From a virus, in IMG/VR virus record IMGVR_UViG_3300047470_000395, positions 61,781 through 125,780 of that record: 64,000 nt of DNA; one strand, 5' to 3'. The position numbers and the translations under genes are program-made. Positions 1-64,000 of the stretch are shown piece after piece. How positions within the stretch are numbered: the stretch's first letter is position 1; the number at the start of each line of letters is the position of its first letter. Below the pieces are notes generated by a model. It saw only the letters and a program-made list of their open reading frames with translations. It ran no database searches and was not told the DNA's origin.

Positions 1-135
1 GCGCAGGCGGCGGGAGCGCTCGTCGGCGGTGACCTCAACCTGAACATCGGTGCGGTCGCATCGACTGGAACCGCCCTGGAGGACGCCATGTTCGAGCTGC
101 GCCGTATCCGACTCGGAGGGGGAGCCAATGCGTGA
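1..135 (+). CDS. Tail tape measure protein, C-terminal end (partial)
   Basis: An open frame enters from the left edge and stops at 133-135 after 44 visible residues, ending in ..RRIRLGGGANA. It overlaps the next tail gene by 8 bases. The tape measure protein normally sits just upstream of the distal tail protein in siphophages, so position is the main argument; the Gly/Ala-rich start and basic end of the visible piece are compatible but not diagnostic. Confidence 0.55.
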   Translation, partial: AQAAGALVGGDLNLNIGAVASTGTALEDAMFELRRIRLGGGANA

Positions 136-1171
136 CGGCGAATGGGTCCTCGGCTACTCCCCTTATGACAACTACCCGGGCGCGTCGCTGACGTTCGGCC
201 GCGAGAGGTCCGGCATCTACTGCCTGAGCGAGCCGGACGTCACGTTCGCCGACATGGACCTTTCCGACGCGGCTTTGCCCGGCGAGGACGGTATCCGCAT
301 GGGCCGCGACTACCAGCGGAACGCCACGGTCACGTTCGAGCTGGGCGTCGACGGCGTAGGGGGACCGATTGACCGGCACTGGCCCATGCGCCCGTGGACG
401 CGAGGGACCCGGGTCGGTGACTGGACCGACATCGAGGCGGTGCTCGCCGCCTACAACAAGAAGGACCAGGGGCCGCATCAGTGGGGACTCGACGGCCTGA
501 ACATGCTGCGGCAGGTGTGGCGGGCCGACTCCACCCGTGGGAAGGCCGGCCGCGTCGCCTGGCTCGTACACAGCTCCGGAGGGCGCACCCGCCAGATGTA
601 CGGGCGCCCGAGGAAGTTCGCTGTCTCCCATTCCCGGCTGAGCCGCCAGGGGTACACGCCCGTCGTCTGCGAGTTCGTCGCCGTCGACGATCGCTTCTAC
701 GAGCAGACAGAGAAAGAGGTCGAGCTCTACGACCACCTGTTCCTTGGACTGCCGCCGCGGCCCGGCCGAGTGTCGGGCGGCGGCTGGCTGTTCCAGTCGA
801 AGAAGACCGCGTCATTCCAGCAGCGCGGCACGCTCAACACGTACCCGTACATCGAGATCCACGGGCCGTGTAAGAACCCGAAGGTCACGCTGACCCCGGA
901 ACTGTGGGCGGTGCAGCTCAACATGACGATCGGCGTCGACGAGCACGTCACCATCGACGCCCGCCCGTGGGCGCGGACGGTCACTCACTACAAGGGCTCG
1001 ACGTCGAAGTCGGTGGCGGACAAGCTGACGCGGTCGAGTCCGCGGCTGTCGCAGATGTTCATCCCGCCCGGGTACTGGACGGCTTCGCTGGCCTACACGA
1101 AGTCGACGGTCCGCGCGTTCGAGGGGCCGCGGATCCGGATCGCCTATCGCGACGCGTACTCCTGGTGGTGA
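128..1171 (+). CDS. Distal tail / minor tail protein (phage tail family)
   Basis: 347 residues. The ATG at 128 is chosen over an upstream ATG at 50 because it directly follows a purine-rich RBS (ggagggggag) and gives the short overlap with the preceding gene that is usual in tail operons. The N-terminal pattern (GYSPYDNYPGASLTFG, then PEDG-type and Arg/Gly-rich strands) is what I know from siphophage distal tail (Dit-like) proteins, which link the tail tube to the tip. First of three tail-tip genes. The role is a family-level inference. Confidence 0.65.
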   Translation: MRDGEWVLGYSPYDNYPGASLTFGRERSGIYCLSEPDVTFADMDLSDAALPGEDGIRMGRDYQRNATVTFELGVDGVGGPIDRHWPMRPWTRGTRVGDWTDIEAVLAAYNKKDQGPHQWGLDGLNMLRQVWRADSTRGKAGRVAWLVHSSGGRTRQMYGRPRKFAVSHSRLSRQGYTPVVCEFVAVDDRFYEQTEKEVELYDHLFLGLPPRPGRVSGGGWLFQSKKTASFQQRGTLNTYPYIEIHGPCKNPKVTLTPELWAVQLNMTIGVDEHVTIDARPWARTVTHYKGSTSKSVADKLTRSSPRLSQMFIPPGYWTASLAYTKSTVRAFEGPRIRIAYRDAYSWW

Positions 1172-1235
1172 GCACGCGACAGTAGGCGCCGCGGCCGCCC
1201 ACTCTCTCCTCTCCCTTATGGAGAAGGAGAACGGC

Positions 1236-2204
1236 ATGACGTGGGACGGCATCCCCTGGTTCGTCGAGGGCACCGCAGCGTCCGAGGAGACGATGCGCCT
1301 GATCGTCGAGGCGGCCGTGTCTGGCGGAGAGGGCGTCATCGGCCCCGCTGACCTCCTGGTGACGGCGCTGGACGCCCCGGCCGGCGCGGTCCAGGTGGCA
1401 CCGGGGGCCATAGTGGCGAAGCGCCGCGCGGCCGCGGGCGGCGGGAACCAGTCCTACGCGGCACGGATGCCCACGCTTGAGCAGGTGGACATCGAGCCGA
1501 CTGCCGCCGACGGAGGCAGGTCGGATCTGATCATCGCCAGGGTGGAGGACCCCTACGGCGGGGAGACTTGGCCGGCGCCCGAAGACCCGACGGTCGGCCC
1601 GTACGTCTTCACCCGAGTCATCCCCGACGTGCCGCAAGGCACCACGAGCATCCTCGACATCGACCCCGACTCCACCGCCATCACCCTGGCCCGGGTCGAC
1701 GTGCCAGCGGGGACGACCAACATCACCGCTGGCATGGTCACCAACCTGCGGCAAATCGCGCGGCCGCGGGCGCAGGCCTCGCGTCGGTACCTGCCCGGCG
1801 CCTGGTCGACCCCGGACGACGTCGGCCCCATCACCGACGGGTGGGAGATGTTCCCGCTCGGTGCGACGTGGACGGAGAAGGTGCCGGAGTGGGCGACGCA
1901 CGTGGCCGTGCACGTGTCCATCACGGGCCTGCTCCACCCCGACGCGACGGAGGCCCGCGGCCAGGTACGGGTGTCCTTCGGCGAGCAGCACGGGGTGGGC
2001 ATGCCGTACGGGGCCACCCAGGCGGGCCGGCTCGCCGTCCAGGCCGGGCACAAGTTCCTCCTCGACCCGGCCGACCGCGGGCAGATGCGGGACATCGACA
2101 TCGAGGGCATCGGCACCGCGGGCTTCACCGGTGTGCTGCGCGCCGACGCGTACACGGTGCTGTCGCTCGAGGTGACCTACTCGCAAGAGCCGGTGAGTGC
2201 CTGA
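1236..2204 (+). CDS. Minor tail protein
   Basis: 322 residues from the ATG at 1236, chosen because gaaggag lies 6 bases upstream; an ATG at 1218 would add six residues but has a poor RBS. The protein has the look of actinophage minor tail proteins that sit between Dit and the tail-tip hub (MTWDGIPWFVEG..., a beta-rich middle, and a C-terminal stretch resembling a small jelly-roll). Its stop overlaps the next start as TGATG, implying translational coupling. No catalytic motif is visible. Confidence 0.65.
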   Translation: MTWDGIPWFVEGTAASEETMRLIVEAAVSGGEGVIGPADLLVTALDAPAGAVQVAPGAIVAKRRAAAGGGNQSYAARMPTLEQVDIEPTAADGGRSDLIIARVEDPYGGETWPAPEDPTVGPYVFTRVIPDVPQGTTSILDIDPDSTAITLARVDVPAGTTNITAGMVTNLRQIARPRAQASRRYLPGAWSTPDDVGPITDGWEMFPLGATWTEKVPEWATHVAVHVSITGLLHPDATEARGQVRVSFGEQHGVGMPYGATQAGRLAVQAGHKFLLDPADRGQMRDIDIEGIGTAGFTGVLRADAYTVLSLEVTYSQEPVSA

Positions 2205-3403
2205 TGGCCTGGCGGTACATCGCGATGCGCGCGGTGTCCGGCGATTTCCTCGACTGGGACGTCCCGTTCGTCGCCGACTCCCCGCCCAAGCGGGAGCTGA
2301 ACGGGCCCGGCCAGATGACAGGGAAGATCGCACCGGAGTACATGCGGCTGATGGCCAAGCCCGACGGCCTGCCCGTCCTCGCCGAGTGGTCCACCGCTCT
2401 GTTCGCCGAGTTCGAGGGCCGTATCCGGTGGGGCGGACTGATCACGAACATCGCCTTCGAGGGCCAGGCGATGAAGGTCACGTGTGCTGGCTACACCGCC
2501 TACCCCAACGGCATCCCCTACCTCGGTTCCGTGATCCGCTCCGGCGCCAAGATCGCCCAGAAGTGGGCGTACGACGGGAAAGACAAGAACCACGACGGCT
2601 ACATCGACGGCACCCACCCCAAGAAGAAGATGCCGAAGAAGCCCAAAGGCAAGGTCAGTACCCGGTGGGACGCGTACGACATCGTCCGAACCATCTGGGC
2701 CCACCTGCAGGACTACAAGATGGGCAAGCTGGGCGTCACCCTCGACAAGCACGACTCCGGTTACAAGCTCGGCGCCTCGAGCGGCGAGGACCCGTGGGAA
2801 CTGCTGTGGTGGGACAGCCCCGACTGTGGCTCCACGATCACCGACGTGATGAACCTTGCGAAGGGCGATTTCCTCGAGCGGCATTACTGGGACGGCTCGA
2901 AGGAGAAGATCCTCCATCACATCGACCTGGGCACCAGGCGCCTCGGCAAGGCCCGCAACGACCTGCGATTTGCCCAGGGCGAGAACATCATCGAGATCGC
3001 GACCCCCAACTACCAGGGCGATTTTTTCGCGAACAACGTCTACGTGCTGGGGAAGGGGTCGGGGCAGAAGACGGCCCGGGTCCGTGTCGTCGTCGACGAC
3101 AAGCGGCTGCGTCGCGCCCGGATCATCGCCCACAAGAGCACCGCGAACGCGAAGTCGCTGACCGAGTACGGCAAGAAGGAGCGGGCCAGGCACTCGGAAC
3201 AGCTCACGATCCCGTCCATCGCGGTCCGCCACCACCCCAACGCCCCGCTCGGCTCGTGGGCGCTCGGCGACCGCATCCTCGTCCAGGTCGACATCCCGTG
3301 GGTGGGCGAACTCGCCATCTGGCACCGCGTCGTGTCCGAGGAGATCGACCCGGCCGCCGGCACCGCGGTCCTGTCGCTGACCCGCAGCGACTTCTACGGC
3401 TGA
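2204..3403 (+). CDS. Minor tail protein, ReqiPepy6 Gp37-like
   Basis: 399 residues starting in the TGATG junction with the upstream tail gene. Residues about 60-105 (EGRIRWGGLITNIAFEGQ, then CAGYTAYPNGIPY) resemble the Gp37-like tail-tip family, whose members mix strands that bind the Dit ring with a hub. A Lys-rich loop near residues 140-155 (KKKMPKKPKGK) is unusual. The C-terminal 100 residues look like a baseplate-hub beta domain. Exact tail role is inferred from order and style. Confidence 0.65.
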   Translation: MAWRYIAMRAVSGDFLDWDVPFVADSPPKRELNGPGQMTGKIAPEYMRLMAKPDGLPVLAEWSTALFAEFEGRIRWGGLITNIAFEGQAMKVTCAGYTAYPNGIPYLGSVIRSGAKIAQKWAYDGKDKNHDGYIDGTHPKKKMPKKPKGKVSTRWDAYDIVRTIWAHLQDYKMGKLGVTLDKHDSGYKLGASSGEDPWELLWWDSPDCGSTITDVMNLAKGDFLERHYWDGSKEKILHHIDLGTRRLGKARNDLRFAQGENIIEIATPNYQGDFFANNVYVLGKGSGQKTARVRVVVDDKRLRRARIIAHKSTANAKSLTEYGKKERARHSEQLTIPSIAVRHHPNAPLGSWALGDRILVQVDIPWVGELAIWHRVVSEEIDPAAGTAVLSLTRSDFYG

Positions 3404-3493
3404 CCAGGCCGCGACACTAACCCCTTCTCCCCTCCACTCTCCCGCCCTGCCCCGGATATCCCGGCGGCCGCGGAGAGATGGAGGGGAGGACGG

Positions 3494-6400
3494 GTGTCGT
3501 CCTTCAACCTGGACGAGCGGGAGAAGGCCAAGCAGTTCGCGTCCTACTTCAAGCAGCTCGAGGACCGCCTGGCCGCGCTCGAGCGCTCTAACCAGCTCAA
3601 CAACGCGAGCATCGAGGGCGGCGCCCTCGACATCTACGACGAGGACGGCGCCCTCAAGGGCTCCGTCGGCGTGCAGGACGACGGCACGGTGGCCTTGGTC
3701 CCCCACCCGGAGAACACCGACCCGCCCCCCACACCGTCCGCGCCGACCGTCGATTCCGCCCTGGCGGGGCTGGACATCACATGGTCCGGCCAGTGGGCCA
3801 ACTCCGAGACCGCGCCCAACGACTTCGCCCTGGTCCAGGTCCACGTCGGCACACCCGCCGACTTCACCCCGAACGCCGCCACCCAGGTCTCGCAGATCAA
3901 CGACGTGACCGGCGGCAAGACGACTGTGCACATCGAGGGCTACGACCCGGTGTGGGTGCGCCTGGTCGCTGTGAACACCGCGGCGCTGGCGGGTGATCCG
4001 TCGGACGCGGTGCAGGGGCAGGCGAGGCAGGCCGTCGGCCAGGACCTGATCGACAACATCATCACTGACGTCAAGATCGCGAACGAGGCGATCACCGAGG
4101 CCAAGATCGCCTTGTCGGCTGTGACCAGCGACAAGATTGCGGCCGGCTCGGTGAACGAGCTGCTCCTGGCCGACGACGCGGTCACCGCGGCGAAGCTCGC
4201 GGCCGCTTCCGTGGGGACGGTCGCCCTCGCCGATGGCGCGGTGCTGGCGGCCAAGCTCGCCGACAACGCGGTCACGCAAGCCAAGGTGGCGGCGAACGCG
4301 GTTACGGAACTCGCCCTCGCGAACTCGGCGGTCACCTCGGCGAAGGTGGCCGTGGGTGCGATCGACTCCACGCGGATCGCGGACGCGGCCGTCACGGCGG
4401 TGAAGATCGGGCAGAACGCGGTCACCGCGGCGAAGCTGGCCGACGGCGCCGTGGGCGTGCTGGCCCTGGCGGATTCCGCGGTCACCTCGGCGAAGGTGGC
4501 CGTGGGTGCGATCGACTCCACGCGGATCGCGGACGCGGCCGTCACGGCAGTGAAGATCGGGCAGAACGCGGTCACCGCGGCGAAGCTGGCCGACGGCGCC
4601 GTGGGCGTACTGGCCCTGGCGGATTCCGCGGTCACCTCGGCCAAGGTCGCTGTCAACGCGATCGACTCCACGAAGATCACGGACGCTGCTGTGACAGCGG
4701 CAAAGATCGGCGCGGCCGCGGTCACCACAGGCAAACTCGCCGCCCAGGCCGTCACGCTCGCCAACCTGTCCGGGGCGCTCGCCGACGTCGCCTCCCAGCG
4801 GTGGGTCGACACGATGGGTGACCCGTCCACCTGGACGGTGGCCGCCCTCAGTACCGGCGGCGCCTTCGACTTCCTCACCGGCATCACCGACGCCCAGACC
4901 GGACAGACCGTCGGCCAGGCCACCGGATTCGCCCGGCTACGCGGCAACACCCTGATCCCGTACGACCCCGACGTCCTCTATCGCATCTCCGCCCGCGTCC
5001 GGATGCCGCAGGCCAGCACCTCCGACGCGGTCTATGTCGGCGTCCTCGGCATCGGCGCGGACGGCGTGACGCTGGTCAACCGCGACGGCTCCAACTCCGT
5101 GAACAGCCACTACTACCCGGCTGCGTCCGGGAAGGCCGTCGCGAACTCGGACGGCTGGGTCACGGTCGTCGGGTTCATGAAGGGCCGGGCCGCCTCTGGT
5201 GTCTCGGGCAGTGCCGGCCCGAACAACGACCCACGCTCCGCGGGCCTGGTGAACGCGGGCGTGCGGTTCATCAGCCCGTACATCTGGCTCAACTACAACC
5301 AGCAGTCCAGCGGGTCCTCGAAGATGCAGATGGACTACGTCGCGATCGAGGCCCTGAAAACCGGCGTGGTCGACACGATCAACCTGTCGTCCGGCGCGGT
5401 CACGGCCCCGGCCATCGCGACGGACGCTGTGATCGCCGGAAAGATCGCGGCCGACGCCATCACCGCGCGGGAACTTGCGGCGAACTCGGTCACGGCCGCG
5501 GAGCTCTCCGCCGGGTCGGTCACGGCGGCCGCCATCGCGGCGGGAACCATCACGGCCGGGCAGCTCGCCGCGAACTCCGTCACCGCGACGCAGATAGCCG
5601 CGGGCAGCGTGCAGACGGCGGCCCTGGCCGCCGACGCCGTGGCGGCCGGAAAGATCGCGGCCGACGCCATCACCGCGCGAGAGTTGGCCGCGAACTCGGT
5701 GACGGCCGCGGAGCTCTCCGCCGGGTCGGTCACGGCGGCCGCCATCGCGGCGGGAACCATCACGGCCGGGCAACTGGCCGCGAACTCCGTCACCGCGACG
5801 CAGATAGCCGCGGGGGCGGTGCAGGCTGGAGCCCTGGCCGCCGACGCCGTGGCGGCCGGCAAGGTGGCCGCGGACGCGATCACCGCGCGGGAGCTCGCCG
5901 CGGGGTCGGTCACGGCCTCCGAGATATCCGCCGGCTCCGTCACCGCCAACGCCATTGCCGCCGGATCGGTCACCACGGACAAGCTGACCGTCGTAGCGGG
6001 CTCCAACGTCCTCAACGATCCCAGTTTCGAGGGCGCCTACGCCGCCTCGGTGGCCGCAAAGTTCTCCTCGTACGTCGCCCAGGACCTCACGTTCGGCAAC
6101 GGCTCGGCGGCCAGCCTGAAGTTCACGACGGACGGCACCGCAGCCTGGCGCGCGGCCGAGCTCGCACTCCTGACGATCCTCCCCGGGGACCAGCTCCACA
6201 TCGGCGTCGACTACTACGCCTCGACGAACTGGGTCGGCGCTGGTGGCGAGATCAACATTCAGATCCGGTGGGAGTCCGAGGGCGGCACCATCCTGTCGTA
6301 CAGCAAGACCGACAGCCGTACGACCGCGCCCACCCTCGGCGCGTGGACGCGACTGCAGGGCACCTACACCGCTCCCGCCACCGCTGTACGCGCCCGCATC

Positions 6401-9154
6401 CGTATCGAGACCGGCCTGGTCACGGCCGGCACCGTGTCGTTCGACAACGCTGTATGCCGCCCGATCGTCCCCGGGGTGCAGATCGCCGACGGTGCGATCA
6501 CCACGCCCAAGATGGTCGCCGGGTCCATCCAGGGCGACCGGATCGCGGTCAACACCCTGAACGCCGACCGCATCGTGTCCGGCTCGATCACCACGAGCCA
6601 GCTCAACGTCACCACCGCGGCGAGCGTGCTGCAGAAGTTCTACGACGTCGGCGCGGACGCAGCGAAGTGGCGCACCAGCGGCTCGAGCACGACCACCACG
6701 ACCACGCCCACGAACCTGACGTCGGTCCAGGTTGCCGACGCCCAGGCCGGCGGATCGGTCATGCGAGCGGTCGCCCAGGTCTCCGCGGCTTGGCGGCCGG
6801 ACATGCTCATCCCGTTCGACCCGAACGTCCTCTATCGCATCTCCGCCGTCGTCCGGCAGACCGTCGCGGGCAGTGACACCGCGCAGCAGCGGTTCTACAT
6901 GGGCGTGGCCGGCGTGGCAGCGGACGGCACCACCCTGGTCAACACCACCGGCGCCGCCTCCGCAGCCACGCAGCACTACGTCGCCGCCAGCTCCCAGAAC
7001 CTCACCGCGGGCGGCGGATGGCAGCGCTTCACCGGCTACATCAAGGGCTACGCGGCGACTGGCGCCAACGGCACACAGGGCACTGCCCCCTCGCCCACCA
7101 CGCCGGGAGTGCTGCACGCGAACGCCCGCTACATCTCGCCCCTGTTCTACGTGAACTACAGCGGCGGAACCGGCACCGCCGAGATCAGCTCCATCACGGT
7201 CGAAGTCATCGAGACCGGCGCGGTGCAGACCGTCAACATCGCCGATGGCGCCATCACGGCGAACAAGATCCTGGCCAACACCATCACGGCGGACAAGATC
7301 GTCGGCCTGTCCATCACGGGCGACAAGATCGCGGCGAACGCCATCACGACGGACAAGCTAGCGGCGCTGTCTGTCACCGCGGCGCAGCTCGCCGCGAACT
7401 CGGTCACAGCCACGGCCATTCAGGCGGGATCCATCGACGCCACCCACATCAAGGCCGGAGCGATCACCGCCGACCGGCTGTCCCTGGGCACCGACGGCAA
7501 CCTCATCGCCGACCCCAGCTTCGAGGGGGCGATGTCCGACGCTCGGGTCGTCGGGACCACCTACTGGTCGATCGTCACCCCCGGCAACAACACCGCGCGA
7601 GCCCTGCAGGTCAACGCCGCCAACGGCACGGTTATCACCCGCTCCATGACCCTGGCCACGGTGCCGGGGATGCCCGGTCAAAAGCTGTGGCTGTCCCTCG
7701 ACTACTTCGCCTCGACCGACTGGAACGGGCTCCGTATCAGCGTGTACGGGCAGTGGCTGGACGCCGTCGGCAACGTCCTCGACTACAGCACCATCACCAC
7801 GGGCGACAACCTGGCAGTCAAGGGCGCGTGGACCACCATCAGCGGAGTGCCCGACACGGTGGCCCCTGCCGGTGCGACTCAGCTCCGCATTGCGTGCTCC
7901 ACCGTCAACTCCAGCGTGGGCACGGTCCAGTACGACAACGCGTCCGCCCGGATCGTCCTCGCCTCCGGGTTCGCCGGGGCCCGCTCCGAGATCAGCCCCC
8001 GCGGTCTGCAGCTCTTCGACGACAACGGCGACGAGGCCGTCTCCCTGCTGACCGGCCAACCCAACTACCTGACCCTCAGCTCCGACGGACTGCCCGTCGC
8101 GACGATCGACCAGAACGGTGGGGCCTACTTCCAGAGCCTGGCCGTCGCCGACACCCTGACCGTGGGCGGCTCCGACTGGACTACTTTCCTCAACCAGTCG
8201 CCCCGTGGGATCCAAGCAATCAACTTCCAGACCAGCACTCGCACCGCGTCCGCCACAGAAATGGGGTTCGTGGAGCTGGTGGCCGACATCGACGCCACCC
8301 GGATGTACCGAATCGTGTTCGCGGCCCGCGCCAACCCCTCTGTGACTGGCGGCGAGCTGCAGCTACGCCTCCGCGACGGCGGCACCGCCGCGCCAACGAT
8401 CACGAGCACCCAGCGGTACGTCTCCGTCCACCACATGGCCCTCGGCAACTCCTTCACCGCACGCATGGAGTACAACGTCGCGGGCAAGTCGCTCGGCGCC
8501 GGAACGCACCGATTCCTGCTGACCTTCACCAACGCGCTCGGCCCCAGCGGACAGACGTGCACTCTGTCCGGGGCGAGCGACAACCCCGGCTATCTGTATG
8601 TCGAGGACACCGGCCCGTACGTCCCCGCGACCGGTGGCTACAACGACGGTGGCGGCACGGTCGCACAGCCGCCCACGAAGTACACCAAGACCTATAGCGC
8701 CACCTGGTCCGGCTCGTACGCGAACCGCGGCTCGTACAACAGCTATTACGGAAACTCGTGCTACCAGGGCTACTACTCGTCGACGAACGGCACGCAGGCC
8801 AGCCTCATCGGCTTTTCCTCGGCACTCGGGACCGACCTGTCAGGCGCGACGATCGTCAAAGCCGAGGTGTACCTGTACTTCGATCACTGGTACGCCAACG
8901 CCGGCGGAAAGGCCGTCATCAAGGCCCACAGCTTCACCTCCCGACCGTCGACGTTCTCGAGTGATCCCGAGTCACAGACGATCTCCTGGGCCCGCAACGA
9001 AGGCAAATGGGTCGACATCACGGCCGTCTTCGACAGCACCAAGTGGCGCGGCATCGCGCTCGACCCGAACAGCACCTCGTCGACGTACTACGGCCGCGCC
9101 CGCGGCTATGGCCAGACCAACCCCCCGCAGCTCCGCGTCACCTACACCAAGTGA
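3494..9154 (+). CDS. Giant modular tail fibre / minor tail protein
   Basis: 1886 residues from a GTG with RBS ggaggggagg. Residues 1-45 form a likely coiled coil (DEREKAKQFASYFKQLEDRLAALE). Long blocks of short repeats (AVTAAKLADGAV type) cover about 190-415, 630-835, 990-1040 and 1245-1335. Between them lie two related globular module types: A at about 425-615 and 1043-1243 (VLYRISA..R, ..GVTLVN.., HYYPAASG/HYVAASSQ) and B at about 836-990 and 1336-1490 (DPSFEGA, carbohydrate-binding-like). The last 170 residues form a Tyr/Ser-rich, DNRLRE-like beta domain. The architecture fits a trimeric fibre for host-surface recognition. Confidence 0.75.
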   Translation: MSSFNLDEREKAKQFASYFKQLEDRLAALERSNQLNNASIEGGALDIYDEDGALKGSVGVQDDGTVALVPHPENTDPPPTPSAPTVDSALAGLDITWSGQWANSETAPNDFALVQVHVGTPADFTPNAATQVSQINDVTGGKTTVHIEGYDPVWVRLVAVNTAALAGDPSDAVQGQARQAVGQDLIDNIITDVKIANEAITEAKIALSAVTSDKIAAGSVNELLLADDAVTAAKLAAASVGTVALADGAVLAAKLADNAVTQAKVAANAVTELALANSAVTSAKVAVGAIDSTRIADAAVTAVKIGQNAVTAAKLADGAVGVLALADSAVTSAKVAVGAIDSTRIADAAVTAVKIGQNAVTAAKLADGAVGVLALADSAVTSAKVAVNAIDSTKITDAAVTAAKIGAAAVTTGKLAAQAVTLANLSGALADVASQRWVDTMGDPSTWTVAALSTGGAFDFLTGITDAQTGQTVGQATGFARLRGNTLIPYDPDVLYRISARVRMPQASTSDAVYVGVLGIGADGVTLVNRDGSNSVNSHYYPAASGKAVANSDGWVTVVGFMKGRAASGVSGSAGPNNDPRSAGLVNAGVRFISPYIWLNYNQQSSGSSKMQMDYVAIEALKTGVVDTINLSSGAVTAPAIATDAVIAGKIAADAITARELAANSVTAAELSAGSVTAAAIAAGTITAGQLAANSVTATQIAAGSVQTAALAADAVAAGKIAADAITARELAANSVTAAELSAGSVTAAAIAAGTITAGQLAANSVTATQIAAGAVQAGALAADAVAAGKVAADAITARELAAGSVTASEISAGSVTANAIAAGSVTTDKLTVVAGSNVLNDPSFEGAYAASVAAKFSSYVAQDLTFGNGSAASLKFTTDGTAAWRAAELALLTILPGDQLHIGVDYYASTNWVGAGGEINIQIRWESEGGTILSYSKTDSRTTAPTLGAWTRLQGTYTAPATAVRARIRIETGLVTAGTVSFDNAVCRPIVPGVQIADGAITTPKMVAGSIQGDRIAVNTLNADRIVSGSITTSQLNVTTAASVLQKFYDVGADAAKWRTSGSSTTTTTTPTNLTSVQVADAQAGGSVMRAVAQVSAAWRPDMLIPFDPNVLYRISAVVRQTVAGSDTAQQRFYMGVAGVAADGTTLVNTTGAASAATQHYVAASSQNLTAGGGWQRFTGYIKGYAATGANGTQGTAPSPTTPGVLHANARYISPLFYVNYSGGTGTAEISSITVEVIETGAVQTVNIADGAITANKILANTITADKIVGLSITGDKIAANAITTDKLAALSVTAAQLAANSVTATAIQAGSIDATHIKAGAITADRLSLGTDGNLIADPSFEGAMSDARVVGTTYWSIVTPGNNTARALQVNAANGTVITRSMTLATVPGMPGQKLWLSLDYFASTDWNGLRISVYGQWLDAVGNVLDYSTITTGDNLAVKGAWTTISGVPDTVAPAGATQLRIACSTVNSSVGTVQYDNASARIVLASGFAGARSEISPRGLQLFDDNGDEAVSLLTGQPNYLTLSSDGLPVATIDQNGGAYFQSLAVADTLTVGGSDWTTFLNQSPRGIQAINFQTSTRTASATEMGFVELVADIDATRMYRIVFAARANPSVTGGELQLRLRDGGTAAPTITSTQRYVSVHHMALGNSFTARMEYNVAGKSLGAGTHRFLLTFTNALGPSGQTCTLSGASDNPGYLYVEDTGPYVPATGGYNDGGGTVAQPPTKYTKTYSATWSGSYANRGSYNSYYGNSCYQGYYSSTNGTQASLIGFSSALGTDLSGATIVKAEVYLYFDHWYANAGGKAVIKAHSFTSRPSTFSSDPESQTISWARNEGKWVDITAVFDSTKWRGIALDPNSTSSTYYGRARGYGQTNPPQLRVTYTK
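4331..4630 (+). repeat. Two near-identical 150-bp tandem units inside the tail fibre gene
   Basis: The 10-mer gtcacctcgg recurs at 4331, 4481 and 4631, and the two 150-bp units between are almost identical. Each encodes 50 residues of the AVTSAKVAVGAID..NAVTAAKLADGAV repeat. High DNA identity points to recent duplication; unit number may vary between relatives. Confidence 0.8.
5441..5860 (+). repeat. Two near-identical 210-bp tandem units inside the tail fibre gene
   Basis: The segment starting aagatcgcggccgacgccat recurs at 5441 and 5651, and a diverged third copy starts near 5861. Each encodes 70 residues of the ADAITARELAANSVTAAELS repeat. This period differs from the 150-bp repeat upstream, so the fibre has expanded twice independently. 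Confidence 0.8.
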
Positions 9155-9166
9155 GGAAGCCGACCT

Positions 9167-9550
9167 ATGCCCGCGCTACCGATGCCCCTGAACACGATGT
9201 GCGCTCTTGCCTGCGAGAAGTCTTTACTGCCACGCGTGCGCATGGCCATCGCGATCATCGCGCAGGAGGTTTTCGCCGAGTCCAAGGACACCCCCGGGTA
9301 TCCGCTGCGCTGGAACTTGGCGAAGACGGTCCTGAGCCCGACCGAGGCACAAGCCGCGTCGATGATGGTCGGCCTGGTCGTCTACCCGGACTTGCTCGCC
9401 GCGGCCGCGGCCGCCGGAACGACTGATCCCGTGGCCATGGCCGCAGCGATTACCGACGAGCAGCTCCTGGCCGCGATCCGCGCGGGATGGAACGCGGTCT
9501 CCGGCGTCAGCCAGGCCTCGATCGCCGAGACCGTGCAGGCGACGACGTAA
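9167..9550 (+). CDS. Hypothetical protein downstream of tail fibre
   Basis: 127 residues; the ATG follows gaggaag by 7 bases and lies 12 bases after the fibre stop, so it is probably co-transcribed. Helical throughout, with MALPMPLNT-like start, an Ala-rich stretch (AAAAAAGTTDPVAMAAAITD) and a Trp near the end. No membrane segment or known motif. Position suggests a tail-associated or fibre-assembly protein, which is only a guess. Confidence 0.7.
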   Translation: MPALPMPLNTMCALACEKSLLPRVRMAIAIIAQEVFAESKDTPGYPLRWNLAKTVLSPTEAQAASMMVGLVVYPDLLAAAAAAGTTDPVAMAAAITDEQLLAAIRAGWNAVSGVSQASIAETVQATT

Positions 9551-9581
9551 AGCCTTCCGGTGTTGCAGCGTTCGGGCTGCG

Positions 9582-9614
9582 GGGAGCCGCGGACCTTTCG
9601 GGGTCCCGGCTCCC
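9582..9614 (+). terminator. Hairpin after the tail operon
   Basis: GGGAGCCG-C-GGACC pairs with GGTCC-C-GGCTCCC around a short loop. There is no T-tract. It lies 32 bases after the stop at 9550 and could end tail transcription. Confidence 0.5.
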
Positions 9615-9653
9615 GCGCACCCCAATCTGACGACCGATACCGAGGAGGCGCTC

Positions 9654-10061
9654 ATGGAGTGGCTCACCTCTCTGGCGCCTGTCCTCGCCCCCCTGTCCGG
9701 CATGGTTGGCGTGCTGGGCGGGGCCTGGATGGTGTACCGCCAGACGAGACACAAGACCGACACGGACGCCCGCACCGCGGAAGCCAACACGGCAGTCACC
9801 GCTGTGACGACCGTGACGGAGGGCTTCACCAAACTGCTGGAGCAGCAGCGCGAGACCAACGCGAAGACCCTCGAGCGACTCACCACGGTCGAGGCCCGCG
9901 TCGAGCGCCTCGAGGAGGAACAACGGCAGTGGCGACGGTGGAAGGCCGCCGCGGTGGAGTACATCCACCAGCTCCGCGCCCTGGTCGGCCGGCTCCGCGA
10001 GAGTCCCGCTCCGGCCCCGCCGCGCGAGCTCGCCGAGGACCTGGGCGACAACGCGACGTAA
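9654..10061 (+). CDS. Membrane-anchored coiled-coil protein (holin/lysis-accessory candidate)
   Basis: 135 residues; RBS gaggagg 5 bases before the ATG. One N-terminal hydrophobic segment at about residues 3-27 is followed by a long charged coiled coil (TKLLEQQRETNAKTLERLTTVEARVERLEEEQ) and a Pro-rich stretch. A type-I or N-in membrane anchor plus coiled coil next to another small membrane protein between tail and lysis genes is typical of phage lysis cassettes. The endolysin itself is 10 kb away, so the lysis role is tentative. Confidence 0.65.
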   Translation: MEWLTSLAPVLAPLSGMVGVLGGAWMVYRQTRHKTDTDARTAEANTAVTAVTTVTEGFTKLLEQQRETNAKTLERLTTVEARVERLEEEQRQWRRWKAAAVEYIHQLRALVGRLRESPAPAPPRELAEDLGDNAT

Positions 10062-10103
10062 GCCGTCGGCCGCGCGCACAGTCCGCCCGTCACGCATCCA
10101 CGC

Positions 10104-10442
10104 ATGAAGGGCAATCCCTTGTCTCCAGTACTCGAAGCACTCGCGAATGGCGGCCAGGTGGGCGCGGTACTGCCGCTGCTCACCGCGGTCGTACAGCGCC
10201 CCGCCTGGTCCGCTCGGTACAAGCAGGTCGTCGCGGTCGTGGCCGCGCTCGTCGCCGGCGTCGCGGCCGTAGCGGCAGACGGCGGCTGGGATCAGTTCCA
10301 GCACGGCAAGCTCACCCTGGCCACCTTCCTCGGCGTCCTGGCGGCCGCCCAGACGTCCTATGACCTGATCTGGAAGCCCAGCAAGATCGCCCCCGTGATC
10401 GAGGCTCTGACGACGCGGAAGGGGGCGCAGCAGGCCGAATAG
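10104..10442 (+). CDS. Small membrane protein, holin-like
   Basis: 112 residues. A hydrophobic helix (VVAVVAALVAGVAAVAA, about 42-58) and a second weaker one (LATFLGVLAAAQTSY, about 71-85) flank a short polar loop, with a basic tail, as in small class II-type holins. The ATG at 10104 has no clear RBS; a TTG at 10119 follows gaagggcaatccc, resembling other leaders here, and may be the true start. Paired with the preceding membrane protein. Confidence 0.65.
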   Translation: MKGNPLSPVLEALANGGQVGAVLPLLTAVVQRPAWSARYKQVVAVVAALVAGVAAVAADGGWDQFQHGKLTLATFLGVLAAAQTSYDLIWKPSKIAPVIEALTTRKGAQQAE

Positions 10443-10778
10443 GGACCATGGGGCCCGCCGGCCCTCCACCTGGCGGGTACCATCTGCAACGAGGTGGCCG
10501 TACTGCCGCCGCGAATACGCGTCTGAGACTCCGGTCAGGTCTATGGGCTGTGACACGCGTTGCTCGTAAGAGCAGGGTGTTCCTCTCGCCCGTGGTCGAC
10601 CTGGCCATCATGGGGCCGACCAACCGGGTGCGCGCAGAGCGCTCGGGGCCGGGGAGTGGTTGCTCCTACGAAGATCCGGCACACGCTATTCGCGACCGTA
10701 CGGTCACCTCACCTGTTTCAGCAGGACCACCAGGGCCCGAGAGCACGGGCCCCACCCGAAGCGGAGGAACACACGCCC
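10443..10778 (+). other. 336-bp intergenic region with leader of the next gene
   Basis: No convincing gene. A weak hairpin lies at 10452-10476 (CCCGCC/GGCGGG). A possible promoter has TTGCTC near 10663 and CGCTAT near 10687, followed by the AGAGCA hairpin leader and ggaggaacac RBS of the gene at 10779. Frames running through here lack an RBS. Confidence 0.5.
10734..10753 (+). promoter_or_regulatory. AGAGCA leader hairpin
   Basis: GGGCCCG, loop AGAGCA, CGGGCCC: a perfect 7-bp stem in the 5' leader of the gene at 10779. Member of the repeated leader family of this window. Confidence 0.75.
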
Positions 10779-11600
10779 ATGAGCAACGCGCAGAACGTCG
10801 CCGCCGAGATCGGATACCTGTCCCGGATGGGCGACGACGCGTTCATGGACACCGCCGTTGCCTACGTCATGGGGGACACCGACCCGCGCGTCCCCCGGGC
10901 CATCCAGGGCGCGGCACTCGGATCGCCTCAGCTCGCACCCCGCACTCTCGACGCCCTCGAGACGGCCCTGCGCCGCGCACGGCAGTACAACCCTCTCCAG
11001 GAGGGCGAGACCAAGCGGCAGCAGCAGGCCCGCATCGCGCCGTGGCGGGCGAGGATCCAGGCCGCGACAGGCCCGCTCCAGGACGTCGTCGACGACCTGG
11101 CCCACGAGCACGCGAAGCAGTTGGCCGCTCTCGACGACGACTCGTTTACCGACCGGTTCACCGACTTCATCCTCGGCGAGCCCGCCCCCGCGCCGACTTC
11201 CCAGCGGATCGAGGCGCTCGGCTTCCGATCACACAGAGTGGCTAAGCGGGCGGCGGAAATCTGCCGCCTGATGAACGAGGACCCGGGCCAGTTCCTGCCC
11301 GAGCCCGCGCCGGACGAGAGCCGCACCGCGCGGCAGAAGCGGGTCGAGGAGTTCCGCCGGCGCGTGGAGGCCGAGGCCGCGTTCCTGCGGTACGGCGCCC
11401 AGTACGCGGAGGCGCGCCAGGGCCGGATGCCTAGCGAACCGAACCACCGGCTGCAGGCGCTCAAGCTCCTCGGCAAGGCCCACCCCCAGGAGCTGCTCGA
11501 GCTCCTCCGCCAGGTCCGCGGCGAGGCCCGCGCCACCAAGCAGGACGCGCGCCGCGATGCCAGGGACAGCCGGCGCGCGGCCCAGTCCGGCGCGCGCTGA
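10779..11600 (+). CDS. Hypothetical helical protein next to GC island
   Basis: 273 residues; ATG preceded by gcggaggaacacacgccc and by an AGAGCA hairpin. Charged and helical, rich in Arg/Glu/Ala, with a very basic C-terminus (RGEARATKQDARRDARDSRRA) that could bind nucleic acid. Two segments look alike: residues 1-45 and 105-160 both carry a D(D)xF.D......MGD/LGEP..P pattern, suggesting an internal duplication. It runs rightward into the non-coding GGCGCGC island, so it may act there; this is inference from position only. Confidence 0.75.
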   Translation: MSNAQNVAAEIGYLSRMGDDAFMDTAVAYVMGDTDPRVPRAIQGAALGSPQLAPRTLDALETALRRARQYNPLQEGETKRQQQARIAPWRARIQAATGPLQDVVDDLAHEHAKQLAALDDDSFTDRFTDFILGEPAPAPTSQRIEALGFRSHRVAKRAAEICRLMNEDPGQFLPEPAPDESRTARQKRVEEFRRRVEAEAAFLRYGAQYAEARQGRMPSEPNHRLQALKLLGKAHPQELLELLRQVRGEARATKQDARRDARDSRRAAQSGAR

Positions 11601-12345
11601 GGCGCGCTCCCGGCCGACCGCTCCACTTTCAGGGCGCGCCCGATGGCGCGCCCTTCTCCATGTCCGGGCGCGCTTGGGAACCGCGCCGCGCGCGGGAACG
11701 GCGCGGTCCTCGGCGCGCGCCCGGCCGGTCGGCGCGCGGCGCGCCACCTTCCGCGCCGATAGGCGCGCGTCCTCGAGCAGCCCAGCGGCGCGCCTGATCG
11801 CGCGCCGTTCCAGAGCCCGCGCGGAGCTCTCCCGGGGCCGCGCTCGAGGGGCGCGCCACGGCCAGGCGCGCGGCGCGCCATCGGAAATGTGCAGGTCAGA
11901 GTGGCGCGCCCTGGCGCGCCTGCTGTGGCGCGCGTGCGCGCGGTGTCCATGGCGCGGGCGCGCGGCGCGGCCGGATCGGGCGCGCGCGCGATCGGAGGGT
12001 GGGCGCGCGGCGCGGCGCGGGCCTGGCGCGCGCGCACTGGATCGGCGCGCTTGGGCGCGCGCCTGATGGCGCGCCTGGATCGGCGCGCGGCGCGGTCGGG
12101 ATAGCGCGCGCTCTTTCCCAGGGCGCGCCTGGGCGCGGGTGGATCGGCGCGCTTGGGGAACGGCGCGGGCGCGCCCACCGGCCGCGCCTGGAGGGAGGCG
12201 CGCCATTCCTGGGCGCGCGCTTCGGGGAGGCGCGGCGCGGCGCGCGGGCGCGCCTCGAGGTGATGTGACGTGACGAGAGAGGGGGAGCAGCGCGCACCGT
12301 AGAAGCGCGCCCGAGGGGGCCGGGCGCGCGTCACGTCACGTCACT
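11601..12345. repeat. GGCGCGC-repeat island, candidate origin or centromere
   Basis: About 745 bp with no credible gene between two convergent genes. It is saturated with GGCGCGC, GCGCGC and the palindrome GGCGCGCC, dozens of occurrences on both strands. Longer units recur, for example TGGATCGGCGCGC near 12037, 12075 and 12141, and GGCGCGCCTGATNGCGCGCC-like blocks near 11787 and 12062. The frames here encode only Ala/Arg/Gly low-complexity sequence. Iteron-like density near replication-type genes suggests an origin, partition centromere or a binding array for a nucleoid protein. Confidence 0.7.
12260..12345. repeat. GTGACGTGAC inverted repeat at gene end
   Basis: GGTGATGTGACGTGACG near 12259-12275 is mirrored by CGTCACGTCACGTCACTTCAC at 12329-12349, which runs into the stop codon of the leftward gene. 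Two further inverted repeats with the same core lie at 59186-59231 and 59795-59842. Confidence 0.7.
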
Positions 12346-14067
12346 TCACTGCCCGACGGGCGCGCCCTCGAAGTACGGCGCGAACCGCTTAGCGAGCTTC
12401 GGGTCGACCGGCGGAGCCTTCCGGTAGTAGGCGGCGAGCTCCGTCTCTCCTGCCGCCTCGAGGTACTCGACGAGTGCCGGGCGGTGGCCCAGCACGTAGT
12501 TCCGCAGCTCGGGCAGCTCCGGGTCTCCGAGCTCGGAGACCGGCCCCAGGTGCTCACCCTTAGTCAGCATCAAGAGCCGGGCCTGAACCTCCGCCTCCTC
12601 GTACAGGGCCTTGAATGCGAGCTCCTCGCCCCTGTTTCTCCGGGAGGCCGGGCGCGCGGCGGGGGCGGCCTGGGGCTCCTCGGCCTGGCTGGTCTCCTCC
12701 GGGGACTCGCCGGTCGGGGGCTCCTCGTCCTCCGGGTCCGGCGGCGGGGGCGCGGAGTCGTACTCGGCCGGCGGCTCCGGCTCCTCGTGGGCCTGGTGCT
12801 CGCGGGCCTCCTCCGGCTGGGGGTCCTGCGGGGCCGGGCCCGTGCTCGGTGCCTGCTGGGTCGGCTGGCTCCCCTGCCCGGCGGCGGCCGCCTCCGCCTC
12901 CTTCTTCTTGGCCCGCTCCTTGACTGCGGTCAGGGCGCGGGTGATCAGGGCGTCGGCGTTCATCTCCCCCCACAGCTTCGTGCGGGTGGGAATCCGCTCG
13001 AGGGTCCGCTTGCCCCACGTCTCGCGGATGTCGACCAGGCACGCCTCCGGGTCGGTCTGGTCGTTGAGCGCCTTGTGTACGAGGCTGACGACCTCCTGCC
13101 CGGTGAGCTCGGGCGACTGGGGCGCCTGCTGCTGGGGCTGGGCTCCCTGCTGCTGGGGCTGGTTCTGGCGCTGCTGCTGGTTCTGGCGCTGCTGATTCCC
13201 GCGCTGCTGCTCCTGGCGCTGCTCCTGTGCCTGCTCGGCGAGGTACGCCTCCGGCCGGGCCTCGGTGACCTGCCGGGCCGGGGCAGCGTCTTCGAAGCCC
13301 ATGCGGCGGAGCAGAGCGTCGATGCTGAAATTCTCGAACCGCTCGCTCTGGCCGGGCGTGACCTCCCAGTGCAGGGTGCGGACGCCAGTCAGGTACGCCT
13401 CCCCGAGGGCGTGGAGTTCGACGATGGCGTCGACGGCGCCCGGCAGGTTCTTCTCCGTCTTGATCTTCCGGGTCTTGTCCCGGGTCGGCTTGTCGTTCTC
13501 GAAGGCGGTGACGACTTCCTGGCGGGCGAGTAGGAGGGTCGGGCCGGAGTGCCTGCGGAGGTGCCACAGGATCTCGCCCCACCGGTCCTTCGCCCGGTTC
13601 CACAGGTCGTGTCCGACGGTGACGGGGAGGTCGAGGTTCGGGCTGCGGCGGTGGTTGTCCTTCGCGTTCTTCTCTGCACGCCACCGGGCATACAGGGCCT
13701 GTTCGTCGCTGAGCATGTCCCACAGGACCGTCACGTTGTCGAGCACGATCATGTTCCGCTTGCCTTCGACTGCGGGCGGCTGCGCGACGGCCCAGCGGAC
13801 GGCGTCGAGGATGTCCTGGTAGGTGCCATCGTGGGTCACGATCTCGTAGTTGGCCCCGGGGATCCGGCCGTAGTAGTCGGCCGTGCCCTCGGAGCCGCCG
13901 ATCTCGATCCAGAAGGTCATCCCGACCAACTCGGACGCGGTGCCCTCAGCCGCAAGGCGGCTCTTGCCGGTCTTCTCCGGGCCCGCGAGGAGAATCATCG
14001 GCGGGTTGGGGAGGCAAGTCGGCTTCCGGGACGTGCGTGCGCGCTGAGGCGTAGTGATACCAGGCAT
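12346..14067 (-). CDS. P-loop NTPase, RecA/AAA-type phage nucleotide-binding protein
   Basis: 573 residues. Start set at the ATG (14067) that follows the shared block accacgaagcgaggaacacccag, not an upstream ATG. Walker A GPEKTGKS at 29-36 and a Walker B-like MIVLDN near 105; the N-terminal 250 residues resemble phage RecA-like AAA ATPases used in replication or recombination. Then a Gln/Arg-rich linker (residues about 300-345), a small helical domain, a Pro/Glu-rich disordered stretch (about 430-490) and a C-terminal helical tail. It ends at the GC island and heads a leftward replication block. Confidence 0.8.
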   Translation of the reverse strand: MPGITTPQRARTSRKPTCLPNPPMILLAGPEKTGKSRLAAEGTASELVGMTFWIEIGGSEGTADYYGRIPGANYEIVTHDGTYQDILDAVRWAVAQPPAVEGKRNMIVLDNVTVLWDMLSDEQALYARWRAEKNAKDNHRRSPNLDLPVTVGHDLWNRAKDRWGEILWHLRRHSGPTLLLARQEVVTAFENDKPTRDKTRKIKTEKNLPGAVDAIVELHALGEAYLTGVRTLHWEVTPGQSERFENFSIDALLRRMGFEDAAPARQVTEARPEAYLAEQAQEQRQEQQRGNQQRQNQQQRQNQPQQQGAQPQQQAPQSPELTGQEVVSLVHKALNDQTDPEACLVDIRETWGKRTLERIPTRTKLWGEMNADALITRALTAVKERAKKKEAEAAAAGQGSQPTQQAPSTGPAPQDPQPEEAREHQAHEEPEPPAEYDSAPPPPDPEDEEPPTGESPEETSQAEEPQAAPAARPASRRNRGEELAFKALYEEAEVQARLLMLTKGEHLGPVSELGDPELPELRNYVLGHRPALVEYLEAAGETELAAYYRKAPPVDPKLAKRFAPYFEGAPVGQ

Positions 14068-14093
14068 CTGGGTGTTCCTCGCTTCGTGGTTCC

Positions 14094-14109
14094 CCGGGTT
14101 GCTCTCCCG
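14094..14109 (-). promoter_or_regulatory. AGAGCA leader hairpin (imperfect)
   Basis: On the minus strand CGGG-AGAGCAA-CCCG, upstream of the ATP-binding protein. The stem is only 4 bp here but the loop and the downstream accacgaagcgaggaacac block are the conserved ones. A second, stronger hairpin with a 13-bp stem lies at 14118-14150 in the same leader. Confidence 0.6.
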
Positions 14110-14162
14110 CGGAGGATGCAACGGCAGAGGCGTTAACCTCTCGCCGTTGCCATCGGCTTACT

Positions 14163-14190
14163 ATTCTACCCGCCTGGTCGGGTAGATCAA
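14163..14190 (-). promoter_or_regulatory. Promoter with overlapping inverted-repeat operator
   Basis: On the minus strand TTGATC (-35), 16 bases, TAGAAT (-10). An inverted repeat CTACCCG-6-CGGGTAG (14166-14185) spans both elements, so a bound dimer would block RNA polymerase. It drives the gene starting at 14067. Confidence 0.65.
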
Positions 14191-14600
14191 TGCCGGTTCT
14201 GCAGATCCGCGACGGGAGTTGCAAGTTCTGGGTCCTGGTCTTCGCGGTGCCGCGCATACCAGGCGTCGAGGTCCTCGAGCCCGTCGGCCGCGGCTGCCTT
14301 CTGCTCCTCGGGCATGGCCTTCCACTCGGCGACTGCGTCCTCGTACTCGCCGCGGACCGTGTCCGGGTCCCGGCGGTTGAGGGCCTCCGTGATCTCCGGC
14401 CATGAGGCGCCGCCCAGGGCCTCGGCGAGGACGGCGCGGTCGACGATCTCATTGGCCAACTGCCGGAGCCGGCGGGCCTGCATGATGCGCTCGGCCGGGC
14501 TGGTGGTCTCGGCAGTGGTCGCGACTGCCTGCCGGGCGAGGTCGGACAGGTCGCGGGCTGCGCGGGCTGTGGTGATCCGGGCCAGGATCTCCGGTTCCAT
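14187..14600 (-). CDS. Hypothetical helical protein, HTH-like segment
   Basis: 137 residues. Residues about 30-75 (AERIMQARRLRQLANEIVDRAVLAEALGGASWPEITEALN) look like a helix-turn-helix of the kind seen in small Streptomyces plasmid and phage regulators, followed by a long acidic helix with DLDAWYARHRED. No good RBS precedes the ATG; a hairpin at 14621-14652 separates it from the upstream gene. Its C-terminal codons overlap the promoter region of the next leftward gene. Confidence 0.65.
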   Translation of the reverse strand: MEPEILARITTARAARDLSDLARQAVATTAETTSPAERIMQARRLRQLANEIVDRAVLAEALGGASWPEITEALNRRDPDTVRGEYEDAVAEWKAMPEEQKAAAADGLEDLDAWYARHREDQDPELATPVADLQNRH

Positions 14601-14620
14601 GGAAGGGTCCGATCATGCAG

Positions 14621-14652
14621 GCGGCGGGCACCCCAGGTCGGGGGCCCGCCGC
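14621..14652 (-). terminator. Hairpin after the DUF2637 gene
   Basis: GCGGCGGG pairs with CCCGCCGC, with an inner CCCC/GGGG extension. No T-tract. It lies just after the stop at 14679 of the leftward gene. Confidence 0.5.
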
Positions 14653-14678
14653 TTCGGTACGGGTAGAGGCAGGATGCC

Positions 14679-15926
14679 TTATACGTTCGCTGTGGTCGCG
14701 AGGTCCTCGACGGTGAAGTTCTCGGGGACGGGCACGCCCTGGTCGCTGAGGCAGGCCGCGTACCGCGTCAGAAGCCGGTTGCGGACCTTGCGGCCGTTCT
14801 GCGGGGTCTGGCAGAGGGTGCGGCCGATCTCGGATCCGGTGAGGTCCCCGCCCTTCCCGAAACGCTCGATCTCTCCGGCCTGGAGGGCGGCCACGACCAC
14901 GTTGTACAGCTCCTCTTCCGTGCTCGGGGCCGTGGTCTCCTCGCCCCTGGGGACGTCGACGGGTGCCGTCTCGGCCCGCGCCGGCTGCTGGGGGACGGTT
15001 GCGGTGACGGTGCGCGGCTTCGGGACCGCGGCCGGGGCAACCGCGGCCGGAGCCGGGGCGGGAGCTGCAGCGGGCGGGAGCGCCGGGGCCGCGGCGGGGG
15101 CCGGAGCCTCGAGCGCCTCGACTTCGACGGTCTCGGCCTGCTCGGCGAAGATGCCCGTGGGGTCGATGCCCGCCGCGCGCAGACCGGCCGCGGCCGTCTC
15201 TGCGAGGGGGACGCCGGCGCTGACGAGCTGCAGCGGGAGCAGTGCAGCCACCGGCGCCTTCCGGCGCCAGGCCCGACCGAACCGGCCGCGGAGCTTCGCC
15301 TGGTAGACGAGTCGCTCCTGCTCGAGCTTGAGGACCGTGTCGTACGAGGTGAGCTCCCACAGCTTCATCCGACGCCAGAGCAGGAACGTGGGGAACGGGG
15401 CCAGGAACCAGCGGGCCCAACGGACCTTGTCCATCTTGCGGCGGCGACCGGTGGCCGCGCCGATCCGCACGGCGTACACATGCGCAGCGATCTCGGAGAC
15501 GCCGACCCACAGCAGGGACATGGCGCCGTGCGCGAGTTTCGACCCGAGGGTGTTGCCGGACGCCACGTTGAGCGCGCACGTGATGAGGCTGAGGACCCAC
15601 GGGACGAGCCGCGCCCACCACAGCCTCATGTCCGTGCGGATCAGCAGGAGGTACGCCCCGGTGAACACGGGGATGGCCGAGTCGATGGCGGTGGGCAGGA
15701 TCCACGGCTCGGTGAAGCCCCACCCCGCGGCCTTGGCGGACACGGAGTCAAACGAGGCGTAGAAGCCGAAGCCACCGACGGCGGCGCCACCGAGAGCGAT
15801 GACGCCAACGGCGAGACGCTCCAGGCCGCTGAGGGGCGGTACGCCGGAGTCGGTGGAGGTCTGCGGATCGGGGTCGGTGGGGGCCTTCAGCTCGTCGCCC
15901 TCGCGGGTGCGGTTGAACAGCTTCAA
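14679..15926 (-). CDS. DUF2637 membrane protein with C-terminal winged helix
   Basis: 415 residues from a TTG start with aggaaaggcgtc upstream. Four hydrophobic segments (about 35-59, 70-96, 107-124, 131-153) with the DUF2637 signature PWILPTAIDSA and a small-residue-rich fourth helix. A Pro/Ala-rich linker (about 270-330) leads to a folded end (EELYNVVVAALQAGE...GSEIGRTL...RKVRNRLLTRY) that looks like a winged helix. Proteins of this family are frequent on Streptomyces plasmids and integrative elements, where some are linked to conjugal spreading (SpdB-like). Its presence supports a plasmid lifestyle. Confidence 0.75.
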   Translation of the reverse strand: MKLFNRTREGDELKAPTDPDPQTSTDSGVPPLSGLERLAVGVIALGGAAVGGFGFYASFDSVSAKAAGWGFTEPWILPTAIDSAIPVFTGAYLLLIRTDMRLWWARLVPWVLSLITCALNVASGNTLGSKLAHGAMSLLWVGVSEIAAHVYAVRIGAATGRRRKMDKVRWARWFLAPFPTFLLWRRMKLWELTSYDTVLKLEQERLVYQAKLRGRFGRAWRRKAPVAALLPLQLVSAGVPLAETAAAGLRAAGIDPTGIFAEQAETVEVEALEAPAPAAAPALPPAAAPAPAPAAVAPAAVPKPRTVTATVPQQPARAETAPVDVPRGEETTAPSTEEELYNVVVAALQAGEIERFGKGGDLTGSEIGRTLCQTPQNGRKVRNRLLTRYAACLSDQGVPVPENFTVEDLATTANV

Positions 15927-16076
15927 GACGCCTTTCCTCTCGTTCGGGTCTCCCCGGTCGGCTTATGCTCGTGGCCTTCCGGGTCGACCAAACGATATAG
16001 CGTCTTCCGCCTGTTGTGCCTGAACCAGTTCCCACAGTGCGTCAGGGGCGCGGTCATACCGGTCGATTCAGGGCGG

Positions 16077-16895
16077 TCACCAGTCGAGGGGCTCCGCCGG
16101 CTTCCGTCGGTCCGGGCCGATGACCTTCACCAAGTAGGCGGAGGACTCGAGCCGGGACAGCAACCGCTCCCCCAGGATGTCCACCACGCCCAGACCACCG
16201 CCCGGCTGGCTGCGGCTGCGCACGTTGGTCGTGTACGCCGTGGGCCGGCCGGAGGAGATCCGTGCGTCGATCAGGTCGACGGTCTCCTTCTTCGCGGCTG
16301 GGGTGGCGATCTGGTCCATCTCGCCGCAGAGTTCGTCCAGGATGAGGAAATCGCAGGTGGCGAACCTATGGCGGACCTGGTTCTTGGTCAGGTTGTGAGG
16401 AGCCGAGTCCGGTTGAAGCCACGTCAGGTACTTGGAATGCTTGACGAGCAGGGTCCACAGGCCGCGTTCGGCTGCCTCGTTGCCCAGCGCGAGCGCCCCG
16501 GTGGTCTTCCCGCTGCCGATGGGCCCCGGCATGATCATGTTGATGGTGTCGGGGCGTGCGCCCTGTTTCTTCGCCTCCACCAGAGAGCCGAGCCAGTTCT
16601 CGAGCGTCTTCGGCTTCTGGTTCGGGTCCAGGTCACTGAAGCGGAAACGCAGGTACTCGTCATAGCAGGCGTCAATGACGCTGTTGCGCCACGCGTTCAG
16701 CCGCGCGCGGGCCTGCGGCACTGACACGTCCTCCCAGAGGCCGTCTGTGGGTTCGGGCTGCGGCGGTACGCCGAGCTTCGATATGTCGGCGCCGTTGTTC
16801 TCCAGCACCCGGACGATGTGCTGGCTCAGGTCGCCGAGGGCATTCATCCCACGTGCCGGGGCGGCGTGCGGCGCGGTGTCCGTGGTGACCGACAT
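16077..16895 (-). CDS. DnaC/IstB-like ATPase, putative helicase loader
   Basis: 272 residues. Walker A GPIGSGKT at 124-131, Walker B FLILDEL at 183-189, and a TTN sensor-like motif with a nearby Arg (YTTNVRSR) around 220, the arrangement of DnaC-type loaders. The N-terminal 110 residues carry helices that may bind the helicase. The start at 16895 lies 11 bases from the end of the winged-helix gene, as in DnaD/DnaC-type pairs where the first protein binds the origin and the second loads DnaB. Function inferred from the motifs and the pairing. Confidence 0.75.
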   Translation of the reverse strand: MSVTTDTAPHAAPARGMNALGDLSQHIVRVLENNGADISKLGVPPQPEPTDGLWEDVSVPQARARLNAWRNSVIDACYDEYLRFRFSDLDPNQKPKTLENWLGSLVEAKKQGARPDTINMIMPGPIGSGKTTGALALGNEAAERGLWTLLVKHSKYLTWLQPDSAPHNLTKNQVRHRFATCDFLILDELCGEMDQIATPAAKKETVDLIDARISSGRPTAYTTNVRSRSQPGGGLGVVDILGERLLSRLESSAYLVKVIGPDRRKPAEPLDW

Positions 16896-16906
16896 CGGGG
16901 AGCTCC

Positions 16907-17896
16907 TTACGGTCGTGCGATGACGCCGAACGTGGCGCCGTCGGAGTCGTCTACGGGTGCGTCACCGGGGGCATCGGGCTGGGCCTCGCCCTGGGTGCCC
17001 CAGGTCGCCGAGTCGCTGTACGGCACGGCACCGTTGGGCCGGGTCGGGGCGATGTGGTTCGTGACGACGCCCAGGGCGTCCTGCCACTGCTGCGCGCTGG
17101 GCAGGTGCTTGCGCGCCCGCAGGAGAGCGTCCGCACACTGGCGCTGTGTGTACCCGGCCGCGAGGGCGGAGCGGACCTGCCCGCGCATGGCGAGGTATCC
17201 GTTCGTCCTGCCGACGTACTTGCCCAGGTGCTTCTCGGCGTGGTCCCACCACCACTTGGAGACCTTCTCGGCCGCGTCGTCGATGGCCTTCTTCTCCTCG
17301 GCCTTCTTGTCCGCCGCGGCCTTCTTCTCCGCGTCGTCGGCGGCCTTCTGCTCCGGGGTCCGGCGGGTGCGCCGCTTCGGTTCGGCCGGCAGCTCCTCGG
17401 CGGCCGCGGGCTCCCCCTCCGCGGGGGCGGGGGGCTCCTCGTCGTGGGGGTCGGGCTCGAACCCGTCGCTGCCCAGGGTGCCGTCCGGGTACTCGACGAG
17501 GAACGTGCCGTCCTCCTGCTCGATGACGGGGACGGCCGGGTCCTTCTGCGAGCTGAAGATGGCGTGGTCGGCGGCCCACTGCGGGACGGGGTACTCGGCG
17601 ACGGACGTGCCCATCACGACCTTGCCGGTGCGCAGACGGCGGCGCTCGAGGCGGTAATAGCCCTTCGCGGCGAGCTCGCGCAGTGCGGTGCGGACGGCCT
17701 CGCGTCCCTCGCGGCCCTCGCCCTTGGAGAGCTGGTCGGAGCGGACCTGCCACCCCTCCTTCTGGTCCAACAGGTAGGTGAGCAGGCCGAGGGCACGGAA
17801 GCTGATGCTCGTGTCCCGGGCGGTCGTCGACTCGACTCGCACGTGGTAGACGCGCCGGGCGACCCGCACCCCTGTGGGATCGGACAGGCGGCTCAT
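16907..17896 (-). CDS. Winged-helix replication-type protein
   Basis: 329 residues; the ATG overlaps the preceding gene's stop as ATGA, so translation is coupled. Residues 20-95 form a winged helix (SISFRALGLLTYLLDQ...EAVRTALRELAAKGYYRL), followed by a Glu/Pro linker, a Lys/Ala-rich coiled coil (about 165-195) and a compact end with KWWWDH..GKYVGRTNGY...AMRGQVRSAL. This two-part layout resembles actinophage replication initiators that work with a DnaC-like loader, which is the next gene. Confidence 0.75.
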   Translation of the reverse strand: MSRLSDPTGVRVARRVYHVRVESTTARDTSISFRALGLLTYLLDQKEGWQVRSDQLSKGEGREGREAVRTALRELAAKGYYRLERRRLRTGKVVMGTSVAEYPVPQWAADHAIFSSQKDPAVPVIEQEDGTFLVEYPDGTLGSDGFEPDPHDEEPPAPAEGEPAAAEELPAEPKRRTRRTPEQKAADDAEKKAAADKKAEEKKAIDDAAEKVSKWWWDHAEKHLGKYVGRTNGYLAMRGQVRSALAAGYTQRQCADALLRARKHLPSAQQWQDALGVVTNHIAPTRPNGAVPYSDSATWGTQGEAQPDAPGDAPVDDSDGATFGVIARP

Positions 17897-18171
17897 GCGG
17901 ATGCCTCGCTGGGGGTGTCGTTGGTCAGGCGGAAGTCGGTGCGCTTGAAGCGGCGGCCGGTCTCGTTGCTCAGGTAGCGGTATCGCCGCTCGGCCATGCC
18001 CGCGTTGCGCAACTCCGTGACGGCGCTGCGGATCTGGTGGGAGTTCAGCCCGAGGCCGGTGTAGATGGACGCGAGGTCGACCCACTCGCCGTCAGGGTGG
18101 AGGGCGAGCTGGAAGAGAACACGGTGCGCACGGTCGGACAGGCGCCGAGTGCGGGTGTGCGTGGTGGTCAT
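17893..18171 (-). CDS. Small winged-helix protein
   Basis: 92 residues from the ATG at 18171. A GTG at 18234 would overlap the upstream stop (GTGA) and add 21 low-complexity residues, so it remains an alternative. Sequence DRAHRVLFQLALHPDGEWVDLASIYTGLG, then a recognition-helix-like SHQIRSAVTELRNAGMAE, is a MarR-type winged helix. It is followed directly by the coupled winged-helix replication gene and may bind the same DNA or regulate the operon. Confidence 0.7.
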   Translation of the reverse strand: MTTTHTRTRRLSDRAHRVLFQLALHPDGEWVDLASIYTGLGLNSHQIRSAVTELRNAGMAERRYRYLSNETGRRFKRTDFRLTNDTPSEASA

Positions 18172-18230
18172 GGTGCTGGTCCCTGGGGAGAGGGGTCCGG
18201 CCGTGAGGGGCCGGATCCGGGCGGCTGTCG

Positions 18231-18836
18231 TCACTCGTCGCGCGCGTCAGGCTGCGCCTTGGGCAGCAGCTCCGGCGTCTCCCGCAGTTCGTCGTTGAGG
18301 TCACCGCGCCGGTAGGCGGCCAGCAGGGCGGCCTTGCCTATCGGCTGCTTCTTGAAGGTCTTCCAGGTCCAGGTGACGGTGCCGGTGGGCTTCCCGCCCG
18401 GCACGAACTTGAGACCGGGGATGAGCTCGCCGGACCGCGAGTCGAAGATGGCGCCCGTCTCCGGGTCGCGCTGCGCGTGTTGGAGAACGGCCGTCTCGAA
18501 CGACTTCTTCCGGACGATGACGACGTCGTACTCGCCCTTGTCCTCCGCGTACTCGTCGAATGCGGCTTCGTCGTCGATCTCGAACCGGTCGCGGGTCTTG
18601 TTGACCTTGTAGTGGCCGATCTCTTCGCCGCCGACGGTGATGAAGAGGTCCGACTGCTTCCGCTCGAGGAACGCCTGGACGAGGGGGTCCTTCGGGGCGT
18701 TCACCTTCGGGGCGATCGTCGCCGTCTGGTGTTCGGTCATGGCGCGGGCGAGTGCCCCGATGAGCCCGAGAGTGGTCAGGGACTGCGTAGGGGCCGACTC
18801 TTCGGCCGTGGCGCCGTCGGTGACGTCATGCGACAT
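18231..18836 (-). CDS. Hypothetical protein, first gene of leftward replication operon
   Basis: 201 residues; ATG preceded by gagaggaacaccgag. Mixed alpha/beta, with a conserved-looking core (SDLFITVGGEEIGHYKVNKTRDRFEIDDEAAFDEYAEDKGEYDVVIVRKKSFE) and a C-terminal TVTWTWKTFKKQPIGKAALLAAYRRGD. No family recognised. A long 140-base leader with an AGAGCA hairpin and operator motif precedes it, so it is the first gene of the operon reaching to the DnaC-like gene. Confidence 0.7.
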   Translation of the reverse strand: MSHDVTDGATAEESAPTQSLTTLGLIGALARAMTEHQTATIAPKVNAPKDPLVQAFLERKQSDLFITVGGEEIGHYKVNKTRDRFEIDDEAAFDEYAEDKGEYDVVIVRKKSFETAVLQHAQRDPETGAIFDSRSGELIPGLKFVPGGKPTGTVTWTWKTFKKQPIGKAALLAAYRRGDLNDELRETPELLPKAQPDARDE

Positions 18837-18961
18837 CTCGGTGTTCCTCTCTTTCCCCGGACGCCTGGCCCAGGGTTCTGGTCCTCCCGGGCTGGTGTTC
18901 GGGGCGCGTCACCTTGGGGTACGTCGCCGGCCGATTTTTGTTACACCTAGGCCCAGGTAGC

Positions 18962-18976
18962 TGGGTTGCTCTCCCA
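18962..18976 (-). promoter_or_regulatory. AGAGCA leader hairpin
   Basis: Minus strand TGGG-AGAGCAA-CCCA, about 125 bases upstream of the ATG at 18836. The leader between it and the gene also holds a degenerate second operator-like block at 18938-18960. Confidence 0.6.
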
Positions 18977-18984
18977 ACTGAGCC

Positions 18985-19005
18985 GAATAGTACACCCAGG
19001 GCAAC
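18985..19005 (-). promoter_or_regulatory. CCCWGGG-TACTATTC promoter/operator motif
   Basis: Minus strand reads TTGCCCTGGGTGTACTATTC, one change from the window consensus. It lies 9 bases upstream of the leader hairpin. Confidence 0.75.
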
Positions 19006-19133
19006 GCGATGTGGAGGGCGCGACACAAGCGCCGCGTCCGTCTACGTTCCTCGCGGCTCTGCAGCATCCGGCGACGTCACCGGGAGCTGCGGGGCCCCGG
19101 CTCCGCCCCATCCGGAACGAGGGCGGAACCGGC

Positions 19134-19233
19134 CCGGCGGCGGGTGAGGGTCGGCCATGACGGCATCGTCCCGCTTGCGAGGCGGGGCGCCGCGGTAGAA
19201 GTCCGCGGGCTCGCAGCCCTCACCCGCTGCCGG
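19134..19233 (+). other. Structured leader or packaging-site candidate upstream of ParB-like and terminase genes
   Basis: A 17-bp stem, 19134-19150 with 19217-19233 (one G-U), encloses two hairpins: CCCGC/GCGGG at 170-174/182-186 and CCGCGG/CCGCGG at 190-195/203-208 (last three digits of 19xxx). TGCGAG (19176-19181) can instead pair with CTCGCA (19210-19215), which would disrupt the first. A 13-residue frame starts at 19157 inside. It could be an attenuator-like mRNA leader for 19267 or a DNA site bound by the terminase. Confidence 0.5.
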
Positions 19234-19266
19234 ACACCGACCGCATGGGAGAGGAACGCACCAGCC

Positions 19267-19899
19267 GTGACCGAGACGATCGCCGCCCCGCGCTACATCG
19301 CCTACGTGCCGCTCACCGACCTGTCCCCCGCGCCCCGAAACCCGAAGCGGCACGAACTCGAGCTCATCATCGCGTCGATCGACATGCACGGCCTGGTCGA
19401 GATACCCGTCGTCGACGAGCGGACCCAGCAGACCCTCCACGGCCACGGCCGCCGCGAGTCCCTGCTGGAGATGCAGAACCGCGGGATGCGCGTCCCGAGC
19501 GGCGTCGTCGTCGACGAAGACGGCGGCTGGCTGGTCCCCATCCTGCGCGGCTGGCACTCGAGGAACGACGCCGAGGCGGAGGCCCTGGCCATCAAACTCA
19601 ACCGGCTGCCCGGCGAGGGCGGATGGGACGCCCGCGAGCTCGCCGAGATCCTCGAGGACCTGGCGACGAACGAGGTCGAGCTGTTCGACTCCCTGGCCAT
19701 CCCGCACGACGAGATCGACAAGATGCTCGGCCAGGTCGACCCGGAGACCCTGCCCGGCGGCGGCCGCGAGGACGAGACGCCCCTGCTCCACCTGCCCGAC
19801 GACGGAGAGCGCGGCGACGGACTCAGCCCCGACGACGAGTGCCGCGCACCGCACACGACGTGCCCGGCCTGCGGGCACCTGTTCACCTCCAGCCGCTGA
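19267..19899 (+). CDS. ParB-like nuclease-domain protein
   Basis: 210 residues from a GTG after gagaggaacgcaccagcc. The N-terminal half matches the ParB/Srx N-domain: PLTDLSPAPRNPKRH, IIASIDMHGLVEIPVVDE, then GHGRRESLLEMQ, the box II-type motif that in ParB binds CTP. The C-terminal half is acidic with a possible zinc pair (C..H..CPACGH). Such proteins are often next to terminase genes in actinophages and are not typical partition ParBs; the partition partner of ParA is at 34017. It precedes the terminase-like gene by 20 bases. Confidence 0.75.
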   Translation: MTETIAAPRYIAYVPLTDLSPAPRNPKRHELELIIASIDMHGLVEIPVVDERTQQTLHGHGRRESLLEMQNRGMRVPSGVVVDEDGGWLVPILRGWHSRNDAEAEALAIKLNRLPGEGGWDARELAEILEDLATNEVELFDSLAIPHDEIDKMLGQVDPETLPGGGREDETPLLHLPDDGERGDGLSPDDECRAPHTTCPACGHLFTSSR

Positions 19900-19919
19900 C
19901 CGCCTCCCGAGGAACGCCC

Positions 19920-20564
19920 ATGTCCACCCGACGCAAGGCACGCCGGCCCGAGAGCCGCAGCGGTCGCCCACGCCTGCTCTCCGAAGAGGTGGAGGCCCGT
20001 CTCGTCGCGGCCTCCCGCACGGGCGTTGCCGTCGAGCTGGCCGCCGAGATGGCCGGCATCTCCCGCTCCACGTTCCTGGCGTGGATGGCCCGCGGCCGCG
20101 CCGAGGTCGACGCCCGCGAGGAAGGCCAGAAACCCAACCCGGCCGAAGAGGAGTACGCGGCCCTGTTCGAGAAGGTCCGCACCGCCCGCGCCACCGCGGG
20201 CGCGCGCGCCATGATGAACATTCGCAGGGTCGCGGACGGCGGCATCGTCACCAAGGTCACCACCCGCAAGTTCCGCGACTCCGTCACCGGCGAGATCGTC
20301 GAGGAAACCGTCGAGGACCGCACGCCCCCGGACTGGCGCGCTGACGCCTGGTACCTCGAGCGCCAACACCGCGACGCCTACGGCAAGGACGCGACACTCG
20401 CCCTCGAGATCACCGGCCTCGGCGACGTCCCGGCCGGCGCCGACGAGGGGGCCGTCGACCTGGCCGCGCTCGCCGAGCGCCTGGACCGCACCCTGTTCTC
20501 GGTCAAGTACCCGCCGGAGCTCGAGGACGGCAGCGTCGTCGACGCCGAAGTGGTCGACGAGTGA
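19920..20564 (+). CDS. Terminase small subunit-like protein
   Basis: 214 residues; ATG after cgaggaacgccc. Residues 20-55 form a helix-turn-helix (VEARLVAASRTGVAVELAAEMAGISRSTFLAWMARG), the middle is a long coiled coil, and W..DAWYLERQHRDAYG (about 145-160) is typical of phage small terminase subunits that recognise the packaging site. The large subunit is not in the window. The neighbouring 19134-19233 structure is a candidate target. Confidence 0.7.
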   Translation: MSTRRKARRPESRSGRPRLLSEEVEARLVAASRTGVAVELAAEMAGISRSTFLAWMARGRAEVDAREEGQKPNPAEEEYAALFEKVRTARATAGARAMMNIRRVADGGIVTKVTTRKFRDSVTGEIVEETVEDRTPPDWRADAWYLERQHRDAYGKDATLALEITGLGDVPAGADEGAVDLAALAERLDRTLFSVKYPPELEDGSVVDAEVVDE

Positions 20565-20666
20565 CCCCGCAACTGCCCGCGTCGGCCCCGCAAGGCAGCA
20601 CGCGACGTTAACCACCCACGCCATGCACGGTGCCCCCTCCTGATCTCCAGCACCGGAGGGAACACC

Positions 20667-21584
20667 GTGACCACCGCGTATTACCCGGGAGCCGATCTCT
20701 CGCTCGACTTCACGAAGTCGTACAAGGGCGACCTGATGGACCCCGACAAGGTCCTCCTGCACACCACCGAGGGGACCACCCTCGTCGACTACTCCAAGGG
20801 CGCCGAGGCCCCGAACATCACGGCGCGGCCGAACTTCGCCAAGAAGCGGCTGGACTGGTTCCAGCACTACGCGTTCGACCGTTCAGCGCGCGCCCTGGTC
20901 AACAAGGCCGGCGGCGTGGAGACCAACACCGAGGACGTGGTCCAGGTCGAGCTCATCGGCACCTGCGACCCCGCGCACCGCAAGACCTGGGGCAAGCTGC
21001 AGGCGGGCGTGCATTACATCTTCTGGCCGGAGGCCCCGGACTGGGCGCTCGACGACCTGGCCGACTTCCTGGCGTGGCAGAACGTCAAGAACGGCGTCCC
21101 GCTGACCACGCCGAAGGACTGGCTCCCGTACCCGTCCTCGTACGGCAACAGCCGTGTGCGGATGACGTTCGCGGAGTGGCGCGCCGCGAAGGGCGTGCTC
21201 GGGCACATGCACCCCCCGGAGAACGTGCACGGCGACCCCGGGAACATCGCGATCGCCGCGCTCCTCTCCTCGGCGAAGATCAAGGCCGCGGCCCTCAAGG
21301 GCGGTTCTACCGGCGGCGGCACGTCCACCCCGGCGCCGAAGCCGTCGCCGCCGTTCCCGGGCGCCCAGTACTTCGGGCCGGGCAAGAGCAACGCCCACAT
21401 CACGGCCCTGGGCAAGCAGCTCGTGAAGAAGGGATACGGCAAGTTCTACACCTCCGGCCCCGGCCCGAAGTGGAGCGACGCGGACCGTAAGAATGTGCGT
21501 GCCTTCCAGCTCGCGCACGCCTCACTCGCGGGTGACGCCGACGGCATCCCCGGCCCGAAGACGTGGAAGCTGCTGTTCTCCTGA
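20667..21584 (+). CDS. Endolysin: N-acetylmuramoyl-L-alanine amidase with peptidoglycan-binding end
   Basis: 305 residues from a GTG after ggagggaacacc. Residues 1-180 fit amidase-2 (YKGDLMDPDKVLLHTTEGT with the first zinc His; later GHMHPPENVHGDPGN supplies further metal ligands). A Gly/Ser/Pro linker leads to a C-terminal 80-residue cell-wall-binding repeat (YFGPGKSNAHITALGKQLV..GPKWSDADRKNVRAFQLAH) seen in Streptomyces phage lysins. It cleaves the amide bond between MurNAc and the stem peptide at lysis. No signal peptide, so release needs a holin. Confidence 0.9.
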   Translation: MTTAYYPGADLSLDFTKSYKGDLMDPDKVLLHTTEGTTLVDYSKGAEAPNITARPNFAKKRLDWFQHYAFDRSARALVNKAGGVETNTEDVVQVELIGTCDPAHRKTWGKLQAGVHYIFWPEAPDWALDDLADFLAWQNVKNGVPLTTPKDWLPYPSSYGNSRVRMTFAEWRAAKGVLGHMHPPENVHGDPGNIAIAALLSSAKIKAAALKGGSTGGGTSTPAPKPSPPFPGAQYFGPGKSNAHITALGKQLVKKGYGKFYTSGPGPKWSDADRKNVRAFQLAHASLAGDADGIPGPKTWKLLFS

Positions 21585-21641
21585 CTTCCCCTCGGCCGGC
21601 CCGCACCCGCGGGCCGGTCCCCGACTCCTGAAAGGCCGGCT

Positions 21642-22109
21642 GTGGCAGGCGAGACCGTCATCACCGTCATCGGAAACCTGGTCGACGACCCCGAACTCCG
21701 CTTCACTCCCTCTGGCGCCGCGGTGGCCAAGTTCCGCATCGCCTCGACTCCCCGCACCTTCGACCGGCAGACCAATGAGTGGAAGGACGGCGAGAGCCTG
21801 TTCCTGACCTGCGCCGTGTGGCGGCAGGCGGCCGAGAACGTCGCCGAGTCCCTGCAGCGCGGGATGCGCGTCATCGTCCAGGGCCGTCTCAAGCAGCGGT
21901 CCTACGAGGACCGTGAGGGCGTCAAGCGCACCGTCTACGAGCTGGATGTCGAGGAGGTCGGCGCGAGCCTGCGCAACGCCACCGCGAAGGTCACCAAGAC
22001 CAGCGGGGGCGGCGGGGGCAACGGGGTACAGCGGTCGACACCGGCCGCGGGCCGCCCGGCCGCTGACGACGCGTGGGCGGTCCCGGGCGGGGACGAGCCG
22101 CCGTTCTAG
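21642..22109 (+). CDS. ssb: Single-stranded DNA-binding protein
   Basis: 155 residues from a GTG after gaaaggccggct. Residues 3-110 are a complete OB fold ([27 protein letters not shown]... [24 protein letters not shown]). The tail is Gly-rich and ends GGDEPPF, matching the SSB C-terminal tip that docks DNA-repair and replication proteins. Close in style to host SsbA but shorter. It likely serves phage replication with the DnaC-like loader. Followed by a strong bidirectional terminator. Confidence 0.93.
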
Positions 22110-22121
22110 CCGTGCGCACAC

Positions 22122-22157
22122 GAGAGGGGCCCCGGACCGTCGTCCAGGGCCCCTCTC
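22122..22157. terminator. Bidirectional hairpin terminator between convergent genes
   Basis: GAGAGGGGCCC pairs perfectly with GGGCCCCTCTC across a 14-base loop, lying between the stop of SSB (22109) and the stop of the leftward gene (22164). Confidence 0.8.
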
Positions 22158-22163
22158 GGCTGT

Positions 22164-23786
22164 TCAGGCGGCTGCAGGCACGGTCCAGGCAGACGCCAGG
22201 ATGAGCAAGTCGTCGCCTTGGTCCTCGTCGGCCGTCGTCTGGTCCTGGCCCGTAGGGGTGGCGGACTCCGAGTTGGTGTCCTGCCCTGGGGGCGTGGCCC
22301 CCTCTGCGGGCGTTTCCACTGGGGCCGGGGTCTCCTCGACCGGCGGGGCTGGCGTCTCCTCCACCGGGGCCGGGGTTTCCACGGGTGTCTCGGTGGCGGG
22401 CGGCGTCTCCTCGACCGGCGGCGTGGCCGTCCCGTCCGGCTGGCTCGGCGTGGGGTCCGAGGCCGGAGGCTGCGTCGGCTCGGCCGGAGGCGGGGTCGTC
22501 TCCACGGGCGGGGGCGGAGTCGCCTGCGCGGGTGGGGTGGTGGGCGTCTCCGCCGGCGGCGTCGTCGGGGTGCTCGGCGTGGACGGAGCCGTCGGCGGGG
22601 TGGTGGGCGTGCTCGGCGTCGACGGGGTGGACGGCGTGGTCGTCTGCACGGGCGGCGTCGTGGTTGTCTGCGCGGGCGGCTGGGGCGTCGTCACCAGCAC
22701 CACACCGCCACCGGTGGCCGGGGGCCGCTCAATGCCGATGGCGAGCGCCACGATGTCGTCACCGCCGGGGCCGCCGTACACGGGCGTCATGTCCAGGCCC
22801 AGCACCAGGCGCGCCGCGACCATCGACGGGGCGTCCGTCGTCGCCACTGCGGGCCGGGCGATGAGCTGGTGCACCTCCTGGCTGTCCAGGCCGAGGGTGC
22901 CCAGAGTGAGGGCGGCGAGCCGCGGCGGGAGCGGGACGGACCCGCCCATCGCGCTCGGGCCCGCGTCCCTGTCCGCCTGCTGCAGCAGCTTCATGTACTC
23001 GGCGATGCGCGCCTGGTCGGTGCCCCACAGCACGTACCGGCCGTGCACCTTCATGTCTTGGTACAGCTCCTGCGACCCGTCCTGACGTGCCCAGGTCTGG
23101 GCATAGTCGGCGTCGTAGAAGATGCGCAGGCCGATCTGCTCGGAGCCGTACGAGAACGTGAAGATCGTCGAATCCGGGCCGGTGGCGGCCTTGGTCGACA
23201 TGACCATGCCGTCGTCGTCGGTGCACTCGGCCTGGAGGGCGCTCACCGGGTTGCATTCGATCTTGCTCGCGCCGGAGAAATAGTCGAACTTGTCGTCGGT
23301 GAACGGGGCGTTCTCGACCGTGTTCCCGGCCGCCTCCGGTGTGACGTCCGGCGCACTGGCCTTCGTGTGGGCGGGCTCGTCGTTGACGATGTTCGTGTAC
23401 CGGCCCAGGGCCCAGCTCGCCGCCAGCGCGGGGAGCAGCGCGGCGACGACGTACGCCTTGCGCCGCCGCTTGCCCGCGGCGGGGAGCTGCTCCGTGGTGG
23501 CGTCGTCCTTGAGGTCGACCGGCGGCCGCTCGACGCGCGGCGGGGTCGGGGCGTTCAGCCCGAGCATGTCGTCGAGGTCGGGAAACTCCGGGCACTGCTC
23601 CCGGATCATCCGCTCGGCGGCCTCCCGGGTGATTCCGGGCAGCACGTTCAGCACGTTGTCCACGGCCCGGGTGTAGGTCTGCCCCTGGCCCATGAACAGC
23701 GTGCGGATGCCGTTCATCCTGAACAGTGCCGCGTCGGCCGGAAAGTCACCGACGACGATGTCGATCTTCTCTGCCGGGCTGCTCAC
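22164..23786 (-). CDS. Single-pass membrane protein with Pro/Thr-rich C-terminus (possible anti-sigma system)
   Basis: 540 residues from a GTG that overlaps the upstream stop (GTGA). An N-terminal cytoplasmic part of about 105 residues precedes a basic stop-transfer KRRRK and one membrane helix at 111-128. An extracellular folded domain with two Cys (about 185-200, NPVSALQAECTDDD) follows, and residues about 360-520 are a Thr/Pro-rich wall-spanning repeat. Third in the sigma operon; the topology fits an anti-sigma factor or surface sensor, but no known anti-sigma motif is obvious. Confidence 0.75.
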   Translation of the reverse strand: MSSPAEKIDIVVGDFPADAALFRMNGIRTLFMGQGQTYTRAVDNVLNVLPGITREAAERMIREQCPEFPDLDDMLGLNAPTPPRVERPPVDLKDDATTEQLPAAGKRRRKAYVVAALLPALAASWALGRYTNIVNDEPAHTKASAPDVTPEAAGNTVENAPFTDDKFDYFSGASKIECNPVSALQAECTDDDGMVMSTKAATGPDSTIFTFSYGSEQIGLRIFYDADYAQTWARQDGSQELYQDMKVHGRYVLWGTDQARIAEYMKLLQQADRDAGPSAMGGSVPLPPRLAALTLGTLGLDSQEVHQLIARPAVATTDAPSMVAARLVLGLDMTPVYGGPGGDDIVALAIGIERPPATGGGVVLVTTPQPPAQTTTTPPVQTTTPSTPSTPSTPTTPPTAPSTPSTPTTPPAETPTTPPAQATPPPPVETTPPPAEPTQPPASDPTPSQPDGTATPPVEETPPATETPVETPAPVEETPAPPVEETPAPVETPAEGATPPGQDTNSESATPTGQDQTTADEDQGDDLLILASAWTVPAAA

Positions 23787-24172
23787 GGTTGGGGATCCTT
23801 CGCTCTGCGCTCTATCACCTCGGCCATGGCCGCGGCGAGGTTCTGCAGGCGGTCGGGGGTGATCTCCTCGATGTCGGACACCACGAGCTCGCCTCCGCCG
23901 GGCAGGGCGATCTCCTCGCGGTGGAGGCTCACGTCCTCCAGGCCGTCGTCGGTGCCGGCGTCGTCGCGGGTCTCAAGCGGGTTCAAGGTCCGCATGAAGG
24001 CCGCCATCATCGCGTCGTGCGTCTGCTGGATCCGCTCGGGGCTGCGTGTGTGGCCCGGGGCAAGGGCTCCCGCGGCCGCCATGGCGCGGCGCGTCTCGAG
24101 GTCGTGAGGAATCGGGCCGCCCTCGAGCGCACGCTCCAGGCGCTCGGCTTCCCTGTCAGCGCGTCCGAACAT
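23783..24172 (-). CDS. Small acidic protein in the sigma operon (possible anti-sigma)
   Basis: 129 residues; the ATG lies inside the end of the sigma gene (17-base overlap) with RBS gagagggcg. Helical N-terminus (REAERLERALEGGPIPHDLETRRAMAAAGAL), acidic middle, C-terminal EITPDRLQNLAAAMAEVIERR. No membrane segment and no zinc HXXXCXXC motif. Gene order sigma - small protein - membrane protein suggests it regulates the sigma factor, perhaps as an adaptor between it and the membrane protein; this is inference. Confidence 0.65.
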   Translation of the reverse strand: MFGRADREAERLERALEGGPIPHDLETRRAMAAAGALAPGHTRSPERIQQTHDAMMAAFMRTLNPLETRDDAGTDDGLEDVSLHREEIALPGGGELVVSDIEEITPDRLQNLAAAMAEVIERRAKDPQP

Positions 24173-24842
24173 GATGCGCCCTCTCCCTCTCCTGCACGGT
24201 CTCGACCCGAACACCAACAACTCTTCCTCTGTTTGCTGCGATGGTCAGCAGCATCTCCACCAGGTCGGCGGAGGACTCTCCCTCGGGCAAGACCTTCGCC
24301 AGCCGCTTCAAGGAACGGTGTTGAAGAGTACGCACTGCACTCTCGGTCTTTCCCATGATCTGCGCAGTATGCGCAGGAGTGCACCCATCAAAAAATCGGA
24401 GCTGCAGGCATTTACGTTGGTCGGGCTTCAATTCGTTCATGCCCTGGGCGATGGCCTCGGCGACCTGCTTCTGCTCCACCTGCTGCGCTACGGATGCTCC
24501 CGGCCGCGGCCGGTCCAGCATCAGGTCGTCGGCCTGCAGAACCTCGGTGGGCCGGCGCTGCTCCTTGCGCAGGTAGTCGACGGCGGTGTTGCGCGTGATG
24601 GTCGCGAGCCACGCCATGGGCTTCGTGCCCGGCTGGTATCGCGCCACGTTTTGCGCGACCTTGATCCAGACCTCTTGCGCGAGGTCCTCGGAGATGTGCG
24701 GGTCGCGGACGTACTGGCGGACCCAGTTGTGGACCACGGAGTGCAGTCGCATGTAGAGCTCGCTGATGGCCTCGGGCGCCTTGGCGCCGCCTGTGGCTGC
24801 ACGTGCCATGAGCTGGTCAACGGTTACGGATCTGTCAGTCAC
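24156..24842 (-). CDS. ECF-type RNA polymerase sigma factor
   Basis: 228 residues from a GTG at 24842 that follows ggggggac; an ATG at 24860 lacks an RBS. Region 2 (LYMRLHSVVHNWVRQYV...DLAQEVWIKVA...WLATITRNTAVDYLRK) and region 4 (ELKPDQRKCLQLRFFDGCTPAHTAQIMGKTESAVRTLQHRSLKRL) are complete, resembling the Streptomyces BldN/Shb-like group. It may direct RNA polymerase to element promoters, for instance the recurring TACTATTC motif, or to host developmental genes. The next two genes overlap it and probably control it. Confidence 0.88.
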   Translation of the reverse strand: MTDRSVTVDQLMARAATGGAKAPEAISELYMRLHSVVHNWVRQYVRDPHISEDLAQEVWIKVAQNVARYQPGTKPMAWLATITRNTAVDYLRKEQRRPTEVLQADDLMLDRPRPGASVAQQVEQKQVAEAIAQGMNELKPDQRKCLQLRFFDGCTPAHTAQIMGKTESAVRTLQHRSLKRLAKVLPEGESSADLVEMLLTIAANRGRVVGVRVETVQERERAHHVRTR

Positions 24843-25000
24843 GGCGTGATGTCCCCCCATGTGCCGGCTGGGCGCCCGATGTGCGGGTCCGAGGACTCAG
24901 AACACCCAACCCGGTACAGGAGGATCATCTTCCGCTGTGGCGCTCAGGAAGCATAACCGGCCATTCTCCGGGCGTCACCGTACGACTGTGCGATGTTCGA

Positions 25001-25022
25001 TTGCCCTGGGCTTACTGTAATC
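25001..25022 (+). promoter_or_regulatory. CCCWGGG promoter/operator motif, variant
   Basis: TTGCCCTGGGCTTACTGTAATC keeps the TTGCCC-T-GGG core; the -10-like part reads TACTGTAAT instead of TACTATTC. Confidence 0.65.
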
Positions 25023-25042
25023 TCGCCGTTGCAGGCGAGCGT

Positions 25043-25058
25043 CGCGGAGAGCACCGCG
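25043..25058 (+). promoter_or_regulatory. AGAGCA leader hairpin
   Basis: CGCGG-AGAGCA-CCGCG in the leader of the gene at 25093, followed by gaagagaaggagcaccccc before the start. Confidence 0.75.
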
Positions 25059-25092
25059 GCGAGCGCCAGACCTGAAGAGAAGGAGCACCCCC

Positions 25093-25356
25093 GTGATGAC
25101 GTCGACGCCCGCGGTTGACCAGCCGTCCCACATCGACATGGCCCTGATGCGGTTCCCCCACCAGCAGTGGATCCCGGCGCCGGCCGCGGCCACGCACGTG
25201 GAGAACGTGGGGCTGCCTCGTGAAATCCTGCGGCTGGTGATCCGTACCGGCAAACGCCGTGGTGTCCTACGTATCAAGCGCGTGCCCGACCACGTCGGCT
25301 TCTACGTGATGAGGGTCTCCAAGATGCGCCCCGATGAGGTCACGGCCACGGCCTGA
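25093..25356 (+). CDS. Small hypothetical protein
   Basis: 87 residues from a GTG directly followed by ATG, after gaagagaaggagcaccccc; either codon may start translation. Sequence has a Pro-rich front (DMALMRFPHQQWIPAPAAATHVENVG) and a basic end (EILRLVIRTGKRRGVLRIKRVPDHVGFYVMRVSKM) that could be a small beta-strand DNA/RNA-binding fold. Driven by the shared motif and hairpin leader; ends before the large inverted repeat. Confidence 0.7.
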   Translation: MMTSTPAVDQPSHIDMALMRFPHQQWIPAPAAATHVENVGLPREILRLVIRTGKRRGVLRIKRVPDHVGFYVMRVSKMRPDEVTATA

Positions 25357-25366
25357 CTGATTCTTT

Positions 25367-25474
25367 GGATAACGGGCCTGGGCGCCCCTCCCTCCTTGCC
25401 AGCCGCGCCGTGAGGCGCGTGGGCTGCGCGCGCGAAAAGCACCTAGGAGGAGGGGGCGCCCAGGCCCGTTATCC
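25367..25474. repeat. 108-bp element with 30-bp inverted repeats
   Basis: Arms 25367-25396 and 25445-25474 share 22 perfect terminal pairs (GGATAACGGGCCTGGGCGCC.. and its mirror) followed by a slightly mismatched pyrimidine/purine run. The middle has its own hairpin (CAGCC.GCGCC/GGCGC..GGGCTG). It fits a strong terminator, a recombination or resolution site, or a MITE-like insertion; no flanking target duplication is obvious. Confidence 0.75.
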
Positions 25475-25536
25475 AGGCTCCCCCAGGCGGTAGTAGCTTG
25501 GCACCTCCGACCGACTTCGTGGGTAGGAGCCACACT

Positions 25537-26064
25537 GTGTCTGACCCGTTCGCCGTGCTCGCAGATCCGCTCTTTCAGCAGATCGACCAGGCCCGCGCAG
25601 CAGGTGACGAGTGCGCCGCGGCCGCGGCCCTCGAGGAGCTGCTCGCCCTGTACGTGCGGCTCGGCAGACGCGAGCTGGGCACGGTCGCCGAGCAGAACGA
25701 CTACATCGTCGCCCGGCACCTCGGCTTCGTGCCCGAGGCCCTGCAGCGTCTGGGCGTGACGCCTGCCGATCTCCCGGAGCCTCCCGGCCGCCGGCGTCCC
25801 CCTCCCCCGCCCTCGGCCCCGGCCGTCGTGGAAACGACCGAGATCGCCGAACGCTTCGCCCGCATCGGTGCCGCCGGCGACGGGCCGCCAGAGCGTTTCG
25901 GCGTCGCCTTCCGGCCGCAGGACAACGTCGTGCGGAAGGGGCGCCTGCAGCCCTTCGCCGTGGTCGACACGGACGAGGACGGCCTGCCCGTCGCCTGGTA
26001 CGACACCAGCGAGTGGGCCGAGGTCGTCGCGGACACCGCCAACCGGCTCCGCCTGCCCGACTGA
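25537..26064 (+). CDS. Hypothetical protein
   Basis: 175 residues from the GTG at 25537 (taggag 7 bases upstream). N-terminal helical half (LFQQIDQARAAGDECAAAAALEELLALYVRLGRRELGTVAEQNDYIVA), a Pro/Arg linker near 90-105, and a C-terminal beta half ending EWAEVVADTANRLRLPD. I recognise no family. It is followed by a 9-bp hairpin terminator. Confidence 0.7.
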   Translation: MSDPFAVLADPLFQQIDQARAAGDECAAAAALEELLALYVRLGRRELGTVAEQNDYIVARHLGFVPEALQRLGVTPADLPEPPGRRRPPPPPSAPAVVETTEIAERFARIGAAGDGPPERFGVAFRPQDNVVRKGRLQPFAVVDTDEDGLPVAWYDTSEWAEVVADTANRLRLPD

Positions 26065-26065
26065 C

Positions 26066-26095
26066 CGCCCGCCCCGGAACTCTCCAGGGCGGGCG
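26066..26095 (+). terminator. Hairpin terminator
   Basis: CGCCCGCCC pairs with GGGCGGGCG, immediately after the stop at 26064 and before the end of the convergent gene at 26115. Confidence 0.65.
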
Positions 26096-26114
26096 ACGTC
26101 GTTCACGGGCCGGG

Positions 26115-27245
26115 TCAGCAAGGCTGCGGCACCCGGGCGCACGCCGGGCACAGGTCGCCCTCGGCCTCGACGGGGCGGCCGCACGCCCCCTGCATGCCCT
26201 CGCACTCGTACCGGCGCCGGACCACCGCGTCGCTGCCCGCGGTGTACTGGCGGGGCATCGGGGTCTCGCGGTCCTGGTAGTCGGCGCTGCCGTCGCCCCA
26301 GGTTCGCCGCGGGCCGGGCACGGGCGTGACGAGGAGCTCGCGCAACCGCCCCGCGATCACGGCGCCTACCGTCTTCTGCAGCGGGTCGGGCAGGGGGCGG
26401 GCCAGCCACGGCCACAGCGTCTTGACGTCCCACCCGAGGCGGAACAGCTCGTCGACGACCATGCCCTGATCGGCCAGCACCTTGCCAGCGAGCACCAGCT
26501 CCGGCAGCTCCTGCCCGAGGGCCTGGAGGAACCGCACTCCCTCGGTCAGTTCGATCTCTGCCCGGGGGGACTTCTTGCCGTCCGTCCCTCCCTCCGTTCC
26601 GGGGGCAGCCGTGGAACCTACGGAGGGATGGACGGTTCCCTGATGGTTCTGTGGTGGATCACTGACGGTTAGGGGCTCAACCTGACCCGACCCCGGGCTC
26701 AACTTGGGGGGGAGGTCGGGCTCATCTTGATCCGGGGTCGGGCTCATCTTGAGCTCAGGGTCGGGCTCATCTTGACCCCTCAGCAGGTCAGAGGGGGTGT
26801 CGGGGTTGTCCACAGGGTCGGGCTCATCTTGAGCCATCACCTGGTCAGCGCCCTGTGCGGCGCCCTTCGCCGCCTTCCGCTTCTTCTGCGGCAGGGGGGC
26901 GTCGGCGTCGAAAGTGATCCGCTCGATGACGTTGTCGTCGTAGTCCGTGGGCTTGCGCTTCATCTGGGCCAGGAGCTCGAGGTTCACGCGCGTCAGGTTG
27001 GTGATGGGCTCGCCCGTCTTCGGGTCGAGGCGCCGCTGGGAGGCGATCAGCCTCTTCTCCACCAGCTTCTTCTTCACGCGCTTGACCGTGGCCGGGGACG
27101 TCCCGCAGTCGTCGGCAAGGCGCTGCTGGCCCGGCCAGCAGTACCCGTGATCGTCGGTCCTGTTGCAGTACGCGATCAGGAGCAGCTTCTCGGGTCCGTC
27201 CAGGCCTTCGGCCTCAAGCACCATGGAGATGTGCTTGATGGTCAC
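26115..27245 (-). CDS. Winged-helix protein with Cys-rich tail, replication or regulatory type
   Basis: 376 residues from a GTG that overlaps the upstream stop (GTGA). The N-terminal 75 residues are a winged helix (GPEKLLLIAYCNRTDDHGYCWPGQQRLADDCGTSPATVKRVKKKLVEKRLIAS), like plasmid/phage helix-turn-helix replication proteins. The middle is acidic with repeated DEPDP motifs (about 150-205) and disordered; the last 40 residues hold Cys pairs (YECEGMQGACG...CPACA) that could bind zinc. It is coupled to the small winged-helix gene upstream, the same pairing as at 16.9-18.2 kb. Confidence 0.75.
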   Translation of the reverse strand: MTIKHISMVLEAEGLDGPEKLLLIAYCNRTDDHGYCWPGQQRLADDCGTSPATVKRVKKKLVEKRLIASQRRLDPKTGEPITNLTRVNLELLAQMKRKPTDYDDNVIERITFDADAPLPQKKRKAAKGAAQGADQVMAQDEPDPVDNPDTPSDLLRGQDEPDPELKMSPTPDQDEPDLPPKLSPGSGQVEPLTVSDPPQNHQGTVHPSVGSTAAPGTEGGTDGKKSPRAEIELTEGVRFLQALGQELPELVLAGKVLADQGMVVDELFRLGWDVKTLWPWLARPLPDPLQKTVGAVIAGRLRELLVTPVPGPRRTWGDGSADYQDRETPMPRQYTAGSDAVVRRRYECEGMQGACGRPVEAEGDLCPACARVPQPC

Positions 27246-27535
27246 GCCTGACCCCCCTGGGCGCCGTCGCGGTCGAGGGTCACGCGGTAGGCCGAGCAGA
27301 CGCCGGCGACGTCGCGATGAGCGATCCGCTCGAGGAGGCGCTCCTCGCGGAGCCGTCGGACCACCCGGTTGACGGTGGTCGGGCTCGTGTTGGTGCGCTG
27401 GGCGAGGTTGGCGACGCTCGTGAAGGCCATGCCGTCGGCGTCGGCGAACTGGGCGAGCTGAATCAGCACCAGGCGCTCGACGGGGCGGAGGTCGGCGGGC
27501 GTGTCCAGTGCGAGGCCGACGTGGGTGATGCTCAT
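27242..27535 (-). CDS. Small winged-helix regulator
   Basis: 97 residues from the ATG at 27535; the longer frame upstream has no RBS. MSITHVGLALDTPADLRPVERLVLIQLAQFADADGMAF, then SVANLAQRTNTSPTTVNRVVRRLREERLLERIA, is a MarR/GntR-like winged helix. The RBS region (agagagatccc) can pair with CTCTCT just upstream, so its translation may be controlled. Overlaps the next gene by 4 bases. Confidence 0.75.
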   Translation of the reverse strand: MSITHVGLALDTPADLRPVERLVLIQLAQFADADGMAFTSVANLAQRTNTSPTTVNRVVRRLREERLLERIAHRDVAGVCSAYRVTLDRDGAQGGQA

Positions 27536-27792
27536 GGGATCTCTCTCTATTGGACAGAGAGGGAGGAACTGGGGCACCGCGGGTATCACAGACTGGCGAG
27601 GAACGATGGGGTCCGCGCCGAGCTGCCTGTATGCTCGATGCCAAGCAGTCCCTACCCCCTTTGGCGAGGACCGGGTAGGAAGTTGGGGCGTCAACCGGGC
27701 CAGGTTGATGCCCCTTCTGCGTGTCTGCCGCTACTTTCGGTGTTGGCGATCACACCTTACACCTGCGTCATCCGAACGGTAGGATGGTTGGC
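27536..27792. promoter_or_regulatory. Divergent intergenic region
   Basis: 257 bp between the leftward winged-helix pair and the rightward toxin-antitoxin pair; no gene seen. Contains a CTCTCT/AGAGAG hairpin near 27541-27561 over the leftward RBS and the antitoxin promoter at 27757-27785. Confidence 0.55.
27757..27785 (+). promoter_or_regulatory. Sigma-70-type promoter, leaderless start
   Basis: TTACAC (27757-27762), 17 bases, TAGGAT (27780-27785). Transcription should begin about 27792, adjacent to the ATG at 27793, giving a leaderless mRNA. Confidence 0.75.
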
Positions 27793-28023
27793 ATGACGAC
27801 ACCGAAGACGCCGGCCAGGAGCAAGGTCAGCATTACGTTGCCCTATGACCTCGAGCAGCGCGCGAAGGCGGCGGGCGGTAACAACTTCTCCGCCTTTGTG
27901 GAGCAGGCGCTCGAGGAAAAGCTCGTGGCTGACGGCATGTTGGAGTACCAGCGGCTCCGCCACAGCGACCCACTCGACGACGTCTTCGAGGCGCTCGAGG
28001 CCGACCTCGGGGAAGCCGCGTGA
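27793..28023 (+). CDS. Ribbon-helix-helix antitoxin (MazE-like)
   Basis: 76 residues. SKVSITLPYDLEQRAKAAGGNNFSAFVEQALEEKLVADG is a ribbon-helix-helix DNA-binding unit (beta strand plus two helices), and the acidic C-terminus (DPLDDVFEALEADLGEAA) should wrap the toxin. The start ATG sits at the predicted transcription start, so the message is leaderless. Overlaps the toxin gene by 4 bases. Probably autoregulates its own promoter. Confidence 0.85.
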   Translation: MTTPKTPARSKVSITLPYDLEQRAKAAGGNNFSAFVEQALEEKLVADGMLEYQRLRHSDPLDDVFEALEADLGEAA

Positions 28024-28337
28024 CCGAGATCCAGCGGGGGGCGGTGTGGCGTGTGCCCACCGTGGGCCGGGACCGGACCGTCCTGGTCATCGAGAACAAC
28101 GCCGTGATCCGGCTGCACCCGGGCGGCATCCTGTGCGCCGTCATCCAGGAAGCCGAGGACGCGAGGGACACCCTGGTCACTGTTCCCATCGAGCATCCAG
28201 TGCGCGGCGTCGTCATGGCCCCCGACATCGCCGCCTTCCGGCCTCAACGCTTCGAACAGGGCAAGTTCGAGGGCTACATCTCGGCCGCGGACATGGAGCG
28301 CGTTGAGCGCGCCGTCCGTGCGGTGCTCGACCTGTAG
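28020..28337 (+). CDS. MazF/PemK-family toxin
   Basis: 105 residues from a GTG in a GTGA overlap with the antitoxin stop. EIQRGAVWRVPTVGRDRTVLVIENNAV and TLVTVPIEHPVRGVVMAPDIAAF match the MazF beta-barrel core (RG.VW...; later the P-I/V-E-strand). MazF enzymes cut mRNA at short sites. The pair probably stabilises the element or responds to infection. Length is usual for the family; the usual K-R-P.-V.VVS loop is altered to GRDRTVLVIEN. Confidence 0.75.
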   Translation: MTEIQRGAVWRVPTVGRDRTVLVIENNAVIRLHPGGILCAVIQEAEDARDTLVTVPIEHPVRGVVMAPDIAAFRPQRFEQGKFEGYISAADMERVERAVRAVLDL

Positions 28338-28355
28338 GCCCGAGCTCTTCGCGCG

Positions 28356-28379
28356 CCCCCCGCCAACTCCGGCCGGGGG
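28356..28379. terminator. Hairpin between convergent genes
   Basis: CCCCCCGCC and GGCCGGGGG pair around AACTCC with one mismatch. Lies between the toxin stop (28337) and the stop of the leftward gene (28385). Confidence 0.45.
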
Positions 28380-28384
28380 TGTTG

Positions 28385-28834
28385 TCATGCCGGGACCGCG
28401 GCCCAGGTGACCCGGCCGCCGTGGTCGCCCGCGTACTGCCCCACCTCGGACGCGACGCGGCGCACCAGGTACAGGCCCGGCTCCTCCTCCGACGCGGGCA
28501 GGGTGCGGTCCATGTCTCCCACGGACACCGTGACGTGGGCCCCGTCGAACGCGATGGCGCACACCAGGTCGATGCCTGCCCTGTGACGGGCGGTGACGTC
28601 TACCAACTCCGTAAGGACAGCCTGGACGGCTGCACACGTCTCCTCAGCACCGGGCGTCCCGCCCAAGAAGCGAGGCAGCGACATCGCCACCACCGCGCCG
28701 GCCTGCTTCATCGCCTCAACGGGCGTCGCTTCCGGCCCGATGACGAAGTCAACACGGCTTTCCACGGCGCTAGCCCACGGGGCCAACGGGGTCCCGTGTA
28801 CCGGCAGTGCGCGTTCCGGATGCGAAGTCGTCAT
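28385..28834 (-). CDS. ATP-binding (HATPase-like) regulatory protein
   Basis: 149 residues. AVQAVLTELVDVTARH resembles the HATPase N-box region (usual ELVTNAVRH, here without the Asn), and VSVGDMDRTLP plus EEEPGLYLVRRVASEVGQYAGDHGGRVTWAAV resembles the G1/G2 region and the C-terminal strand of Streptomyces anti-sigma-type ATP-binding proteins. Degenerate motifs make kinase activity uncertain. Faces the XRE gene with a shared regulatory region between. Confidence 0.6.
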   Translation of the reverse strand: MTTSHPERALPVHGTPLAPWASAVESRVDFVIGPEATPVEAMKQAGAVVAMSLPRFLGGTPGAEETCAAVQAVLTELVDVTARHRAGIDLVCAIAFDGAHVTVSVGDMDRTLPASEEEPGLYLVRRVASEVGQYAGDHGGRVTWAAVPA

Positions 28835-29041
28835 TCCTGTCCGTCCCGTTGTGGGCGACCATGTTCGAACCTTCGTTCGAAACCCATCATGCCGGAAGAG
28901 GTGTCGATGCGCTCCTGTGAAAAGGCAGCGTCGGCCCCGCTCGTTCCGGATCCATCTCAGTTGCTACTGTCTGCGTAACCATTACTCAACCCTGTGCCAC
29001 AGTCAACTGATGTTGATGGCAGAAACGAGAGGAACGGCACC
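28835..29041. promoter_or_regulatory. Divergent regulatory region
   Basis: 207 bp without a gene. Holds a GTTCGAA repeat pair at 28863-28883 and a TCAAC-tgat-GTTGA palindrome at 29003-29016, plausible operators for the XRE regulator starting at 29042. Confidence 0.55.
28863..28883. promoter_or_regulatory. GTTCGAA operator-like pair
   Basis: GTTCGAAC-cttc-GTTCGAAA: two palindromic TTCGAA cores 12 bases apart (about one helical turn), in the divergent promoter region. Confidence 0.5.
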
Positions 29042-29671
29042 GTGACCGATGCAGACGCGACACCGACACACCGGGCAGCCGCCGACGCAGGCGCCGCTCT
29101 CGGGGGCTCGTTCGCCGACCGGCTCGACTACCTGTGCAGGAACGACCCGCGAGGGCCGTTCAGCAACGACCAGGTGGCCGCGATGCTGGCGGAAGCGAAC
29201 TTGCCCACGGCTTCCGGGACGTACGTCTGGCAGCTAAGAAGCGGCCGCCGAGATAACCCCACCAAGCACCACATCGAAGGCTTCGCCAGGCTGTTCGGCG
29301 TACCGGTGACGTACTTCTTCGAGGACACCACCGCGCAAGCCGTGAACAAGCTCCTGGCCATGCTCAACGACCTCAAAGCGAAACAGGGAGTCACACCGGA
29401 GCAGCTTCATACCCAACTCGAGTCGCTGAGCCGCCTCCTGGAATCCGGCGTCACCGCGGAGGAGGTCATTACCCAGCTCGAGACCCTGAACCGGCTCAAT
29501 GAGGCGGGCGTCACCCTGGATACCTTGAACCGTTTCGAGGACGCGGGCGTCACAAACATCGCGATGCGCGCCGTCGGCCTCTCCGAACAAGGCCTCATCG
29601 CCGCCGCGGCCATGCTCGACCAGGTCCGTCGTCTCGAAGGACTGCCCGAGTCCAAGCATGATCAGCCCTGA
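29042..29671 (+). CDS. XRE-family HTH regulator (EspR-like)
   Basis: 209 residues from the GTG at 29042, preceded by gagaggaacggcacc. Residues 20-95 form the XRE fold (ADRLDYLCRNDPRGPFSNDQVAAMLAEANLPTASGTYVWQLRSGRRDNPTKHHIEGFARLFGVPVTYFFED). The C-terminal half consists of short repeats with GVT....L..L..L, a likely oligomerisation arm. First gene of a four-gene cluster (regulator, peptidase-like protein, membrane protein, amidase) that I know in Streptomyces chromosomes. Confidence 0.85.
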   Translation: MTDADATPTHRAAADAGAALGGSFADRLDYLCRNDPRGPFSNDQVAAMLAEANLPTASGTYVWQLRSGRRDNPTKHHIEGFARLFGVPVTYFFEDTTAQAVNKLLAMLNDLKAKQGVTPEQLHTQLESLSRLLESGVTAEEVITQLETLNRLNEAGVTLDTLNRFEDAGVTNIAMRAVGLSEQGLIAAAAMLDQVRRLEGLPESKHDQP

Positions 29672-29714
29672 ACCCACCGTGGCCTCTGCCGCACAACCCT
29701 CGGGGAGACCGTCC

Positions 29715-30257
29715 ATGCTGCGCCGCCGCCGTCGACACAACGACGACACCAGCGACCCCGTACGCCGAAACTGCCGTGACTTCGTCCGCGGCCTGCAGCT
29801 CCCTGCCGCCGCCAACGTCCGGGAACTGCGGCCGTTCATGGAGAAGCACATCGGCCAGCCGATACGCCTCCAGCCCGCCGAGGTCGGCGAGTCCGTCCCC
29901 TGCGGCATGTGGATCTCCACCAGCACGGTGAGTTACATCTTCTTCGACCCAGAGACCAGCCCGGCACACCAAGACCACATCATCGGGCACGAATTCGCCC
30001 ACATGCTCAAGGGCCACCGCGGTTCAACAACGCTGCCCAGGCCCGCCGCCGGCGGGCTTCTCGGTCTCCTCGACCCCGCGCTGGTCAAGTCCGTCCTGGG
30101 CCGCACTGACTACACCGAGCACGACGAGCAGGAAGCCGAGATGGTCGGCTCCTTCCTCAAGGCACACACCAACTCCTACCGCCCTCCGGCCCGGAGCGAA
30201 CAGGCGGACCGCATCACGCGCACACTGCTGCGCGGCACACCCCAAGAGAGACCGTGA
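29715..30257 (+). CDS. ParH-like / ImmA-IrrE-type metallopeptidase-like protein
   Basis: 180 residues from the ATG at 29715, chosen because gggg-agaccgtcc supplies an RBS and homologues start MLRRRRR-like; an ATG at 29658 would overlap the regulator gene. HEFAH at about residues 93-97 is an HEXXH zinc site, preceded by PCGMWISTSTVSYIFFDPETSPAHQDHII. In phage and TA systems such proteins cleave a cognate XRE regulator, here the gene upstream. Overlaps the next gene by 4 bases. Confidence 0.75.
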   Translation: MLRRRRRHNDDTSDPVRRNCRDFVRGLQLPAAANVRELRPFMEKHIGQPIRLQPAEVGESVPCGMWISTSTVSYIFFDPETSPAHQDHIIGHEFAHMLKGHRGSTTLPRPAAGGLLGLLDPALVKSVLGRTDYTEHDEQEAEMVGSFLKAHTNSYRPPARSEQADRITRTLLRGTPQERP

Positions 30258-31462
30258 AAGACATCCTGCACCCCCTGTGCCTGGTCATCGCCAGCGCGGG
30301 CTTCCTCGTCCTCCTGCGAGACCTCAAGCGTGACCGGCGCGACCGCGCCCTGGTCGCTCTCGCCGCATCGTTTCTGACCTCCGCCCTCAGCTACGCGGTG
30401 TCCATCACATGGGTGTGGGTGCGTGTCGACCAATTCTTCGGAGTCCCGAACATCGTCGTGCCGATAGCCCAGAGTTTCGTGATTCTGGTGCTGGCACTCC
30501 AGAGCAGCGTCCTCGCGTACTGGTCGAAACCGCCAGAGGAGGCCAGCCGCCGCTCCCGCCACCTGCTCATCACCGGCGCGGTCGTGATCGTCGGCATGAC
30601 GGTGCTGTTCGTCCTGCTCACCCCGGCCACCCAGCGGCCAGTCGGTTTCGCGAACTACTACGCCCATGACCCCGCGTACCAGGCGTATGCGCTGCTCTAC
30701 TTCGGCACGTACACGGTCGCTGAAATCTACCTGGCCCGCGCCTGCTGGAAGTACGCCCGCGAAGTCAGCGACCCGTGGATCAGCCGGGGCCTGCGCCTCG
30801 TCACCGTCGGCGCCCTCATCACCCTCGGCTACAGCGGAATCCGCATCGCCGCCGTCGTCGGCGCCAGCGCCGGATTCAGCGTTGATCAACTCAACGACTT
30901 CGCTTGGGCCTGCGGCGACATCGGCGCCACCCTCACCCAAGTCGGCTACTTCATACCCATCGTCGCCACCCGCACCACGGCCACCATCGCGTGGCACCTG
31001 GAACACCACCGGTACCAGCGCCTTGAAAACCTGTGGCAGGCCATGGCGGACGCCGAGCCGAGCATCGTCCTAGAGCAGCCCATCGACGCCTCCGAAGCAC
31101 GGCGCCAACGCCGCTCCGTCGCCTTCGAGCTGTACCGGCGAACCGTCGAGATCCGTGACGGGCAGATCGAGCTCCGCCCCTACCTCGACCCGGCTGCCCG
31201 TGAGGAAGCCGAGCGCCGCCGCCGCGCCTGGTGGCGCTCGAGCGCGCAGTTCGCCGCGGCAGTGACCGCGGACCAGATCCACGCCGCACTCGTCCAGAAG
31301 CAGCACGCGACGGTAGACGAACCGGCTTCCTACGCTGACGCGAACCTGAACACCTCCACCACCAGGAAAGAGCTTCGCCACCTCGCCCGCGTGGCGGCCT
31401 ACTTCACCCCGCCGGCCGCACGCGAGTCGAAGCCGCAAAGCGCCACAGGAGCCCGTACTTGA
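30254..31462 (+). CDS. MAB_1171c-type seven-helix membrane protein (putative transporter)
   Basis: 402 residues from a GTG in a GTGA overlap. Seven hydrophobic helices cover about residues 4-24, 33-56, 64-90, 103-125, 145-166, 180-208 and 215-240; the last 160 residues are a soluble, Arg/Glu-rich domain (YRRTVEIRDGQIELRPYL). The layout matches the MAB_1171c family found in Streptomyces next to XRE and ParH-like genes. Substrate unknown. Confidence 0.75.
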   Translation: MKDILHPLCLVIASAGFLVLLRDLKRDRRDRALVALAASFLTSALSYAVSITWVWVRVDQFFGVPNIVVPIAQSFVILVLALQSSVLAYWSKPPEEASRRSRHLLITGAVVIVGMTVLFVLLTPATQRPVGFANYYAHDPAYQAYALLYFGTYTVAEIYLARACWKYAREVSDPWISRGLRLVTVGALITLGYSGIRIAAVVGASAGFSVDQLNDFAWACGDIGATLTQVGYFIPIVATRTTATIAWHLEHHRYQRLENLWQAMADAEPSIVLEQPIDASEARRQRRSVAFELYRRTVEIRDGQIELRPYLDPAAREEAERRRRAWWRSSAQFAAAVTADQIHAALVQKQHATVDEPASYADANLNTSTTRKELRHLARVAAYFTPPAARESKPQSATGART

Positions 31463-33042
31463 ACCGCCGCACCCTGCTTGCTGCCGCCGCGACGACCGTC
31501 GCCGCGGCCTCCCTGCCGAACATGGCACACGCCGCCGACGCGACAGACGCGACCAGCGCAAAGGACGTCATGAGCACCACCGCGCCCTACCAGTCCTCCG
31601 CACGCGCACAACTCAAGGCGCTGCGCTATCGGCAGATCACCGCCCGCTCGCTGCTCGACCAGACGCTCGCGCACCTGGCGCAAGTCAATCCCGACCTCAA
31701 CGCCGTGGTGACGCTCGACATCGACGGCGCCCGAGCAGCGGCCGACGCCGCCGACCGTCACCTCGAGACCACCGGCACCACCCTCGGCCCTCTCCACGGC
31801 CTGCCCATCACCGTCAAGGACGCCCTCGAGACCAAGGGCATGCGCACCACCTGTGGGTCCACCAGCCTGACCGACCACGTCCCCGACCAGGACGCCGACG
31901 TCGTCGCCCTGCTGCGCGCGGCCGGCGCCATCATCATCGGCAAGACCAACGTGCCGACCATGTGCCAGGACATCCAGACGTCGAACCCGATCTTCGGCAA
32001 GACGAAGAACCCGTTCGACGCGTCCAAGACCCCAGGCGGCTCCTCCGGCGGCCCGGCCGTGGCTGTCGCCGCGGGCCTCACCGCGCTGGAAGTCGGCTCC
32101 GACCTCGCCGGGTCCCTGCGCCTCCCGGCCGCGTACTGCGGCGTCTACGCCCTGCGCACGTCCCGCGGTGCCGCGCCGATCGTGCCGACCCGCGGCCACA
32201 TCCCGCGGCCGCCGGGCTGGCTCACCAGCTCCGACATGATCACCCTTGGCCCGATCGCCCGCACGGCCGCGGACCTTGACGTCCTCCTGGACGTAATCGC
32301 CGCCCCGGCCCCGGCCGATGGCGCCGCCTGGAGGATCGACCTCCCGGCACCGAAGTTCACCAGCCTGAGCCAGTACCGCGTCGGTATATGGGCAGATGAC
32401 GACTACTGCCGGGTCGACTCCGCCACCCGTGACCTCCTCGACCAGGTCGCCCGGCTCGTCCGCGGCGCCGGCGCCACCGTCGACGACAGCTCCCGGCCCG
32501 TCGACTTCGCCGCTAGCGACAAGCTGTTCCAGCGCCTGATGTACGCCACGGCGTCCGCGTCCGCGAGCGACGAGTCGTTCGCTGCCGACGTCAAGGCGGC
32601 CGATGGGCTCGCCGACGACGACCCCAGCGCCCTTTACCTCAAGTCCCGCACCATGCGGCATCGTGATTGGGCGCGCGCCGACGAGGACCGGCAGAAGCTC
32701 CGCGGTAAGTGGGCCGACTACTTCGCCGAGCACGACATCCTCATCACGCCGGCGGCGCCGACCGCGGCCGTCGACGACCAGACGTCCGTCCCATCGCCCC
32801 AGCGGTACATCACCGTCGACGGCGAAAAGCGCTCGTTCTTCGATCAGACGAGCTGGATCAACCTCGCTGGGCCCGTCGGACTGCCCTCGATCGTGGTCCC
32901 GGCCGGGACCACGGAGAACGGCCTGCCGCTCGCCATCCAGATCATCGGCCCGTACCTGTCCGACCGAACCCTGATCGCCGCCGCCCAGCAGCTCGCCCGC
33001 ATCCTCCCGGCCCCTGCCACCCCGCCCGCATTCACCGCCTAA
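31459..33042 (+). CDS. Tat-exported amidase of the amidase signature family
   Basis: 527 residues from a TTG overlapping the upstream stop (TTGA), RBS caggag. N-terminus MNRRTLLAAAATTVAAASLPNMAHA is a twin-arginine signal peptide with AHA cleavage. The catalytic triad is visible: Lys in PITVKDALETKG (about 120), cis-Ser in TPGGSSGGPAV (about 195) and Ser in GSDLAGSLRLPA (about 220). Such enzymes hydrolyse amides outside the membrane. It ends the XRE cluster and looks like lysogen cargo, since it has no role in phage growth. Confidence 0.85.
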   Translation: MNRRTLLAAAATTVAAASLPNMAHAADATDATSAKDVMSTTAPYQSSARAQLKALRYRQITARSLLDQTLAHLAQVNPDLNAVVTLDIDGARAAADAADRHLETTGTTLGPLHGLPITVKDALETKGMRTTCGSTSLTDHVPDQDADVVALLRAAGAIIIGKTNVPTMCQDIQTSNPIFGKTKNPFDASKTPGGSSGGPAVAVAAGLTALEVGSDLAGSLRLPAAYCGVYALRTSRGAAPIVPTRGHIPRPPGWLTSSDMITLGPIARTAADLDVLLDVIAAPAPADGAAWRIDLPAPKFTSLSQYRVGIWADDDYCRVDSATRDLLDQVARLVRGAGATVDDSSRPVDFAASDKLFQRLMYATASASASDESFAADVKAADGLADDDPSALYLKSRTMRHRDWARADEDRQKLRGKWADYFAEHDILITPAAPTAAVDDQTSVPSPQRYITVDGEKRSFFDQTSWINLAGPVGLPSIVVPAGTTENGLPLAIQIIGPYLSDRTLIAAAQQLARILPAPATPPAFTA

Positions 33043-33053
33043 CCAAGATCATT

Positions 33054-33071
33054 CTTGCCCAATTGGGCAAG
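33054..33071. repeat. 18-bp perfect palindrome
   Basis: CTTGCCCAATTGGGCAAG, directly after the amidase stop and about 110 bases upstream of parA. Could be an operator or centromere half-site for the partition genes. Confidence 0.6.
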
Positions 33072-33076
33072 CCCCA

Positions 33077-33105
33077 GGGCCCCGTACGGGTGACGTACGG
33101 GGCCC
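33077..33105 (+). terminator. Hairpin terminator after the amidase
   Basis: GGGCCCCGTAC pairs perfectly with GTACGGGGCCC over a 7-base loop. Confidence 0.75.
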
Positions 33106-33111
33106 TATCAC

Positions 33112-33127
33112 GTACCGGACCCGGTAC
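33112..33127. promoter_or_regulatory. GTACCGG palindrome in parA promoter region
   Basis: GTACCGG-AC-CCGGTAC, perfect arms, 53 bases upstream of the parA start. A GACTAT -10-like element at 33165-33170 predicts a start close to the ATG. Confidence 0.55.
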
Positions 33128-33180
33128 CGATACGGGAGCGCTGCCAGAAACGGGGCGACGGTCTGACTATCGTCCCTCCC

Positions 33181-34020
33181 ATGACGACACCAACAGCCGA
33201 CATCGAGCGGCTCCGGTACGGGCCCTTTACAGGCCCCGCCGATGAGATGCGCATCATCGCGATGTGCAACCAGAAGGGCGGCGTCGGCAAGACGACCACC
33301 ACCATGAACCTCGCCGGCGCGCTCGCCTCCTTCGGAAAGCGCGTTTTGATCGTCGACGGCGACCCCTCGGGAAACCTCACCGACGGGTTCAGGCTCGAGG
33401 GACTCGACGAGGACGAGGGCGATACTCAGGTCGACTGCCTGCTCAAGGGCGCAGACCCGCACCCCCTGGTGGCCAAGCCGTTCGAGAACATCCACGTCCT
33501 GCCGGCCAGCCCGGACATGGTGTTTCTCCCCGCTCGCCTCAGAGAGCGCGGCAACGCGCTGCACGCCCACAAGAAGATGCTCGCCAAGTTCGAGGGTGAG
33601 TACGACTACTGCCTGCTGGACACCCGCCCGGCCATCGACACGGACACCAACTCGATGACCGCGGCCGCGCACGGCGCCCTCATGATGGCCAACACGCACA
33701 AGTGGGCCATGAAGGCCATCGGTTCTCAGCTCGACCAGCACGAATCCATCATGGAAGAACTCGGGCGCACCGACTTCCTTGAAATCGGCATGGTGATCAG
33801 CCTCGCGCTTTACGGACGCGGTGACTTCAACAAGCTGATCCTCAAGCAGCTTCGCCAGCACCCCGACCTGGCGCCCCTGGTAGAGATCCCGTTCCGTGGT
33901 GCCGACCTGGGCGAGGCGGAAGTCGAGGGCAAGCCCGTCCAGATGTACCGGCCGAAGTCCGACACAGCCCAGTACTTCCGCGACATCGCCGTCAAGGGCG
34001 GGCTGGTGGAGGCCGCGTGA
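33181..34020 (+). CDS. parA: ParA-family partition ATPase
   Basis: 279 residues. Deviant Walker A QKGGVGKTTTTMN at about 30-42, switch I-like VDGDPSGN at about 58-65, and Walker B-like YDYCLLDTRP at about 137. The long N-terminal extension (about 22 residues) is typical of plasmid ParAs that lack an HTH. ParA binds nucleoid DNA and moves the ParB-bound replicon, so this element is very likely maintained as a plasmid. Start ATG is close to a GACTAT promoter, so the mRNA may be leaderless. Overlaps its partner by 4 bases. Confidence 0.9.
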   Translation: MTTPTADIERLRYGPFTGPADEMRIIAMCNQKGGVGKTTTTMNLAGALASFGKRVLIVDGDPSGNLTDGFRLEGLDEDEGDTQVDCLLKGADPHPLVAKPFENIHVLPASPDMVFLPARLRERGNALHAHKKMLAKFEGEYDYCLLDTRPAIDTDTNSMTAAAHGALMMANTHKWAMKAIGSQLDQHESIMEELGRTDFLEIGMVISLALYGRGDFNKLILKQLRQHPDLAPLVEIPFRGADLGEAEVEGKPVQMYRPKSDTAQYFRDIAVKGGLVEAA

Positions 34021-34934
34021 CCAAGAACTGGGAAGAAGCGACGAGCTGGGAGACCACCACCAAGCGCCGCGGCGGGGACAAGCTGGCCAAGAACAGCCGC
34101 GTCGCTGACGACGAACGACAGGCCGCCATCGCGGCCGCCGTCGAGGAGGCCAAGCCCGGTCTGCACAAGGTTCCCGACCCCGTTGAGCCCGCCGGGGAGG
34201 GCGCGCTCACCGACGAGGAACAAGTGCGGTACCGGGAATGCCTCGACGGTGTCGACCTGGGCAATCAGGCGTGGTTCATCCAAGGCAAGGCCCTCGACAC
34301 GATCGCCGTGGGCCGACTGTTCCGCGACACCCCACACAAGCTCGAGCCGCACCGCAACTACGAGACGATCGAGGAGTGGGCGCCGCTGGAGAAAGGCATC
34401 TCAGTCGGCGGCTGCAGCAAGCTGCGCGCGGCCTGGGCAATCGGGGAGGTCCTCGCGGCCCGCGGCTTCGACGCCAACCCCGGCCAGGTCCGGGAGATCG
34501 TGCCGGTCCGCAACGCCTTCAACCTGAACGCGGCCATCGCGGTGTACGTCCTGGTCGCCGACACCTGGGGGAAGGACAACGTCACGGCCGAGCGACTACG
34601 CAACACCGTCAAGATGCTGCCCGGCGACCTGCAGCTCGACGAGGACGAGGACGTCGACGCCCTCGCGAAGACCATCAAGGGCGTACTCGTCGAGGAGCTG
34701 CAGCCGGCCGCCTCGCGCGCGATCCCGCCCGCGGTGACCCGGGCCGTCGACAAGCGGGCCATCGGCATCGCGGACGCCCTCAACCGGCCCCGGATCCCCC
34801 GTTCGGAGGTCACCCTTCGGCTCATGGAGGCGTTCGCCGACCCGGAGGACACCACCGTCTACGACGCCGTCCTCGAGCGGATGCAGCAGGCAGAGAAGGA
34901 AGCCAAGAAGGCCGCTAAGAAGGTCATCACGTAG
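34017..34934 (+). CDS. ParA partner (ParB-like centromere-binding candidate)
   Basis: 305 residues from a GTG overlapping the parA stop (GTGA). No ParB N-domain; instead a basic N-terminus (TTTKRRGGDKLAKN), a middle with an HTH-like region (EKGISVGGCSKLRAAWAIGEVLAARGFDANPGQVREI), and a long charged C-terminal helix (RMQQAEKEAKKAAKKVIT). Coupling to parA strongly suggests it is the centromere-binding protein, with the palindromes upstream as possible targets. Family not recognised beyond that. Confidence 0.75.
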   Translation: MTKNWEEATSWETTTKRRGGDKLAKNSRVADDERQAAIAAAVEEAKPGLHKVPDPVEPAGEGALTDEEQVRYRECLDGVDLGNQAWFIQGKALDTIAVGRLFRDTPHKLEPHRNYETIEEWAPLEKGISVGGCSKLRAAWAIGEVLAARGFDANPGQVREIVPVRNAFNLNAAIAVYVLVADTWGKDNVTAERLRNTVKMLPGDLQLDEDEDVDALAKTIKGVLVEELQPAASRAIPPAVTRAVDKRAIGIADALNRPRIPRSEVTLRLMEAFADPEDTTVYDAVLERMQQAEKEAKKAAKKVIT

Positions 34935-34950
34935 GCGCACCACGCACGAA

Positions 34951-34995
34951 CGCACGGAGGCCCGGTCATAGGTGGTGACCGGGCCTCCGTGCGTG
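34951..34995 (+). terminator. Strong hairpin terminator of the par operon
   Basis: A perfect 19-bp stem (34951-34969 with 34977-34995) and 7-base loop, 17 bases after the stop at 34934; the longest simple stem noted in this window. Confidence 0.8.
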
Positions 34996-35122
34996 TGGAA
35001 CAGGTGTGCAGCATACGGCAGTTACCTGACCGGAAACTGGCTCACGCCGCGGCGGGCTCAGCCCGCTCCAGTTGGGACTGGACCCGCCGCCACTCGTTCG
35101 GGCGTGAGGATCACCCGCCCGG

Positions 35123-35623
35123 TCACGCGATTTCCATGCCCGCGTGACACGCCGTGTGGTCCCAGCCGACATCCACGGGGTAGCCGCAGAAGCACGTCCC
35201 CTCGACCGATGGCAGGCCCCGCATACGGCGCTGCAGCGCCTGCATCAGCTCGGTGCGGTGAATCCACCCGCGCTCGCTGACCATCTCCAGGACCTCCGCC
35301 TGGCCGCGTTCGTACCCGTCGAACGCCACGTCCCCGCTGGGCATCGGTCCGTGGGTCGCTTCCCACGCCAGGCGCGTTCCGGTCTCCTCCTCGAGCCGGG
35401 CCACGAACCCGTAGATCCGGCTGCACCGCATCTCGTCGAGCTCGTCCAGGCGCCAGATGTTCCGCTCGGCGTCCTGCCACCACGTGTCTTGAAACAACAG
35501 GTCCGACCAGTGCTCGACAGGTAGCCGACGGCCGCGGGTGATCTCGAAGTCTTCGTCGAACCACTGCTCCTCGAGCCAGGCCCGCCGCTCGGCGCGGCCG
35601 CGGCTCAGGCTGGCGCTACCCAC
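35123..35623 (-). CDS. Hypothetical protein
   Basis: 166 residues from a GTG after aggagggcgcacc; overlaps the upstream gene by 8 bases. Acidic and aromatic-rich N-half (WLEEQWFDEDFEITRGRRLPVEHW), then helices, and a Cys/His cluster near the end (GTCFCGYPVDVGWDHTACHAGM) that may bind zinc. Last gene of a leftward three-gene unit (36369 to 35123). No family recognised. Confidence 0.7.
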   Translation of the reverse strand: MGSASLSRGRAERRAWLEEQWFDEDFEITRGRRLPVEHWSDLLFQDTWWQDAERNIWRLDELDEMRCSRIYGFVARLEEETGTRLAWEATHGPMPSGDVAFDGYERGQAEVLEMVSERGWIHRTELMQALQRRMRGLPSVEGTCFCGYPVDVGWDHTACHAGMEIA

Positions 35624-35933
35624 GGTGCGCCCTCCTGCCGTACCCGCCCTCGGCCAGGTCCGCGGCCGCCTTCATGATGGCGAGCCCGTCGGGGTGGTCG
35701 TAGACGGCGCGGACGATCGCGTCGTGCCACGCCTGTTGGCCGCGCAGCACCCGGGCCGCCGCGGCGTCCTTGCGGCGGGCGGCCTCGAGCTGCTGCTCGA
35801 TCGTTGGGCAGTGGCAGACCTCGAGGTCGGGGTTCTCCACCCGGGCGTGACACCCGGGGATGAGGTACCGGCCGCCGTGCTCGTCCTCCCACCAGTGGCA
35901 GACCAGGGTGCGGCCCTCGGGCTTACCGGCCAC
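35616..35933 (-). CDS. Hypothetical protein with CxC/His cluster
   Basis: 105 residues from a GTG that overlaps the previous gene by 11 bases. LVCHWWEDEHGGRYLIPGCHARVENPDLEVCHCPTIEQQL carries Cys and His spaced as in a small zinc site, similar to the end of the neighbouring protein. The rest is helical and Ala-rich. Translational coupling within the unit is likely. Function unknown. Confidence 0.65.
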   Translation of the reverse strand: MAGKPEGRTLVCHWWEDEHGGRYLIPGCHARVENPDLEVCHCPTIEQQLEAARRKDAAAARVLRGQQAWHDAIVRAVYDHPDGLAIMKAAADLAEGGYGRRAHRG

Positions 35934-36369
35934 GGTGCGGCGTCCGGTACTTGTGCTCGAGGGTGCCCCGGCGGTGCTGGAGGACTTCGGCAACGACCGC
36001 GGGCCAGTCGACGGCTTGGTACCGCATCTCGGCGTCCGGGTTCTGCTCCCAGTCCGGCGCGTACCTGTCCTCGGTCAGGAGGGCCTCGGCCAGGCACTCG
36101 CCGCACACCACCCCGTCGGCCTCGCTCTGGTACTTGAGCAGCGTCTCCTTGTGGTCCGGGTGCAGCCGCATGTGCCGCCACGTCGCCTCGACGAGGAGAC
36201 GCCGCCAGTCGACGGCCACGGCGACGCGCTCGAGGATCGCGGCCATCGCGTCCGTGACGGCGTCGTACGCCTCGACGGGCATGGTGGCGATTTCGCCGAA
36301 CGAGTAGTGATGCTGCGGGCCGATCACGTCCTGGCGGAGCGACTCGACGACGGCCTTCCGGTTGGGCAT
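35923..36369 (-). CDS. Hypothetical protein
   Basis: 148 residues; ATG at 36369 preceded by cggttctcgg.. RC, i.e. gaacggaacaccc, a relative of the shared RBS block. Helical, with MPVEAYDAVTDAMAAILERVAVAVDWRRLLVEATWRHMRLHPDHKETLL and a CGEC pair (about 108-111). First gene of the unit; no AGAGCA hairpin is visible here. Confidence 0.7.
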   Translation of the reverse strand: MPNRKAVVESLRQDVIGPQHHYSFGEIATMPVEAYDAVTDAMAAILERVAVAVDWRRLLVEATWRHMRLHPDHKETLLKYQSEADGVVCGECLAEALLTEDRYAPDWEQNPDAEMRYQAVDWPAVVAEVLQHRRGTLEHKYRTPHRGR

Positions 36370-36427
36370 GGGTGTTCCGTTCTCGGTTCGGGGGCGGTTC
36401 GGGGCGGGGAGCGGGGCTTGGGCGGGC

Positions 36428-37102
36428 CTACCGGCCGCGATGCGTCCCGCTGGCCAGGCGGTCGCGTAGCGCGGCACTGGCGGCCTGCTCGTCCTCGGCG
36501 CTGGGCGGCTGGATGTTGAGCGCGGCGAGAACGGCGCTCAGGATCGTGCCCGGGTCGGCGCCCGGTTCGCCGGCGGCGCCCTCGATCGCGTGCCAAGCAC
36601 GGTCGTGCTCGCCCGGGGTGAGCACTCGCGGCGGCTGCACGTCCCCGCCGGTGACCCGCTGTTGTGCGTACTGGGCGGCCGCGGTGAGCGCGTTACGCAG
36701 CTCGGGCAGCCGGCCCGTGAGGACGACGACGCGCACCGTGGCGGCCTCGTCGTCGTCGCTCGCCTGCCGCGTCACCTCGAACGTGGTCCAGGTGCTGCCC
36801 GGCGACACGGCCAGGGTGTCACCGGTGTGGTCGGCGACGCGGTACTCGCTCCGGGCGCGCAGCGGGGCATCGTAGGCGCGGGCCTGCTCGAGCGCGGCGT
36901 CGAGTTCCGCGGCCTGCTCGATCGTGAGCCACATACTGACGACGTCGCCGCCGAGGGCGAGGTTCTCGGCCTCGACCCACACGTACGGGCGCCGGGTCGC
37001 GTCGGTCGCGGTGCGCAGGATCAGCCGGTGGTTCTGTCCGTCGGTGTAGCAGTACGGGTACGTGGGCTGCTCGAGGACGGCGGCGGTCAGGTCGTTGGGC
37101 AT
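36428..37102 (-). CDS. Hypothetical protein
   Basis: 224 residues; RBS caggagacgacc. The first 110 residues are beta-rich (NHRLILRTATDATRRPYVWVEAENLALGGDVVSMWL, then SEYRVADHTGDTLAVSPGSTWTTFEV), the last 100 helical with a Pro-rich hinge. No catalytic motif. Its closest features are to single-gene cassettes around it, with its own RBS but no hairpin leader. Confidence 0.7.
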   Translation of the reverse strand: MPNDLTAAVLEQPTYPYCYTDGQNHRLILRTATDATRRPYVWVEAENLALGGDVVSMWLTIEQAAELDAALEQARAYDAPLRARSEYRVADHTGDTLAVSPGSTWTTFEVTRQASDDDEAATVRVVVLTGRLPELRNALTAAAQYAQQRVTGGDVQPPRVLTPGEHDRAWHAIEGAAGEPGADPGTILSAVLAALNIQPPSAEDEQAASAALRDRLASGTHRGR

Positions 37103-37134
37103 GGTCGTCTCCTGATGACGGACGGGCGGACGGG

Positions 37135-37266
37135 TCAGGCGGGCTGAGGGAGGGACAGGCTGGGGAGCTCGAGGGGCCACGGCCGGCGGCGGGCGAACTC
37201 GAGGCGGTCCGGCTTCCAGCGGCCGGAGTTGGGCTTGCGGCGGCGGGGCGTGACGTTCCATCGCAT
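37135..37266 (-). CDS. Very small basic protein (43 aa)
   Basis: ATG at 37266 follows ccaggaaggcaccgcc, a good RBS. The 43 residues begin MRWNVTPRRRKPNSGRW and are strongly basic with Trp, then Pro-rich. Too short for most gene callers, but the RBS, spacing and position between two real genes on the same strand support it. It may bind RNA or DNA. Confidence 0.6.
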   Translation of the reverse strand: MRWNVTPRRRKPNSGRWKPDRLEFARRRPWPLELPSLSLPQPA

Positions 37267-37293
37267 GGCGGTGCCTTCCTGGGCGTGCGGTGG

Positions 37294-37584
37294 TCAAGCG
37301 GCCTGGGTGTCGTTCGGGTCGGGCACGATGCGGAGGTGACGCGGGCGGGACTGCTCGCGCTCGCGGGTCTTCTCGGCGGCCACCTGGGCGGACCGCTGGC
37401 GCTTGCGCTGCGAGGCGGCATCCGGCAGACGCCAACCGGCCTGGGCGTCGGTCAGGGCGGCACGGCGCGCGGCCTGCTGCTCCTGGGTCGTCATCAGCGA
37501 CTGTTGGGGCCGGGCCTCGCTGACGGAGTCGCCGAACCTGCCGGTCGGGATGGCCTCGGCCATGAGGCGCTCGTACGGCGTCAT
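37294..37584 (-). CDS. Small hypothetical protein
   Basis: 96 residues; RBS gcaggagatgcgag. Highly charged and helical (EQQAARRAALTDAQAG, then SQRKRQRSAQVAAEKTREREQSRPRH), likely disordered or coiled. Upstream of the 43-aa gene, same strand. Confidence 0.65.
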   Translation of the reverse strand: MTPYERLMAEAIPTGRFGDSVSEARPQQSLMTTQEQQAARRAALTDAQAGWRLPDAASQRKRQRSAQVAAEKTREREQSRPRHLRIVPDPNDTQAA

Positions 37585-37622
37585 CTCGCATCTCCTGCCG
37601 GTTGTGCGGGTGGTGGAGCGGG

Positions 37623-37648
37623 GGCCGGGCGCGCGGCGGCGCCCGGCC
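37623..37648 (-). terminator. Hairpin terminator
   Basis: GGCCGGGCGC pairs with GCGCCCGGCC over 6 bases, right after the stop (37657) of the leftward gene. Confidence 0.65.
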
Positions 37649-37656
37649 GGGTGGGG

Positions 37657-38157
37657 CTACTTCTCCGGGGCGCGGCTGCACCTGCACTTGTGGCTGCAGC
37701 GCTCGCAGTCCTCGCAGATGTCGTGCGGGCAGCAGCCGCACGGCAGGCGGCGGCTGGGCGGCAACGTGCAGTGGTGCGCCGCGTCCTCCTCGGCGGCCGC
37801 GTCGACCTGGTCCAGGCGGGCCACGGCGGCGCGCACGGCGTCGGCGTCGGCGAGCGTCTCGGCCCGCACCGCGACCTCGTGGGCGTCGAGCATGGCCTTC
37901 GCCTGGTCGTGGTAGACCGGCCCGCCGGCCACCGGGGCGACGAGGTGGTTGAAGATCGGGCGGCGGGTCTCCCGGGACGGGCTCTGCGGCGCGGCGCCCA
38001 GCTCGTCGGCCACGTGGTCGAGCCACATGGCGGACGCGAGCACGCCCGTGTGCGTGTTCTCGTGCGCGGTGTCCGGCAACTGCAGCTCCCGCGAGCGCAG
38101 ATACCGGGCGGCCATGCGCAGAACGCGGGCGTCCTGCTGGGTAAAGACGGGGTCCAT
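37657..38157 (-). CDS. Cys-rich zinc-binding-like protein
   Basis: 166 residues; RBS cgaggaaggacaccg. The N-terminal 120 residues are helical with repeated Ala/Asp-rich helices (AVRAETLADADAVRAAVARLDQVDAA). The last 30 residues contain CGCCPHDICEDCERCSHKCRC, at least eight Cys plus His in a compact cluster that should hold two zinc ions. No known family name; possible RNA/DNA or protein binder. Confidence 0.7.
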   Translation of the reverse strand: MDPVFTQQDARVLRMAARYLRSRELQLPDTAHENTHTGVLASAMWLDHVADELGAAPQSPSRETRRPIFNHLVAPVAGGPVYHDQAKAMLDAHEVAVRAETLADADAVRAAVARLDQVDAAAEEDAAHHCTLPPSRRLPCGCCPHDICEDCERCSHKCRCSRAPEK

Positions 38158-38192
38158 CGGTGTCCTTCCTCGGACGTGAGTGGTGGAAGTGC

Positions 38193-38222
38193 CGGGCCGC
38201 CTGGGGGAACGTCGCGGCCCGG
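38193..38222 (-). terminator. Hairpin terminator
   Basis: CCGGGCCGC and GCGGCCCGG form a 9-bp stem between genes at 38157 and 38232. Confidence 0.6.
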
Positions 38223-38231
38223 ACGGCTGTG

Positions 38232-38684
38232 TCAGAACAGGCCGGACTGTCCGGCGGCCTCGAGCGCCAGGCGCTCCGTCTCGGAGGCCTGCTCGGCCTC
38301 CTGGCGGCGGATCTGCGCCACGAGCGGGGCCTGTCGCTGCGCCTCGGCCGTCTTGCGGGCCTGGAGCTCCGCGGACGTCGCCCAGCGCGTCATCACCTCG
38401 TGGTCGGCGAGCTCGGGCACGTCGCCCAGCGCGGTGCACTTGACGTGCGGGCTCTCGAGACGGCCGGTGACCTCGGCCAGGGTCCGGAGCCAGTTCGGGC
38501 CGTACGCGCCGACGATGACGACGAGCGTCCCGGCCGCGTCGAAGCCCTGCCGCAGGGAGAACCCGTCGGCCTCGTGCCGGTCGGGCCCGCCGGCCTTCTG
38601 CTCGTAGACGTCAAGGCCGAGGTCGACCAGTCCGCCCTCGACGAGATGGCGGCGGATCGTCGACGTGCGCGTGGCTCGAGACAT
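38232..38684 (-). CDS. Hypothetical protein with C-terminal QSGLF motif
   Basis: 150 residues; ATG follows the shared accacgaagcgaggacaccc block and an AGAGCA hairpin. Alpha/beta core (GTLVVIVGAYGPNWLRTLAEVTGRLESPHVKCTALGDVPEL) and a helical C-terminus that ends AAGQSGLF. A terminal Q-x-x-L-F is the hallmark of sliding-clamp-binding peptides and recurs in neighbours. Function unknown, perhaps DNA metabolism. Confidence 0.7.
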   Translation of the reverse strand: MSRATRTSTIRRHLVEGGLVDLGLDVYEQKAGGPDRHEADGFSLRQGFDAAGTLVVIVGAYGPNWLRTLAEVTGRLESPHVKCTALGDVPELADHEVMTRWATSAELQARKTAEAQRQAPLVAQIRRQEAEQASETERLALEAAGQSGLF

Positions 38685-38706
38685 GGGTGTCCTCGCTTCG
38701 TGGTCT

Positions 38707-38726
38707 GGGCCGGTGCTCTCCGGCCC
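38707..38726 (-). promoter_or_regulatory. AGAGCA leader hairpin
   Basis: Perfect 7-bp stem GGGCCGG/CCGGCCC around AGAGCA, in the leader of the gene at 38684. Confidence 0.8.
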
Positions 38727-38778
38727 GGGGCGGTGCGCCCTGCTCCTGCGCCGGACGGGCCGGTTCAGGGGCGGAGCG

Positions 38779-38807
38779 CACCGCCCGCCGTGGGGTGGCG
38801 GGCGGTG
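38779..38807 (-). terminator. Hairpin terminator (CACCGCCCGCC type)
   Basis: CACCGCCCGCC pairs with GGCGGGCGGTG over 7 bases, after the stop at 38819. The identical arms recur at 48298-48328 on the plus strand. Confidence 0.7.
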
Positions 38808-38818
38808 CTGCGGGCGGG

Positions 38819-39145
38819 CTACGCCAGGGCGACGGTGACCAGGACGTCCGCGAAGTACGTGTCGGGGTGCTCGCCGTCGTTGATCTCGAGGCCCTGGAAC
38901 TCCCAGTCCGCGGCGATGTCCGCGGCGAGCTCGGCGCGGCCCCTGCGCAGCGCGTGACCGTGGCTCACGGCCTCCACCGAGAACCAGTCGAGACCGGTGT
39001 CACGCAGCGACACCCACGCGGCGTTGGAGTTGTCGCCGACGCGGACGACCTCCGGCAGGATGCGGCGGATCTCGAACCCGGCCACCGGGCGGTCGGTGTA
39101 GACGACGGTGAAGCGGCGCAGCGTCTTGTGCAGGGTCAGGGACAT
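38819..39145 (-). CDS. Small hypothetical protein
   Basis: 108 residues; ATG follows accacgaagtgaggaacccc and an AGAGCA hairpin. Beta-rich (RFTVVYTDRPVAGFEIRRILPEVVRVGDNSNAAWVSLRDTG) with Trp and an acidic end (EINDGEHPDTYFADVLVTVALA). No motif recognised. A single-gene cassette with its own leader and terminator. Confidence 0.7.
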   Translation of the reverse strand: MSLTLHKTLRRFTVVYTDRPVAGFEIRRILPEVVRVGDNSNAAWVSLRDTGLDWFSVEAVSHGHALRRGRAELAADIAADWEFQGLEINDGEHPDTYFADVLVTVALA

Positions 39146-39167
39146 GGGGTTCCTCACTTCGTGGTGG

Positions 39168-39189
39168 GGGGCCGGTGCTCTCCGGCCCC
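39168..39189 (-). promoter_or_regulatory. AGAGCA leader hairpin
   Basis: Perfect 8-bp stem GGGGCCGG/CCGGCCCC around AGAGCA. Confidence 0.8.
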
Positions 39190-39195
39190 GGGGGT

Positions 39196-39218
39196 GGGGC
39201 GCCCACGGCGGGCGCCCC
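39196..39218 (-). terminator. Hairpin terminator
   Basis: GGGGCGCCC-acggc-GGGCGCCCC, after the stop of the DpdA-like gene (39235). Confidence 0.65.
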
Positions 39219-39234
39219 TGGGGAGCTGCTGCGG

Positions 39235-40128
39235 TCAGGCGGCGAGCAGAAGCTGGGGGTCGTCCGGCAGGCTGTTGAGGAGCGCGTTCCGCCATGCGAT
39301 GGCGTACTTCGGGCAGTTGCCGCAGTGCACGTGCTTGCCGACACAGCCGGGCATCGGGGCCCGGTTCACCGCGTTGTAGGACCAGGCCATGGAGTCGGAG
39401 CTGTAGAGCTGGTGGGCGACGCGGCGGAGACCGGTCTTCTTGAAGCCGAAGCCGTGCAGGCGGATGCCCATGGACCAGACGGTTTCGATGATCCGGGCGG
39501 CCTCGTCGGTCTGCTGCAGGCGGCACACGGAGCCGATGCCGACGACGGGTTCGAGCGTGAGGTCGACGCCCACCTGGTCGTACAGGTCGATGCACCGCAG
39601 GTAGTCGTCGAGCGTGCGGCCCTGGATGACCGGCATCCACGGCAGCTCGGAGTCGAGCGTCATCAGGTTCAGGTACGACGCGACGGTCTTGATCTGGTGG
39701 TCGGCGATCGTGAGGCCGGTCTTCGCGAGGATCTCGTCCTCGCACATCCAGTCCTGAATGGCACACATGTCCATCAGGCCGATCTCGTCGTGGTACCGGC
39801 GCGCCGCCGCGGCGTACGTGTACGGCGAGACCGTCCAACGGCCGTGCTGCGACAGCTCCGTGAACCCGCGGGAGTCGAGCATCCACGGGGTGACGGCGCG
39901 CGGCAGGGTCTTACGGTCGGCCAGGCGCCCGTGGGAGACGCACAGCGGGATGCAGTCGTTGCCGAACTCTTCGCGGGCGAGCCAAGACGGCTGGTGCGTG
40001 CCCAGGTACGTCACGCGGTCGAAGTCGGCGAACCAACGGCGGTCGGCGTAGACGGGCGCGGGGCGCTTTGCCTGGGGCTGCGCATTCGCCGCCGGGGCGG
40101 GAATGTCGAAGAGTGCGGCATTGGCCAT
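39235..40128 (-). CDS. dpdA: DpdA-type tRNA-guanine transglycosylase-like DNA modification enzyme
   Basis: 297 residues from the ATG at 40128 after the shared leader block. LDSRGFTELSQHGRWTVSPYTYAAAARRYHDEIG, then QDWMCE and HGFGFKKTG, with SSDSMAWSYNA and the Cys cluster CVGKHVHCGNC, match DpdA proteins known in phages and bacteria. DpdA swaps guanine in DNA for preQ0 or a relative, a 7-deazaguanine that blocks restriction. The preQ0 pathway is not in the window. It starts MANAALFDIPA, a peptide shared with two neighbours. Key check: the conserved Asp of the LDSRGF motif is present. Confidence 0.75.
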   Translation of the reverse strand: MANAALFDIPAPAANAQPQAKRPAPVYADRRWFADFDRVTYLGTHQPSWLAREEFGNDCIPLCVSHGRLADRKTLPRAVTPWMLDSRGFTELSQHGRWTVSPYTYAAAARRYHDEIGLMDMCAIQDWMCEDEILAKTGLTIADHQIKTVASYLNLMTLDSELPWMPVIQGRTLDDYLRCIDLYDQVGVDLTLEPVVGIGSVCRLQQTDEAARIIETVWSMGIRLHGFGFKKTGLRRVAHQLYSSDSMAWSYNAVNRAPMPGCVGKHVHCGNCPKYAIAWRNALLNSLPDDPQLLLAA

Positions 40129-40150
40129 GGTGTTCCTCGCTTCGTGGTCC

Positions 40151-40172
40151 GTTGGCGGTGCTCTCCGCCAAC
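40151..40172 (-). promoter_or_regulatory. AGAGCA leader hairpin
   Basis: Perfect 8-bp stem GTTGGCGG/CCGCCAAC around AGAGCA, in the leader of the DpdA-like gene. Confidence 0.8.
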
Positions 40173-40177
40173 ACGAG

Positions 40178-40198
40178 GAATAGTACACCCTGGGCAAC
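40178..40198 (-). promoter_or_regulatory. CCCWGGG-TACTATTC promoter/operator motif
   Basis: Minus strand TTGCCCAGGGTGTACTATTC, 6 bases upstream of the hairpin. A perfect copy of the window consensus. Confidence 0.8.
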
Positions 40199-40227
40199 AC
40201 GTGGGGTAGGGGTACGGGGAAACGGAA

Positions 40228-40259
40228 GCGGGGGACCGCCCACCAGGACGACCCCCCGC
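40228..40259 (-). terminator. Hairpin terminator
   Basis: GCGGGGG pairs with CCCCCGC, 14 bases after the stop at 40273. Confidence 0.55.
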
Positions 40260-40272
40260 GGTGCGGGCCGGC

Positions 40273-40845
40273 TCAGCCCTCCGGGGTCAGGAACACCGCG
40301 GCCCGGCCGTCGTCGTAGCGCAGCCGCAGCGTCCGCCCGTCCGTATGCCGGTCCAGCCGCATCCCGTTCTCGGCGAGCGCCTCGGCCACCCTGTGCGCCA
40401 CCTGGTCCCCGGGCACGGCCTGGCCCTCGACGACGTCGCCGACCGTGACCCGGTACGCCGTGCCCGGGTCGACGATCTGGGCCGCGATACCGGCGCGCTG
40501 GTGCTCCGAGTACACCGGCGTGCCCGCGGCTTCCCGTACCCACTCCCGCGGAGGCAGGGCGGGCAGGCCCAGGACGTCGGTCCAGCCGTCCAGCAGCCAC
40601 ACGGTGGTGCCCTCGACGGGTCCGCGCTTGCGGATGGCGGGCGTGCCGTCCATGCGGAGCCGGTCCCCCGTCACATGCACCGTGCCAGACGCCGGGTCGG
40701 ACGCCATGCGGGCCGCGGTGATCCGGAGCTGGTACGGGCGGGCGTTCGGGATCCCCGACAGGGCCTCCGTCACCGTGATGGTCCGGCCCACCAGAGCGCG
40801 CACCGCCTCCGGCTGCTCGTCGAGGTCCTCGGGCTGTTCAGGCAT
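40273..40845 (-). CDS. Hypothetical protein
   Basis: 190 residues from the ATG at 40845 (ggag 9 bases upstream); an ATG at 40860 lacks an RBS. Beta-rich first 100 residues, then helical. Segments PARPYQLRITAARMASDPASGTVHVTGDR and ALPPREWVREAAGTPVYSEHQRAGIAAQ have no known match. Between the DpdA-like and PAPS-reductase-like genes, so possibly linked to modification; unproven. Confidence 0.65.
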   Translation of the reverse strand: MPEQPEDLDEQPEAVRALVGRTITVTEALSGIPNARPYQLRITAARMASDPASGTVHVTGDRLRMDGTPAIRKRGPVEGTTVWLLDGWTDVLGLPALPPREWVREAAGTPVYSEHQRAGIAAQIVDPGTAYRVTVGDVVEGQAVPGDQVAHRVAEALAENGMRLDRHTDGRTLRLRYDDGRAAVFLTPEG

Positions 40846-40884
40846 CGTCGTCGTCTCCATCGGGAAGGGGTCGGGGGCCAGTCT

Positions 40885-40913
40885 GCCCGCGCCGGAGCGG
40901 GCCCGGCGCGGGC
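40885..40913 (-). terminator. Hairpin terminator
   Basis: GCCCGCGCCG pairs with CGGCGCGGGC, immediately after the stop of the PAPS-reductase-like gene at 40924. Confidence 0.65.
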
Positions 40914-40923
40914 ATGGGGTAGA

Positions 40924-42018
40924 TCAGGCGGCCAGGCCGTACAACGTGACCTGACGGACGCGGTACTTGGTCGTCGCGGCCTGGCCGATGTGCACGGCCA
41001 TCGCGGTCCCGGCCGGCGGCCGCGCGGCGGGTCCCTCGGCCTCCTCGAGCGCCTGGGCGCGTCGGATGATCTCCCGCATCGACAACCCCTTCTTGAAGTC
41101 GGCCCCGACGGTGACTTCGGTCCGGGCGTACGCCGCGGCGAGCTCCGGCACCCGACGGGCACCGTTCACCAAGTCGCTGTTGCACCCGAGGACACAGAAA
41201 ACGCAGCTCAGGCGCCGGTTTCCCCAGTCGTATGCCGGGTGGTACGGCAGACGCGACCGGGCTATCTCCTGCCACACCTTCCGGTCGCTCCACGCGTGGA
41301 TCGGGCGCCAGGTGACGACGTGCCGCTTCCCGTTGCTCGCCCCGCGGTTGATCTCCACCTCGGCGAGCTGCGCCCGCGCGGTGCTCTCCGCGGCCCGCTG
41401 GCCGATGCACTCCAGGATTCGCACGGGACGGCCCAGGTCGCCCAGCTCGGCGACCAGCCGCGTGTACAGGGTCCGGATCGGGCCCCGCTTCGCGTCCGGG
41501 GTGCACCAGCGTGCAGCACTCGACGGCCAGGCCGGGGCAACCTTCGCCGTGGCCGGGTCCTCGCCGCGCTCCCGCGCCTCCTCTTCGGCCTTCGCCTTCA
41601 GCTTGCCGTACCGGATCTCGACGCGGTCGAGGAGATCGGCGCCCTTCGCCTGGACCACCTCGAACCGGCGGACCCCGGCGAGCGCGGCCTGGAGCTCGGC
41701 GAGCTCGCGCGTCCCTTCCCACTCGACCCGGCCCAAGTCCGCGTGGACGACGACGACCTTGTGCAGCATCCCCAGGGCCTTCGCGCGCCGCACGACGTAC
41801 GACAGCATCGCCTGACTGTCCTTGCCGCCACTGCTCGAGATGACGACCCAGTCCGCGTCTCGGATCATCTCGTCCGGCACGGTCGTCGACGGCTCGAGGG
41901 GCACGGACGCGTGCACCGTCTTCCGCCGCTTCGGCTTGGGCTTCGCCGGCGCTGCGACCACGGGGGCGGCGTGCGGGCTCTGGATGGCGGGGAGGTCGAA
42001 CAGGGCGGCGGTCTGCAT
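40924..42018 (-). CDS. PAPS reductase-like PP-loop protein
   Basis: 364 residues; RBS cgaggacgcccgcc. SSGGKDSQAM at about 61-70 is the PP-loop that binds adenylate; a Cys cluster RLSCVFCVLGC (about 275-285) resembles the cluster region of PAPS reductase-like and DndC-like enzymes. Such proteins adenylate or handle sulfur in sulfate reduction or DNA phosphorothioation; phage members are of unknown substrate. N-terminus MQTAALFDLPA plus a Pro/Lys linker is shared with neighbours. Likely part of a DNA modification set. Confidence 0.7.
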   Translation of the reverse strand: MQTAALFDLPAIQSPHAAPVVAAPAKPKPKRRKTVHASVPLEPSTTVPDEMIRDADWVVISSSGGKDSQAMLSYVVRRAKALGMLHKVVVVHADLGRVEWEGTRELAELQAALAGVRRFEVVQAKGADLLDRVEIRYGKLKAKAEEEARERGEDPATAKVAPAWPSSAARWCTPDAKRGPIRTLYTRLVAELGDLGRPVRILECIGQRAAESTARAQLAEVEINRGASNGKRHVVTWRPIHAWSDRKVWQEIARSRLPYHPAYDWGNRRLSCVFCVLGCNSDLVNGARRVPELAAAYARTEVTVGADFKKGLSMREIIRRAQALEEAEGPAARPPAGTAMAVHIGQAATTKYRVRQVTLYGLAA

Positions 42019-42072
42019 GGCGGGCGTCCTCGAGGGCGTGGAGCGGGCGGAGCGGGGCGGGGAGCGGGAGCG

Positions 42073-42098
42073 GGGGGCGCAGCACGGGCCGCGCCCCC
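42073..42098 (-). terminator. Hairpin terminator
   Basis: GGGGGCGC pairs with GCGCCCCC after the stop at 42109. Confidence 0.55.
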
Positions 42099-42108
42099 TG
42101 GGGGGCCG

Positions 42109-42555
42109 TCAGCGGTACCAGTGGCCGAACTGGTTGCGGCGGGTCACGTACATCTCGGCGTGCTCCTCGTCGCGCCACTCGCACGGGGGCAGCGCGTAGC
42201 GGACGACCGCGCCGAACCGGCAGGTGGATACGACGGTCGCCGTGTCGCCGTCGTGAAGGGTGATCACGTCGCCGGTCTCCAGCCCCAGGAAGTCCGGGGT
42301 CGGCGCGCTCGCTTCGTTCCTCCACCAGGCGCCCCACGCCTTCGGCGCGTGCGGGGACCTCGAGAGCGGCGCGAACTGGTCGCCGGGCCGGTAGTCGATC
42401 CACTCGATGGTGTCCGCCTTCGGGCTGTACAGGTGCTCACGGTCGTACGCGGCCGGGACGCTCGAGACGGGCAGCTCTCCCAGGGCGAGCGGCCTACGGG
42501 CCTTCGCGGGGGCCGGGGCGGCGGGGACGACGTCGAACAGGGCGAGGGTCTGCAT
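42109..42555 (-). CDS. Hypothetical protein with N-terminal ALFD motif
   Basis: 148 residues from the ATG at 42555 after ctggaggaccccc. N-terminus MQTLALFDVVPAAPAPAKA matches the PAPS-reductase-like protein (MQTAALFDLPA). The rest is beta-rich with LETGDVITLHDGDTATVVSTCRFGAVVRYALPPCEWRDEEHAEM, a possible small barrel. Upstream of that protein on the same strand and likely acts with it. Confidence 0.7.
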   Translation of the reverse strand: MQTLALFDVVPAAPAPAKARRPLALGELPVSSVPAAYDREHLYSPKADTIEWIDYRPGDQFAPLSRSPHAPKAWGAWWRNEASAPTPDFLGLETGDVITLHDGDTATVVSTCRFGAVVRYALPPCEWRDEEHAEMYVTRRNQFGHWYR

Positions 42556-42602
42556 GGGGGTCCTCCAGGACGTGAGGCGGGCGGAGAAGGGGGCTGAGGG
42601 GC

Positions 42603-42630
42603 CGGGGCGCACCGTGCGGGCTGCGCCCCG
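42603..42630 (-). terminator. Hairpin terminator
   Basis: CGGGGCGCA pairs with TGCGCCCCG after the stop at 42646. Confidence 0.6.
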
Positions 42631-42645
42631 CCCCGGGGGGAGCTG

Positions 42646-43527
42646 CTAGCCGTTCCAGGCCGCGCGGATGTCGGCGACGAACTTGGCGGCCGCGGCGGTC
42701 GCGCTCGCCGGGTCGGCGTTCGGGTCGCACCGGTGGATGACGGCCTCGGCCGCGCCGTTGTTGAACCGGATCTGCCAGGTACCGGCCCAGTGCTCCATGG
42801 GCGCGTCGACGAACACCCAGTCCTCATGGGCCTCGTAGATGAAGGCGACGAGCTGGGGCGTCCCAACGCCGGGGAAGTCGCTGCCGGTCACGGGGATGAC
42901 CAGCCACGAGTTACCGGCGTCCTCGTCGGCGTGCGCGGTGATGCCGTGCTCGGCGAGCGCCGCGGTCATCCGCTCGCGGGCCGTGGGCGCCGGGGGCGTG
43001 AGGATGAGCCGCGCCAGACGCTCCCGGCCGGTGCGGTCGCACTCCCGGAACTCCTCCACGGTCCAGCCGGCCACCCGGAACAGGTCGGCGTACTCGTGGA
43101 TGGTCCGCTCCTCCTCGGCGGCGTCCACCGTGGCGGGCTGGTGCTCGCGGCGGAACCCCAGCACCACCTCACCGGTCTCGCGGCGCGGGTCCAGGTCGGC
43201 CCCGGCGCTGATGCACTGGTCCCGGTCGTTGAACGCGGCGAGCGGCTGCCCGTCGTGGGTAAGCAGGCGGACGGCCGCCTTCACCTGGGGCACGTCGGTG
43301 CTCTCGGGCAGGCAGCCGAAGGAGTACGGCGCGGCCTCGCCCGCCAGACGCATGAAGACCAGTCCACCCGCCCCGGGAGTTGCCGCGCGCACCTTCGGGT
43401 CCTCGTCGGCGGCCTTGAGCGCCCGCTCGTACGTGTCGGCCTTCACCTGGCTGATCAGGTTGCCCTCGCGGTCCTTGATGGCCCACCAGCAGACGGACTC
43501 GACGGGGGTGGTGGCGGTGTTCGGCAT
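42646..43527 (-). CDS. Hypothetical protein
   Basis: 293 residues; RBS cgaggagaactccgcc. Begins with a beta domain (SVCWWAIKDREGNLISQVKADTYERALKAADED), then a disordered acidic middle, a helical segment (EFRECDRTGRERLARLIL) and a C-terminal domain with FIYEAHEDWVFVDAPMEHWAGTWQIRFNNG. No family recognised. A single-gene cassette with its own RBS and terminator but no AGAGCA hairpin. Confidence 0.7.
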   Translation of the reverse strand: MPNTATTPVESVCWWAIKDREGNLISQVKADTYERALKAADEDPKVRAATPGAGGLVFMRLAGEAAPYSFGCLPESTDVPQVKAAVRLLTHDGQPLAAFNDRDQCISAGADLDPRRETGEVVLGFRREHQPATVDAAEEERTIHEYADLFRVAGWTVEEFRECDRTGRERLARLILTPPAPTARERMTAALAEHGITAHADEDAGNSWLVIPVTGSDFPGVGTPQLVAFIYEAHEDWVFVDAPMEHWAGTWQIRFNNGAAEAVIHRCDPNADPASATAAAAKFVADIRAAWNG

Positions 43528-43570
43528 GGCGGAGTTCTCCTCGGTGAGGCGTGGCGAGCTGGGGGAGGGT

Positions 43571-43603
43571 GCCGGGGCGCGGCGCGTACGGTCGCGCCCC
43601 GGC
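43571..43603 (-). terminator. Hairpin terminator
   Basis: GCCGGGGCGCG pairs with CGCGCCCCGGC, 11 bp, after the stop at 43621. Confidence 0.65.
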
Positions 43604-43620
43604 GGTAGGGACCGGACCGG

Positions 43621-44037
43621 TCAGACGACGTCGGTGGCGGTGAAGTGGTCGGCCAGGCCGCGACCGGCGCGCTCGGCCTCCAGGCGCACGGCGGCGTCGT
43701 ACACGGCCTCGATCACCGCGCGGGTGTCGTGGTCGACGACGTACCACTTGCCGCCACGGCCGCCCGTCCAGAAGTCGAGCGCGTACCGGGTCGCCAGGGT
43801 GGCGGGCTCCAGGTACTCGACGACGCGGATGGTCTGGCCCCACGCGCCGTCGGCGGCACGGATGCCGGACTCGCGCAGGACCTTGCCGCCCGCGATGTTG
43901 AAGGCGTACGCCTCGTGCTGCTCGCGGGGGACGGTGGTCGTGTAGATCCGGTGGTGCATGACGGCGCGGGGCTCGCCGTACTGCTCGGTCAGCTCCCACC
44001 AGGGCTTCATGGCGGCCTCTACGGGGGCAACGCTCAT
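43621..44037 (-). CDS. Hypothetical protein
   Basis: 138 residues; ATG after accacgaaggaggaacacccct and an AGAGCA hairpin. Beta-rich with Arg/Trp (MKPWWELTEQYGEPRAVMHHRIYTTTVPREQHEAYAFNIAGGKVL, then FWTGGRGGKWYVVDHDTRAVIEAVYDAAVR). No motif recognised. Confidence 0.7.
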   Translation of the reverse strand: MSVAPVEAAMKPWWELTEQYGEPRAVMHHRIYTTTVPREQHEAYAFNIAGGKVLRESGIRAADGAWGQTIRVVEYLEPATLATRYALDFWTGGRGGKWYVVDHDTRAVIEAVYDAAVRLEAERAGRGLADHFTATDVV

Positions 44038-44060
44038 AGGGGTGTTCCTCCTTCGTGGTC

Positions 44061-44080
44061 TGGCGGGTGCTCTCCCGCCA
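44061..44080 (-). promoter_or_regulatory. AGAGCA leader hairpin
   Basis: Perfect 7-bp stem TGGCGGG/CCCGCCA around AGAGCA. Confidence 0.8.
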
Positions 44081-44087
44081 ACACAGA

Positions 44088-44108
44088 GAATAGTACACCC
44101 TGGGCAAT
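44088..44108 (-). promoter_or_regulatory. CCCWGGG-TACTATTC promoter/operator motif
   Basis: Minus strand TTGCCCAGGGTGTACTATTC, upstream of the hairpin; perfect copy. Confidence 0.8.
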
Positions 44109-44146
44109 GATGGGTAGGGGTTCCCCAGGAAAACCCACGGGTGATG

Positions 44147-44191
44147 GCCCCGGGATTCCCTCCGGCTGTGCATTCGGGGGAGTCCCGGGGC
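44147..44191 (-). terminator. Hairpin terminator
   Basis: GCCCCGGGA pairs with TCCCGGGGC across a 27-base loop after the stop at 44213. Confidence 0.5.
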
Positions 44192-44212
44192 TCTACCTGC
44201 CCGGGGGAGCTG

Positions 44213-45184
44213 CTACGCGGCCGGGGCGTACCGCCGGCGCTCGGCGTCCACCGACGGGATGACGACGCGAGTGATCCCGTCGGCGAACCGCTCCGCCATC
44301 GGCCGCGGCTTCGGCCACGGGGCACGGCGGGGCTTCACCGGCATGGGCGGGGGCACCACCAGCGGCGGCCGGGCCACCGACACGGGGAACAAGCCCTCCT
44401 GTCCGTCCTGCTCGGCCCGCACGGCGTCCACCTCGTCGGCCTCCCGCAGCACCGCGGCGTGAGCCTGCTCGAACAGCTCCACCCGCTCCGCCTCCAGGCG
44501 CTCCGCCTCCATCCGGGCGGCCTCCGCACGGGCCAGGCGCTCCGCCTCGGCGACGACCGCGGGCACCATCCGCGCCCGGAGGGCCGTCACCGCGCTGTCG
44601 TCGGCCTGCTCGAGGTCCACACCGCCCACGGCGGCCCACACCTCCTCGGCGACGGCCCCGTGCTGCTCCCACAGCGGCCGGGAGCTGCTCCGCGCCTCCA
44701 CGGGCCGCGTACGGGCCCCCAGACGCTGCGCCAGGGCGTGCAGGACGTCCGCGCGGAACTCCCGGACCCGCACGCGCATCGTCGACGCGTCCTCGTACTC
44801 CAGGAACGCCTCGGCGGCCGCGGAGCGCTTCCACACGCCGAACACACGGACCGCCCGGGTCGCCAGGGCCTCCACCTCGTCCAGGACCCGCTCGAGGGCC
44901 ACCAGGTACCCGGCGACCGCCCGCGCGTCGCCCTGCACCGTCAGCCGCCGGTCGTCCAGGCCGCCGTACCGCTCATCGGTCCCGCACATCTCCTTGTAGT
45001 ACGACCACCGGGGGTTCAGCTTGAAGGGGGTCGCCGCCTCCACCCCGTGGACGTCGGCCAGGGCCCACGCCACGTCGTGGTGCTGCTTCGCCCGACGCTT
45101 CGACGCCGCGGGGAACGCCAGGTCGACGGTGAACCGGCCCGGGGCCGACTCGTACGGGCGGGGGAACTCCACATGCGCGCTCAT
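44213..45184 (-). CDS. Coiled-coil hypothetical protein with internal QEGLF motif
   Basis: 323 residues; ATG follows accacgaaagagagagcgc and an AGAGCA hairpin. N-terminal basic region, then a coiled coil around 200-255 (ERLARAEAARMEAERLEAERVELFEQAHAAVLREADEVDAV) and GQEGLFPVSVARPP near residue 268, a Q-x-x-L-F element. The last 50 residues are Pro-rich and basic. No family known. Confidence 0.7.
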   Translation of the reverse strand: MSAHVEFPRPYESAPGRFTVDLAFPAASKRRAKQHHDVAWALADVHGVEAATPFKLNPRWSYYKEMCGTDERYGGLDDRRLTVQGDARAVAGYLVALERVLDEVEALATRAVRVFGVWKRSAAAEAFLEYEDASTMRVRVREFRADVLHALAQRLGARTRPVEARSSSRPLWEQHGAVAEEVWAAVGGVDLEQADDSAVTALRARMVPAVVAEAERLARAEAARMEAERLEAERVELFEQAHAAVLREADEVDAVRAEQDGQEGLFPVSVARPPLVVPPPMPVKPRRAPWPKPRPMAERFADGITRVVIPSVDAERRRYAPAA

Positions 45185-45203
45185 GCGCTCTCTCTTTCGT
45201 GGT

Positions 45204-45223
45204 GCGGCGGTGCTCTCCGCCGC
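45204..45223 (-). promoter_or_regulatory. AGAGCA leader hairpin
   Basis: Perfect 7-bp stem GCGGCGG/CCGCCGC around AGAGCA. Confidence 0.8.
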
Positions 45224-45269
45224 GGGGGGAACCGGCCCGCGAACACGGACCGGAGACAAGGGGGACGAC

Positions 45270-45623
45270 TCAGCCGCGGCGCAGCGCACGGGCCACACGG
45301 ACCAGCCAGCACGCGCGCCGGCTGCCGCGGTACTCGTACGCCCGGACCATCGCGGCGACCGTCCGCGGGTCCGGCGACTGGTGCCACTCCACGGTGAGGA
45401 CCAGACGTTCCCGCAGCTCCTCATTCGGCCGCTCCAGGGCGAGCGTCGCCCCGGCCGGGGTGATCTGCCAGAGCATCCACACGCGGTCTGTGTCGTACGC
45501 GCGCTGCCGGGTGTCCGTCGACCGCGCCGGGCGCAGACCCAGCAGACCGGCGACCGCGTCCGTGAACGCCACGAACGACTTCGGGCCGGGCAGATGCGAC
45601 GGAAGCCAAGGGGGCAGAGGCAT
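45270..45623 (-). CDS. Small hypothetical protein
   Basis: 117 residues; RBS gaggaagg 12 bases before the ATG. ALLGLRPARSTDTRQRAYDTDRVWMLWQITPAGATLALERPNEELRERLVLTVEWHQSPDPRTVAAMVRAYEYRGSRRACWLVRVARALRRG shows a mixed fold with many Arg; no motif. It faces the opposite side of a 195-bp gap holding the end of the next leftward gene. Confidence 0.65.
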   Translation of the reverse strand: MPLPPWLPSHLPGPKSFVAFTDAVAGLLGLRPARSTDTRQRAYDTDRVWMLWQITPAGATLALERPNEELRERLVLTVEWHQSPDPRTVAAMVRAYEYRGSRRACWLVRVARALRRG

Positions 45624-45817
45624 GACGGGCTAGAACCTTCCTCGGAGCGCCCCGCAGCGCCCCGACGCACCGGACGACCGGGCAGGGGCTGACAGGGCTT
45701 GGAGAGCGGGTTTCTGGACTTTCTGGACCGTCCACACGCGCGCGGGCGTGTAAGGCGGCTCGAGGGGCTCGAGGGGTGCCGCCCGACCCGTTCGGCCGGG
45801 CGGCACCGGTGGCCGAC
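45624..45817. other. 194-bp gap with terminator and short direct repeats
   Basis: Contains TTCTGGAC repeated twice around 45708-45728 and the hairpin at 45773-45805. No gene seen. Confidence 0.4.
45773..45805 (-). terminator. Hairpin terminator
   Basis: GGTGCCGCCCG pairs with CGGGCGGCACC after the stop at 45818. Confidence 0.65.
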
Positions 45818-47671
45818 TCAGGCGGACGCGTACGTCACGGGGACGTCGACGCGGAACATGGCGGCGAGCACCTTGCGCGCGTTGGCGGCGGCGTCCTCGC
45901 GGCCGTCCCGCTTGCGGAAGTTGACGACGATCGGCGGGTGCGCCGGGCAGTGCCCGAGTGCCGTGTCGACTCCGGCGGTGATCCGGGCGGTGACGTTCCA
46001 TCCGCTGCGGGCGTCGCTGCGGCAGACGACGCGGACGGTGGGCGTGCCGGTCTCGATGGCCTGCAGCTCCTCCGGGGCGGCGTCGGCGGCGTTGTAGGCC
46101 TGGGCGGCGGTGCGGATGGTGTCGGCGGTGGCGGGCATGTCCGTGCCGTGGATCCGGTGGGCGTGCGGGGCGATGGCCAGGATCACCGCGCGGGCCTGCT
46201 CGACGGCGGCGCGCGCCTGGTCGTGGGCGGCGTTGCGGGCGGGGAGGGTGCTGGCGGTGCGCAGCGACTCCCACGCGTCCTCGACGGCGCCGCGCGCCTC
46301 GACGATCGCCAGGTGCTGCTCGCCGGGCGCGTGCTTGCCCAGGGTGAGCAGGTGGCGGCCGAGGTCCTCGAGGTCGCGGGGCGCGGAGACGGACACGGTG
46401 GCCTCGTAGGCGGCCAGCGCGGCGTACAGGGTCCCGGCGGCGGGGGCGGGGTCCTCGGCGGCGACGGTGCCGAACACGGCGTCCAGGGAGGCGCGGGTAA
46501 CCATCAGGTGCATGTCCGGCGGGAAGGTGCTGCCGGTCGTGCTCTCGTCGTGGCTGCGGAACGTCCAGGTGGGACGGACCCAGGGCGCGCCGGGGCCGAC
46601 GAACGCCGTGACGGCGGAGACGGTGCGGGTCTCGCCCATGTGCGCGTGGATCACGTCCATGCCGGGGCGGATCATGTCGGCGCGGACGGGGAGCGCCGAA
46701 CCGTCGGCGATGGCCTGGAAGGTCTCGGCGTAGTACGCGGCCAGCTCCGCGTCGATGTCGCCGGTCAGTTCGGCGTCCGTGGGGCGCTCCGTCGGGGTGG
46801 GGAACGTGTCGCCGGGGGTGGCGGGGCGCAGGTACACGGTCCGGCCGTCGCGGTAGACGATGTGGGCGGTCGACTTGCACGCGGACATCCGCTTGACGGT
46901 GCGCTTCACCAGCGGCTGCATCATCGCGGCGTTGATCTCGTCCAGGGCCTGGCGGGTCGGGATGATCTCGGTGGGGCCGTCGTTGACGATCCGGACGTGC
47001 TGGCGCTCCTCGGCGGGCGCGGCGGCGGGGGCCGGCTGCGGGACGTACCGGCGGTTCTCCACGACGATGGCGCGGTCGGCGGGGTCCTGGTGGAACGGCT
47101 GCCGCTTGAAGCGCAGGTTCGACACGATCTTGCGGACGTGGGCGGCGGGGATGCCGTCGTGCTTGCGCTCCTCGCCGACGTACACCGCGTGCGGCGCGTC
47201 GACGACGTCGTCGGTGGTGGGCAGCGCCTCCAGCTTCGCGGGGGGCTTGCTCCACAGGCGGATGGACACCGGCTCGACACCGCGCAGGCGCATCGGGGAC
47301 AGGCGGTTGGACAGGCGCACGGAGATCGCGTCGGTGAGCTGCTTATCCCAGCCGCGCGGGTCGCGGTCGCCGCCCTCGACGATCTCGTCACGCAGGGCGT
47401 GCACCTCGTCGGTGGTCATGTGGTGGAGCTGCTCGCGGATGGCCCAGTACCGCTCATCCGGCGTGAAGATGACGCGGACGCGCTCCGACTCGGCGTCCCG
47501 GCGGATGATGCGGCGGACGGTCTCCTTGTTCGCCTTGCCCTGCTCCTTGTCGGCGTCGCGGCTCATCACGGCGTCCACCAGGTCGTGGGTGACGACGCGG
47601 CCGTTGTGCAGCGTGGCAGCGATGAAGACCTGAAGCGCCATTCCTTCGGCGCGGTCGGTAGCAGTCAGCAT
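45818..47671 (-). CDS. Large hypothetical protein (617 aa), possible HTH start
   Basis: 617 residues; ATG follows accacgaaccggaggaaccccag and a hairpin with loop CGAGCAT. N-terminal 90 residues are helical with MALQVFIAATLHNGRVVTHDLVDAVMSR and KETVRRIIRRDAESERVRVIF, an HTH-like region; the centre is mixed with repeated VVENRRYVPQPAPAAAP and VRIVNDGPTEIIPTR; the C-terminus is beta-rich with QHLAIVEARGAVEDAW. No family recognised. Largest gene of the accessory block and the first in the leftward half. Confidence 0.7.
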   Translation of the reverse strand: MLTATDRAEGMALQVFIAATLHNGRVVTHDLVDAVMSRDADKEQGKANKETVRRIIRRDAESERVRVIFTPDERYWAIREQLHHMTTDEVHALRDEIVEGGDRDPRGWDKQLTDAISVRLSNRLSPMRLRGVEPVSIRLWSKPPAKLEALPTTDDVVDAPHAVYVGEERKHDGIPAAHVRKIVSNLRFKRQPFHQDPADRAIVVENRRYVPQPAPAAAPAEERQHVRIVNDGPTEIIPTRQALDEINAAMMQPLVKRTVKRMSACKSTAHIVYRDGRTVYLRPATPGDTFPTPTERPTDAELTGDIDAELAAYYAETFQAIADGSALPVRADMIRPGMDVIHAHMGETRTVSAVTAFVGPGAPWVRPTWTFRSHDESTTGSTFPPDMHLMVTRASLDAVFGTVAAEDPAPAAGTLYAALAAYEATVSVSAPRDLEDLGRHLLTLGKHAPGEQHLAIVEARGAVEDAWESLRTASTLPARNAAHDQARAAVEQARAVILAIAPHAHRIHGTDMPATADTIRTAAQAYNAADAAPEELQAIETGTPTVRVVCRSDARSGWNVTARITAGVDTALGHCPAHPPIVVNFRKRDGREDAAANARKVLAAMFRVDVPVTYASA

Positions 47672-47696
47672 CTGGGGTTCCTCCGGTTCGTGGTCT

Positions 47697-47719
47697 GGCC
47701 GGGGATGCTCGCCCCGGCC
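47697..47719 (-). promoter_or_regulatory. Leader hairpin, loop variant CGAGCAT
   Basis: GGCCGGGG/CCCCGGCC stem on the minus strand around CGAGCAT; keeps GAGCA of the family loop. Confidence 0.65.
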
Positions 47720-47759
47720 CCGCCTTAGTGGCGTCCGCTGACCGTACCGCCCTCCCCTC

Positions 47760-47780
47760 GAATACGCAACCCAGGGCAAT
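47760..47780 (-). promoter_or_regulatory. CCCWGGG promoter/operator motif, variant
   Basis: Minus strand TTGCCCTGGGTTGCGTATTC; core kept, TGTACT changed to TTGCGT. Confidence 0.65.
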
Positions 47781-47859
47781 CGGAGAGTGTGAAGAGCTCG
47801 AGAGTTCGTGGCGCTCACCTGGGTATCTCGAGGAATCTCAACGCGGGGGGTTGCGTCAA

Positions 47860-47880
47860 ATTGCCTTGGGTGTACTGTTC
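47860..47880 (+). promoter_or_regulatory. CCCWGGG-TACTATTC promoter/operator motif, variant
   Basis: TTGCCTTGGGTGTACTGTTC, upstream of the rightward hairpin at 47903; with the site at 47760-47780 it forms a divergent pair about 80 bp apart. Confidence 0.75.
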
Positions 47881-47902
47881 TTCTCAGCGGTTCACACCGC
47901 AG

Positions 47903-47920
47903 CCCCGGAGAGCACCGGGG
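47903..47920 (+). promoter_or_regulatory. AGAGCA leader hairpin
   Basis: Perfect 6-bp stem CCCCGG/CCGGGG around AGAGCA. Confidence 0.8.
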
Positions 47921-47946
47921 CGAGACCACGAAACGAGGAACACCCG

Positions 47947-48282
47947 ATGATCACTAAGGCCACCGACACCCCCCGCGCCACCGTCACCCTGGAGAAGGAC
48001 CCCACCGCCATCGTCTGGTTCCTGGCCGTCGTCACCGACATGGCCACCCCCGCCGCCCGGGTCCACGAACTGATCGTCACCTTCGAGGCCTCGTACGACT
48101 CCCAGGTGGAGGCGGCGCACCGCCTGGCCGAGACGATCGACGGCGCCACCGTGGAGATCCTGTTCGCCGGTGACCGGTCCGAGGCGTACGGCGTGGCCCG
48201 CACCGGCCAGGACTTCGACGGGATGCTCGACCTGTGGCTCGCCCAGCAGCCCCCGGCCGTGTGCATCGAACAGATCGTCTGA
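47947..48282 (+). CDS. Small hypothetical protein
   Basis: 111 residues; ATG after gaccacgaaacgaggaacacccg. Alpha/beta with a hydrophobic first strand (TAIVWFLAVVTDMATPAARVHELIVTFEASY) and EILFAGDRSEAYGVARTGQDFDGMLDLWLAQQPPAVCIEQIV. No motif recognised. First gene of the rightward accessory run. Confidence 0.7.
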   Translation: MITKATDTPRATVTLEKDPTAIVWFLAVVTDMATPAARVHELIVTFEASYDSQVEAAHRLAETIDGATVEILFAGDRSEAYGVARTGQDFDGMLDLWLAQQPPAVCIEQIV

Positions 48283-48297
48283 CCTCCCCCGCACCCG

Positions 48298-48328
48298 CAC
48301 CGCCCGCCATCCCCCCTGGCGGGCGGTG
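48298..48328 (+). terminator. Hairpin terminator (CACCGCCCGCC type)
   Basis: CACCGCCCGCC pairs with GGCGGGCGGTG after the stop at 48282; same arms as at 38779-38807. Confidence 0.7.
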
Positions 48329-48391
48329 CGCCCCGCCCCCGGGGCCGGCTGTCTGGCCGGAACGGGCGCAGGGCGCACCGCCCCACACCGT

Positions 48392-48407
48392 CCCGGAGAG
48401 CACCGGG
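48392..48407 (+). promoter_or_regulatory. AGAGCA leader hairpin
   Basis: CCCGG-AGAGCA-CCGGG, followed by gaccacgaaggaacacc. Confidence 0.8.
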
Positions 48408-48429
48408 GCCCGGACCACGAAGGAACACC

Positions 48430-48975
48430 ATGCGCAGCTTCCGCCTCTCGGCCGTCCTCACCCGCCGCCCCCGCCCGGTCGTGATCGCGCTCGCCGGACT
48501 CGCCGCCACCGTCGCCGCCCTGGTCGCCACCTACGGCGGCACCTACAGCGGCGCCAACGCGGGCGCCACCCTCGGCCCGGCCGGTTGCTTCGTCGGCATC
48601 GAGTGGCGCGGTGAGCCGGGCGTGTACGGCTCCTGCACCGGCGCCGACACGGACGCCGCGCCGCAGCCGACCCCCGCCCCGGCCCCGGTCGCCCCGGCCG
48701 CCGACGACGTCGTCACCGCGTACAACGCCGGGTGGAAGGCGGGCGTCGACGCCCTCGGCAACGGGACCACGCCGACGTACCCGGACGTCGTCGGCGACGC
48801 GAACGACCCGGGCACCGTCGCGTGGGCGGACGGCTGGATCGACGGCCAGGCGGACGCCCTCGGCGACGACAACCGCGACGGCCGGATCGAAGAGGACGAG
48901 TCCGGGTGGGACTGCCACCGCATGGGCAACCGCGTGTGCGGCGCGCAGCGCGACGCAAGCCACACCAGCCGCTGA
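48430..48975 (+). CDS. Secreted or membrane-anchored protein
   Basis: 181 residues. N-terminus with Arg then a hydrophobic helix (PVVIALAGLAATVAALVATYGG, about 17-38) looks like a signal anchor. The rest is extracellular-type: GCFVGIEWRGEPGVYGSCTG with two Cys, a Pro/Ala spacer, then DDVVTAYNAGWKAGVDALGNG and a Cys pair near the end. The shared leader precedes it. Possible surface lysogenic-conversion protein. Confidence 0.65.
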   Translation: MRSFRLSAVLTRRPRPVVIALAGLAATVAALVATYGGTYSGANAGATLGPAGCFVGIEWRGEPGVYGSCTGADTDAAPQPTPAPAPVAPAADDVVTAYNAGWKAGVDALGNGTTPTYPDVVGDANDPGTVAWADGWIDGQADALGDDNRDGRIEEDESGWDCHRMGNRVCGAQRDASHTSR

Positions 48976-48990
48976 CCTACCCACCGCCCC

Positions 48991-49017
48991 GCCGGGGCGC
49001 GCGCCCCGCGCCCCGGC
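48991..49017 (+). terminator. Hairpin terminator
   Basis: GCCGGGGCGC pairs with GCGCCCCGGC over 7 bases after the stop at 48975. Confidence 0.6.
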
Positions 49018-49046
49018 CCCCTTCGCCCCGGAAGGCACCGCACGCC

Positions 49047-49349
49047 ATGCCCAGCGCCCCCCTCACCCCCGCCCAGACCGCCCAGCTCGGCGACGCCGTC
49101 GGCCGGATCGCCGCGTACGCCGCCCGCTCCCTCGTCGACACGTACCCGCACCTGAACCTCGAGCAGCTCGTCGAGACGTTCACCCGCCCCGTGGCCATCG
49201 ACGGGACCGCCCGCCGCTACCTGGCCGCCCTCGAGAGCGGCGCCACGCCCGCCGACGCCGCCGGGCGCGCCGGGGTCGCACTCATCCGCGCATGGGCGGA
49301 CGCCCGCCTTGCCGCCCAGGCCGCCGCCCAGGCCGCCCGCACCGCCTGA
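49047..49349 (+). CDS. Small hypothetical protein
   Basis: 100 residues; RBS ggaaggcaccgcacgcc. Ala-rich helical (LGDAVGRIAAYAARSLVDTYPHLNLEQLVETFTRPVAIDGTARRYLAALESG), likely a small helical bundle. No motif recognised. Confidence 0.65.
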   Translation: MPSAPLTPAQTAQLGDAVGRIAAYAARSLVDTYPHLNLEQLVETFTRPVAIDGTARRYLAALESGATPADAAGRAGVALIRAWADARLAAQAAAQAARTA

Positions 49350-49366
49350 CCTACCCGACCACCCCC

Positions 49367-49392
49367 GCCGGGGCGCCACGCCGCGCCCCGGC
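49367..49392 (+). terminator. Hairpin terminator
   Basis: GCCGGGGCG pairs with CGCCCCGGC, 18 bases after the stop at 49349. Confidence 0.55.
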
Positions 49393-49421
49393 CCCGCACA
49401 ACCCCGAGAGGACACCACGCC

Positions 49422-49868
49422 ATGGCCCGGAAGATGAGCGCCACCGAGCGAGCCGCCCGCGACGTCGTGAACAAGTACGTCCGCGACGGCCTGATGGAGC
49501 GCGGGCAGGCCAACCGCGCGATCCGCGACGGCCTGCACATCGCCGAGACGACCGTTCGCCGCGAGTACGTCGAGAAGGGGTGGGGCTCCGCCCTGTACTA
49601 CGGCGGGAAGGTCGCCGCGGCCCGCGAGGATTTCGACGCCGCCCGGCCCGGCTCCATCGCCCAGCGCGTGAAGGGAACGCGGCTGCTGGCCACGGAGATA
49701 TACGCGGCCGTGTTCGCCGTCGTGGAGGCCGAGGAGGGCCCCCGCGAGGGCGCGGAGCAGCTCACCCCCGGCCAGGCCGAGGAGGTCATGGCCACCGTGC
49801 GCGACACCGCCCGGGAGCTGCGCGAGGAAGCGGCCGCCCCCGCCCGCCGGTTCACCACCGCTGCCTGA
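49422..49868 (+). CDS. Hypothetical helical protein
   Basis: 148 residues; RBS gagaggacaccacgcc. Helical with MSATERAARDVVNKYVRDGLMERGQANRAIRDGLHIAETTVRREYVE, a possible HTH, and a long Glu-rich C-terminus (EEGPREGAEQLTPGQAEEVMATVRDTARELREEA). No family recognised. Confidence 0.65.
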   Translation: MARKMSATERAARDVVNKYVRDGLMERGQANRAIRDGLHIAETTVRREYVEKGWGSALYYGGKVAAAREDFDAARPGSIAQRVKGTRLLATEIYAAVFAVVEAEEGPREGAEQLTPGQAEEVMATVRDTARELREEAAAPARRFTTAA

Positions 49869-49879
49869 CAGCCCGCCCC

Positions 49880-49906
49880 GGCCGGGCGCCCCTGCTGCGC
49901 CCGGCC
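49880..49906 (+). terminator. Hairpin terminator
   Basis: GGCCGGGCGC pairs with GCGCCCGGCC over 7 bases after the stop at 49868; the same arms as at 37623-37648. Confidence 0.6.
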
Positions 49907-49942
49907 CCGCACCCGGCACCGTCCCGAGACAGGAGAGACCCC

Positions 49943-50164
49943 GTGAGCACTGCCCCCGACTGGTTCACGATGAGCCGCGCCGACTTCGACCCGACCGCCA
50001 CGCTCGCCCTGGTAGAGGCCCGCGACGTCACCCGCCGCGTGGAGGCCGTGGAGCACGCGAACGGCACCGACGCCCTGTTCGGGGACGAGCCGCGCCCCGC
50101 CCGCCCGACCCGCCGCAAAGCGCCGGCTGTCGCGGCCGGACCGGAGGCCGACGCCCTGTTCTGA
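49943..50164 (+). CDS. Small protein with C-terminal LF motif
   Basis: 73 residues from a GTG after aggagagacccc. Begins MSTAPDWFTMSRADFDPTATLALVE and ends GTDALFGDEPRPARP...EADALF, with two ALF peptides, the second at the very end. Related to the terminal ALFD/QxxLF peptides of other proteins here. No fold recognised; could be a disordered clamp-binding or adaptor peptide. Confidence 0.6.
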   Translation: MSTAPDWFTMSRADFDPTATLALVEARDVTRRVEAVEHANGTDALFGDEPRPARPTRRKAPAVAAGPEADALF

Positions 50165-50274
50165 CGGGCGGGAACAGTACGCCGAGGGCAGCGCGCCCGA
50201 TCACCTCCGGGATGGTCGGGTGCGTTCCCATCTGCGGAAACTCGGATTTGATCAGGTGAAGTGTTCCCCCAGGG

Positions 50275-50295
50275 GTTGCCCAGGGTGTACTATTC
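50275..50295 (+). promoter_or_regulatory. CCCWGGG-TACTATTC promoter/operator motif
   Basis: TTGCCCAGGGTGTACTATTC, perfect copy, 8 bases before the hairpin. Confidence 0.8.
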
Positions 50296-50302
50296 AGGGG
50301 TT

Positions 50303-50318
50303 GGCGGAGAGCACCGCC
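50303..50318 (+). promoter_or_regulatory. AGAGCA leader hairpin
   Basis: GGCGG-AGAGCA-CCGCC, followed by gaccacgaactgagggagcacccc before the start. Confidence 0.8.
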
Positions 50319-50346
50319 GACAGACCACGAACTGAGGGAGCACCCC

Positions 50347-50724
50347 ATGGCATCTGCCCGCACCGTCCTCCGCAACCGCGTCCGCGACAACCGCGCCGCC
50401 TCCCGCGCCCGCCGCGCCACGGCCCGCGCCGCCCGCGCCGTCCGCGTCTCCGCCCGCTCCATCACCACGCACGTCATCGCCACCGGCGCCGACACCGCCA
50501 CCGTGAAGGGCGTCGTCAAGGCGCTGCAGGGCGTCGCCAAGACCGCCCGCGCCAACGGCCTCAAGGGCAAGCGGGTCCGCATCCGCCGCACCGCCCAGGG
50601 CTTCAAGCGTCACGCCGTCACCGCCTACCGGTACACCCGCGCCCAGGTCGCGCAGATCGCCGCCGCCTACAAGCCGCGCAAGGCCGAGTACAAGGCCATC
50701 CGCGCCGCGCTGATCGCCGCCTGA
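50347..50724 (+). CDS. Very basic protein, nucleic-acid-binding-like
   Basis: 125 residues, dense in Arg/Lys (LRNRVRDNRAASRARRATARAARAVRVSARS, then KGKRVRIRRTAQGFKRHAVTAYRY, PRKAEYKAIRAAL). Looks like a histone-like or DNA-coating protein, or a host-nucleoid-targeting early protein. The strong motif plus leader suggests high expression. No family recognised. Confidence 0.7.
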   Translation: MASARTVLRNRVRDNRAASRARRATARAARAVRVSARSITTHVIATGADTATVKGVVKALQGVAKTARANGLKGKRVRIRRTAQGFKRHAVTAYRYTRAQVAQIAAAYKPRKAEYKAIRAALIAA

Positions 50725-50739
50725 CCCCACCCCTGAACC

Positions 50740-50773
50740 GCCGGGGCGCGGCCCTCCCCCGCCGCGCCCCGGC
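50740..50773 (+). terminator. Hairpin terminator
   Basis: GCCGGGGCGCG pairs with CGCGCCCCGGC after the stop at 50724. Confidence 0.6.
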
Positions 50774-50804
50774 CCCCCGCTCGACACACCGGAGACGAGA
50801 CACC

Positions 50805-51314
50805 GTGACCAGCACCGCCGCATACCGCCAGGCCGCACAGCGCGCCCGCACCATCGCCGAGATCGCCCGCGACCGCTTCGCCGACGGCCCGATCCGCGCC
50901 GCCATCCTCACGATCGCCGCGTCCATGGACGAGGCCGCCCGCGAACTCGACGCCGCCGCGATCACCGCGCCCGCCGAGGTGCCCGACTCGGCCGCCATGG
51001 AGGTGTTCATGGCCGAGCAGTACGCCGTGGACTGCCCGGCCGCCCGGTTCCCCGCCCTGATGGGCGAGTACGTCCTGGCGCCGATCGGCGGCCGCACGCT
51101 GCCCATGCCCGACGCGCTGCGCCCCCTCGACGCCGCGCACGCCGTCCGGGAGACGGACCTGGTCAACCGGCTGGAGCAGCTCCACGCGGACACCGCTTGG
51201 CAGGCCGACTACCCGGACCAGTGGCTGCGCACCGTCCTGATGGTCTGGCAGAAGCACATGCGCCTGGCCGACGAGGTCCGCGTGCACAACGGCCGCCCCT
51301 GCAACCAGCGCTGA
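50805..51314 (+). CDS. Hypothetical helical protein
   Basis: 169 residues from a GTG after ggagacgagacacc. Helical, with AAILTIAASMDEAARELDAAAITAP and EYVLAPIGGRTLPMPDALRPLDAAHAVRETDLVNRLEQLHADTAWQADYPDQW. No motif recognised. Confidence 0.65.
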   Translation: MTSTAAYRQAAQRARTIAEIARDRFADGPIRAAILTIAASMDEAARELDAAAITAPAEVPDSAAMEVFMAEQYAVDCPAARFPALMGEYVLAPIGGRTLPMPDALRPLDAAHAVRETDLVNRLEQLHADTAWQADYPDQWLRTVLMVWQKHMRLADEVRVHNGRPCNQR

Positions 51315-51324
51315 CCGCCCGTCC

Positions 51325-51360
51325 GCCGGGCGGGGGCGTCACAGGATGCGCCCGCCCGGC
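51325..51360 (+). terminator. Hairpin terminator
   Basis: GCCGGGCGGG pairs with CCCGCCCGGC after the stop at 51314, directly before the next leader hairpin. Confidence 0.6.
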
Positions 51361-51366
51361 GTACTA

Positions 51367-51386
51367 CCCGACGAGAGCACGTCGGG
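51367..51386 (+). promoter_or_regulatory. AGAGCA leader hairpin
   Basis: Perfect 7-bp stem CCCGACG/CGTCGGG around AGAGCA. Confidence 0.8.
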
Positions 51387-51414
51387 CCCGACCACACACC
51401 GGAGGAACACCCTC

Positions 51415-51642
51415 GTGGACGACATCGCCCGGGACCCGGGCAACGACTCCTCTGCGGAGCGCTGCGCCGCCTACGCCCGCCCGGCCTGGGAGCTGTACGC
51501 CGCCGCGCACGAAGGCGTGACCCTCGCCGACCTGATCAGCGACCTTCTGCACCTCGCCGACCGGCTGCCCGACGAGCAGGACAAGGGCGCTGACGCCATC
51601 CTCGCCCGCGCCCTGCGCGACTACGACGCCGAGCGCCCGTAG
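51415..51642 (+). CDS. Small hypothetical protein
   Basis: 75 residues from a GTG after ggaggaacaccctc. Acidic and helical (RDPGNDSSAERCAAYARPAWELYAAAHEGVTLADLISDLLHLADRLPDEQDKGADAILARALRDYDAERP). No motif recognised; a small regulator or adaptor is possible. Confidence 0.65.
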   Translation: MDDIARDPGNDSSAERCAAYARPAWELYAAAHEGVTLADLISDLLHLADRLPDEQDKGADAILARALRDYDAERP

Positions 51643-51646
51643 AGCC

Positions 51647-51691
51647 GTCGCGCCCCGGGGCCCGGACGTACGAGCCGCCCCGGGGCGCGAC
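51647..51691 (+). terminator. Hairpin terminator
   Basis: A 15-bp perfect stem, GTCGCGCCCCGGGGC with GCCCCGGGGCGCGAC, after the stop at 51642. Confidence 0.7.
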
Positions 51692-51720
51692 GCAAGCCCC
51701 ACCCGAACGACCCAATGCCC

Positions 51721-51742
51721 CGGCCGGAGAGCACCGCGCCGG
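51721..51742 (+). promoter_or_regulatory. AGAGCA leader hairpin (short)
   Basis: CGG-AGAGCA-CCG core with flanking CCGG repeats; followed by ccacgaagagaaggaacacccgac before the GTG at 51776. Confidence 0.65.
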
Positions 51743-51775
51743 AACCGCCACCACGAAGAGAAGGAACACCCGACA

Positions 51776-52606
51776 GTGACCGTGCCCGCAGTCGCCCACG
51801 CGACCACCGCCGCCCCGCTCGCCGCCCTCCTGCCCGCCCGCCGCCGCAAGCCCTGGACCGTCGGCCCCGCCCCGTACGGCATCCGCAACCACGCCGCCAC
51901 CTCCCGGATCACCGACGGCCGCCGCGCCCTGCTCGTCGTCGAGGAGGGGAACCGGGTGGAGCTGTACGCCGAGCGCCCCGACATGTTCCCCGTCACCCCC
52001 GACGCCGTCGCCGACTCCACCGACCCGGCCTCCGTCGCCACGCTCGCCGCGCGCGCCCTGCGCTGGATCCTGCCCAGCCTCGACGCCGACGCCACCCACG
52101 CCATCGCCAAAGAGGGGGGATGGCAGCAGGTCGAGCACCACAAGGGCACCGTCCTGACGGAGTTCGGGTTCCACCTGATCGACCACGGCGCCCACCCCCG
52201 CAGCGTGATGCGGACCGACGGGCCCGGCCTGACGTGGACGGCCAACAGTGGCGCCGAGTGGGGCGTGTGGACGTACGGGGTCGCCGCGAACTTCCACCTG
52301 ACCTACGAGGGCCCCGTGAGCGGCCTGTACGGCGCGCTGCCGGTCCTGCTGCCCCCGCTGGGCGCCCACACCTCCACGGACGCCGGTAGCCCGTTCACGC
52401 GCCACCTGACCGACCGGTTCCCGCAGCTCCACCCGGTCGACGCCGACGAGGTCGAGTTCGGCGGCTACCAGGACCTGCACGGCTGGATCGCGCTTCCCTC
52501 CCGCGCCGAGCTGGGCGACCCCGTCGACGACGACACCCCCGTCTGCGCCCAGGTCGGCCCCGTGGGCGTCGACTTCCTGCTCGCCGCCGCCGCGCACCTG
52601 TCCTGA
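51776..52606 (+). CDS. Hypothetical protein (tandem paralogue 1)
   Basis: 276 residues from a GTG after gaaggaacacccgaca. AALLPARRRKPWTVGPAPYGIRNHAATSRITDGRRALLVVEEGNRVELY at the start and GPVGVDFLLAAAAHLS at the end match the next gene (AALLPQRAGVPWTVEPYTAWWTV; GVGVDFLLSLAPHLAR). Beta-rich with many Trp. Paralogy suggests duplication; function unknown. Confidence 0.75.
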   Translation: MTVPAVAHATTAAPLAALLPARRRKPWTVGPAPYGIRNHAATSRITDGRRALLVVEEGNRVELYAERPDMFPVTPDAVADSTDPASVATLAARALRWILPSLDADATHAIAKEGGWQQVEHHKGTVLTEFGFHLIDHGAHPRSVMRTDGPGLTWTANSGAEWGVWTYGVAANFHLTYEGPVSGLYGALPVLLPPLGAHTSTDAGSPFTRHLTDRFPQLHPVDADEVEFGGYQDLHGWIALPSRAELGDPVDDDTPVCAQVGPVGVDFLLAAAAHLS

Positions 52607-52619
52607 CCCTCCCTCGCCC

Positions 52620-52654
52620 GGCCGCGCCCCCGCCCCTCCGCCGGGGGCGCGGCC
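52620..52654 (+). terminator. Hairpin terminator
   Basis: GGCCGCGCCCCC pairs with GGGGGCGCGGCC after the stop at 52606. Confidence 0.65.
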
Positions 52655-52674
52655 CCCTCGAAAGGCCCCACGAC

Positions 52675-53514
52675 ATGAGCACCGTCACCGCCCCCGCCCG
52701 TCCCACCTGCCGCGCCCAGACCCTCGCCGAGCACGTCGCCGCTCTCCTGCCGCAGCGAGCCGGCGTTCCGTGGACCGTCGAGCCGTACACCGCCTGGTGG
52801 ACCGTCCGGTACCCCGCCGCCCGCCTGGTGCAGGGCAGGCGCGCCCTGGTCCTGGTGGCGCGCACCTGGGACACCGAGATCGGGTGGCAGCTCCCCGGCC
52901 GTGAGCCGACCCGCCCGGATCTCCGGATCGACCGCACGGCCCCGGCCGCCGTCGCCCGCGACGTGCTGCGCCTGGTGCTGCCCGTCGTCGACGACGAAGC
53001 CGCCCACGCCCTCGAGGACGGCGCCCGTGCCCGCCGCGGAGCGCTCGTCGAGATCGGCACCGCGATGCGCGCCCAGGGAGCTGCCACGTACGAGCGGGCC
53101 GGTCTCCTGGTGAACACCGCGTGCATCGTGTGGTCCTCGAGCGGGCTCCGCTACTCGGCCACCCTGCACGGCACCAACCCCGTGGCGTCCGTCCAGATCC
53201 AGGGCCCGGTGCGCGCCCTCGAGCGGGCCGTCTCGCACTTCCTGCCCGCGGCCGCGTCCGGCCGCCCGATCATCCCGGCCGGGATCCGCGGCCGCCTCGA
53301 GCGGCGCATGGCCAACGTCCTCGCCCGGCATGGCCACGTCGAGCAGCTCGACGGCAAGGGCCTCGCGTTCGGCGAGAAGTCCGGCCCGTACGGGCACGTC
53401 GCCCCCGCCCCCGACTCGGCCGCCCGCGCCCACGACAACACGCTCGCGTCCGTCGACGTCCACGGCGTCGGCGTCGACTTCCTGCTCTCCCTCGCCCCGC
53501 ACCTGGCGCGATGA
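52675..53514 (+). CDS. Hypothetical protein (tandem paralogue 2)
   Basis: 279 residues; RBS gaaaggccccacgac. Paralogue of the preceding protein (AALLPQRAGVPWTVEPYTAWWTV and GVGVDFLLSLAPHLAR are the best matches) with a clearly diverged middle (LRLVLPVVDDEAAHALEDGAR). Together they may form a hetero-oligomer or one may inhibit the other. No family recognised. Confidence 0.75.
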   Translation: MSTVTAPARPTCRAQTLAEHVAALLPQRAGVPWTVEPYTAWWTVRYPAARLVQGRRALVLVARTWDTEIGWQLPGREPTRPDLRIDRTAPAAVARDVLRLVLPVVDDEAAHALEDGARARRGALVEIGTAMRAQGAATYERAGLLVNTACIVWSSSGLRYSATLHGTNPVASVQIQGPVRALERAVSHFLPAAASGRPIIPAGIRGRLERRMANVLARHGHVEQLDGKGLAFGEKSGPYGHVAPAPDSAARAHDNTLASVDVHGVGVDFLLSLAPHLAR

Positions 53515-53520
53515 CTTGCC

Positions 53521-53548
53521 GCGCCCCGGGGGCCGGATCCCGGGGCGC
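53521..53548 (+). terminator. Hairpin terminator
   Basis: GCGCCCCGGG pairs with CCCGGGGCGC, 6 bases after the stop at 53514. Confidence 0.6.
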
Positions 53549-53570
53549 GCCCCTTCCGGAAGGACACCCT

Positions 53571-54017
53571 GTGACCACCGCCCCGCTGTCCCCGATCGCC
53601 GACCTGTTCGCCGCCGAGGACAAGGCCCGCCAGGTCGCCCGCGACATGCTGCCGCTCCTCGCCGCGACGCTCCGCGCCCAGTTCCCGACCGGCGCCCACC
53701 TCGCCCTGTACCGCGGCCCGGACGGAGAGCTGAGCTACCACTCCGTGCGCGATGCCCGGGGTACGGCCGTCTTCACGTTCGCCGAGTGCTGGTGGAAGGC
53801 TGGCCCGTTCCCGCGCCCGGTCCCGGCCGACGTCGCCGCCCTGTGGGGCGACCACGACCCCACCTCGCCCGCCGTGGTGCTGTCGATGATCCAGCAGGTC
53901 GACCAACACGGCGTCCTGTCGTTCCTCCCGGCCGCGGCCATGTGGCCGGGCGAGGAGGACCTGGACCTGACGCCCGTCGGCCTCCCGCTCGCCGAGCCGG
54001 AGCCGACGCGCCCCTAA
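53571..54017 (+). CDS. Hypothetical protein
   Basis: 148 residues from a GTG after ggaaggacaccct. N-terminus MTTAPLSPIADLFAAEDKA carries an ADLF peptide similar to the LF motifs elsewhere. Then mixed alpha/beta (FPTGAHLALYRGPDGELSYHSVRDARGTAVFTFAECWWKAGPFPRPV). No motif recognised. Confidence 0.65.
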   Translation: MTTAPLSPIADLFAAEDKARQVARDMLPLLAATLRAQFPTGAHLALYRGPDGELSYHSVRDARGTAVFTFAECWWKAGPFPRPVPADVAALWGDHDPTSPAVVLSMIQQVDQHGVLSFLPAAAMWPGEEDLDLTPVGLPLAEPEPTRP

Positions 54018-54023
54018 ACCGCC

Positions 54024-54062
54024 CGCGGGCGGGCCCCTGCAACAGCTCGGGGCCCGCCCGCG
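54024..54062 (+). terminator. Hairpin terminator
   Basis: CGCGGGCGGGCCCC pairs with GGGGCCCGCCCGCG after the stop at 54017. Confidence 0.7.
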
Positions 54063-54118
54063 TTCCTTGCTGCGCCTGGCCTTCCCGGGGCCGCCGCCCG
54101 CATCGAGGAGATCCCCAA

Positions 54119-54676
54119 GTGAGCCGCCACTCCCGCACCAAGCCCAACCGGCACGACCGCCAGGCCCGGCACGCCGGGTTCGACGCGCTGCTGCCGCGCC
54201 TCAAGCGGGGCACGCTCACCCGGGAGGAGGCCGCCCTCCTGGCCGCGTACGTCCTCGAGGAGCGGCGCCTGGGCGAGAAGACCCGCCGGTCCCTGACCGC
54301 CACGACCCGGAGCCTCGCCGCGCACCGGGAGGCCGCCGACGCCGCGATACGGGAGGCCGAGGAGACGGGCGAGCTGCACCGTGTCGCCGTCGCCGAGGCA
54401 CTCGACGCGCCGTCCGACAGTCCGTGGACCGCACTCGTCGGCCGCGCCCGGGACGCGCAGCACTGGGCCGGGCGTGCCCGGAGCGACGTCGGGCAGGCCG
54501 AGCAGCTCCGCGAGCAGTTGCGCCGGTCGGAGGAGGCGCGGGCAACGCTGCGGGGGCGTCTGGCCGAAGCCCTGGGGCGCGGCCGGCTGCGGGTCGAGTG
54601 CCTGACGGGGGACCCGGTCGCCCTGGGCCGGATCGTCGCCGACAGTCTCCGGCGCTCACCGCAGCATCTCGGCTGA
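54119..54676 (+). CDS. Coiled-coil hypothetical protein
   Basis: 185 residues from a GTG after gaggagatccccaa. Basic N-terminus (SRHSRTKPNRHDRQARH) then a long coiled coil (REEAALLAAYVLEERRLGEKTRRSLTATTRSLAAHREAADAAIREAEETGE and QAEQLREQLRRSEEARATLRGRLAEALGRG). Ends GDPVALGRIVADSLRRSPQHLG. No family recognised. Confidence 0.65.
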   Translation: MSRHSRTKPNRHDRQARHAGFDALLPRLKRGTLTREEAALLAAYVLEERRLGEKTRRSLTATTRSLAAHREAADAAIREAEETGELHRVAVAEALDAPSDSPWTALVGRARDAQHWAGRARSDVGQAEQLREQLRRSEEARATLRGRLAEALGRGRLRVECLTGDPVALGRIVADSLRRSPQHLG

Positions 54677-54692
54677 GACACCCCAGGAACCC

Positions 54693-54732
54693 CAGGAACG
54701 CGCAGCCCATGGCAACGGGCTGCGCGTTCCTG
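54693..54732 (+). terminator. Hairpin terminator
   Basis: A perfect 16-bp stem, CAGGAACGCGCAGCCC with GGGCTGCGCGTTCCTG, 17 bases after the stop at 54676. Confidence 0.75.
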
Positions 54733-54750
54733 CTGTTCCCACACACCACC

Positions 54751-54771
54751 ATTGCCCAGGGTGTACTATTC
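54751..54771 (+). promoter_or_regulatory. CCCWGGG-TACTATTC promoter/operator motif
   Basis: TTGCCCAGGGTGTACTATTC, perfect copy. No -35 hexamer is visible 17 bases upstream of TACTAT, so an activator or alternative sigma may be needed. Confidence 0.8.
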
Positions 54772-54779
54772 GGCGTGTT

Positions 54780-54795
54780 GGTGGAGAGCGCCGCC
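54780..54795 (+). promoter_or_regulatory. Leader hairpin, loop variant AGAGCG
   Basis: GGTGG-AGAGCG-CCGCC (one G-U pair), then ggaccacgaacgaagaggaacaccag before the start. Confidence 0.7.
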
Positions 54796-54826
54796 GACGA
54801 GGACCACGAACGAAGAGGAACACCAG

Positions 54827-56146
54827 ATGCGGACCCTGCCCCCCGCGGTCGCCACCGCCGTTCACATCGCCACCCTCGCCCGCAAGAACGGCCTGCCGAT
54901 CCCGCCGAAGGTGTACGCCGTCCTGGAGGCCGCCGCGAACCCGTGGCCCGCCGAGTGGCTCCTCGCCCCGCTCCCCGGCGACCCGATCCGCGTGGTCGAG
55001 CTGTTCGCCGGTCCCGGCGGCTGGTCCGAGGGCCTCGCCGTCGTCCTCGGCGTCAAGGTCGACGCCGTCGGCGTGGACCTCTCCAAGGACGCCTGCGCCA
55101 CCGCCCGCGCCGCCGGACACCGCCGCATCTGCGCCGACATCACCACCCTGGACCCCGAGCACTACGCCCTGCGCCACACCCGCGGCCTGATCGTCTCCCC
55201 GCCGTGCCCCTCGTTCTCCCCGGCCGGGAAGCACTCCGGGCTGGAGGAGGCGAACATCTTCACCCTGTGCCGCGTCCTCGCCCAGACCTCCGAGGCAGGC
55301 GGCTTCCTCCCCGGCAACGAGCTGGACGACTGGTGCGAGGGCTGCGACACCTGCGACGAGCTGGGCTACCACGACGGGTTCGCCCCGCGCTCCGGCGTCA
55401 CCTGGGACGAGCTGCGCTCTCAGCTCGCCCCGCTCACCGACCCCCGCATCGGCCTCATGGCGGAGCTGCTGTTCTGGGCATTCGGCATGCAGGCCGCGGG
55501 CGCGCCCCTCCAGTTCGTCGCGATGGAGCAGTCCAGCCGCCTGCCGCAGCAGATCCTCGACGACATCCGCCTGGAGCTGCGCGGCGGCCAGGAAGAGGGA
55601 GAGTGGTACTGGAGCACCGAGGGCATCCTCGAAGCCTCCGAGTTCGGTCTCGCCTCCCGCCGCGAGCGGGTGTTCTTCCTGGCCTCCCGCCGCCTGGCCT
55701 ACCTGCCCACGCCCGCCGAGGACGTCCACCGGACCACGATGGCGCAGGCCCTCGGCTGGAAGGAGGGCGAGCGGATCAACACCCGCGGCGTCCGCCCGAT
55801 CGACCCGGCCACCGGCCGCGCCAAGGGCGGGAACGAGTTCTCCGCCGACAAGCCGTCCAACTGCCTCACCGGCAAGGCCCGCACCTGGAAGCGCGTCAGC
55901 GACGGTCTGCGCCTCACCCCGAACGAGGCCGGTCTCCTCGTCGGCTTCCGCCGCTCGTACCCCGGTGAGGGTTCCCGCACGAGCGTGTTCCAGCAGCTCG
56001 CCGACGTCGTCCCCCCGGTGATGGCGGCGCGGGTGCTCGCCCAGTTCTTCGACGTCGACGGGGAGGCCCTGGCCGCTGACTACCTGTGCCAGCTCTACCG
56101 GCTGCACGAGTACCTCGACGCCGAGGACTACGACACGGTGGCCTGA
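54827..56146 (+). CDS. Cytosine-C5 DNA methyltransferase
   Basis: 439 residues. Motif I VVELFAGPGGWSEGL (57-70) binds SAM; motif IV SPPCPSF (124-130) holds catalytic Cys127; later RRERVFFLASRR and C-terminal GLLVGFRRSYPGEGSRTSVFQQLADVVPPVMAARVL fit motifs VIII-X. It should methylate the C5 of cytosine at a specific site. No restriction nuclease is beside it, so it looks like a solitary anti-restriction methylase. Downstream of a strong motif and hairpin leader. Confidence 0.88.
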   Translation: MRTLPPAVATAVHIATLARKNGLPIPPKVYAVLEAAANPWPAEWLLAPLPGDPIRVVELFAGPGGWSEGLAVVLGVKVDAVGVDLSKDACATARAAGHRRICADITTLDPEHYALRHTRGLIVSPPCPSFSPAGKHSGLEEANIFTLCRVLAQTSEAGGFLPGNELDDWCEGCDTCDELGYHDGFAPRSGVTWDELRSQLAPLTDPRIGLMAELLFWAFGMQAAGAPLQFVAMEQSSRLPQQILDDIRLELRGGQEEGEWYWSTEGILEASEFGLASRRERVFFLASRRLAYLPTPAEDVHRTTMAQALGWKEGERINTRGVRPIDPATGRAKGGNEFSADKPSNCLTGKARTWKRVSDGLRLTPNEAGLLVGFRRSYPGEGSRTSVFQQLADVVPPVMAARVLAQFFDVDGEALAADYLCQLYRLHEYLDAEDYDTVA

Positions 56147-56160
56147 CCCACCGGCCGCCC

Positions 56161-56186
56161 GGCCCCCGCCCTCACCGGCGGGGGCC
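56161..56186 (+). terminator. Hairpin terminator
   Basis: GGCCCCCGCC-ctcacc-GGCGGGGGCC after the stop at 56146. Confidence 0.65.
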
Positions 56187-56241
56187 GCCGTCGTTCCCGG
56201 CCCCGTGCAACAGCCCGCCGCCGTACACCGTTCCCCCGGTC

Positions 56242-56538
56242 ATGAGCCTGCCGATACCGCCCCACGCCGCGCCGTACGCCCCGTTCGCCCCACCCGTGAC
56301 CCTCAGCGCCACCGTCACCGTGAACGGCCTGGAGATCGGCGCGCAGGAGTGCGTGGACCCCCACGCCTGGGCCGCCATGTCGACCGACCCGGCCGCCGTC
56401 GCCGCGTACGAGCGCCTCGTCCTGCAGCGCCTGGGCGCCGCCCTGGTGAAGCACCTGGCCCCGGCCGTCACCGTCGACGTCCCCGCCGTGCCGGTCCGGG
56501 CCGATCGTCAGACCGCCGACGTACGCTCCGAAGCATGA
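56242..56538 (+). CDS. Small hypothetical protein
   Basis: 98 residues; no good RBS before the ATG, so the start is uncertain. Beta-rich front (APPVTLSATVTVNGLEIGAQECVDPHAW) then an amphipathic helix (AAYERLVLQRLGAALVKHL). Overlaps the next gene by 4 bases. Confidence 0.55.
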   Translation: MSLPIPPHAAPYAPFAPPVTLSATVTVNGLEIGAQECVDPHAWAAMSTDPAAVAAYERLVLQRLGAALVKHLAPAVTVDVPAVPVRADRQTADVRSEA

Positions 56539-56957
56539 GCACCCCCACCCCTTCCCCGGAGGAGACTCCGTTCGATCCGCACGCCTTCCCCGTCGACCTG
56601 GTCGACGCGCAGCGCGAGCTCGCCGAGGCGTACACCGCGCTGCACACGCTGCAGAAGCGGCTCCCCTGGTCCCGGGAGCCTCACCCCGGATGGCCGGACG
56701 TGGAGGACCGGGGCAGGGAGCGAGCCGGCCGCGCGGCCTCCCCCGGCTGGGACCCGGCCGACGCCGCGGCGTACGACAAGCTGTGGGAGGACCTGCGGGA
56801 AGCGGCGGCCGTGGTCCAGGGGCACCGGTGGTGGAGTACCTGCCGGGTCAACGGGCTCGAGGGCGCGGCCCTGGTCGACGTCCGCCAGGCCCTCAAGACC
56901 GCGAAGGGCGCCGTCCCGGCCGCCCTCGAGCGCGCGGACGTCACCGCGGCCGCCTGA
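56535..56957 (+). CDS. Hypothetical protein
   Basis: 140 residues in an ATGA overlap. VDLVDAQRELAEAYTALHTLQKRLPWSREPHPGWPDVEDRGRERAG, then DAAAYDKLWEDLREAAAVVQGHRWWSTCRVNGLEGAALVDVRQALK. Helical with several Trp; no motif recognised. Confidence 0.65.
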   Translation: MSTPTPSPEETPFDPHAFPVDLVDAQRELAEAYTALHTLQKRLPWSREPHPGWPDVEDRGRERAGRAASPGWDPADAAAYDKLWEDLREAAAVVQGHRWWSTCRVNGLEGAALVDVRQALKTAKGAVPAALERADVTAAA

Positions 56958-57046
56958 CCGGCGTTCCTGTCCGACCGGCCCCCAGAGCGGGGAAGGGGTA
57001 CAGGGCGGCCCACACGGGGCGCGCCCCCGCTCGAGAGGGGCCCACC

Positions 57047-57256
57047 GTGGCTCTCCCCGTCCGCACCTACCTGGTGACCAACGCCCGCGCCCTGTTCGGC
57101 CCGGGTGCGCGCATCGTCGTCCGCAGCACGGCCCCGGCCGGTGCCGTCGTCGACGACGTCTTCCGCGGCCGCGCCATCCGCGTGGAGCTCACCGACACCC
57201 CGCTGCCCGCGTACGGCGACGTCTACGCCGCGGAGCTGCAGCTCCCCCGCCTGTAG
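57047..57256 (+). CDS. Small beta-rich protein
   Basis: 69 residues from a GTG after gagaggggcccacc. MALPVRTYLVTNARALFGPGARIVVRSTAPAGAVVDDVFRGRAIRVELTDTPLP looks like a small beta barrel. Contains an ALF peptide near residue 15. No motif recognised. Confidence 0.6.
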   Translation: MALPVRTYLVTNARALFGPGARIVVRSTAPAGAVVDDVFRGRAIRVELTDTPLPAYGDVYAAELQLPRL

Positions 57257-57269
57257 CCGGAACGCCCCT

Positions 57270-57298
57270 GCGGCCCTGTCAGCCTCCGGCAGGGCCGC
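57270..57298. terminator. Hairpin terminator overlapping a convergent gene end
   Basis: GCGGCCCTG pairs with CAGGGCCGC, after the stop at 57256 and reaching the end of the leftward gene (57279). Confidence 0.55.
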
Positions 57299-57623
57299 GC
57301 CGGGGCATGTCCCCCTGCCGCTCCTCGTCGACGCCCTGGGATGGCGCGGAGTCGCTCCGGCGGGCCACGCGCAACCCCGGCTGTGGCCACTGGTACGTGA
57401 GGATCCGGACCGTCGTGTCCCCGTGCAGGTCGACCTCGACCTGGTAGCGGGTGCTGCCGTCGGCCCAGGTCTGCCGCGCCACGACCGGCGCGTTCCGCCA
57501 CTTCCCGCCGGACATCACCTGCAGCGCCGGGCGGTCCGTGCGAGGCCACGTCCACACCTCCGGCCGCGGCCCGTCTTCCTGGCGCCACGGCCGGGCCGGT
57601 ACCGCGTCCGGGATCTCTGCCAT
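57279..57623 (-). CDS. Hypothetical protein, leftward in a rightward block
   Basis: 114 residues; a TACAGT element 7-12 bases before the ATG predicts a leaderless start. WRQEDGPRPEVWTWPRTDRPALQVMSGGKWRNAPVVARQTWADGSTRYQVEVDLHGDTTVRILTYQWPQPGLRVARR is a Trp-rich beta fold with the look of known Streptomyces hypothetical proteins. The only minus-strand gene between 47.9 and 63.8 kb. Confidence 0.7.
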   Translation of the reverse strand: MAEIPDAVPARPWRQEDGPRPEVWTWPRTDRPALQVMSGGKWRNAPVVARQTWADGSTRYQVEVDLHGDTTVRILTYQWPQPGLRVARRSDSAPSQGVDEERQGDMPRRGPAGG

Positions 57624-57709
57624 GCCTCCGACTGTAGGCAGCGCGCGACGCAAGGCGTAGCAGGCCCCCACGATCCGCGGCCTTACCCGTCCGTCCGGAA
57701 GGCCCCGCC

Positions 57710-58081
57710 GTGAAGACCCACCGCCCGCAGTCCGAGCAGCACTCCCGCCTGGTCGTCGCCCTCGGTGCTGGCCTGCTCGTGTTCGCCCTGGTGGTGCTGT
57801 TCGCCGCCCTGGTCGCCGACGACGACGACAGCGACAGCAGCTCCCACCGCTGCCCGGGGTACGCCGTCGGCACCGTCGACCCGTACACCTGCCTCCCCTA
57901 CAGCCACGCCCACGGGCACGGGCACGGCGGAGGGGCGACGGCCAACCGCCCCGGGAGCAGCGCCCGCCGGCCCGCGCAGCCTTCGCGGCCGAAGGCGCCC
58001 GCCGTGAAGGTCCCGGCCGCGCCCAAGGCACCGGCGCCCAAGGCCCCTGCCGCGCCCCCGCGGCTCTCCCTGCGGAAGTGA
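57710..58081 (+). CDS. Single-pass His-rich membrane protein
   Basis: 123 residues from a GTG after ccggaaggccccgcc. One membrane helix at about 14-36 (RLVVALGAGLLVFALVVLFAALVADD), then a His/Gly stretch (HAHGHGHGGG) and a Pro/Ala-rich tail. May sit in the envelope; the His cluster could bind metal. No family recognised. Confidence 0.65.
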   Translation: MKTHRPQSEQHSRLVVALGAGLLVFALVVLFAALVADDDDSDSSSHRCPGYAVGTVDPYTCLPYSHAHGHGHGGGATANRPGSSARRPAQPSRPKAPAVKVPAAPKAPAPKAPAAPPRLSLRK

Positions 58082-58150
58082 CCGCGCGACACAAGCCGTC
58101 CCGGCCCGGCACCGTCCGCGCGCCTGCTCACCCCATACGGAAGGAACCCC

Positions 58151-58501
58151 GTGTCTGACACCGCCCCGGCCTCGGACGAGCTCGAGCTGATCTCCGACAA
58201 CCGCTGTGTGCGCTACAACCGCGCGATCCTCGCCCTGCTCCTGGTGAACCTCGCCGCCACCGTCGGGTTCGGCGTCCTCGGCGTGCACGACCGCGACCAG
58301 GCGGCGAAGCCGAACCCGAAGCCGTCGCACACCGCGACGTCGACCCCCAGGCCGAGCGCGACCCCGAGCGCGCCGGAGCCGTCCGGCCCGTCCACCCCGC
58401 TCCCGTCGCTGACCATGCCCCCGGACCCGTCGGGCACCGCGTGCAACATCTTCGACCCCGAGTGCGACAGCGGCTCCAGCACCGGCGGCGCCTCGAGCTG
58501 A
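58151..58501 (+). CDS. Single-pass membrane protein with Pro/Ser/Thr-rich tail
   Basis: 116 residues from a GTG after ggaaggaacccc. Helix at about 25-45 (AILALLLVNLAATVGFGVLGV), then a Pro/Ser/Thr spacer and a Cys pair (ACNIFDPECD). Similar build to the previous gene; probably envelope proteins made by the lysogen. Confidence 0.65.
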   Translation: MSDTAPASDELELISDNRCVRYNRAILALLLVNLAATVGFGVLGVHDRDQAAKPNPKPSHTATSTPRPSATPSAPEPSGPSTPLPSLTMPPDPSGTACNIFDPECDSGSSTGGASS

Positions 58502-58515
58502 CCCCCTCCGCACTG

Positions 58516-58553
58516 CTGCGCCCCGGCCGGACGACTCCCCGGCCGGGGCGCAG
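58516..58553 (+). terminator. Hairpin terminator
   Basis: A 15-bp perfect stem, CTGCGCCCCGGCCGG with CCGGCCGGGGCGCAG, 14 bases after the stop at 58501. Confidence 0.75.
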
Positions 58554-58707
58554 TCATGTCCGGGCCCGCCCGCGGCCGGCCCAGGGTGACCGGCCAGTAA
58601 CCGAGCGGCGGACACAAAACCTCCACATCAGGAAGGGTGCGCCTCCGCTCGCCGCACGTCCGCGGCCGCCGACCGGTGGCCACGTGCCGCGGGCAGAAAG
58701 GAGCAGC

Positions 58708-59175
58708 GTGCAACCGCACGTCATGAAGGCCATGCACGACTGGCGCATGAGCTGGGACGACCAGCAGTTCGCCGCCCAACACGCCTTCACCACGGCGTTC
58801 CCCGCCCTCACCCCGGCGGAGAAGTGCCAGTGCTACGGCCCCACCCTGCGCTGGGAAACCCCCAGCGAGGGCCAGGGCAAGGTGTGCTTGGACGACCACG
58901 GGCGCGCCACGATCGAATTCGAGCGCGTCCCCAAGGCCGCGGTCGGCCAGGCCATGAAGGAGACATGGGGCGCCGACTGGTTCGACGAGGGCCCCGGCGG
59001 GTTCGCCGAGGCGGAGCCAGGCAGCTACCACTACGAGGACGAGCAGTCGTACGCGGAGTACGAGTTCGACGTCCACGACGACGGGACCGTCACGTTCGGG
59101 ATCTCCTACGTGAAGATCGACGACATCGTGACGATCCTCGACGAGCTCGAGCAGGCCCTGGCCGTGCACCGCTGA
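58708..59175 (+). CDS. Hypothetical acidic protein
   Basis: 155 residues from the GTG at 58708 (aaaggag upstream); an ATG at 58723 has none. Acidic with DWFDEGPGGFAEAEPGSYHYEDEQSYAEYEFDVHDDGTVTFGISYVKIDDIVTIL. DNA-mimic-like charge (many Asp/Glu), a trait of phage anti-defence proteins, but also of ordinary acidic proteins. No family recognised. Confidence 0.6.
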   Translation: MQPHVMKAMHDWRMSWDDQQFAAQHAFTTAFPALTPAEKCQCYGPTLRWETPSEGQGKVCLDDHGRATIEFERVPKAAVGQAMKETWGADWFDEGPGGFAEAEPGSYHYEDEQSYAEYEFDVHDDGTVTFGISYVKIDDIVTILDELEQALAVHR

Positions 59176-59185
59176 CCCGGGCGCG

Positions 59186-59231
59186 AGGTGACGTGACGCG
59201 GTGCCCGGATCCGTACCGCATCACGTCACCT
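59186..59231. repeat. GTGACGTGAC inverted repeat
   Basis: AGGTGACGTGACGCGGT mirrored by ACCGCATCACGTCACCT, 16 of 17 pairs, 12-base loop. Between the stop at 59175 and the next start at 59253. Confidence 0.75.
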
Positions 59232-59252
59232 GCCCCCGGCAGAATGGGCGGC

Positions 59253-59801
59253 ATGGACTCCGCCGTCGCGTTCACCGCCGCCCTGGCCATCACCGCCGTG
59301 GGCGGGATCGTGGCCCACCGCATGATGCGCGTCAGCACGTCCGCGGCCGTCCCCCGGCCGGTCGTCGACGGCCAGGCGCTGAGGCGTACGCACGAGCGGC
59401 GCGCAGAGACGTACACCGAGTTCTCCACGACCGCGGGCCAGATCGCCGCCACGGTCATGCTGTGGCCGCACCTGCCGCAGGCCGCCCGACCCCACGCGCT
59501 CGACCAGGCACGCGCCCACCTGCAGAAGCTGTGCGCCCAGCACGCGGCAGTGCTGGCCGACTCCGACACGGGCATCCGGGACGCTGCCGCCGCGGTCGTC
59601 GCCGACTCCGAGCGGCTCGTCGACGCGCTCGTCCTGGACGCCGACCCGGGCCCGGAGGAGCTGCGCCTCGCCGCGGCGCAGGACCTCACCCTGCCGTTCC
59701 TCCGGGCGTGCCGGGAGTACCTCGAGGCCGAGTCCGAACGGCACTTCGGTCTCCACCCCGCCGCCGGGCGCAGCCTGTTCGGCCGCCTCTCCCCGAGGTG
59801 A
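59253..59801 (+). CDS. Membrane-anchored helical protein
   Basis: 182 residues. A short hydrophobic N-terminus (AVAFTAALAITAVGGIVAHRMM, about 4-25) then long helices. No RBS; AGAATG-type element just before ATG suggests leaderless. Ends inside the second GTGACGTGAC inverted repeat. Confidence 0.6.
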   Translation: MDSAVAFTAALAITAVGGIVAHRMMRVSTSAAVPRPVVDGQALRRTHERRAETYTEFSTTAGQIAATVMLWPHLPQAARPHALDQARAHLQKLCAQHAAVLADSDTGIRDAAAAVVADSERLVDALVLDADPGPEELRLAAAQDLTLPFLRACREYLEAESERHFGLHPAAGRSLFGRLSPR

Positions 59802-59842
59802 CGTGACGCGCCCAGAGCTGCGGATTCGCGTCACGTCACCTC
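59795..59842. repeat. GTGACGTGAC inverted repeat
   Basis: GAGGTGACGTGACGCG and CGCGTCACGTCACCTC, 16 perfect pairs, 16-base loop. The left arm includes the stop codon of the gene at 59801. Confidence 0.8.
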
Positions 59843-59896
59843 ACGGCGCACCGTAGCGCGCGACGCAAGCCGCGCCCGTTCGTACGGTCCGCGGTC

Positions 59897-60250
59897 ATGT
59901 CTCCGACCGCCGTACTGCCCCGCACCCGGATCGCCGGCCTCGCGGCCCGCGCCCGGAACATCGTGGACTCCGGCCTGGTCTCCCGCACGGCGGCTGTCCC
60001 CGACTGGCCCGCCCGCCTGGACCAGCTCCACCACCTGACCGCGACCCCCGCCGCCGACCGGGGCGCCGCAATCGCACGGCTCGACGACCGCGTCCTGTGC
60101 GACCTCCTGATCCTGTCGTACCTGCACAACGGCACCCCGTACGCCCTGTGGGCGGACAACCTCGCCGGGTTCGCCGAGGACGTCCTGGGCGCGCCGACGT
60201 GGGCGCACCTGCAGACGTTCGTCGACTTCCTGGCGCGGAGGGACCGATGA
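59897..60250 (+). CDS. Hypothetical protein
   Basis: 117 residues; a TACGGT element 8 bases before ATG may allow a leaderless start. IDRLDQLHHLTATPAADRGAAIARLDDRVLCDLLILSYLHNGTPYALWADNLAGFAEDVLG-like helical composition. Overlaps the next gene as ATGA. Confidence 0.65.
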   Translation: MSPTAVLPRTRIAGLAARARNIVDSGLVSRTAAVPDWPARLDQLHHLTATPAADRGAAIARLDDRVLCDLLILSYLHNGTPYALWADNLAGFAEDVLGAPTWAHLQTFVDFLARRDR

Positions 60251-60696
60251 AGAACTGGCCCCAGAAATATCGGACCCGCCGCATTGGGCGGCGTGCATGG
60301 CTCACGAGCAAGGTCCACCCGCCGGTCAACAACGACGGCATCACCATTCGAACCTGGCGCCTGTTCGCTTTCCCCGTCGACCTCGACTTTGCGCTGGTCA
60401 CGCTCGCCCCGCGAGCAGAGTTCGGTCGCAGAGGCCAGCGTGCTCCCGGCACGTGGAGACGAGCCCTGACGAACTGGTGGCGGTACAGCGGATGGGCGGG
60501 AACGTCCTACTGCCCGGACCGTCCGAACCTGCGGAACGGGGTTGGCCTGGTCGTCCCCTGCCTCCAACTGAGTCTGAACTGGACGACCGACCGGCAGCGC
60601 GCTGTCATATCAGCCCACTCGCTGGAGGCCTGCGCGGCGTGCGAAGAGGAGCAGCGGCGCTTGTGGGAACGCTGGCGGGCGCAGGGCACGACGTAA
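60247..60696 (+). CDS. Hypothetical basic protein
   Basis: 149 residues in an ATGA overlap. RRIGRRAWLTSKVHPPVNNDGITIRTWRLFAFPVDLDFALVTLAPRAEFGRRGQRAPGTWRRAL with many Trp/Arg. Possible nucleic-acid-binding protein; no motif recognised. Confidence 0.65.
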   Translation: MKNWPQKYRTRRIGRRAWLTSKVHPPVNNDGITIRTWRLFAFPVDLDFALVTLAPRAEFGRRGQRAPGTWRRALTNWWRYSGWAGTSYCPDRPNLRNGVGLVVPCLQLSLNWTTDRQRAVISAHSLEACAACEEEQRRLWERWRAQGTT

Positions 60697-60799
60697 GCCC
60701 CCGCCCCCGTCCACTCTCCCCGCCTCGCCCCAGGGTGCGCCCACCAGGGCCGTGAACACCGCGGTCCGGCACCCCGGGGCAGGCGAGGAGACCAGTGCT

Positions 60800-61156
60800 G
60801 TGAAGGCACGACGGCGAACCGGGCCCACCGACGTGGTGAAGGCGATCGTCTACGACCGGGACGGCGGCGCGTGCGTGCGCTGCAACGGTCGGCAGGACTT
60901 GACCATCCACCACCGCGTGAACCGCGGCATGGGCGGCGCGCGGGAGGCGTGGATCAACCAGGCGCACAACCTGCTGCTCGTGTGCACGGTGTGCAACTCC
61001 TGGTTCGAGGACAACCCGCGGGAGTCATACACGGCGGGGTGGAAGGTCCGCCGGCCGGAGCTGCCCGGCGAGGTCCTGGTGCGCTACCCCGACGGCCGCG
61101 ACTACGTGCTCACCCCCGACGGTGTGCGCTCCACGACCGTGGCGGCCGCCCGATGA
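60800..61156 (+). CDS. HNH endonuclease
   Basis: 118 residues from the GTG at 60800 (gaggag upstream); a GTG at 60752 has a weak RBS. KAIVYDRDGGACVRCNGRQDLTIHHRVNRGMGG...NLLLVCTVCNSWFEDNP is a full HNH fold: CVRC zinc pair, HH catalytic pair, CTVC pair. Phage HNH enzymes help packaging or cut foreign DNA. Overlaps the next gene by 4 bases. It lies far from the terminase-like gene. Confidence 0.85.
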   Translation: MKARRRTGPTDVVKAIVYDRDGGACVRCNGRQDLTIHHRVNRGMGGAREAWINQAHNLLLVCTVCNSWFEDNPRESYTAGWKVRRPELPGEVLVRYPDGRDYVLTPDGVRSTTVAAAR

Positions 61157-61599
61157 AACTCCCCCGCGTCTTCCGCTTCCCCCGCCCGTTCTGGACCGAG
61201 AAGCGGGTACGTCGCGCCTCGCGCGCCCTGACCGTGGCGTTCATCGCCCTGGACCTGGTACTCATCGCGCTCGCCTGGTACCTGTGGCCCGTGCCGTACC
61301 TGGTCACGGCCGCATACACCGTGTGGATGGCGCTGACGTGGGTCAAGCGGCCGCACTTCCTGGACTTCGGACGGTTCACCGCTGGCGTGTGGCCGGTACG
61401 ACCGGACATGAATACGCCGATCCTCGGTCTCTTCTGGGCGCGGCACGGCAACGGCGCCAAGGGTCCGAAGGCTGGCCTCGAGCTCGTGATCGGCAGCCAC
61501 GGCATGGGCGTCTTCGCCCTGGTGCCGCGCAGCGAATGGCCCGCCTACAAGCAGGCGAAGGCCAAGCGGCGCGCCCGGCGGAAGGAGCTCGAGGTATGA
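61153..61599 (+). CDS. Membrane protein
   Basis: 148 residues in an ATGA overlap. Two hydrophobic helices at about 20-45 (RALTVAFIALDLVLIALAWYLW) and 47-65 (VPYLVTAAYTVWMALTW), then a soluble C-terminal part (GLELVIGSHGMGVFALVPR). Coupled to the HNH gene and the next gene. Confidence 0.65.
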   Translation: MKLPRVFRFPRPFWTEKRVRRASRALTVAFIALDLVLIALAWYLWPVPYLVTAAYTVWMALTWVKRPHFLDFGRFTAGVWPVRPDMNTPILGLFWARHGNGAKGPKAGLELVIGSHGMGVFALVPRSEWPAYKQAKAKRRARRKELEV

Positions 61600-61856
61600 G
61601 CCCCCGCCACCGGATGCAGCGCACGATGCGCGCCCCTCGAGGTCTGCGCCTGGGCCCGATCTGGCTGTGGGCTGCGCGCGTCCCGCAGGGACCGGCCCTC
61701 GGGTACGGGCCGATCGCGACGACCGACACTCCCCGCAACCCAGCTCCCGGCCAGCAGTACATGCGCGAGGGCAGCGGCCGCGTCCTGGTCCTGGGCGGCA
61801 TCGCGTTCGCGGTGCTCCGCTGCAGGTCAGTGCCCGTGCCCGCGCGGCACTCCTGA
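61596..61856 (+). CDS. Small basic protein
   Basis: 86 residues in an ATGA overlap. MSPRHRMQRTMRAPRGLRLGPIWLWAARVPQGPALGYGPIAT, then EGSGRVLVLGGIAFAVLRCRSV with one hydrophobic stretch near the end. Last gene of the HNH unit. Confidence 0.55.
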   Translation: MSPRHRMQRTMRAPRGLRLGPIWLWAARVPQGPALGYGPIATTDTPRNPAPGQQYMREGSGRVLVLGGIAFAVLRCRSVPVPARHS

Positions 61857-61863
61857 CAGGGTG

Positions 61864-61884
61864 ATTTACCTGGGTGTACTATTC
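61864..61884 (+). promoter_or_regulatory. CCCWGGG-TACTATTC promoter/operator motif, variant
   Basis: ATTTACCTGGGTGTACTATTC keeps CCTGGGTGTACTATTC and shifts TTGCC to TTTAC. Confidence 0.75.
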
Positions 61885-61894
61885 TCCGCGTTGT

Positions 61895-61920
61895 GGCGGG
61901 ATGGGGCTTCCCCAGCCGCC
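61895..61920 (+). promoter_or_regulatory. Leader hairpin, different loop
   Basis: GGCGG and CCGCC with an inner TGGGG/CCCCA stem; no AGAGCA. The only leader where the motif is kept and the loop is not. Confidence 0.6.
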
Positions 61921-61964
61921 GCAGCCGGCGCAAGACCGCGCCACGGAAACGGAGAACAGCCACC

Positions 61965-62585
61965 ATGCCCAAGGCTGGGATTACCTACGGCCCGCGCATC
62001 GCGGCCCCGGACTACGAGCAGATCGCCCGTGACGCCGAGCGCCAGGTCCTTGAGGAGCTCGGCCTCGAGCGCGCCGAGGACCTGGTCGCCAAGGCGCGCC
62101 CCGACACCCTGGTCGTCAAGGCCGCGGAAGTCCTGCAGCAGGCGGACGCGGAGCTCGCGGCCTACCTCGGCGACCGGGACCGGGCGCTCGCACACCTGTG
62201 GTTCTACGAGCAGCGCCTGGGCCTGTCGAAGACCGTGGGCCTGACGAACATCGGCTTCCGCCAGATCCTCGCGAAGATGATGGTCGGCGACAAACGGGGC
62301 GCGCTGCCGGCGAACCTGTCGAACGAGGAGCTTGTCCAGGCCGCGGAGGCGGCAGGCATCGAGCGCGTCGAGAACGCCGAGGCGAAGCTCCTGGAGACGG
62401 CCCCGATCGTGTTCGCCGCCCGGACCCGCCGGGACGTCGCCGTGCGCTACATGCAAGAGGCAGTGCTCGCCCTCTCGCAGGAGCCCTACGGCTGGTCGCC
62501 CGACCGGATCGCCGAACACGCGGGCGTCCACCGTGACTTGATCTACAAGCAGCGCAGGACGGCCCGGAAGCGCCACGGCATGTGA
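61965..62585 (+). CDS. HTH regulator-like protein
   Basis: 206 residues; RBS ggagaacagccacc. Helical, with FWYEQRLGLSK-like region (HLWFYEQRLGLSKTVGLTNIGFRQIL) and a C-terminal HTH (WSPDRIAEHAGVHRDLIYKQRRTARKR). Proteins of this shape occur on Streptomyces plasmids and phages. It carries the motif promoter and may bind operators, possibly the CCCWGGG sites; unproven. Followed by a canonical terminator. Confidence 0.75.
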   Translation: MPKAGITYGPRIAAPDYEQIARDAERQVLEELGLERAEDLVAKARPDTLVVKAAEVLQQADAELAAYLGDRDRALAHLWFYEQRLGLSKTVGLTNIGFRQILAKMMVGDKRGALPANLSNEELVQAAEAAGIERVENAEAKLLETAPIVFAARTRRDVAVRYMQEAVLALSQEPYGWSPDRIAEHAGVHRDLIYKQRRTARKRHGM

Positions 62586-62602
62586 CCTCCACCAGCTCCA
62601 CC

Positions 62603-62631
62603 AACCGGCCCCACAGGGCCGGTTCTTTTTT
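62603..62631 (+). terminator. Canonical rho-independent terminator
   Basis: AACCGGCCC-caca-GGGCCGGTT followed by a T-run (62626-62631). Of the terminators I inspected it is the one with a clear T-tract. Confidence 0.9.
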
Positions 62632-62910
62632 GTGCTCTCCCGCAGGTCATACCGGGGACGGGTTCCTGGGCCCCGGTCACCGGAGACGGGTTACCGGGCG
62701 CCGGTTTAGCGGTCGCCGGAGTTCCGGCCCCCGGGTAACTGGGCCCCTTTAGTAAGAAGATCAAGTACATCCATCAAGTCTGTTCCGATGCCTTCGCTTC
62801 GCTCAGGCATCGGCGGGTGCTGGGGCTTGCTAGAGCTCGAGCGCCGAAAGGCGCAGCAGCGGCAGGGGAGCGGTTGTCACAGAATCCGATCACCTGGCGT
62901 TCCCCCGGGC
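62632..62910. other. Repeat-bearing gap
   Basis: Two related blocks, ACCGGGGACGGGTTCC at 62651-62666 and ACCGGAGACGGGTTACC at 62679-62695, followed by a CCGATGCCT/AGGCATCGG hairpin near 62787-62815. No gene seen; the frame to 62911 lacks an RBS. Confidence 0.5.
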
Positions 62911-63765
62911 ATGACGATGCGACCCATGCCCACCCGCACGATGCTCCCGCCGAACCTCACCCGGCACTACTACGAGACGCAGCGGCAGGCCGCCGCGGGG
63001 GCGGGTCAGGAGACCATCCCCTGGTTCCGGCTCACCGCGGAGCAGCGGGCAGCCGTCGACGAGGACGTGGAGGCCTTCCGGCGCGCGATACGGCAGGCCG
63101 AGGAGGAGCAGGACCTCATCGCCCAGTACAACGCCCCGCCCGCCTCCGACATCCCGGCCGCCGAGGACAGCCCCCGCCCGGAGCCCTGCGCCTGCATGGG
63201 CTGCACGCTGCGCGCCACGTTCACCGAGCTGCTGAAGGAGGCGTACAAGCCCCTCGGCCTGACCGTGTCGGAGCCCAGTGGCCCGCTCGAGCCGTTCGCC
63301 GTCAACGTGATCCCGCTCGACACCCGCCGCTGGGGCGTACCGCTGACCCGCGAGGAGGAGGCCCGCCTGGCGGCCGCCACCGACGAGGCATTCGGGAAGC
63401 TGACCCTCATCACCGCCGGCATCGACTTCGCCGTCCTGACGGGCCCCACCCCCATGGGCCCGACCACCTTCGGGCCCACCGAGCCCAAGTCGAAGGACGC
63501 CATACGCCGTGAGCGCGCCGATGCCGTGTCCCGGCTGATCCGGCAGTGGGAGGCCGACGGCCGCCCGCTCAAGGTCATCTATCCGCCGGAGCCGATCAAG
63601 TTCGAGTCGACGTTCCGCCCCGGCTGGATCGACACGGCCGCGCTCGAGAAGGATCTCCGCCGCCGGTACGGGCGCCCGTTCGAGGCCATGCGCCGCGAGT
63701 ACTGGGCGGGATTGAAGATCGCGCCCCAGGACCCGCTCAAGGGTGTAACGGATTTCTTCGGCTGA
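62911..63765 (+). CDS. Hypothetical protein (284 aa)
   Basis: 284 residues; several ATGs (62911, 62917, 62926) are close together and none has a clear RBS, so the start is uncertain. A small Cys cluster CACMGC (about 92-97) follows an acidic helix (EEEQDLIAQYNAPPASDIP). Later VNVIPLDTRRWGVPLTREEEARLAAATDEAFGKLTLITAGIDFAVLTGP and a Pro-rich loop. No family recognised. Confidence 0.65.
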   Translation: MTMRPMPTRTMLPPNLTRHYYETQRQAAAGAGQETIPWFRLTAEQRAAVDEDVEAFRRAIRQAEEEQDLIAQYNAPPASDIPAAEDSPRPEPCACMGCTLRATFTELLKEAYKPLGLTVSEPSGPLEPFAVNVIPLDTRRWGVPLTREEEARLAAATDEAFGKLTLITAGIDFAVLTGPTPMGPTTFGPTEPKSKDAIRRERADAVSRLIRQWEADGRPLKVIYPPEPIKFESTFRPGWIDTAALEKDLRRRYGRPFEAMRREYWAGLKIAPQDPLKGVTDFFG

Positions 63766-64000
63766 CGTACTACAGGTGTGGCTGGCTGACAGACCCCGAA
63801 TCGCTCCCGGGTAAAGCAGCCCCAGCCAGCACCCCCCCTAAGACCGGGCGCGGTCCCGCTCCACCTCCCCGGAGCGGGACCGCCCCCGGCAAGACTTCCG
63901 GCACCCACGCTGATCCCTTCCCCGGGTGGCGTCTCCAAAGGAGTGCCGGACCCCGGGGGCCGGGGCGCGGGGGGGGGGGGGGGACCGGGGGCGCGCGGCC
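63766..64000. other. Non-coding right edge with hairpins and G-tract
   Basis: No gene seen. Holds the terminator at 63850-63883, a CCGGCAC/GTGCCGG pair near 63899 and 63943, and a run of 15 G from 63969 to 63983. Could be a replicon end, a cos-like region or a sequencing artefact. Confidence 0.45.
63850..63883 (+). terminator. Hairpin terminator
   Basis: GCGGTCCCGCTCC pairs perfectly with GGAGCGGGACCGC, 85 bases after the last stop. Confidence 0.7.

Follow-up and report, generated by a model that had tools for sequence, protein, structure and literature searches.

The AGAGCA leader, a hairpin with a variable stem and a nearly constant loop just upstream of the ribosome binding site (RBS), is, as judged from comparative sequence evidence, a cis-acting mRNA element found in one clade of temperate phages of Streptomyces, which occur as circular plasmids or integrated prophages. 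The AGAGC hairpin family has no entry in Rfam and, within the literature searched, no earlier description. An Rfam scan of the window, that is, the whole 64,000-nt stretch of record IMGVR_UViG_3300047470_000395 analyzed here, returned 0 matches above the gathering score.

Architecture and distribution of the leader

The initial annotation listed at least a dozen genes with a variable-stem hairpin before the RBS. All 16 of its coordinates carry the feature, and a covariance model (CM) combined with scans recovered the same 16 copies in the window. Three further copies lie in the same record beyond the window, and about 200 leader sites were found across 24 related elements from Streptomyces (phages, phage-plasmids or prophages), with the hairpin leader preceding about 18 genes per phage. 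Each copy comprises a hairpin of 5-10 bp, a short single-stranded tail, a Shine-Dalgarno (SD) sequence and the start codon, in that order. The loop is 6-7 nt long and closed by G-C. Its core, AGAGC, is nearly invariant among sites, and the invariant portion is GAGC, which is present in all ~205 collected sites, a collection that was itself anchored on the GAGC core. The loop had been described as a constant AGAGCA, which holds for the GAGC core, but the copies at 47697 (CGAGCAT), 54780 (AGAGCG) and 14094 (AGAGCAA) deviate outside it. The RBS block said to follow the hairpins does not adjoin the one at 18962, a hairpin that makes up the 5' end of the ~130-nt leader preceding the gp83 homologue. 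The stem at 51721 contains a single bulged C. The features in the window are as follows.

10731..10781, + strand: leader of the gp76 homologue, GGGCCCG.AGAGCA.CGGGCCC, tail CACCCGAAGCGGAGGAACAC, start 10779; CM 34.5 bits
14066..14114, - strand: leader of gp77 (Sak4-like ATPase), CGGG.AGAGCAA.CCCG, tail GAACCACGAAGCGAGGAACACC, start 14067; CM 48.8 bits
18231..18836, - strand: gp83 homologue, 201 aa, with a weak PHROG match (Mu Gam-like end protection)
18837..18994, - strand: elaborated gp83 leader, start 18836; found in 16 records; based on fold and pair counts
18987-18994, - strand: box TGTACTAT of the gp83 leader
18959-18979, - strand: 5' hairpin of the gp83 leader, AGTTGGG.AGAGCAA.CCCAGCT; the rest of this leader is a conserved insert closed by CCTGGGC/GCCCGGG, the tail-like GGACCAGAA and then the SD
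25039..25094, + strand: leader of the gp93 homologue, CGTCGCGG.AGAGCA.CCGCGGCG, start 25093; CM 32.3 bits
38682..38728, - strand: leader, GGGCCGG.AGAGCA.CCGGCCC then AGACCACGAAGCGAGGA, start 38684; CM 51.5 bits
39143..39190, - strand: leader, GGGGCCGG.AGAGCA.CCGGCCCC then CCACCACGAAGTGAGGA, start 39145; CM 57.2 bits
40126..40173, - strand: leader of gp114 (queuine tRNA-ribosyltransferase homologue), TGTTGGCGG.AGAGCA.CCGCCAACG then GACCACGAAGCGAGGA, start 40128; CM 58.9 bits
40180..40187, - strand: TGTACTAT box of the gp114 leader, 6 nt between box end and stem
44036..44082, - strand: leader of gp121, TTGGCGGG.AGAGCA.CCCGCCAG then ACCACGAAGGAGGA, start 44037; CM 55.2 bits
44090..44097, - strand: TGTACTAT box of the gp121 leader, 8 nt between box end and stem
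45182..45225, - strand: leader of gp122, GCGGCGG.AGAGCA.CCGCCGC then ACCACGAAAGAGAGAG, start 45184; CM 40.4 bits
47669..47720, - strand: leader of gp124 type, GGCCGGGG.CGAGCAT.CCCCGGCC then AGACCACGAACCGGAGGA, start 47671; CM 52.9 bits
47871..47878, + strand: TGTACTGT box of the gp125 site, AGAGCA stem 23 nt downstream
47887..47900, + strand: extra 5' hairpin of the gp125 site, GCGG.TTCACA.CCGC, between box and AGAGCA hairpin
47900..47949, + strand: leader of gp125, GCCCCGG.AGAGCA.CCGGGGC then GAGACCACGAAACGAGGA, start 47947; CM 61.5 bits
48388..48434, + strand: leader of gp126, GTCCCGG.AGAGCA.CCGGGGC then CCGGACCACGAAGGA, start 48430; CM 43.5 bits
50286..50293, + strand: TGTACTAT box of the gp129 leader, 6 nt between box end and stem
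50299..50349, + strand: leader of gp129, GTTGGCGG.AGAGCA.CCGCCGAC then AGACCACGAACTGAGGGAG, start 50347; CM 63.1 bits
51365..51416, + strand: leader, CCCGACG.AGAGCA.CGTCGGG then CCCGACCACACACCGGAGGA, start 51415 (GTG); CM 47.3 bits
51719..51773, + strand: leader of gp133, CCGGCCGG.AGAGCA.CCGCGCCGG (one bulged C) then CACCACGAAGAGAAGGA, start 51776; CM 32.1 bits
54762..54769, + strand: TGTACTAT box of the gp137 leader, 6 nt between box end and stem
54776..54829, + strand: leader of gp137 (DNA methylase), TGTTGGTGG.AGAGCG.CCGCCGACG then AGGACCACGAACGAAGAGGA, start 54827; CM 53.0 bits

In Streptomyces genomes, strong matches lie almost exclusively on phage-like elements, and when bacterial genomes were scanned with a loose pattern, the hits were for the most part chance matches in coding sequence. 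The leader was not found in the examined parts of two more distant contigs.

Pairing and placement of the hairpin

Counts of the bare hexamer are a weak test of the element (28 occurrences of AGAGCA in the window versus 18.7 expected, a mild enrichment only), and the signal resides in the hairpin and its context. Among hexamer loops on stems of at least 5 bp in the phage, AGAGCA tied for first place with its complement (15 each, the next having 13). Among hairpins lying 5-40 nt upstream of an SD and start codon, GAGC loops numbered 18 and the runner-up 7. An unbiased set of sites was also selected by an exact ACCACGAA followed by an SD and start codon, ignoring stem and loop. An AGAGCA-type loop was present in 55/55 of these sites, which come from related phages and are thus not independent, and stem pairing was 6.27/7 compared to 4.39/7 after permuting the 3' arms (maximum 4.96 in 2000).

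The stem covariation of the AGAGCA hairpins is real and not a product of chance. Specifically, 95% of cells were paired versus 67% when shuffled, and double-change cells numbered 58 versus 17.3 in shuffles (0/500). At 48/175 stem positions, a compensatory double change falls within an ortholog group, compared to 9 with one-sided changes. Thus, the earlier proposal of a selected RNA structure, with compensatory stems around a fixed loop, is borne out. Both outcomes that the initial annotation had named as refuting, a lack of covariation beyond chance and an equal yield of AGAGCA hairpins from random GC-rich intergenic regions, were checked and neither was observed. Sequence evolution shows that the element works as RNA, irrespective of the upstream signal that precedes it. 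Inverted repeats near promoters are the usual form of operators, and the cluster K ESAS has been proposed to be a DNA site of this kind, bound by a dimeric regulator (PMC3203893). Such a role is very improbable for the AGAGCA leader, however, whose half-sites vary with compensation while the center is fixed, the opposite of a dimer site, and which keeps one strand orientation at a set distance from the start codon.

Stems are inherited per gene, following gene orthology (0.835 vs 0.656). Leader copies are found in front of unrelated genes, and some come and go as genes are rearranged, such as that of gp107, which is present in Gilgamesh and absent in G002. These last two observations would suit leaders kept as homology for cassette shuffling among phages. 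Nevertheless, the differences between stems from site to site leave little DNA homology, and this explanation, which accounts for neither the compensatory changes nor the start-codon spacing, is scarcely credible.

The distance from loop end to start codon has a median of 32 nt (5-95% range 28-39, n=206), and the upstream gaps of motif genes are larger than those of others (median 142 vs 57 nt, p=2e-5). From its position, the element marks the predicted heads of about 18 transcription units of non-structural genes, regardless of the gene that follows. The start defined by the motif is the annotated start in most Gilgamesh motif genes, and the start of Gilgamesh gene 137 is likely mis-called in the annotation. 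The motif can therefore aid annotation by marking both the heads of transcription units and true start codons. A location at the heads of units would also be expected of a nut- or put-like antitermination signal, whose hairpin RNA lets polymerase pass GC-rich hairpins between the genes of a unit, and many internal gaps of the Gilgamesh right arm do hold strong GC inverted repeats without an obvious promoter. This function is nonetheless improbable, as tight start-codon spacing is unnecessary for it and U-tract terminators between 38 and 55 kb are not above shuffles (3 vs 2.9). None of the 3 terminator-like matches in this region is an AGAGCA hairpin, and the tail following the hairpin is GACCACGAA..GAGGA instead of the U run of an intrinsic terminator.

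Proposed recognition of the leader

Tail types are nearly exclusive by phage lineage, and within a lineage the single-stranded tails of different sites change together (0.440 vs permuted 0.334 +/- 0.008, 0/2000), although the pattern is not clear in 3/15 gene groups. In the outgroup phage G027, the loop is replaced by AAGAGCGA at about eight leaders. Because it carries this altered loop, G027 was rejected as an element-free negative control.

At most box-bearing sites, 4-10 nt (mode 6) separate the end of the TGTACTRT box from the base at which pairing begins. Since this distance is usually ~6 nt, the mRNAs of these sites probably start with the hairpin, which would then lie at +1. This arrangement is consistent with a leader read by the host, in which a 5'-terminal hairpin, unaided by any phage factor, shields the transcripts of the phage against 5'-end-dependent decay (RNase J/E) and leaves the SD accessible. 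In line with this idea, the SD is somewhat more accessible in motif genes than in other genes (0.54 vs 0.43, a modest difference), and one strong copy precedes a host aspS gene; a phage factor could influence that copy only during infection or lysogeny. As the origin of the element, a conserved leader of host aspS was rejected, the hairpin being present in only one Streptomyces aspS leader among those inspected. Even so, a host-read leader seems rather unlikely. A pure protector requires neither a fixed loop nor a lineage-wide tail, and the concerted change of loop and tail speaks against it. Moreover, at gp125-type sites the box is mostly 21-23 nt from the stem and the presumptive 5' end is taken by a different hairpin, yet the distance of the AGAGCA hairpin from the start codon is maintained. 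Of the two functions first suggested, pure 5'-end protection is weakened by these sites, and recruitment of a phage factor fits better, given the concerted change of loop and tail by lineage.

In the best overall explanation, pairing is all that is required of the stem, and the AGAGC core of the loop is read for its sequence, as the sequence evolution of the element indicates. To the leader being an mRNA operator or tag, read at translation initiation by a co-evolving and probably phage-encoded factor, we assign about an even chance. We infer that this trans-acting factor would bind the loop and tail beside the RBS and set translation initiation for the whole gene set, with either repression or activation possible. 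The model is T4 gp43 acting at its own hairpin operator, which would here be extended to many mRNAs. As in an operator of the gp43 type, a fixed-loop hairpin with a pairing-only stem lies just upstream of the RBS, and a lineage-specific single-stranded tail, whose recognition we infer, lies directly before the SD.

The gp83 leader is near-invariant and elaborated, with the same two parts split around an inserted domain, and in most lineages it includes a sequence that resembles the tail and is of the type proper to that lineage. Its GCCCGGG segment has two predicted alternative pairings. The leader may be an elaborated member of the regulon. More tentatively, and somewhat short of an even chance, one phage RNA-binding factor could read the AGAGC hairpin and lineage tail on ~18 mRNAs as a genome-wide post-transcriptional regulon, with the gp83 leader, capable of alternative pairings around the same tail, as a sensor or feedback node and with factor, loop and tail drifting together. 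If so, each phage lineage would have a private translation code.

A family search of 30 candidate proteins gave almost no matches and identified no factor, and no RegA-like match was found among the proteins scanned. The gp83 protein was rejected as the regulator given its weak Gam-like match, unlike known RNA-binding proteins, and its AlphaFold model (pLDDT 76) had no significant fold match. The RMF-like gp51 was also rejected, scoring 23.1 bits, under the Pfam cut-off, with nothing linking it to the leader. A trans antisense RNA was sought through additional tail-complement sequences beyond the leaders, whose counts were near chance in lineage A and uninformative in the other lineages.

Comparison with known phage elements

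The AGAGCA leader adds a strongly covarying RNA family from the little-studied Streptomyces phage-plasmids, and its factor, if found, could provide a portable translation switch for Streptomyces. In T7, the promoters of the class III mRNAs are repeated, and one and the same 5'-terminal hairpin comes after each of them. These T7 leaders resemble the AGAGCA leader in this respect, but the sequence of their hairpin is coupled to the promoter, and they are not known to combine a fixed loop with compensatory changes in the stem. The conserved inverted repeats of phiC31 and the stoperators of L5 are DNA sites for repressor. Although they are likewise short repeats scattered near genes in an actinophage genome, they lack a fixed-loop RNA hairpin with compensatory stems.

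The resemblance to the start-associated sequences of cluster K phages, noted at the outset, extends to genome position: both adjoin the start codons of genes that are non-structural and preceded by large gaps. The cluster K SAS/ESAS are present in 11-19 copies per genome and their function is unknown (PMC3203893). The SAS is a fixed 13-bp GGGATAGGAGCCC that includes the SD core, while the ESAS has conserved 17-mer arms, in which deviations offer no support for RNA pairing, and a consensus that varies per subcluster (PMC3203893). In contrast, the arms of the AGAGCA leader vary and covary as an RNA stem-loop, and GGGATAGGAGCCC had 0 matches in the window at <=2 mismatches. The AGAGCA leader is therefore not the cluster K SAS/ESAS. 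It does, however, allow one reporter construct to test whether actinophages mark their own messages for translation, the question that cluster K left open.

The gp43 operator of T4 and RB69 comprises a conserved-loop hairpin ~40 nt before the start and sequence overlapping the RBS (PMC3014915). It shares with the AGAGCA leader a fixed-loop hairpin near the RBS and a loop that shifts between phage relatives. However, gp43 autoregulates one gene, whereas the AGAGCA leader precedes about 18 and its partner is putative. The network logic proposed here is instead that of T4 RegA, in which a single phage factor controls numerous mRNAs by acting at their ribosome binding sites (PMC3014915), although RegA sites have variable sequence and no RNA structure while both structure and loop are fixed in the AGAGCA leader.

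Stem covariation and the excess over chance hairpins

The window covers positions 61781 to 125780 of a virus record 125.8 kb long, which among named phages most resembles Gilgamesh, a 129-kb Streptomyces phage with S. lividans as host. The initial annotation had described a variable-stem hairpin with a constant loop, followed by an RBS block, at 16 positions. The hairpin is present at 16 of 16, and tail, SD and start codon follow it at 15; the exception, copy 18962, belongs to the special leader of the gp83 homologue. Three further leader copies lie in the same record outside the window, and Gilgamesh carries 17 standard copies.

The compensatory stem changes proposed in that annotation exceed chance. 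In an alignment of 40 distinct leaders, 95% of stem cells are paired, compared with 67% in shuffles, and 58 cells are changed on both sides, compared with 17.3 +/- 3.6 shuffled. The covariation score is 0.616 vs 0.164, and at most 0.19 with a slid partner. Within orthologous genes, grouped as single-linkage BLAST clusters, compensatory double changes occur at 48 of 175 stem positions and one-sided changes at 9. For example, the gp114 stem is GTTGGCGG/CCGCCAAC in the record under study and GTTGGTGG/CCACCGAC in Gilgamesh, and the gp24 stem is CAGCGG/CCGCTG and CGGCGG/CCGCCG, respectively. This covariation shows that the RNA structure of the leader is under selection. Because the phages are related, leader site counts overstate the independent evidence, and the best evidence comes from compensation inside ortholog groups and from the permutation of lineages within genes described below.

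Such hairpins might also arise by chance. In a count over the phage genome of every hexamer loop with a stem no shorter than 5 bp, AGAGCA ranked joint first with its own complement (15 each, one of the AGAGCA hairpins being a coding decoy), and the next loop reached 13. When only hairpins close upstream of an SD and its start codon are considered, GAGC ranks first in most phages and exceeds the runner-up by 18 to 7 in the record under study, which argues against the chance reading. When sites were selected blind to the hairpin, by exact ACCACGAA, SD and start codon only, an NGAGC[AG] loop lay upstream in 55 of 55 sites from seven related records, which are hence not independent. At unique ACCACGAA sites, pairing stands at 6.27 of 7 and falls to 4.39 when 3' arms are shuffled between sites, with no shuffle out of 2000 above 4.96.

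Leader anatomy and gene context

Loops comprised AGAGCA (120), AGAGCAA (54), AGAGCAG (13), CGAGCAT (7), AGAGCG (5) and others (7), and the loop end precedes the start codon by a median of 32 nt (5-95% range, 28-39 nt). Genes with the leader head gene groups whose remaining members have plain SDs, and their upstream gaps are longer (median 142 vs 57 nt, p=2e-5). In Gilgamesh, gp107 has a leader and is preceded by an 85-nt gap; in the record G002 it lies close behind another gene and has none.

About a third of leader sites have a TGTACTRT box, ending mostly 4-10 nt (mode 6) 5' of the first paired base, the spacing expected between a -10 box and the transcription start. Transcription starts at these leaders are guesses from the box. 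The rest are preceded by other sequences, so the leader does not depend on a single type of promoter. Most phages have the box of the gp125 site 21-23 nt away on the upstream side, with a separate hairpin at the presumptive 5' end (GCGG.TTCACA.CCGC in the record under study); at comparable sites in lineages E and F the first hairpin has other loops. Since the AGAGCA hairpin keeps its start-codon spacing while another hairpin would be 5'-terminal, the leader appears to act at translation rather than at the 5' end.

Several other features were observed. The annotated start of Gilgamesh gene 137 (NC_073461, 118223) lies inside the hairpin, and the start indicated by its leader is 118268, 45 bp further downstream. 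At an FtsK-like gene (near base 10311 of the record, outside the window; Gilgamesh 9007), translation from the motif start would yield a conserved peptide of 17-20 aa, MPSRTAxxxRxSxSLLxR, possibly a leader peptide. In the record G024, two genes (7133-7200 and 11076-11142; L247) have a tandem pair of AGAGC hairpins in a single leader. Gilgamesh gp48 (31978-45852) is a single 13.9-kb gene with a 4624-aa product, whose plasmid homologue has an annotated UvrD-helicase domain. A second intergenic repeat, a candidate phage promoter, precedes many genes in the window record and Gilgamesh:

Second intergenic repeat in the window
10053, 19020, 20602, 48950, 51687, 58086, 59860; plus strand; GCGACG(C/T)(A/T)A(A/G)C or GCGACACAAGC

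Distribution and concerted change of the tail

A covariance-model search, as the initial annotation had suggested, gave matches in both phage and Streptomyces genomes: in the majority of 29 additional records (at most 19 each) and, at E<=0.001, in 22 of 199 Streptomyces genomes. Strong matches lie almost only on phage-like elements; those in Streptomyces genomes are concentrated in phage-like regions, one of them an integrated copy in the genome G040. The collected leaders amount to 205 sites in 24 records, a set anchored on the GAGC core that includes a few probable false positives. Fifteen are on NZ_CP107934, a 125-kb plasmid, closed and circular, that has a complete set of phage genes and also carries tgmA/tgmB ATP-grasp RiPP genes (47456-48714). 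A 61-bit copy with a lineage A tail (L179:3653-3702) lies directly 5' of host aspS in the Streptomyces MAG SH_71_13, on a contig (NZ_JAEKKT010000166) without other clear phage genes. The leader was absent from the other Streptomyces aspS leaders inspected, and this copy reflects either capture from a phage or an artefact of the MAG. In a Streptomyces contig of 345 kb (L303, G139:C7), a leader with an AGAGCA hairpin and GACCCGAAGCGAAGGA lies before a large gene resembling DNA methyltransferases.

Tail types are nearly lineage-specific among these related phages, phage-plasmids and prophages:

Tail by lineage
A: CCACGAA
B: CCA[AG]CGAA
C: GCCCGAA
D: GTCCCGAA
E, F, H: GACCC[GA]A

Tails at non-orthologous sites of the same phage are more similar (0.414) than those at orthologous sites of different lineages (0.356), whereas stems behave oppositely (0.656 vs 0.835). 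When each lineage was represented once per gene, tails of the same lineage had a similarity of 0.440, compared with 0.334 +/- 0.008 when lineages were permuted within genes (0 of 2000); 3 of 15 gene groups are exceptions. At about eight leaders of the outgroup phage G027 (major capsid protein 69% identical), the loop is AAGAGCGA and the tail, (C)CAGAAAGG, is peculiar to this phage; several have a TGTACA box, and in a 7-mer count AGAGCGA appears enriched in the upstream regions of G027. Such joint change at independent sites would be expected if one trans-acting reader served them all.

Copy 18962 forms the 5'-terminal part of a ~130-nt leader before the gp83 homologue, which heads a replication/recombination gene set and is divergent from parB. 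This leader, whose stem hardly varies, was found in 16 records. In the consensus fold, the AGAGC hairpin adjoins a helix, CCTGGGC/GCCCGGG, that encloses a conserved insert; two compensatory pairs support this helix. A tail-like sequence follows the helix, an arrangement that would bring the tail next to the hairpin base, as in standard leaders. In lineages C, D, E and H this sequence is similar to the lineage's own tail type (e.g., GTCCCAAA in D and GACCCGAA in E and H); lineage A shows more variation. GCCCGGG could alternatively pair with downstream CCCTGGGC, which would place the tail in a hairpin loop; the alternative pairings suggest a switch.

Proposed reader and known systems

Sequence comparison across lineages shows a fixed loop core, a lineage-concerted tail, a constrained start-codon spacing and a head-of-unit position. 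A factor may bind loop and tail beside the RBS and would thereby control initiation for the whole gene set. Pfam and PHROG scans of conserved candidate proteins gave almost no matches and did not reveal such a factor. The gp83 product weakly resembles Gam-like proteins and had no fold match in structure comparison.

The leader had no match in Rfam, and no description of it was found in the open-access literature. It is not a start-associated sequence (SAS) of the cluster K mycobacteriophages, nor an ESAS, since its stem arms covary. In the way it would work, the leader comes nearest to the T4 gp43 operator, a hairpin ~40 nt upstream with a conserved loop and RBS overlap (PMC3014915), while the proposed control of many genes would be on a RegA-like scale.
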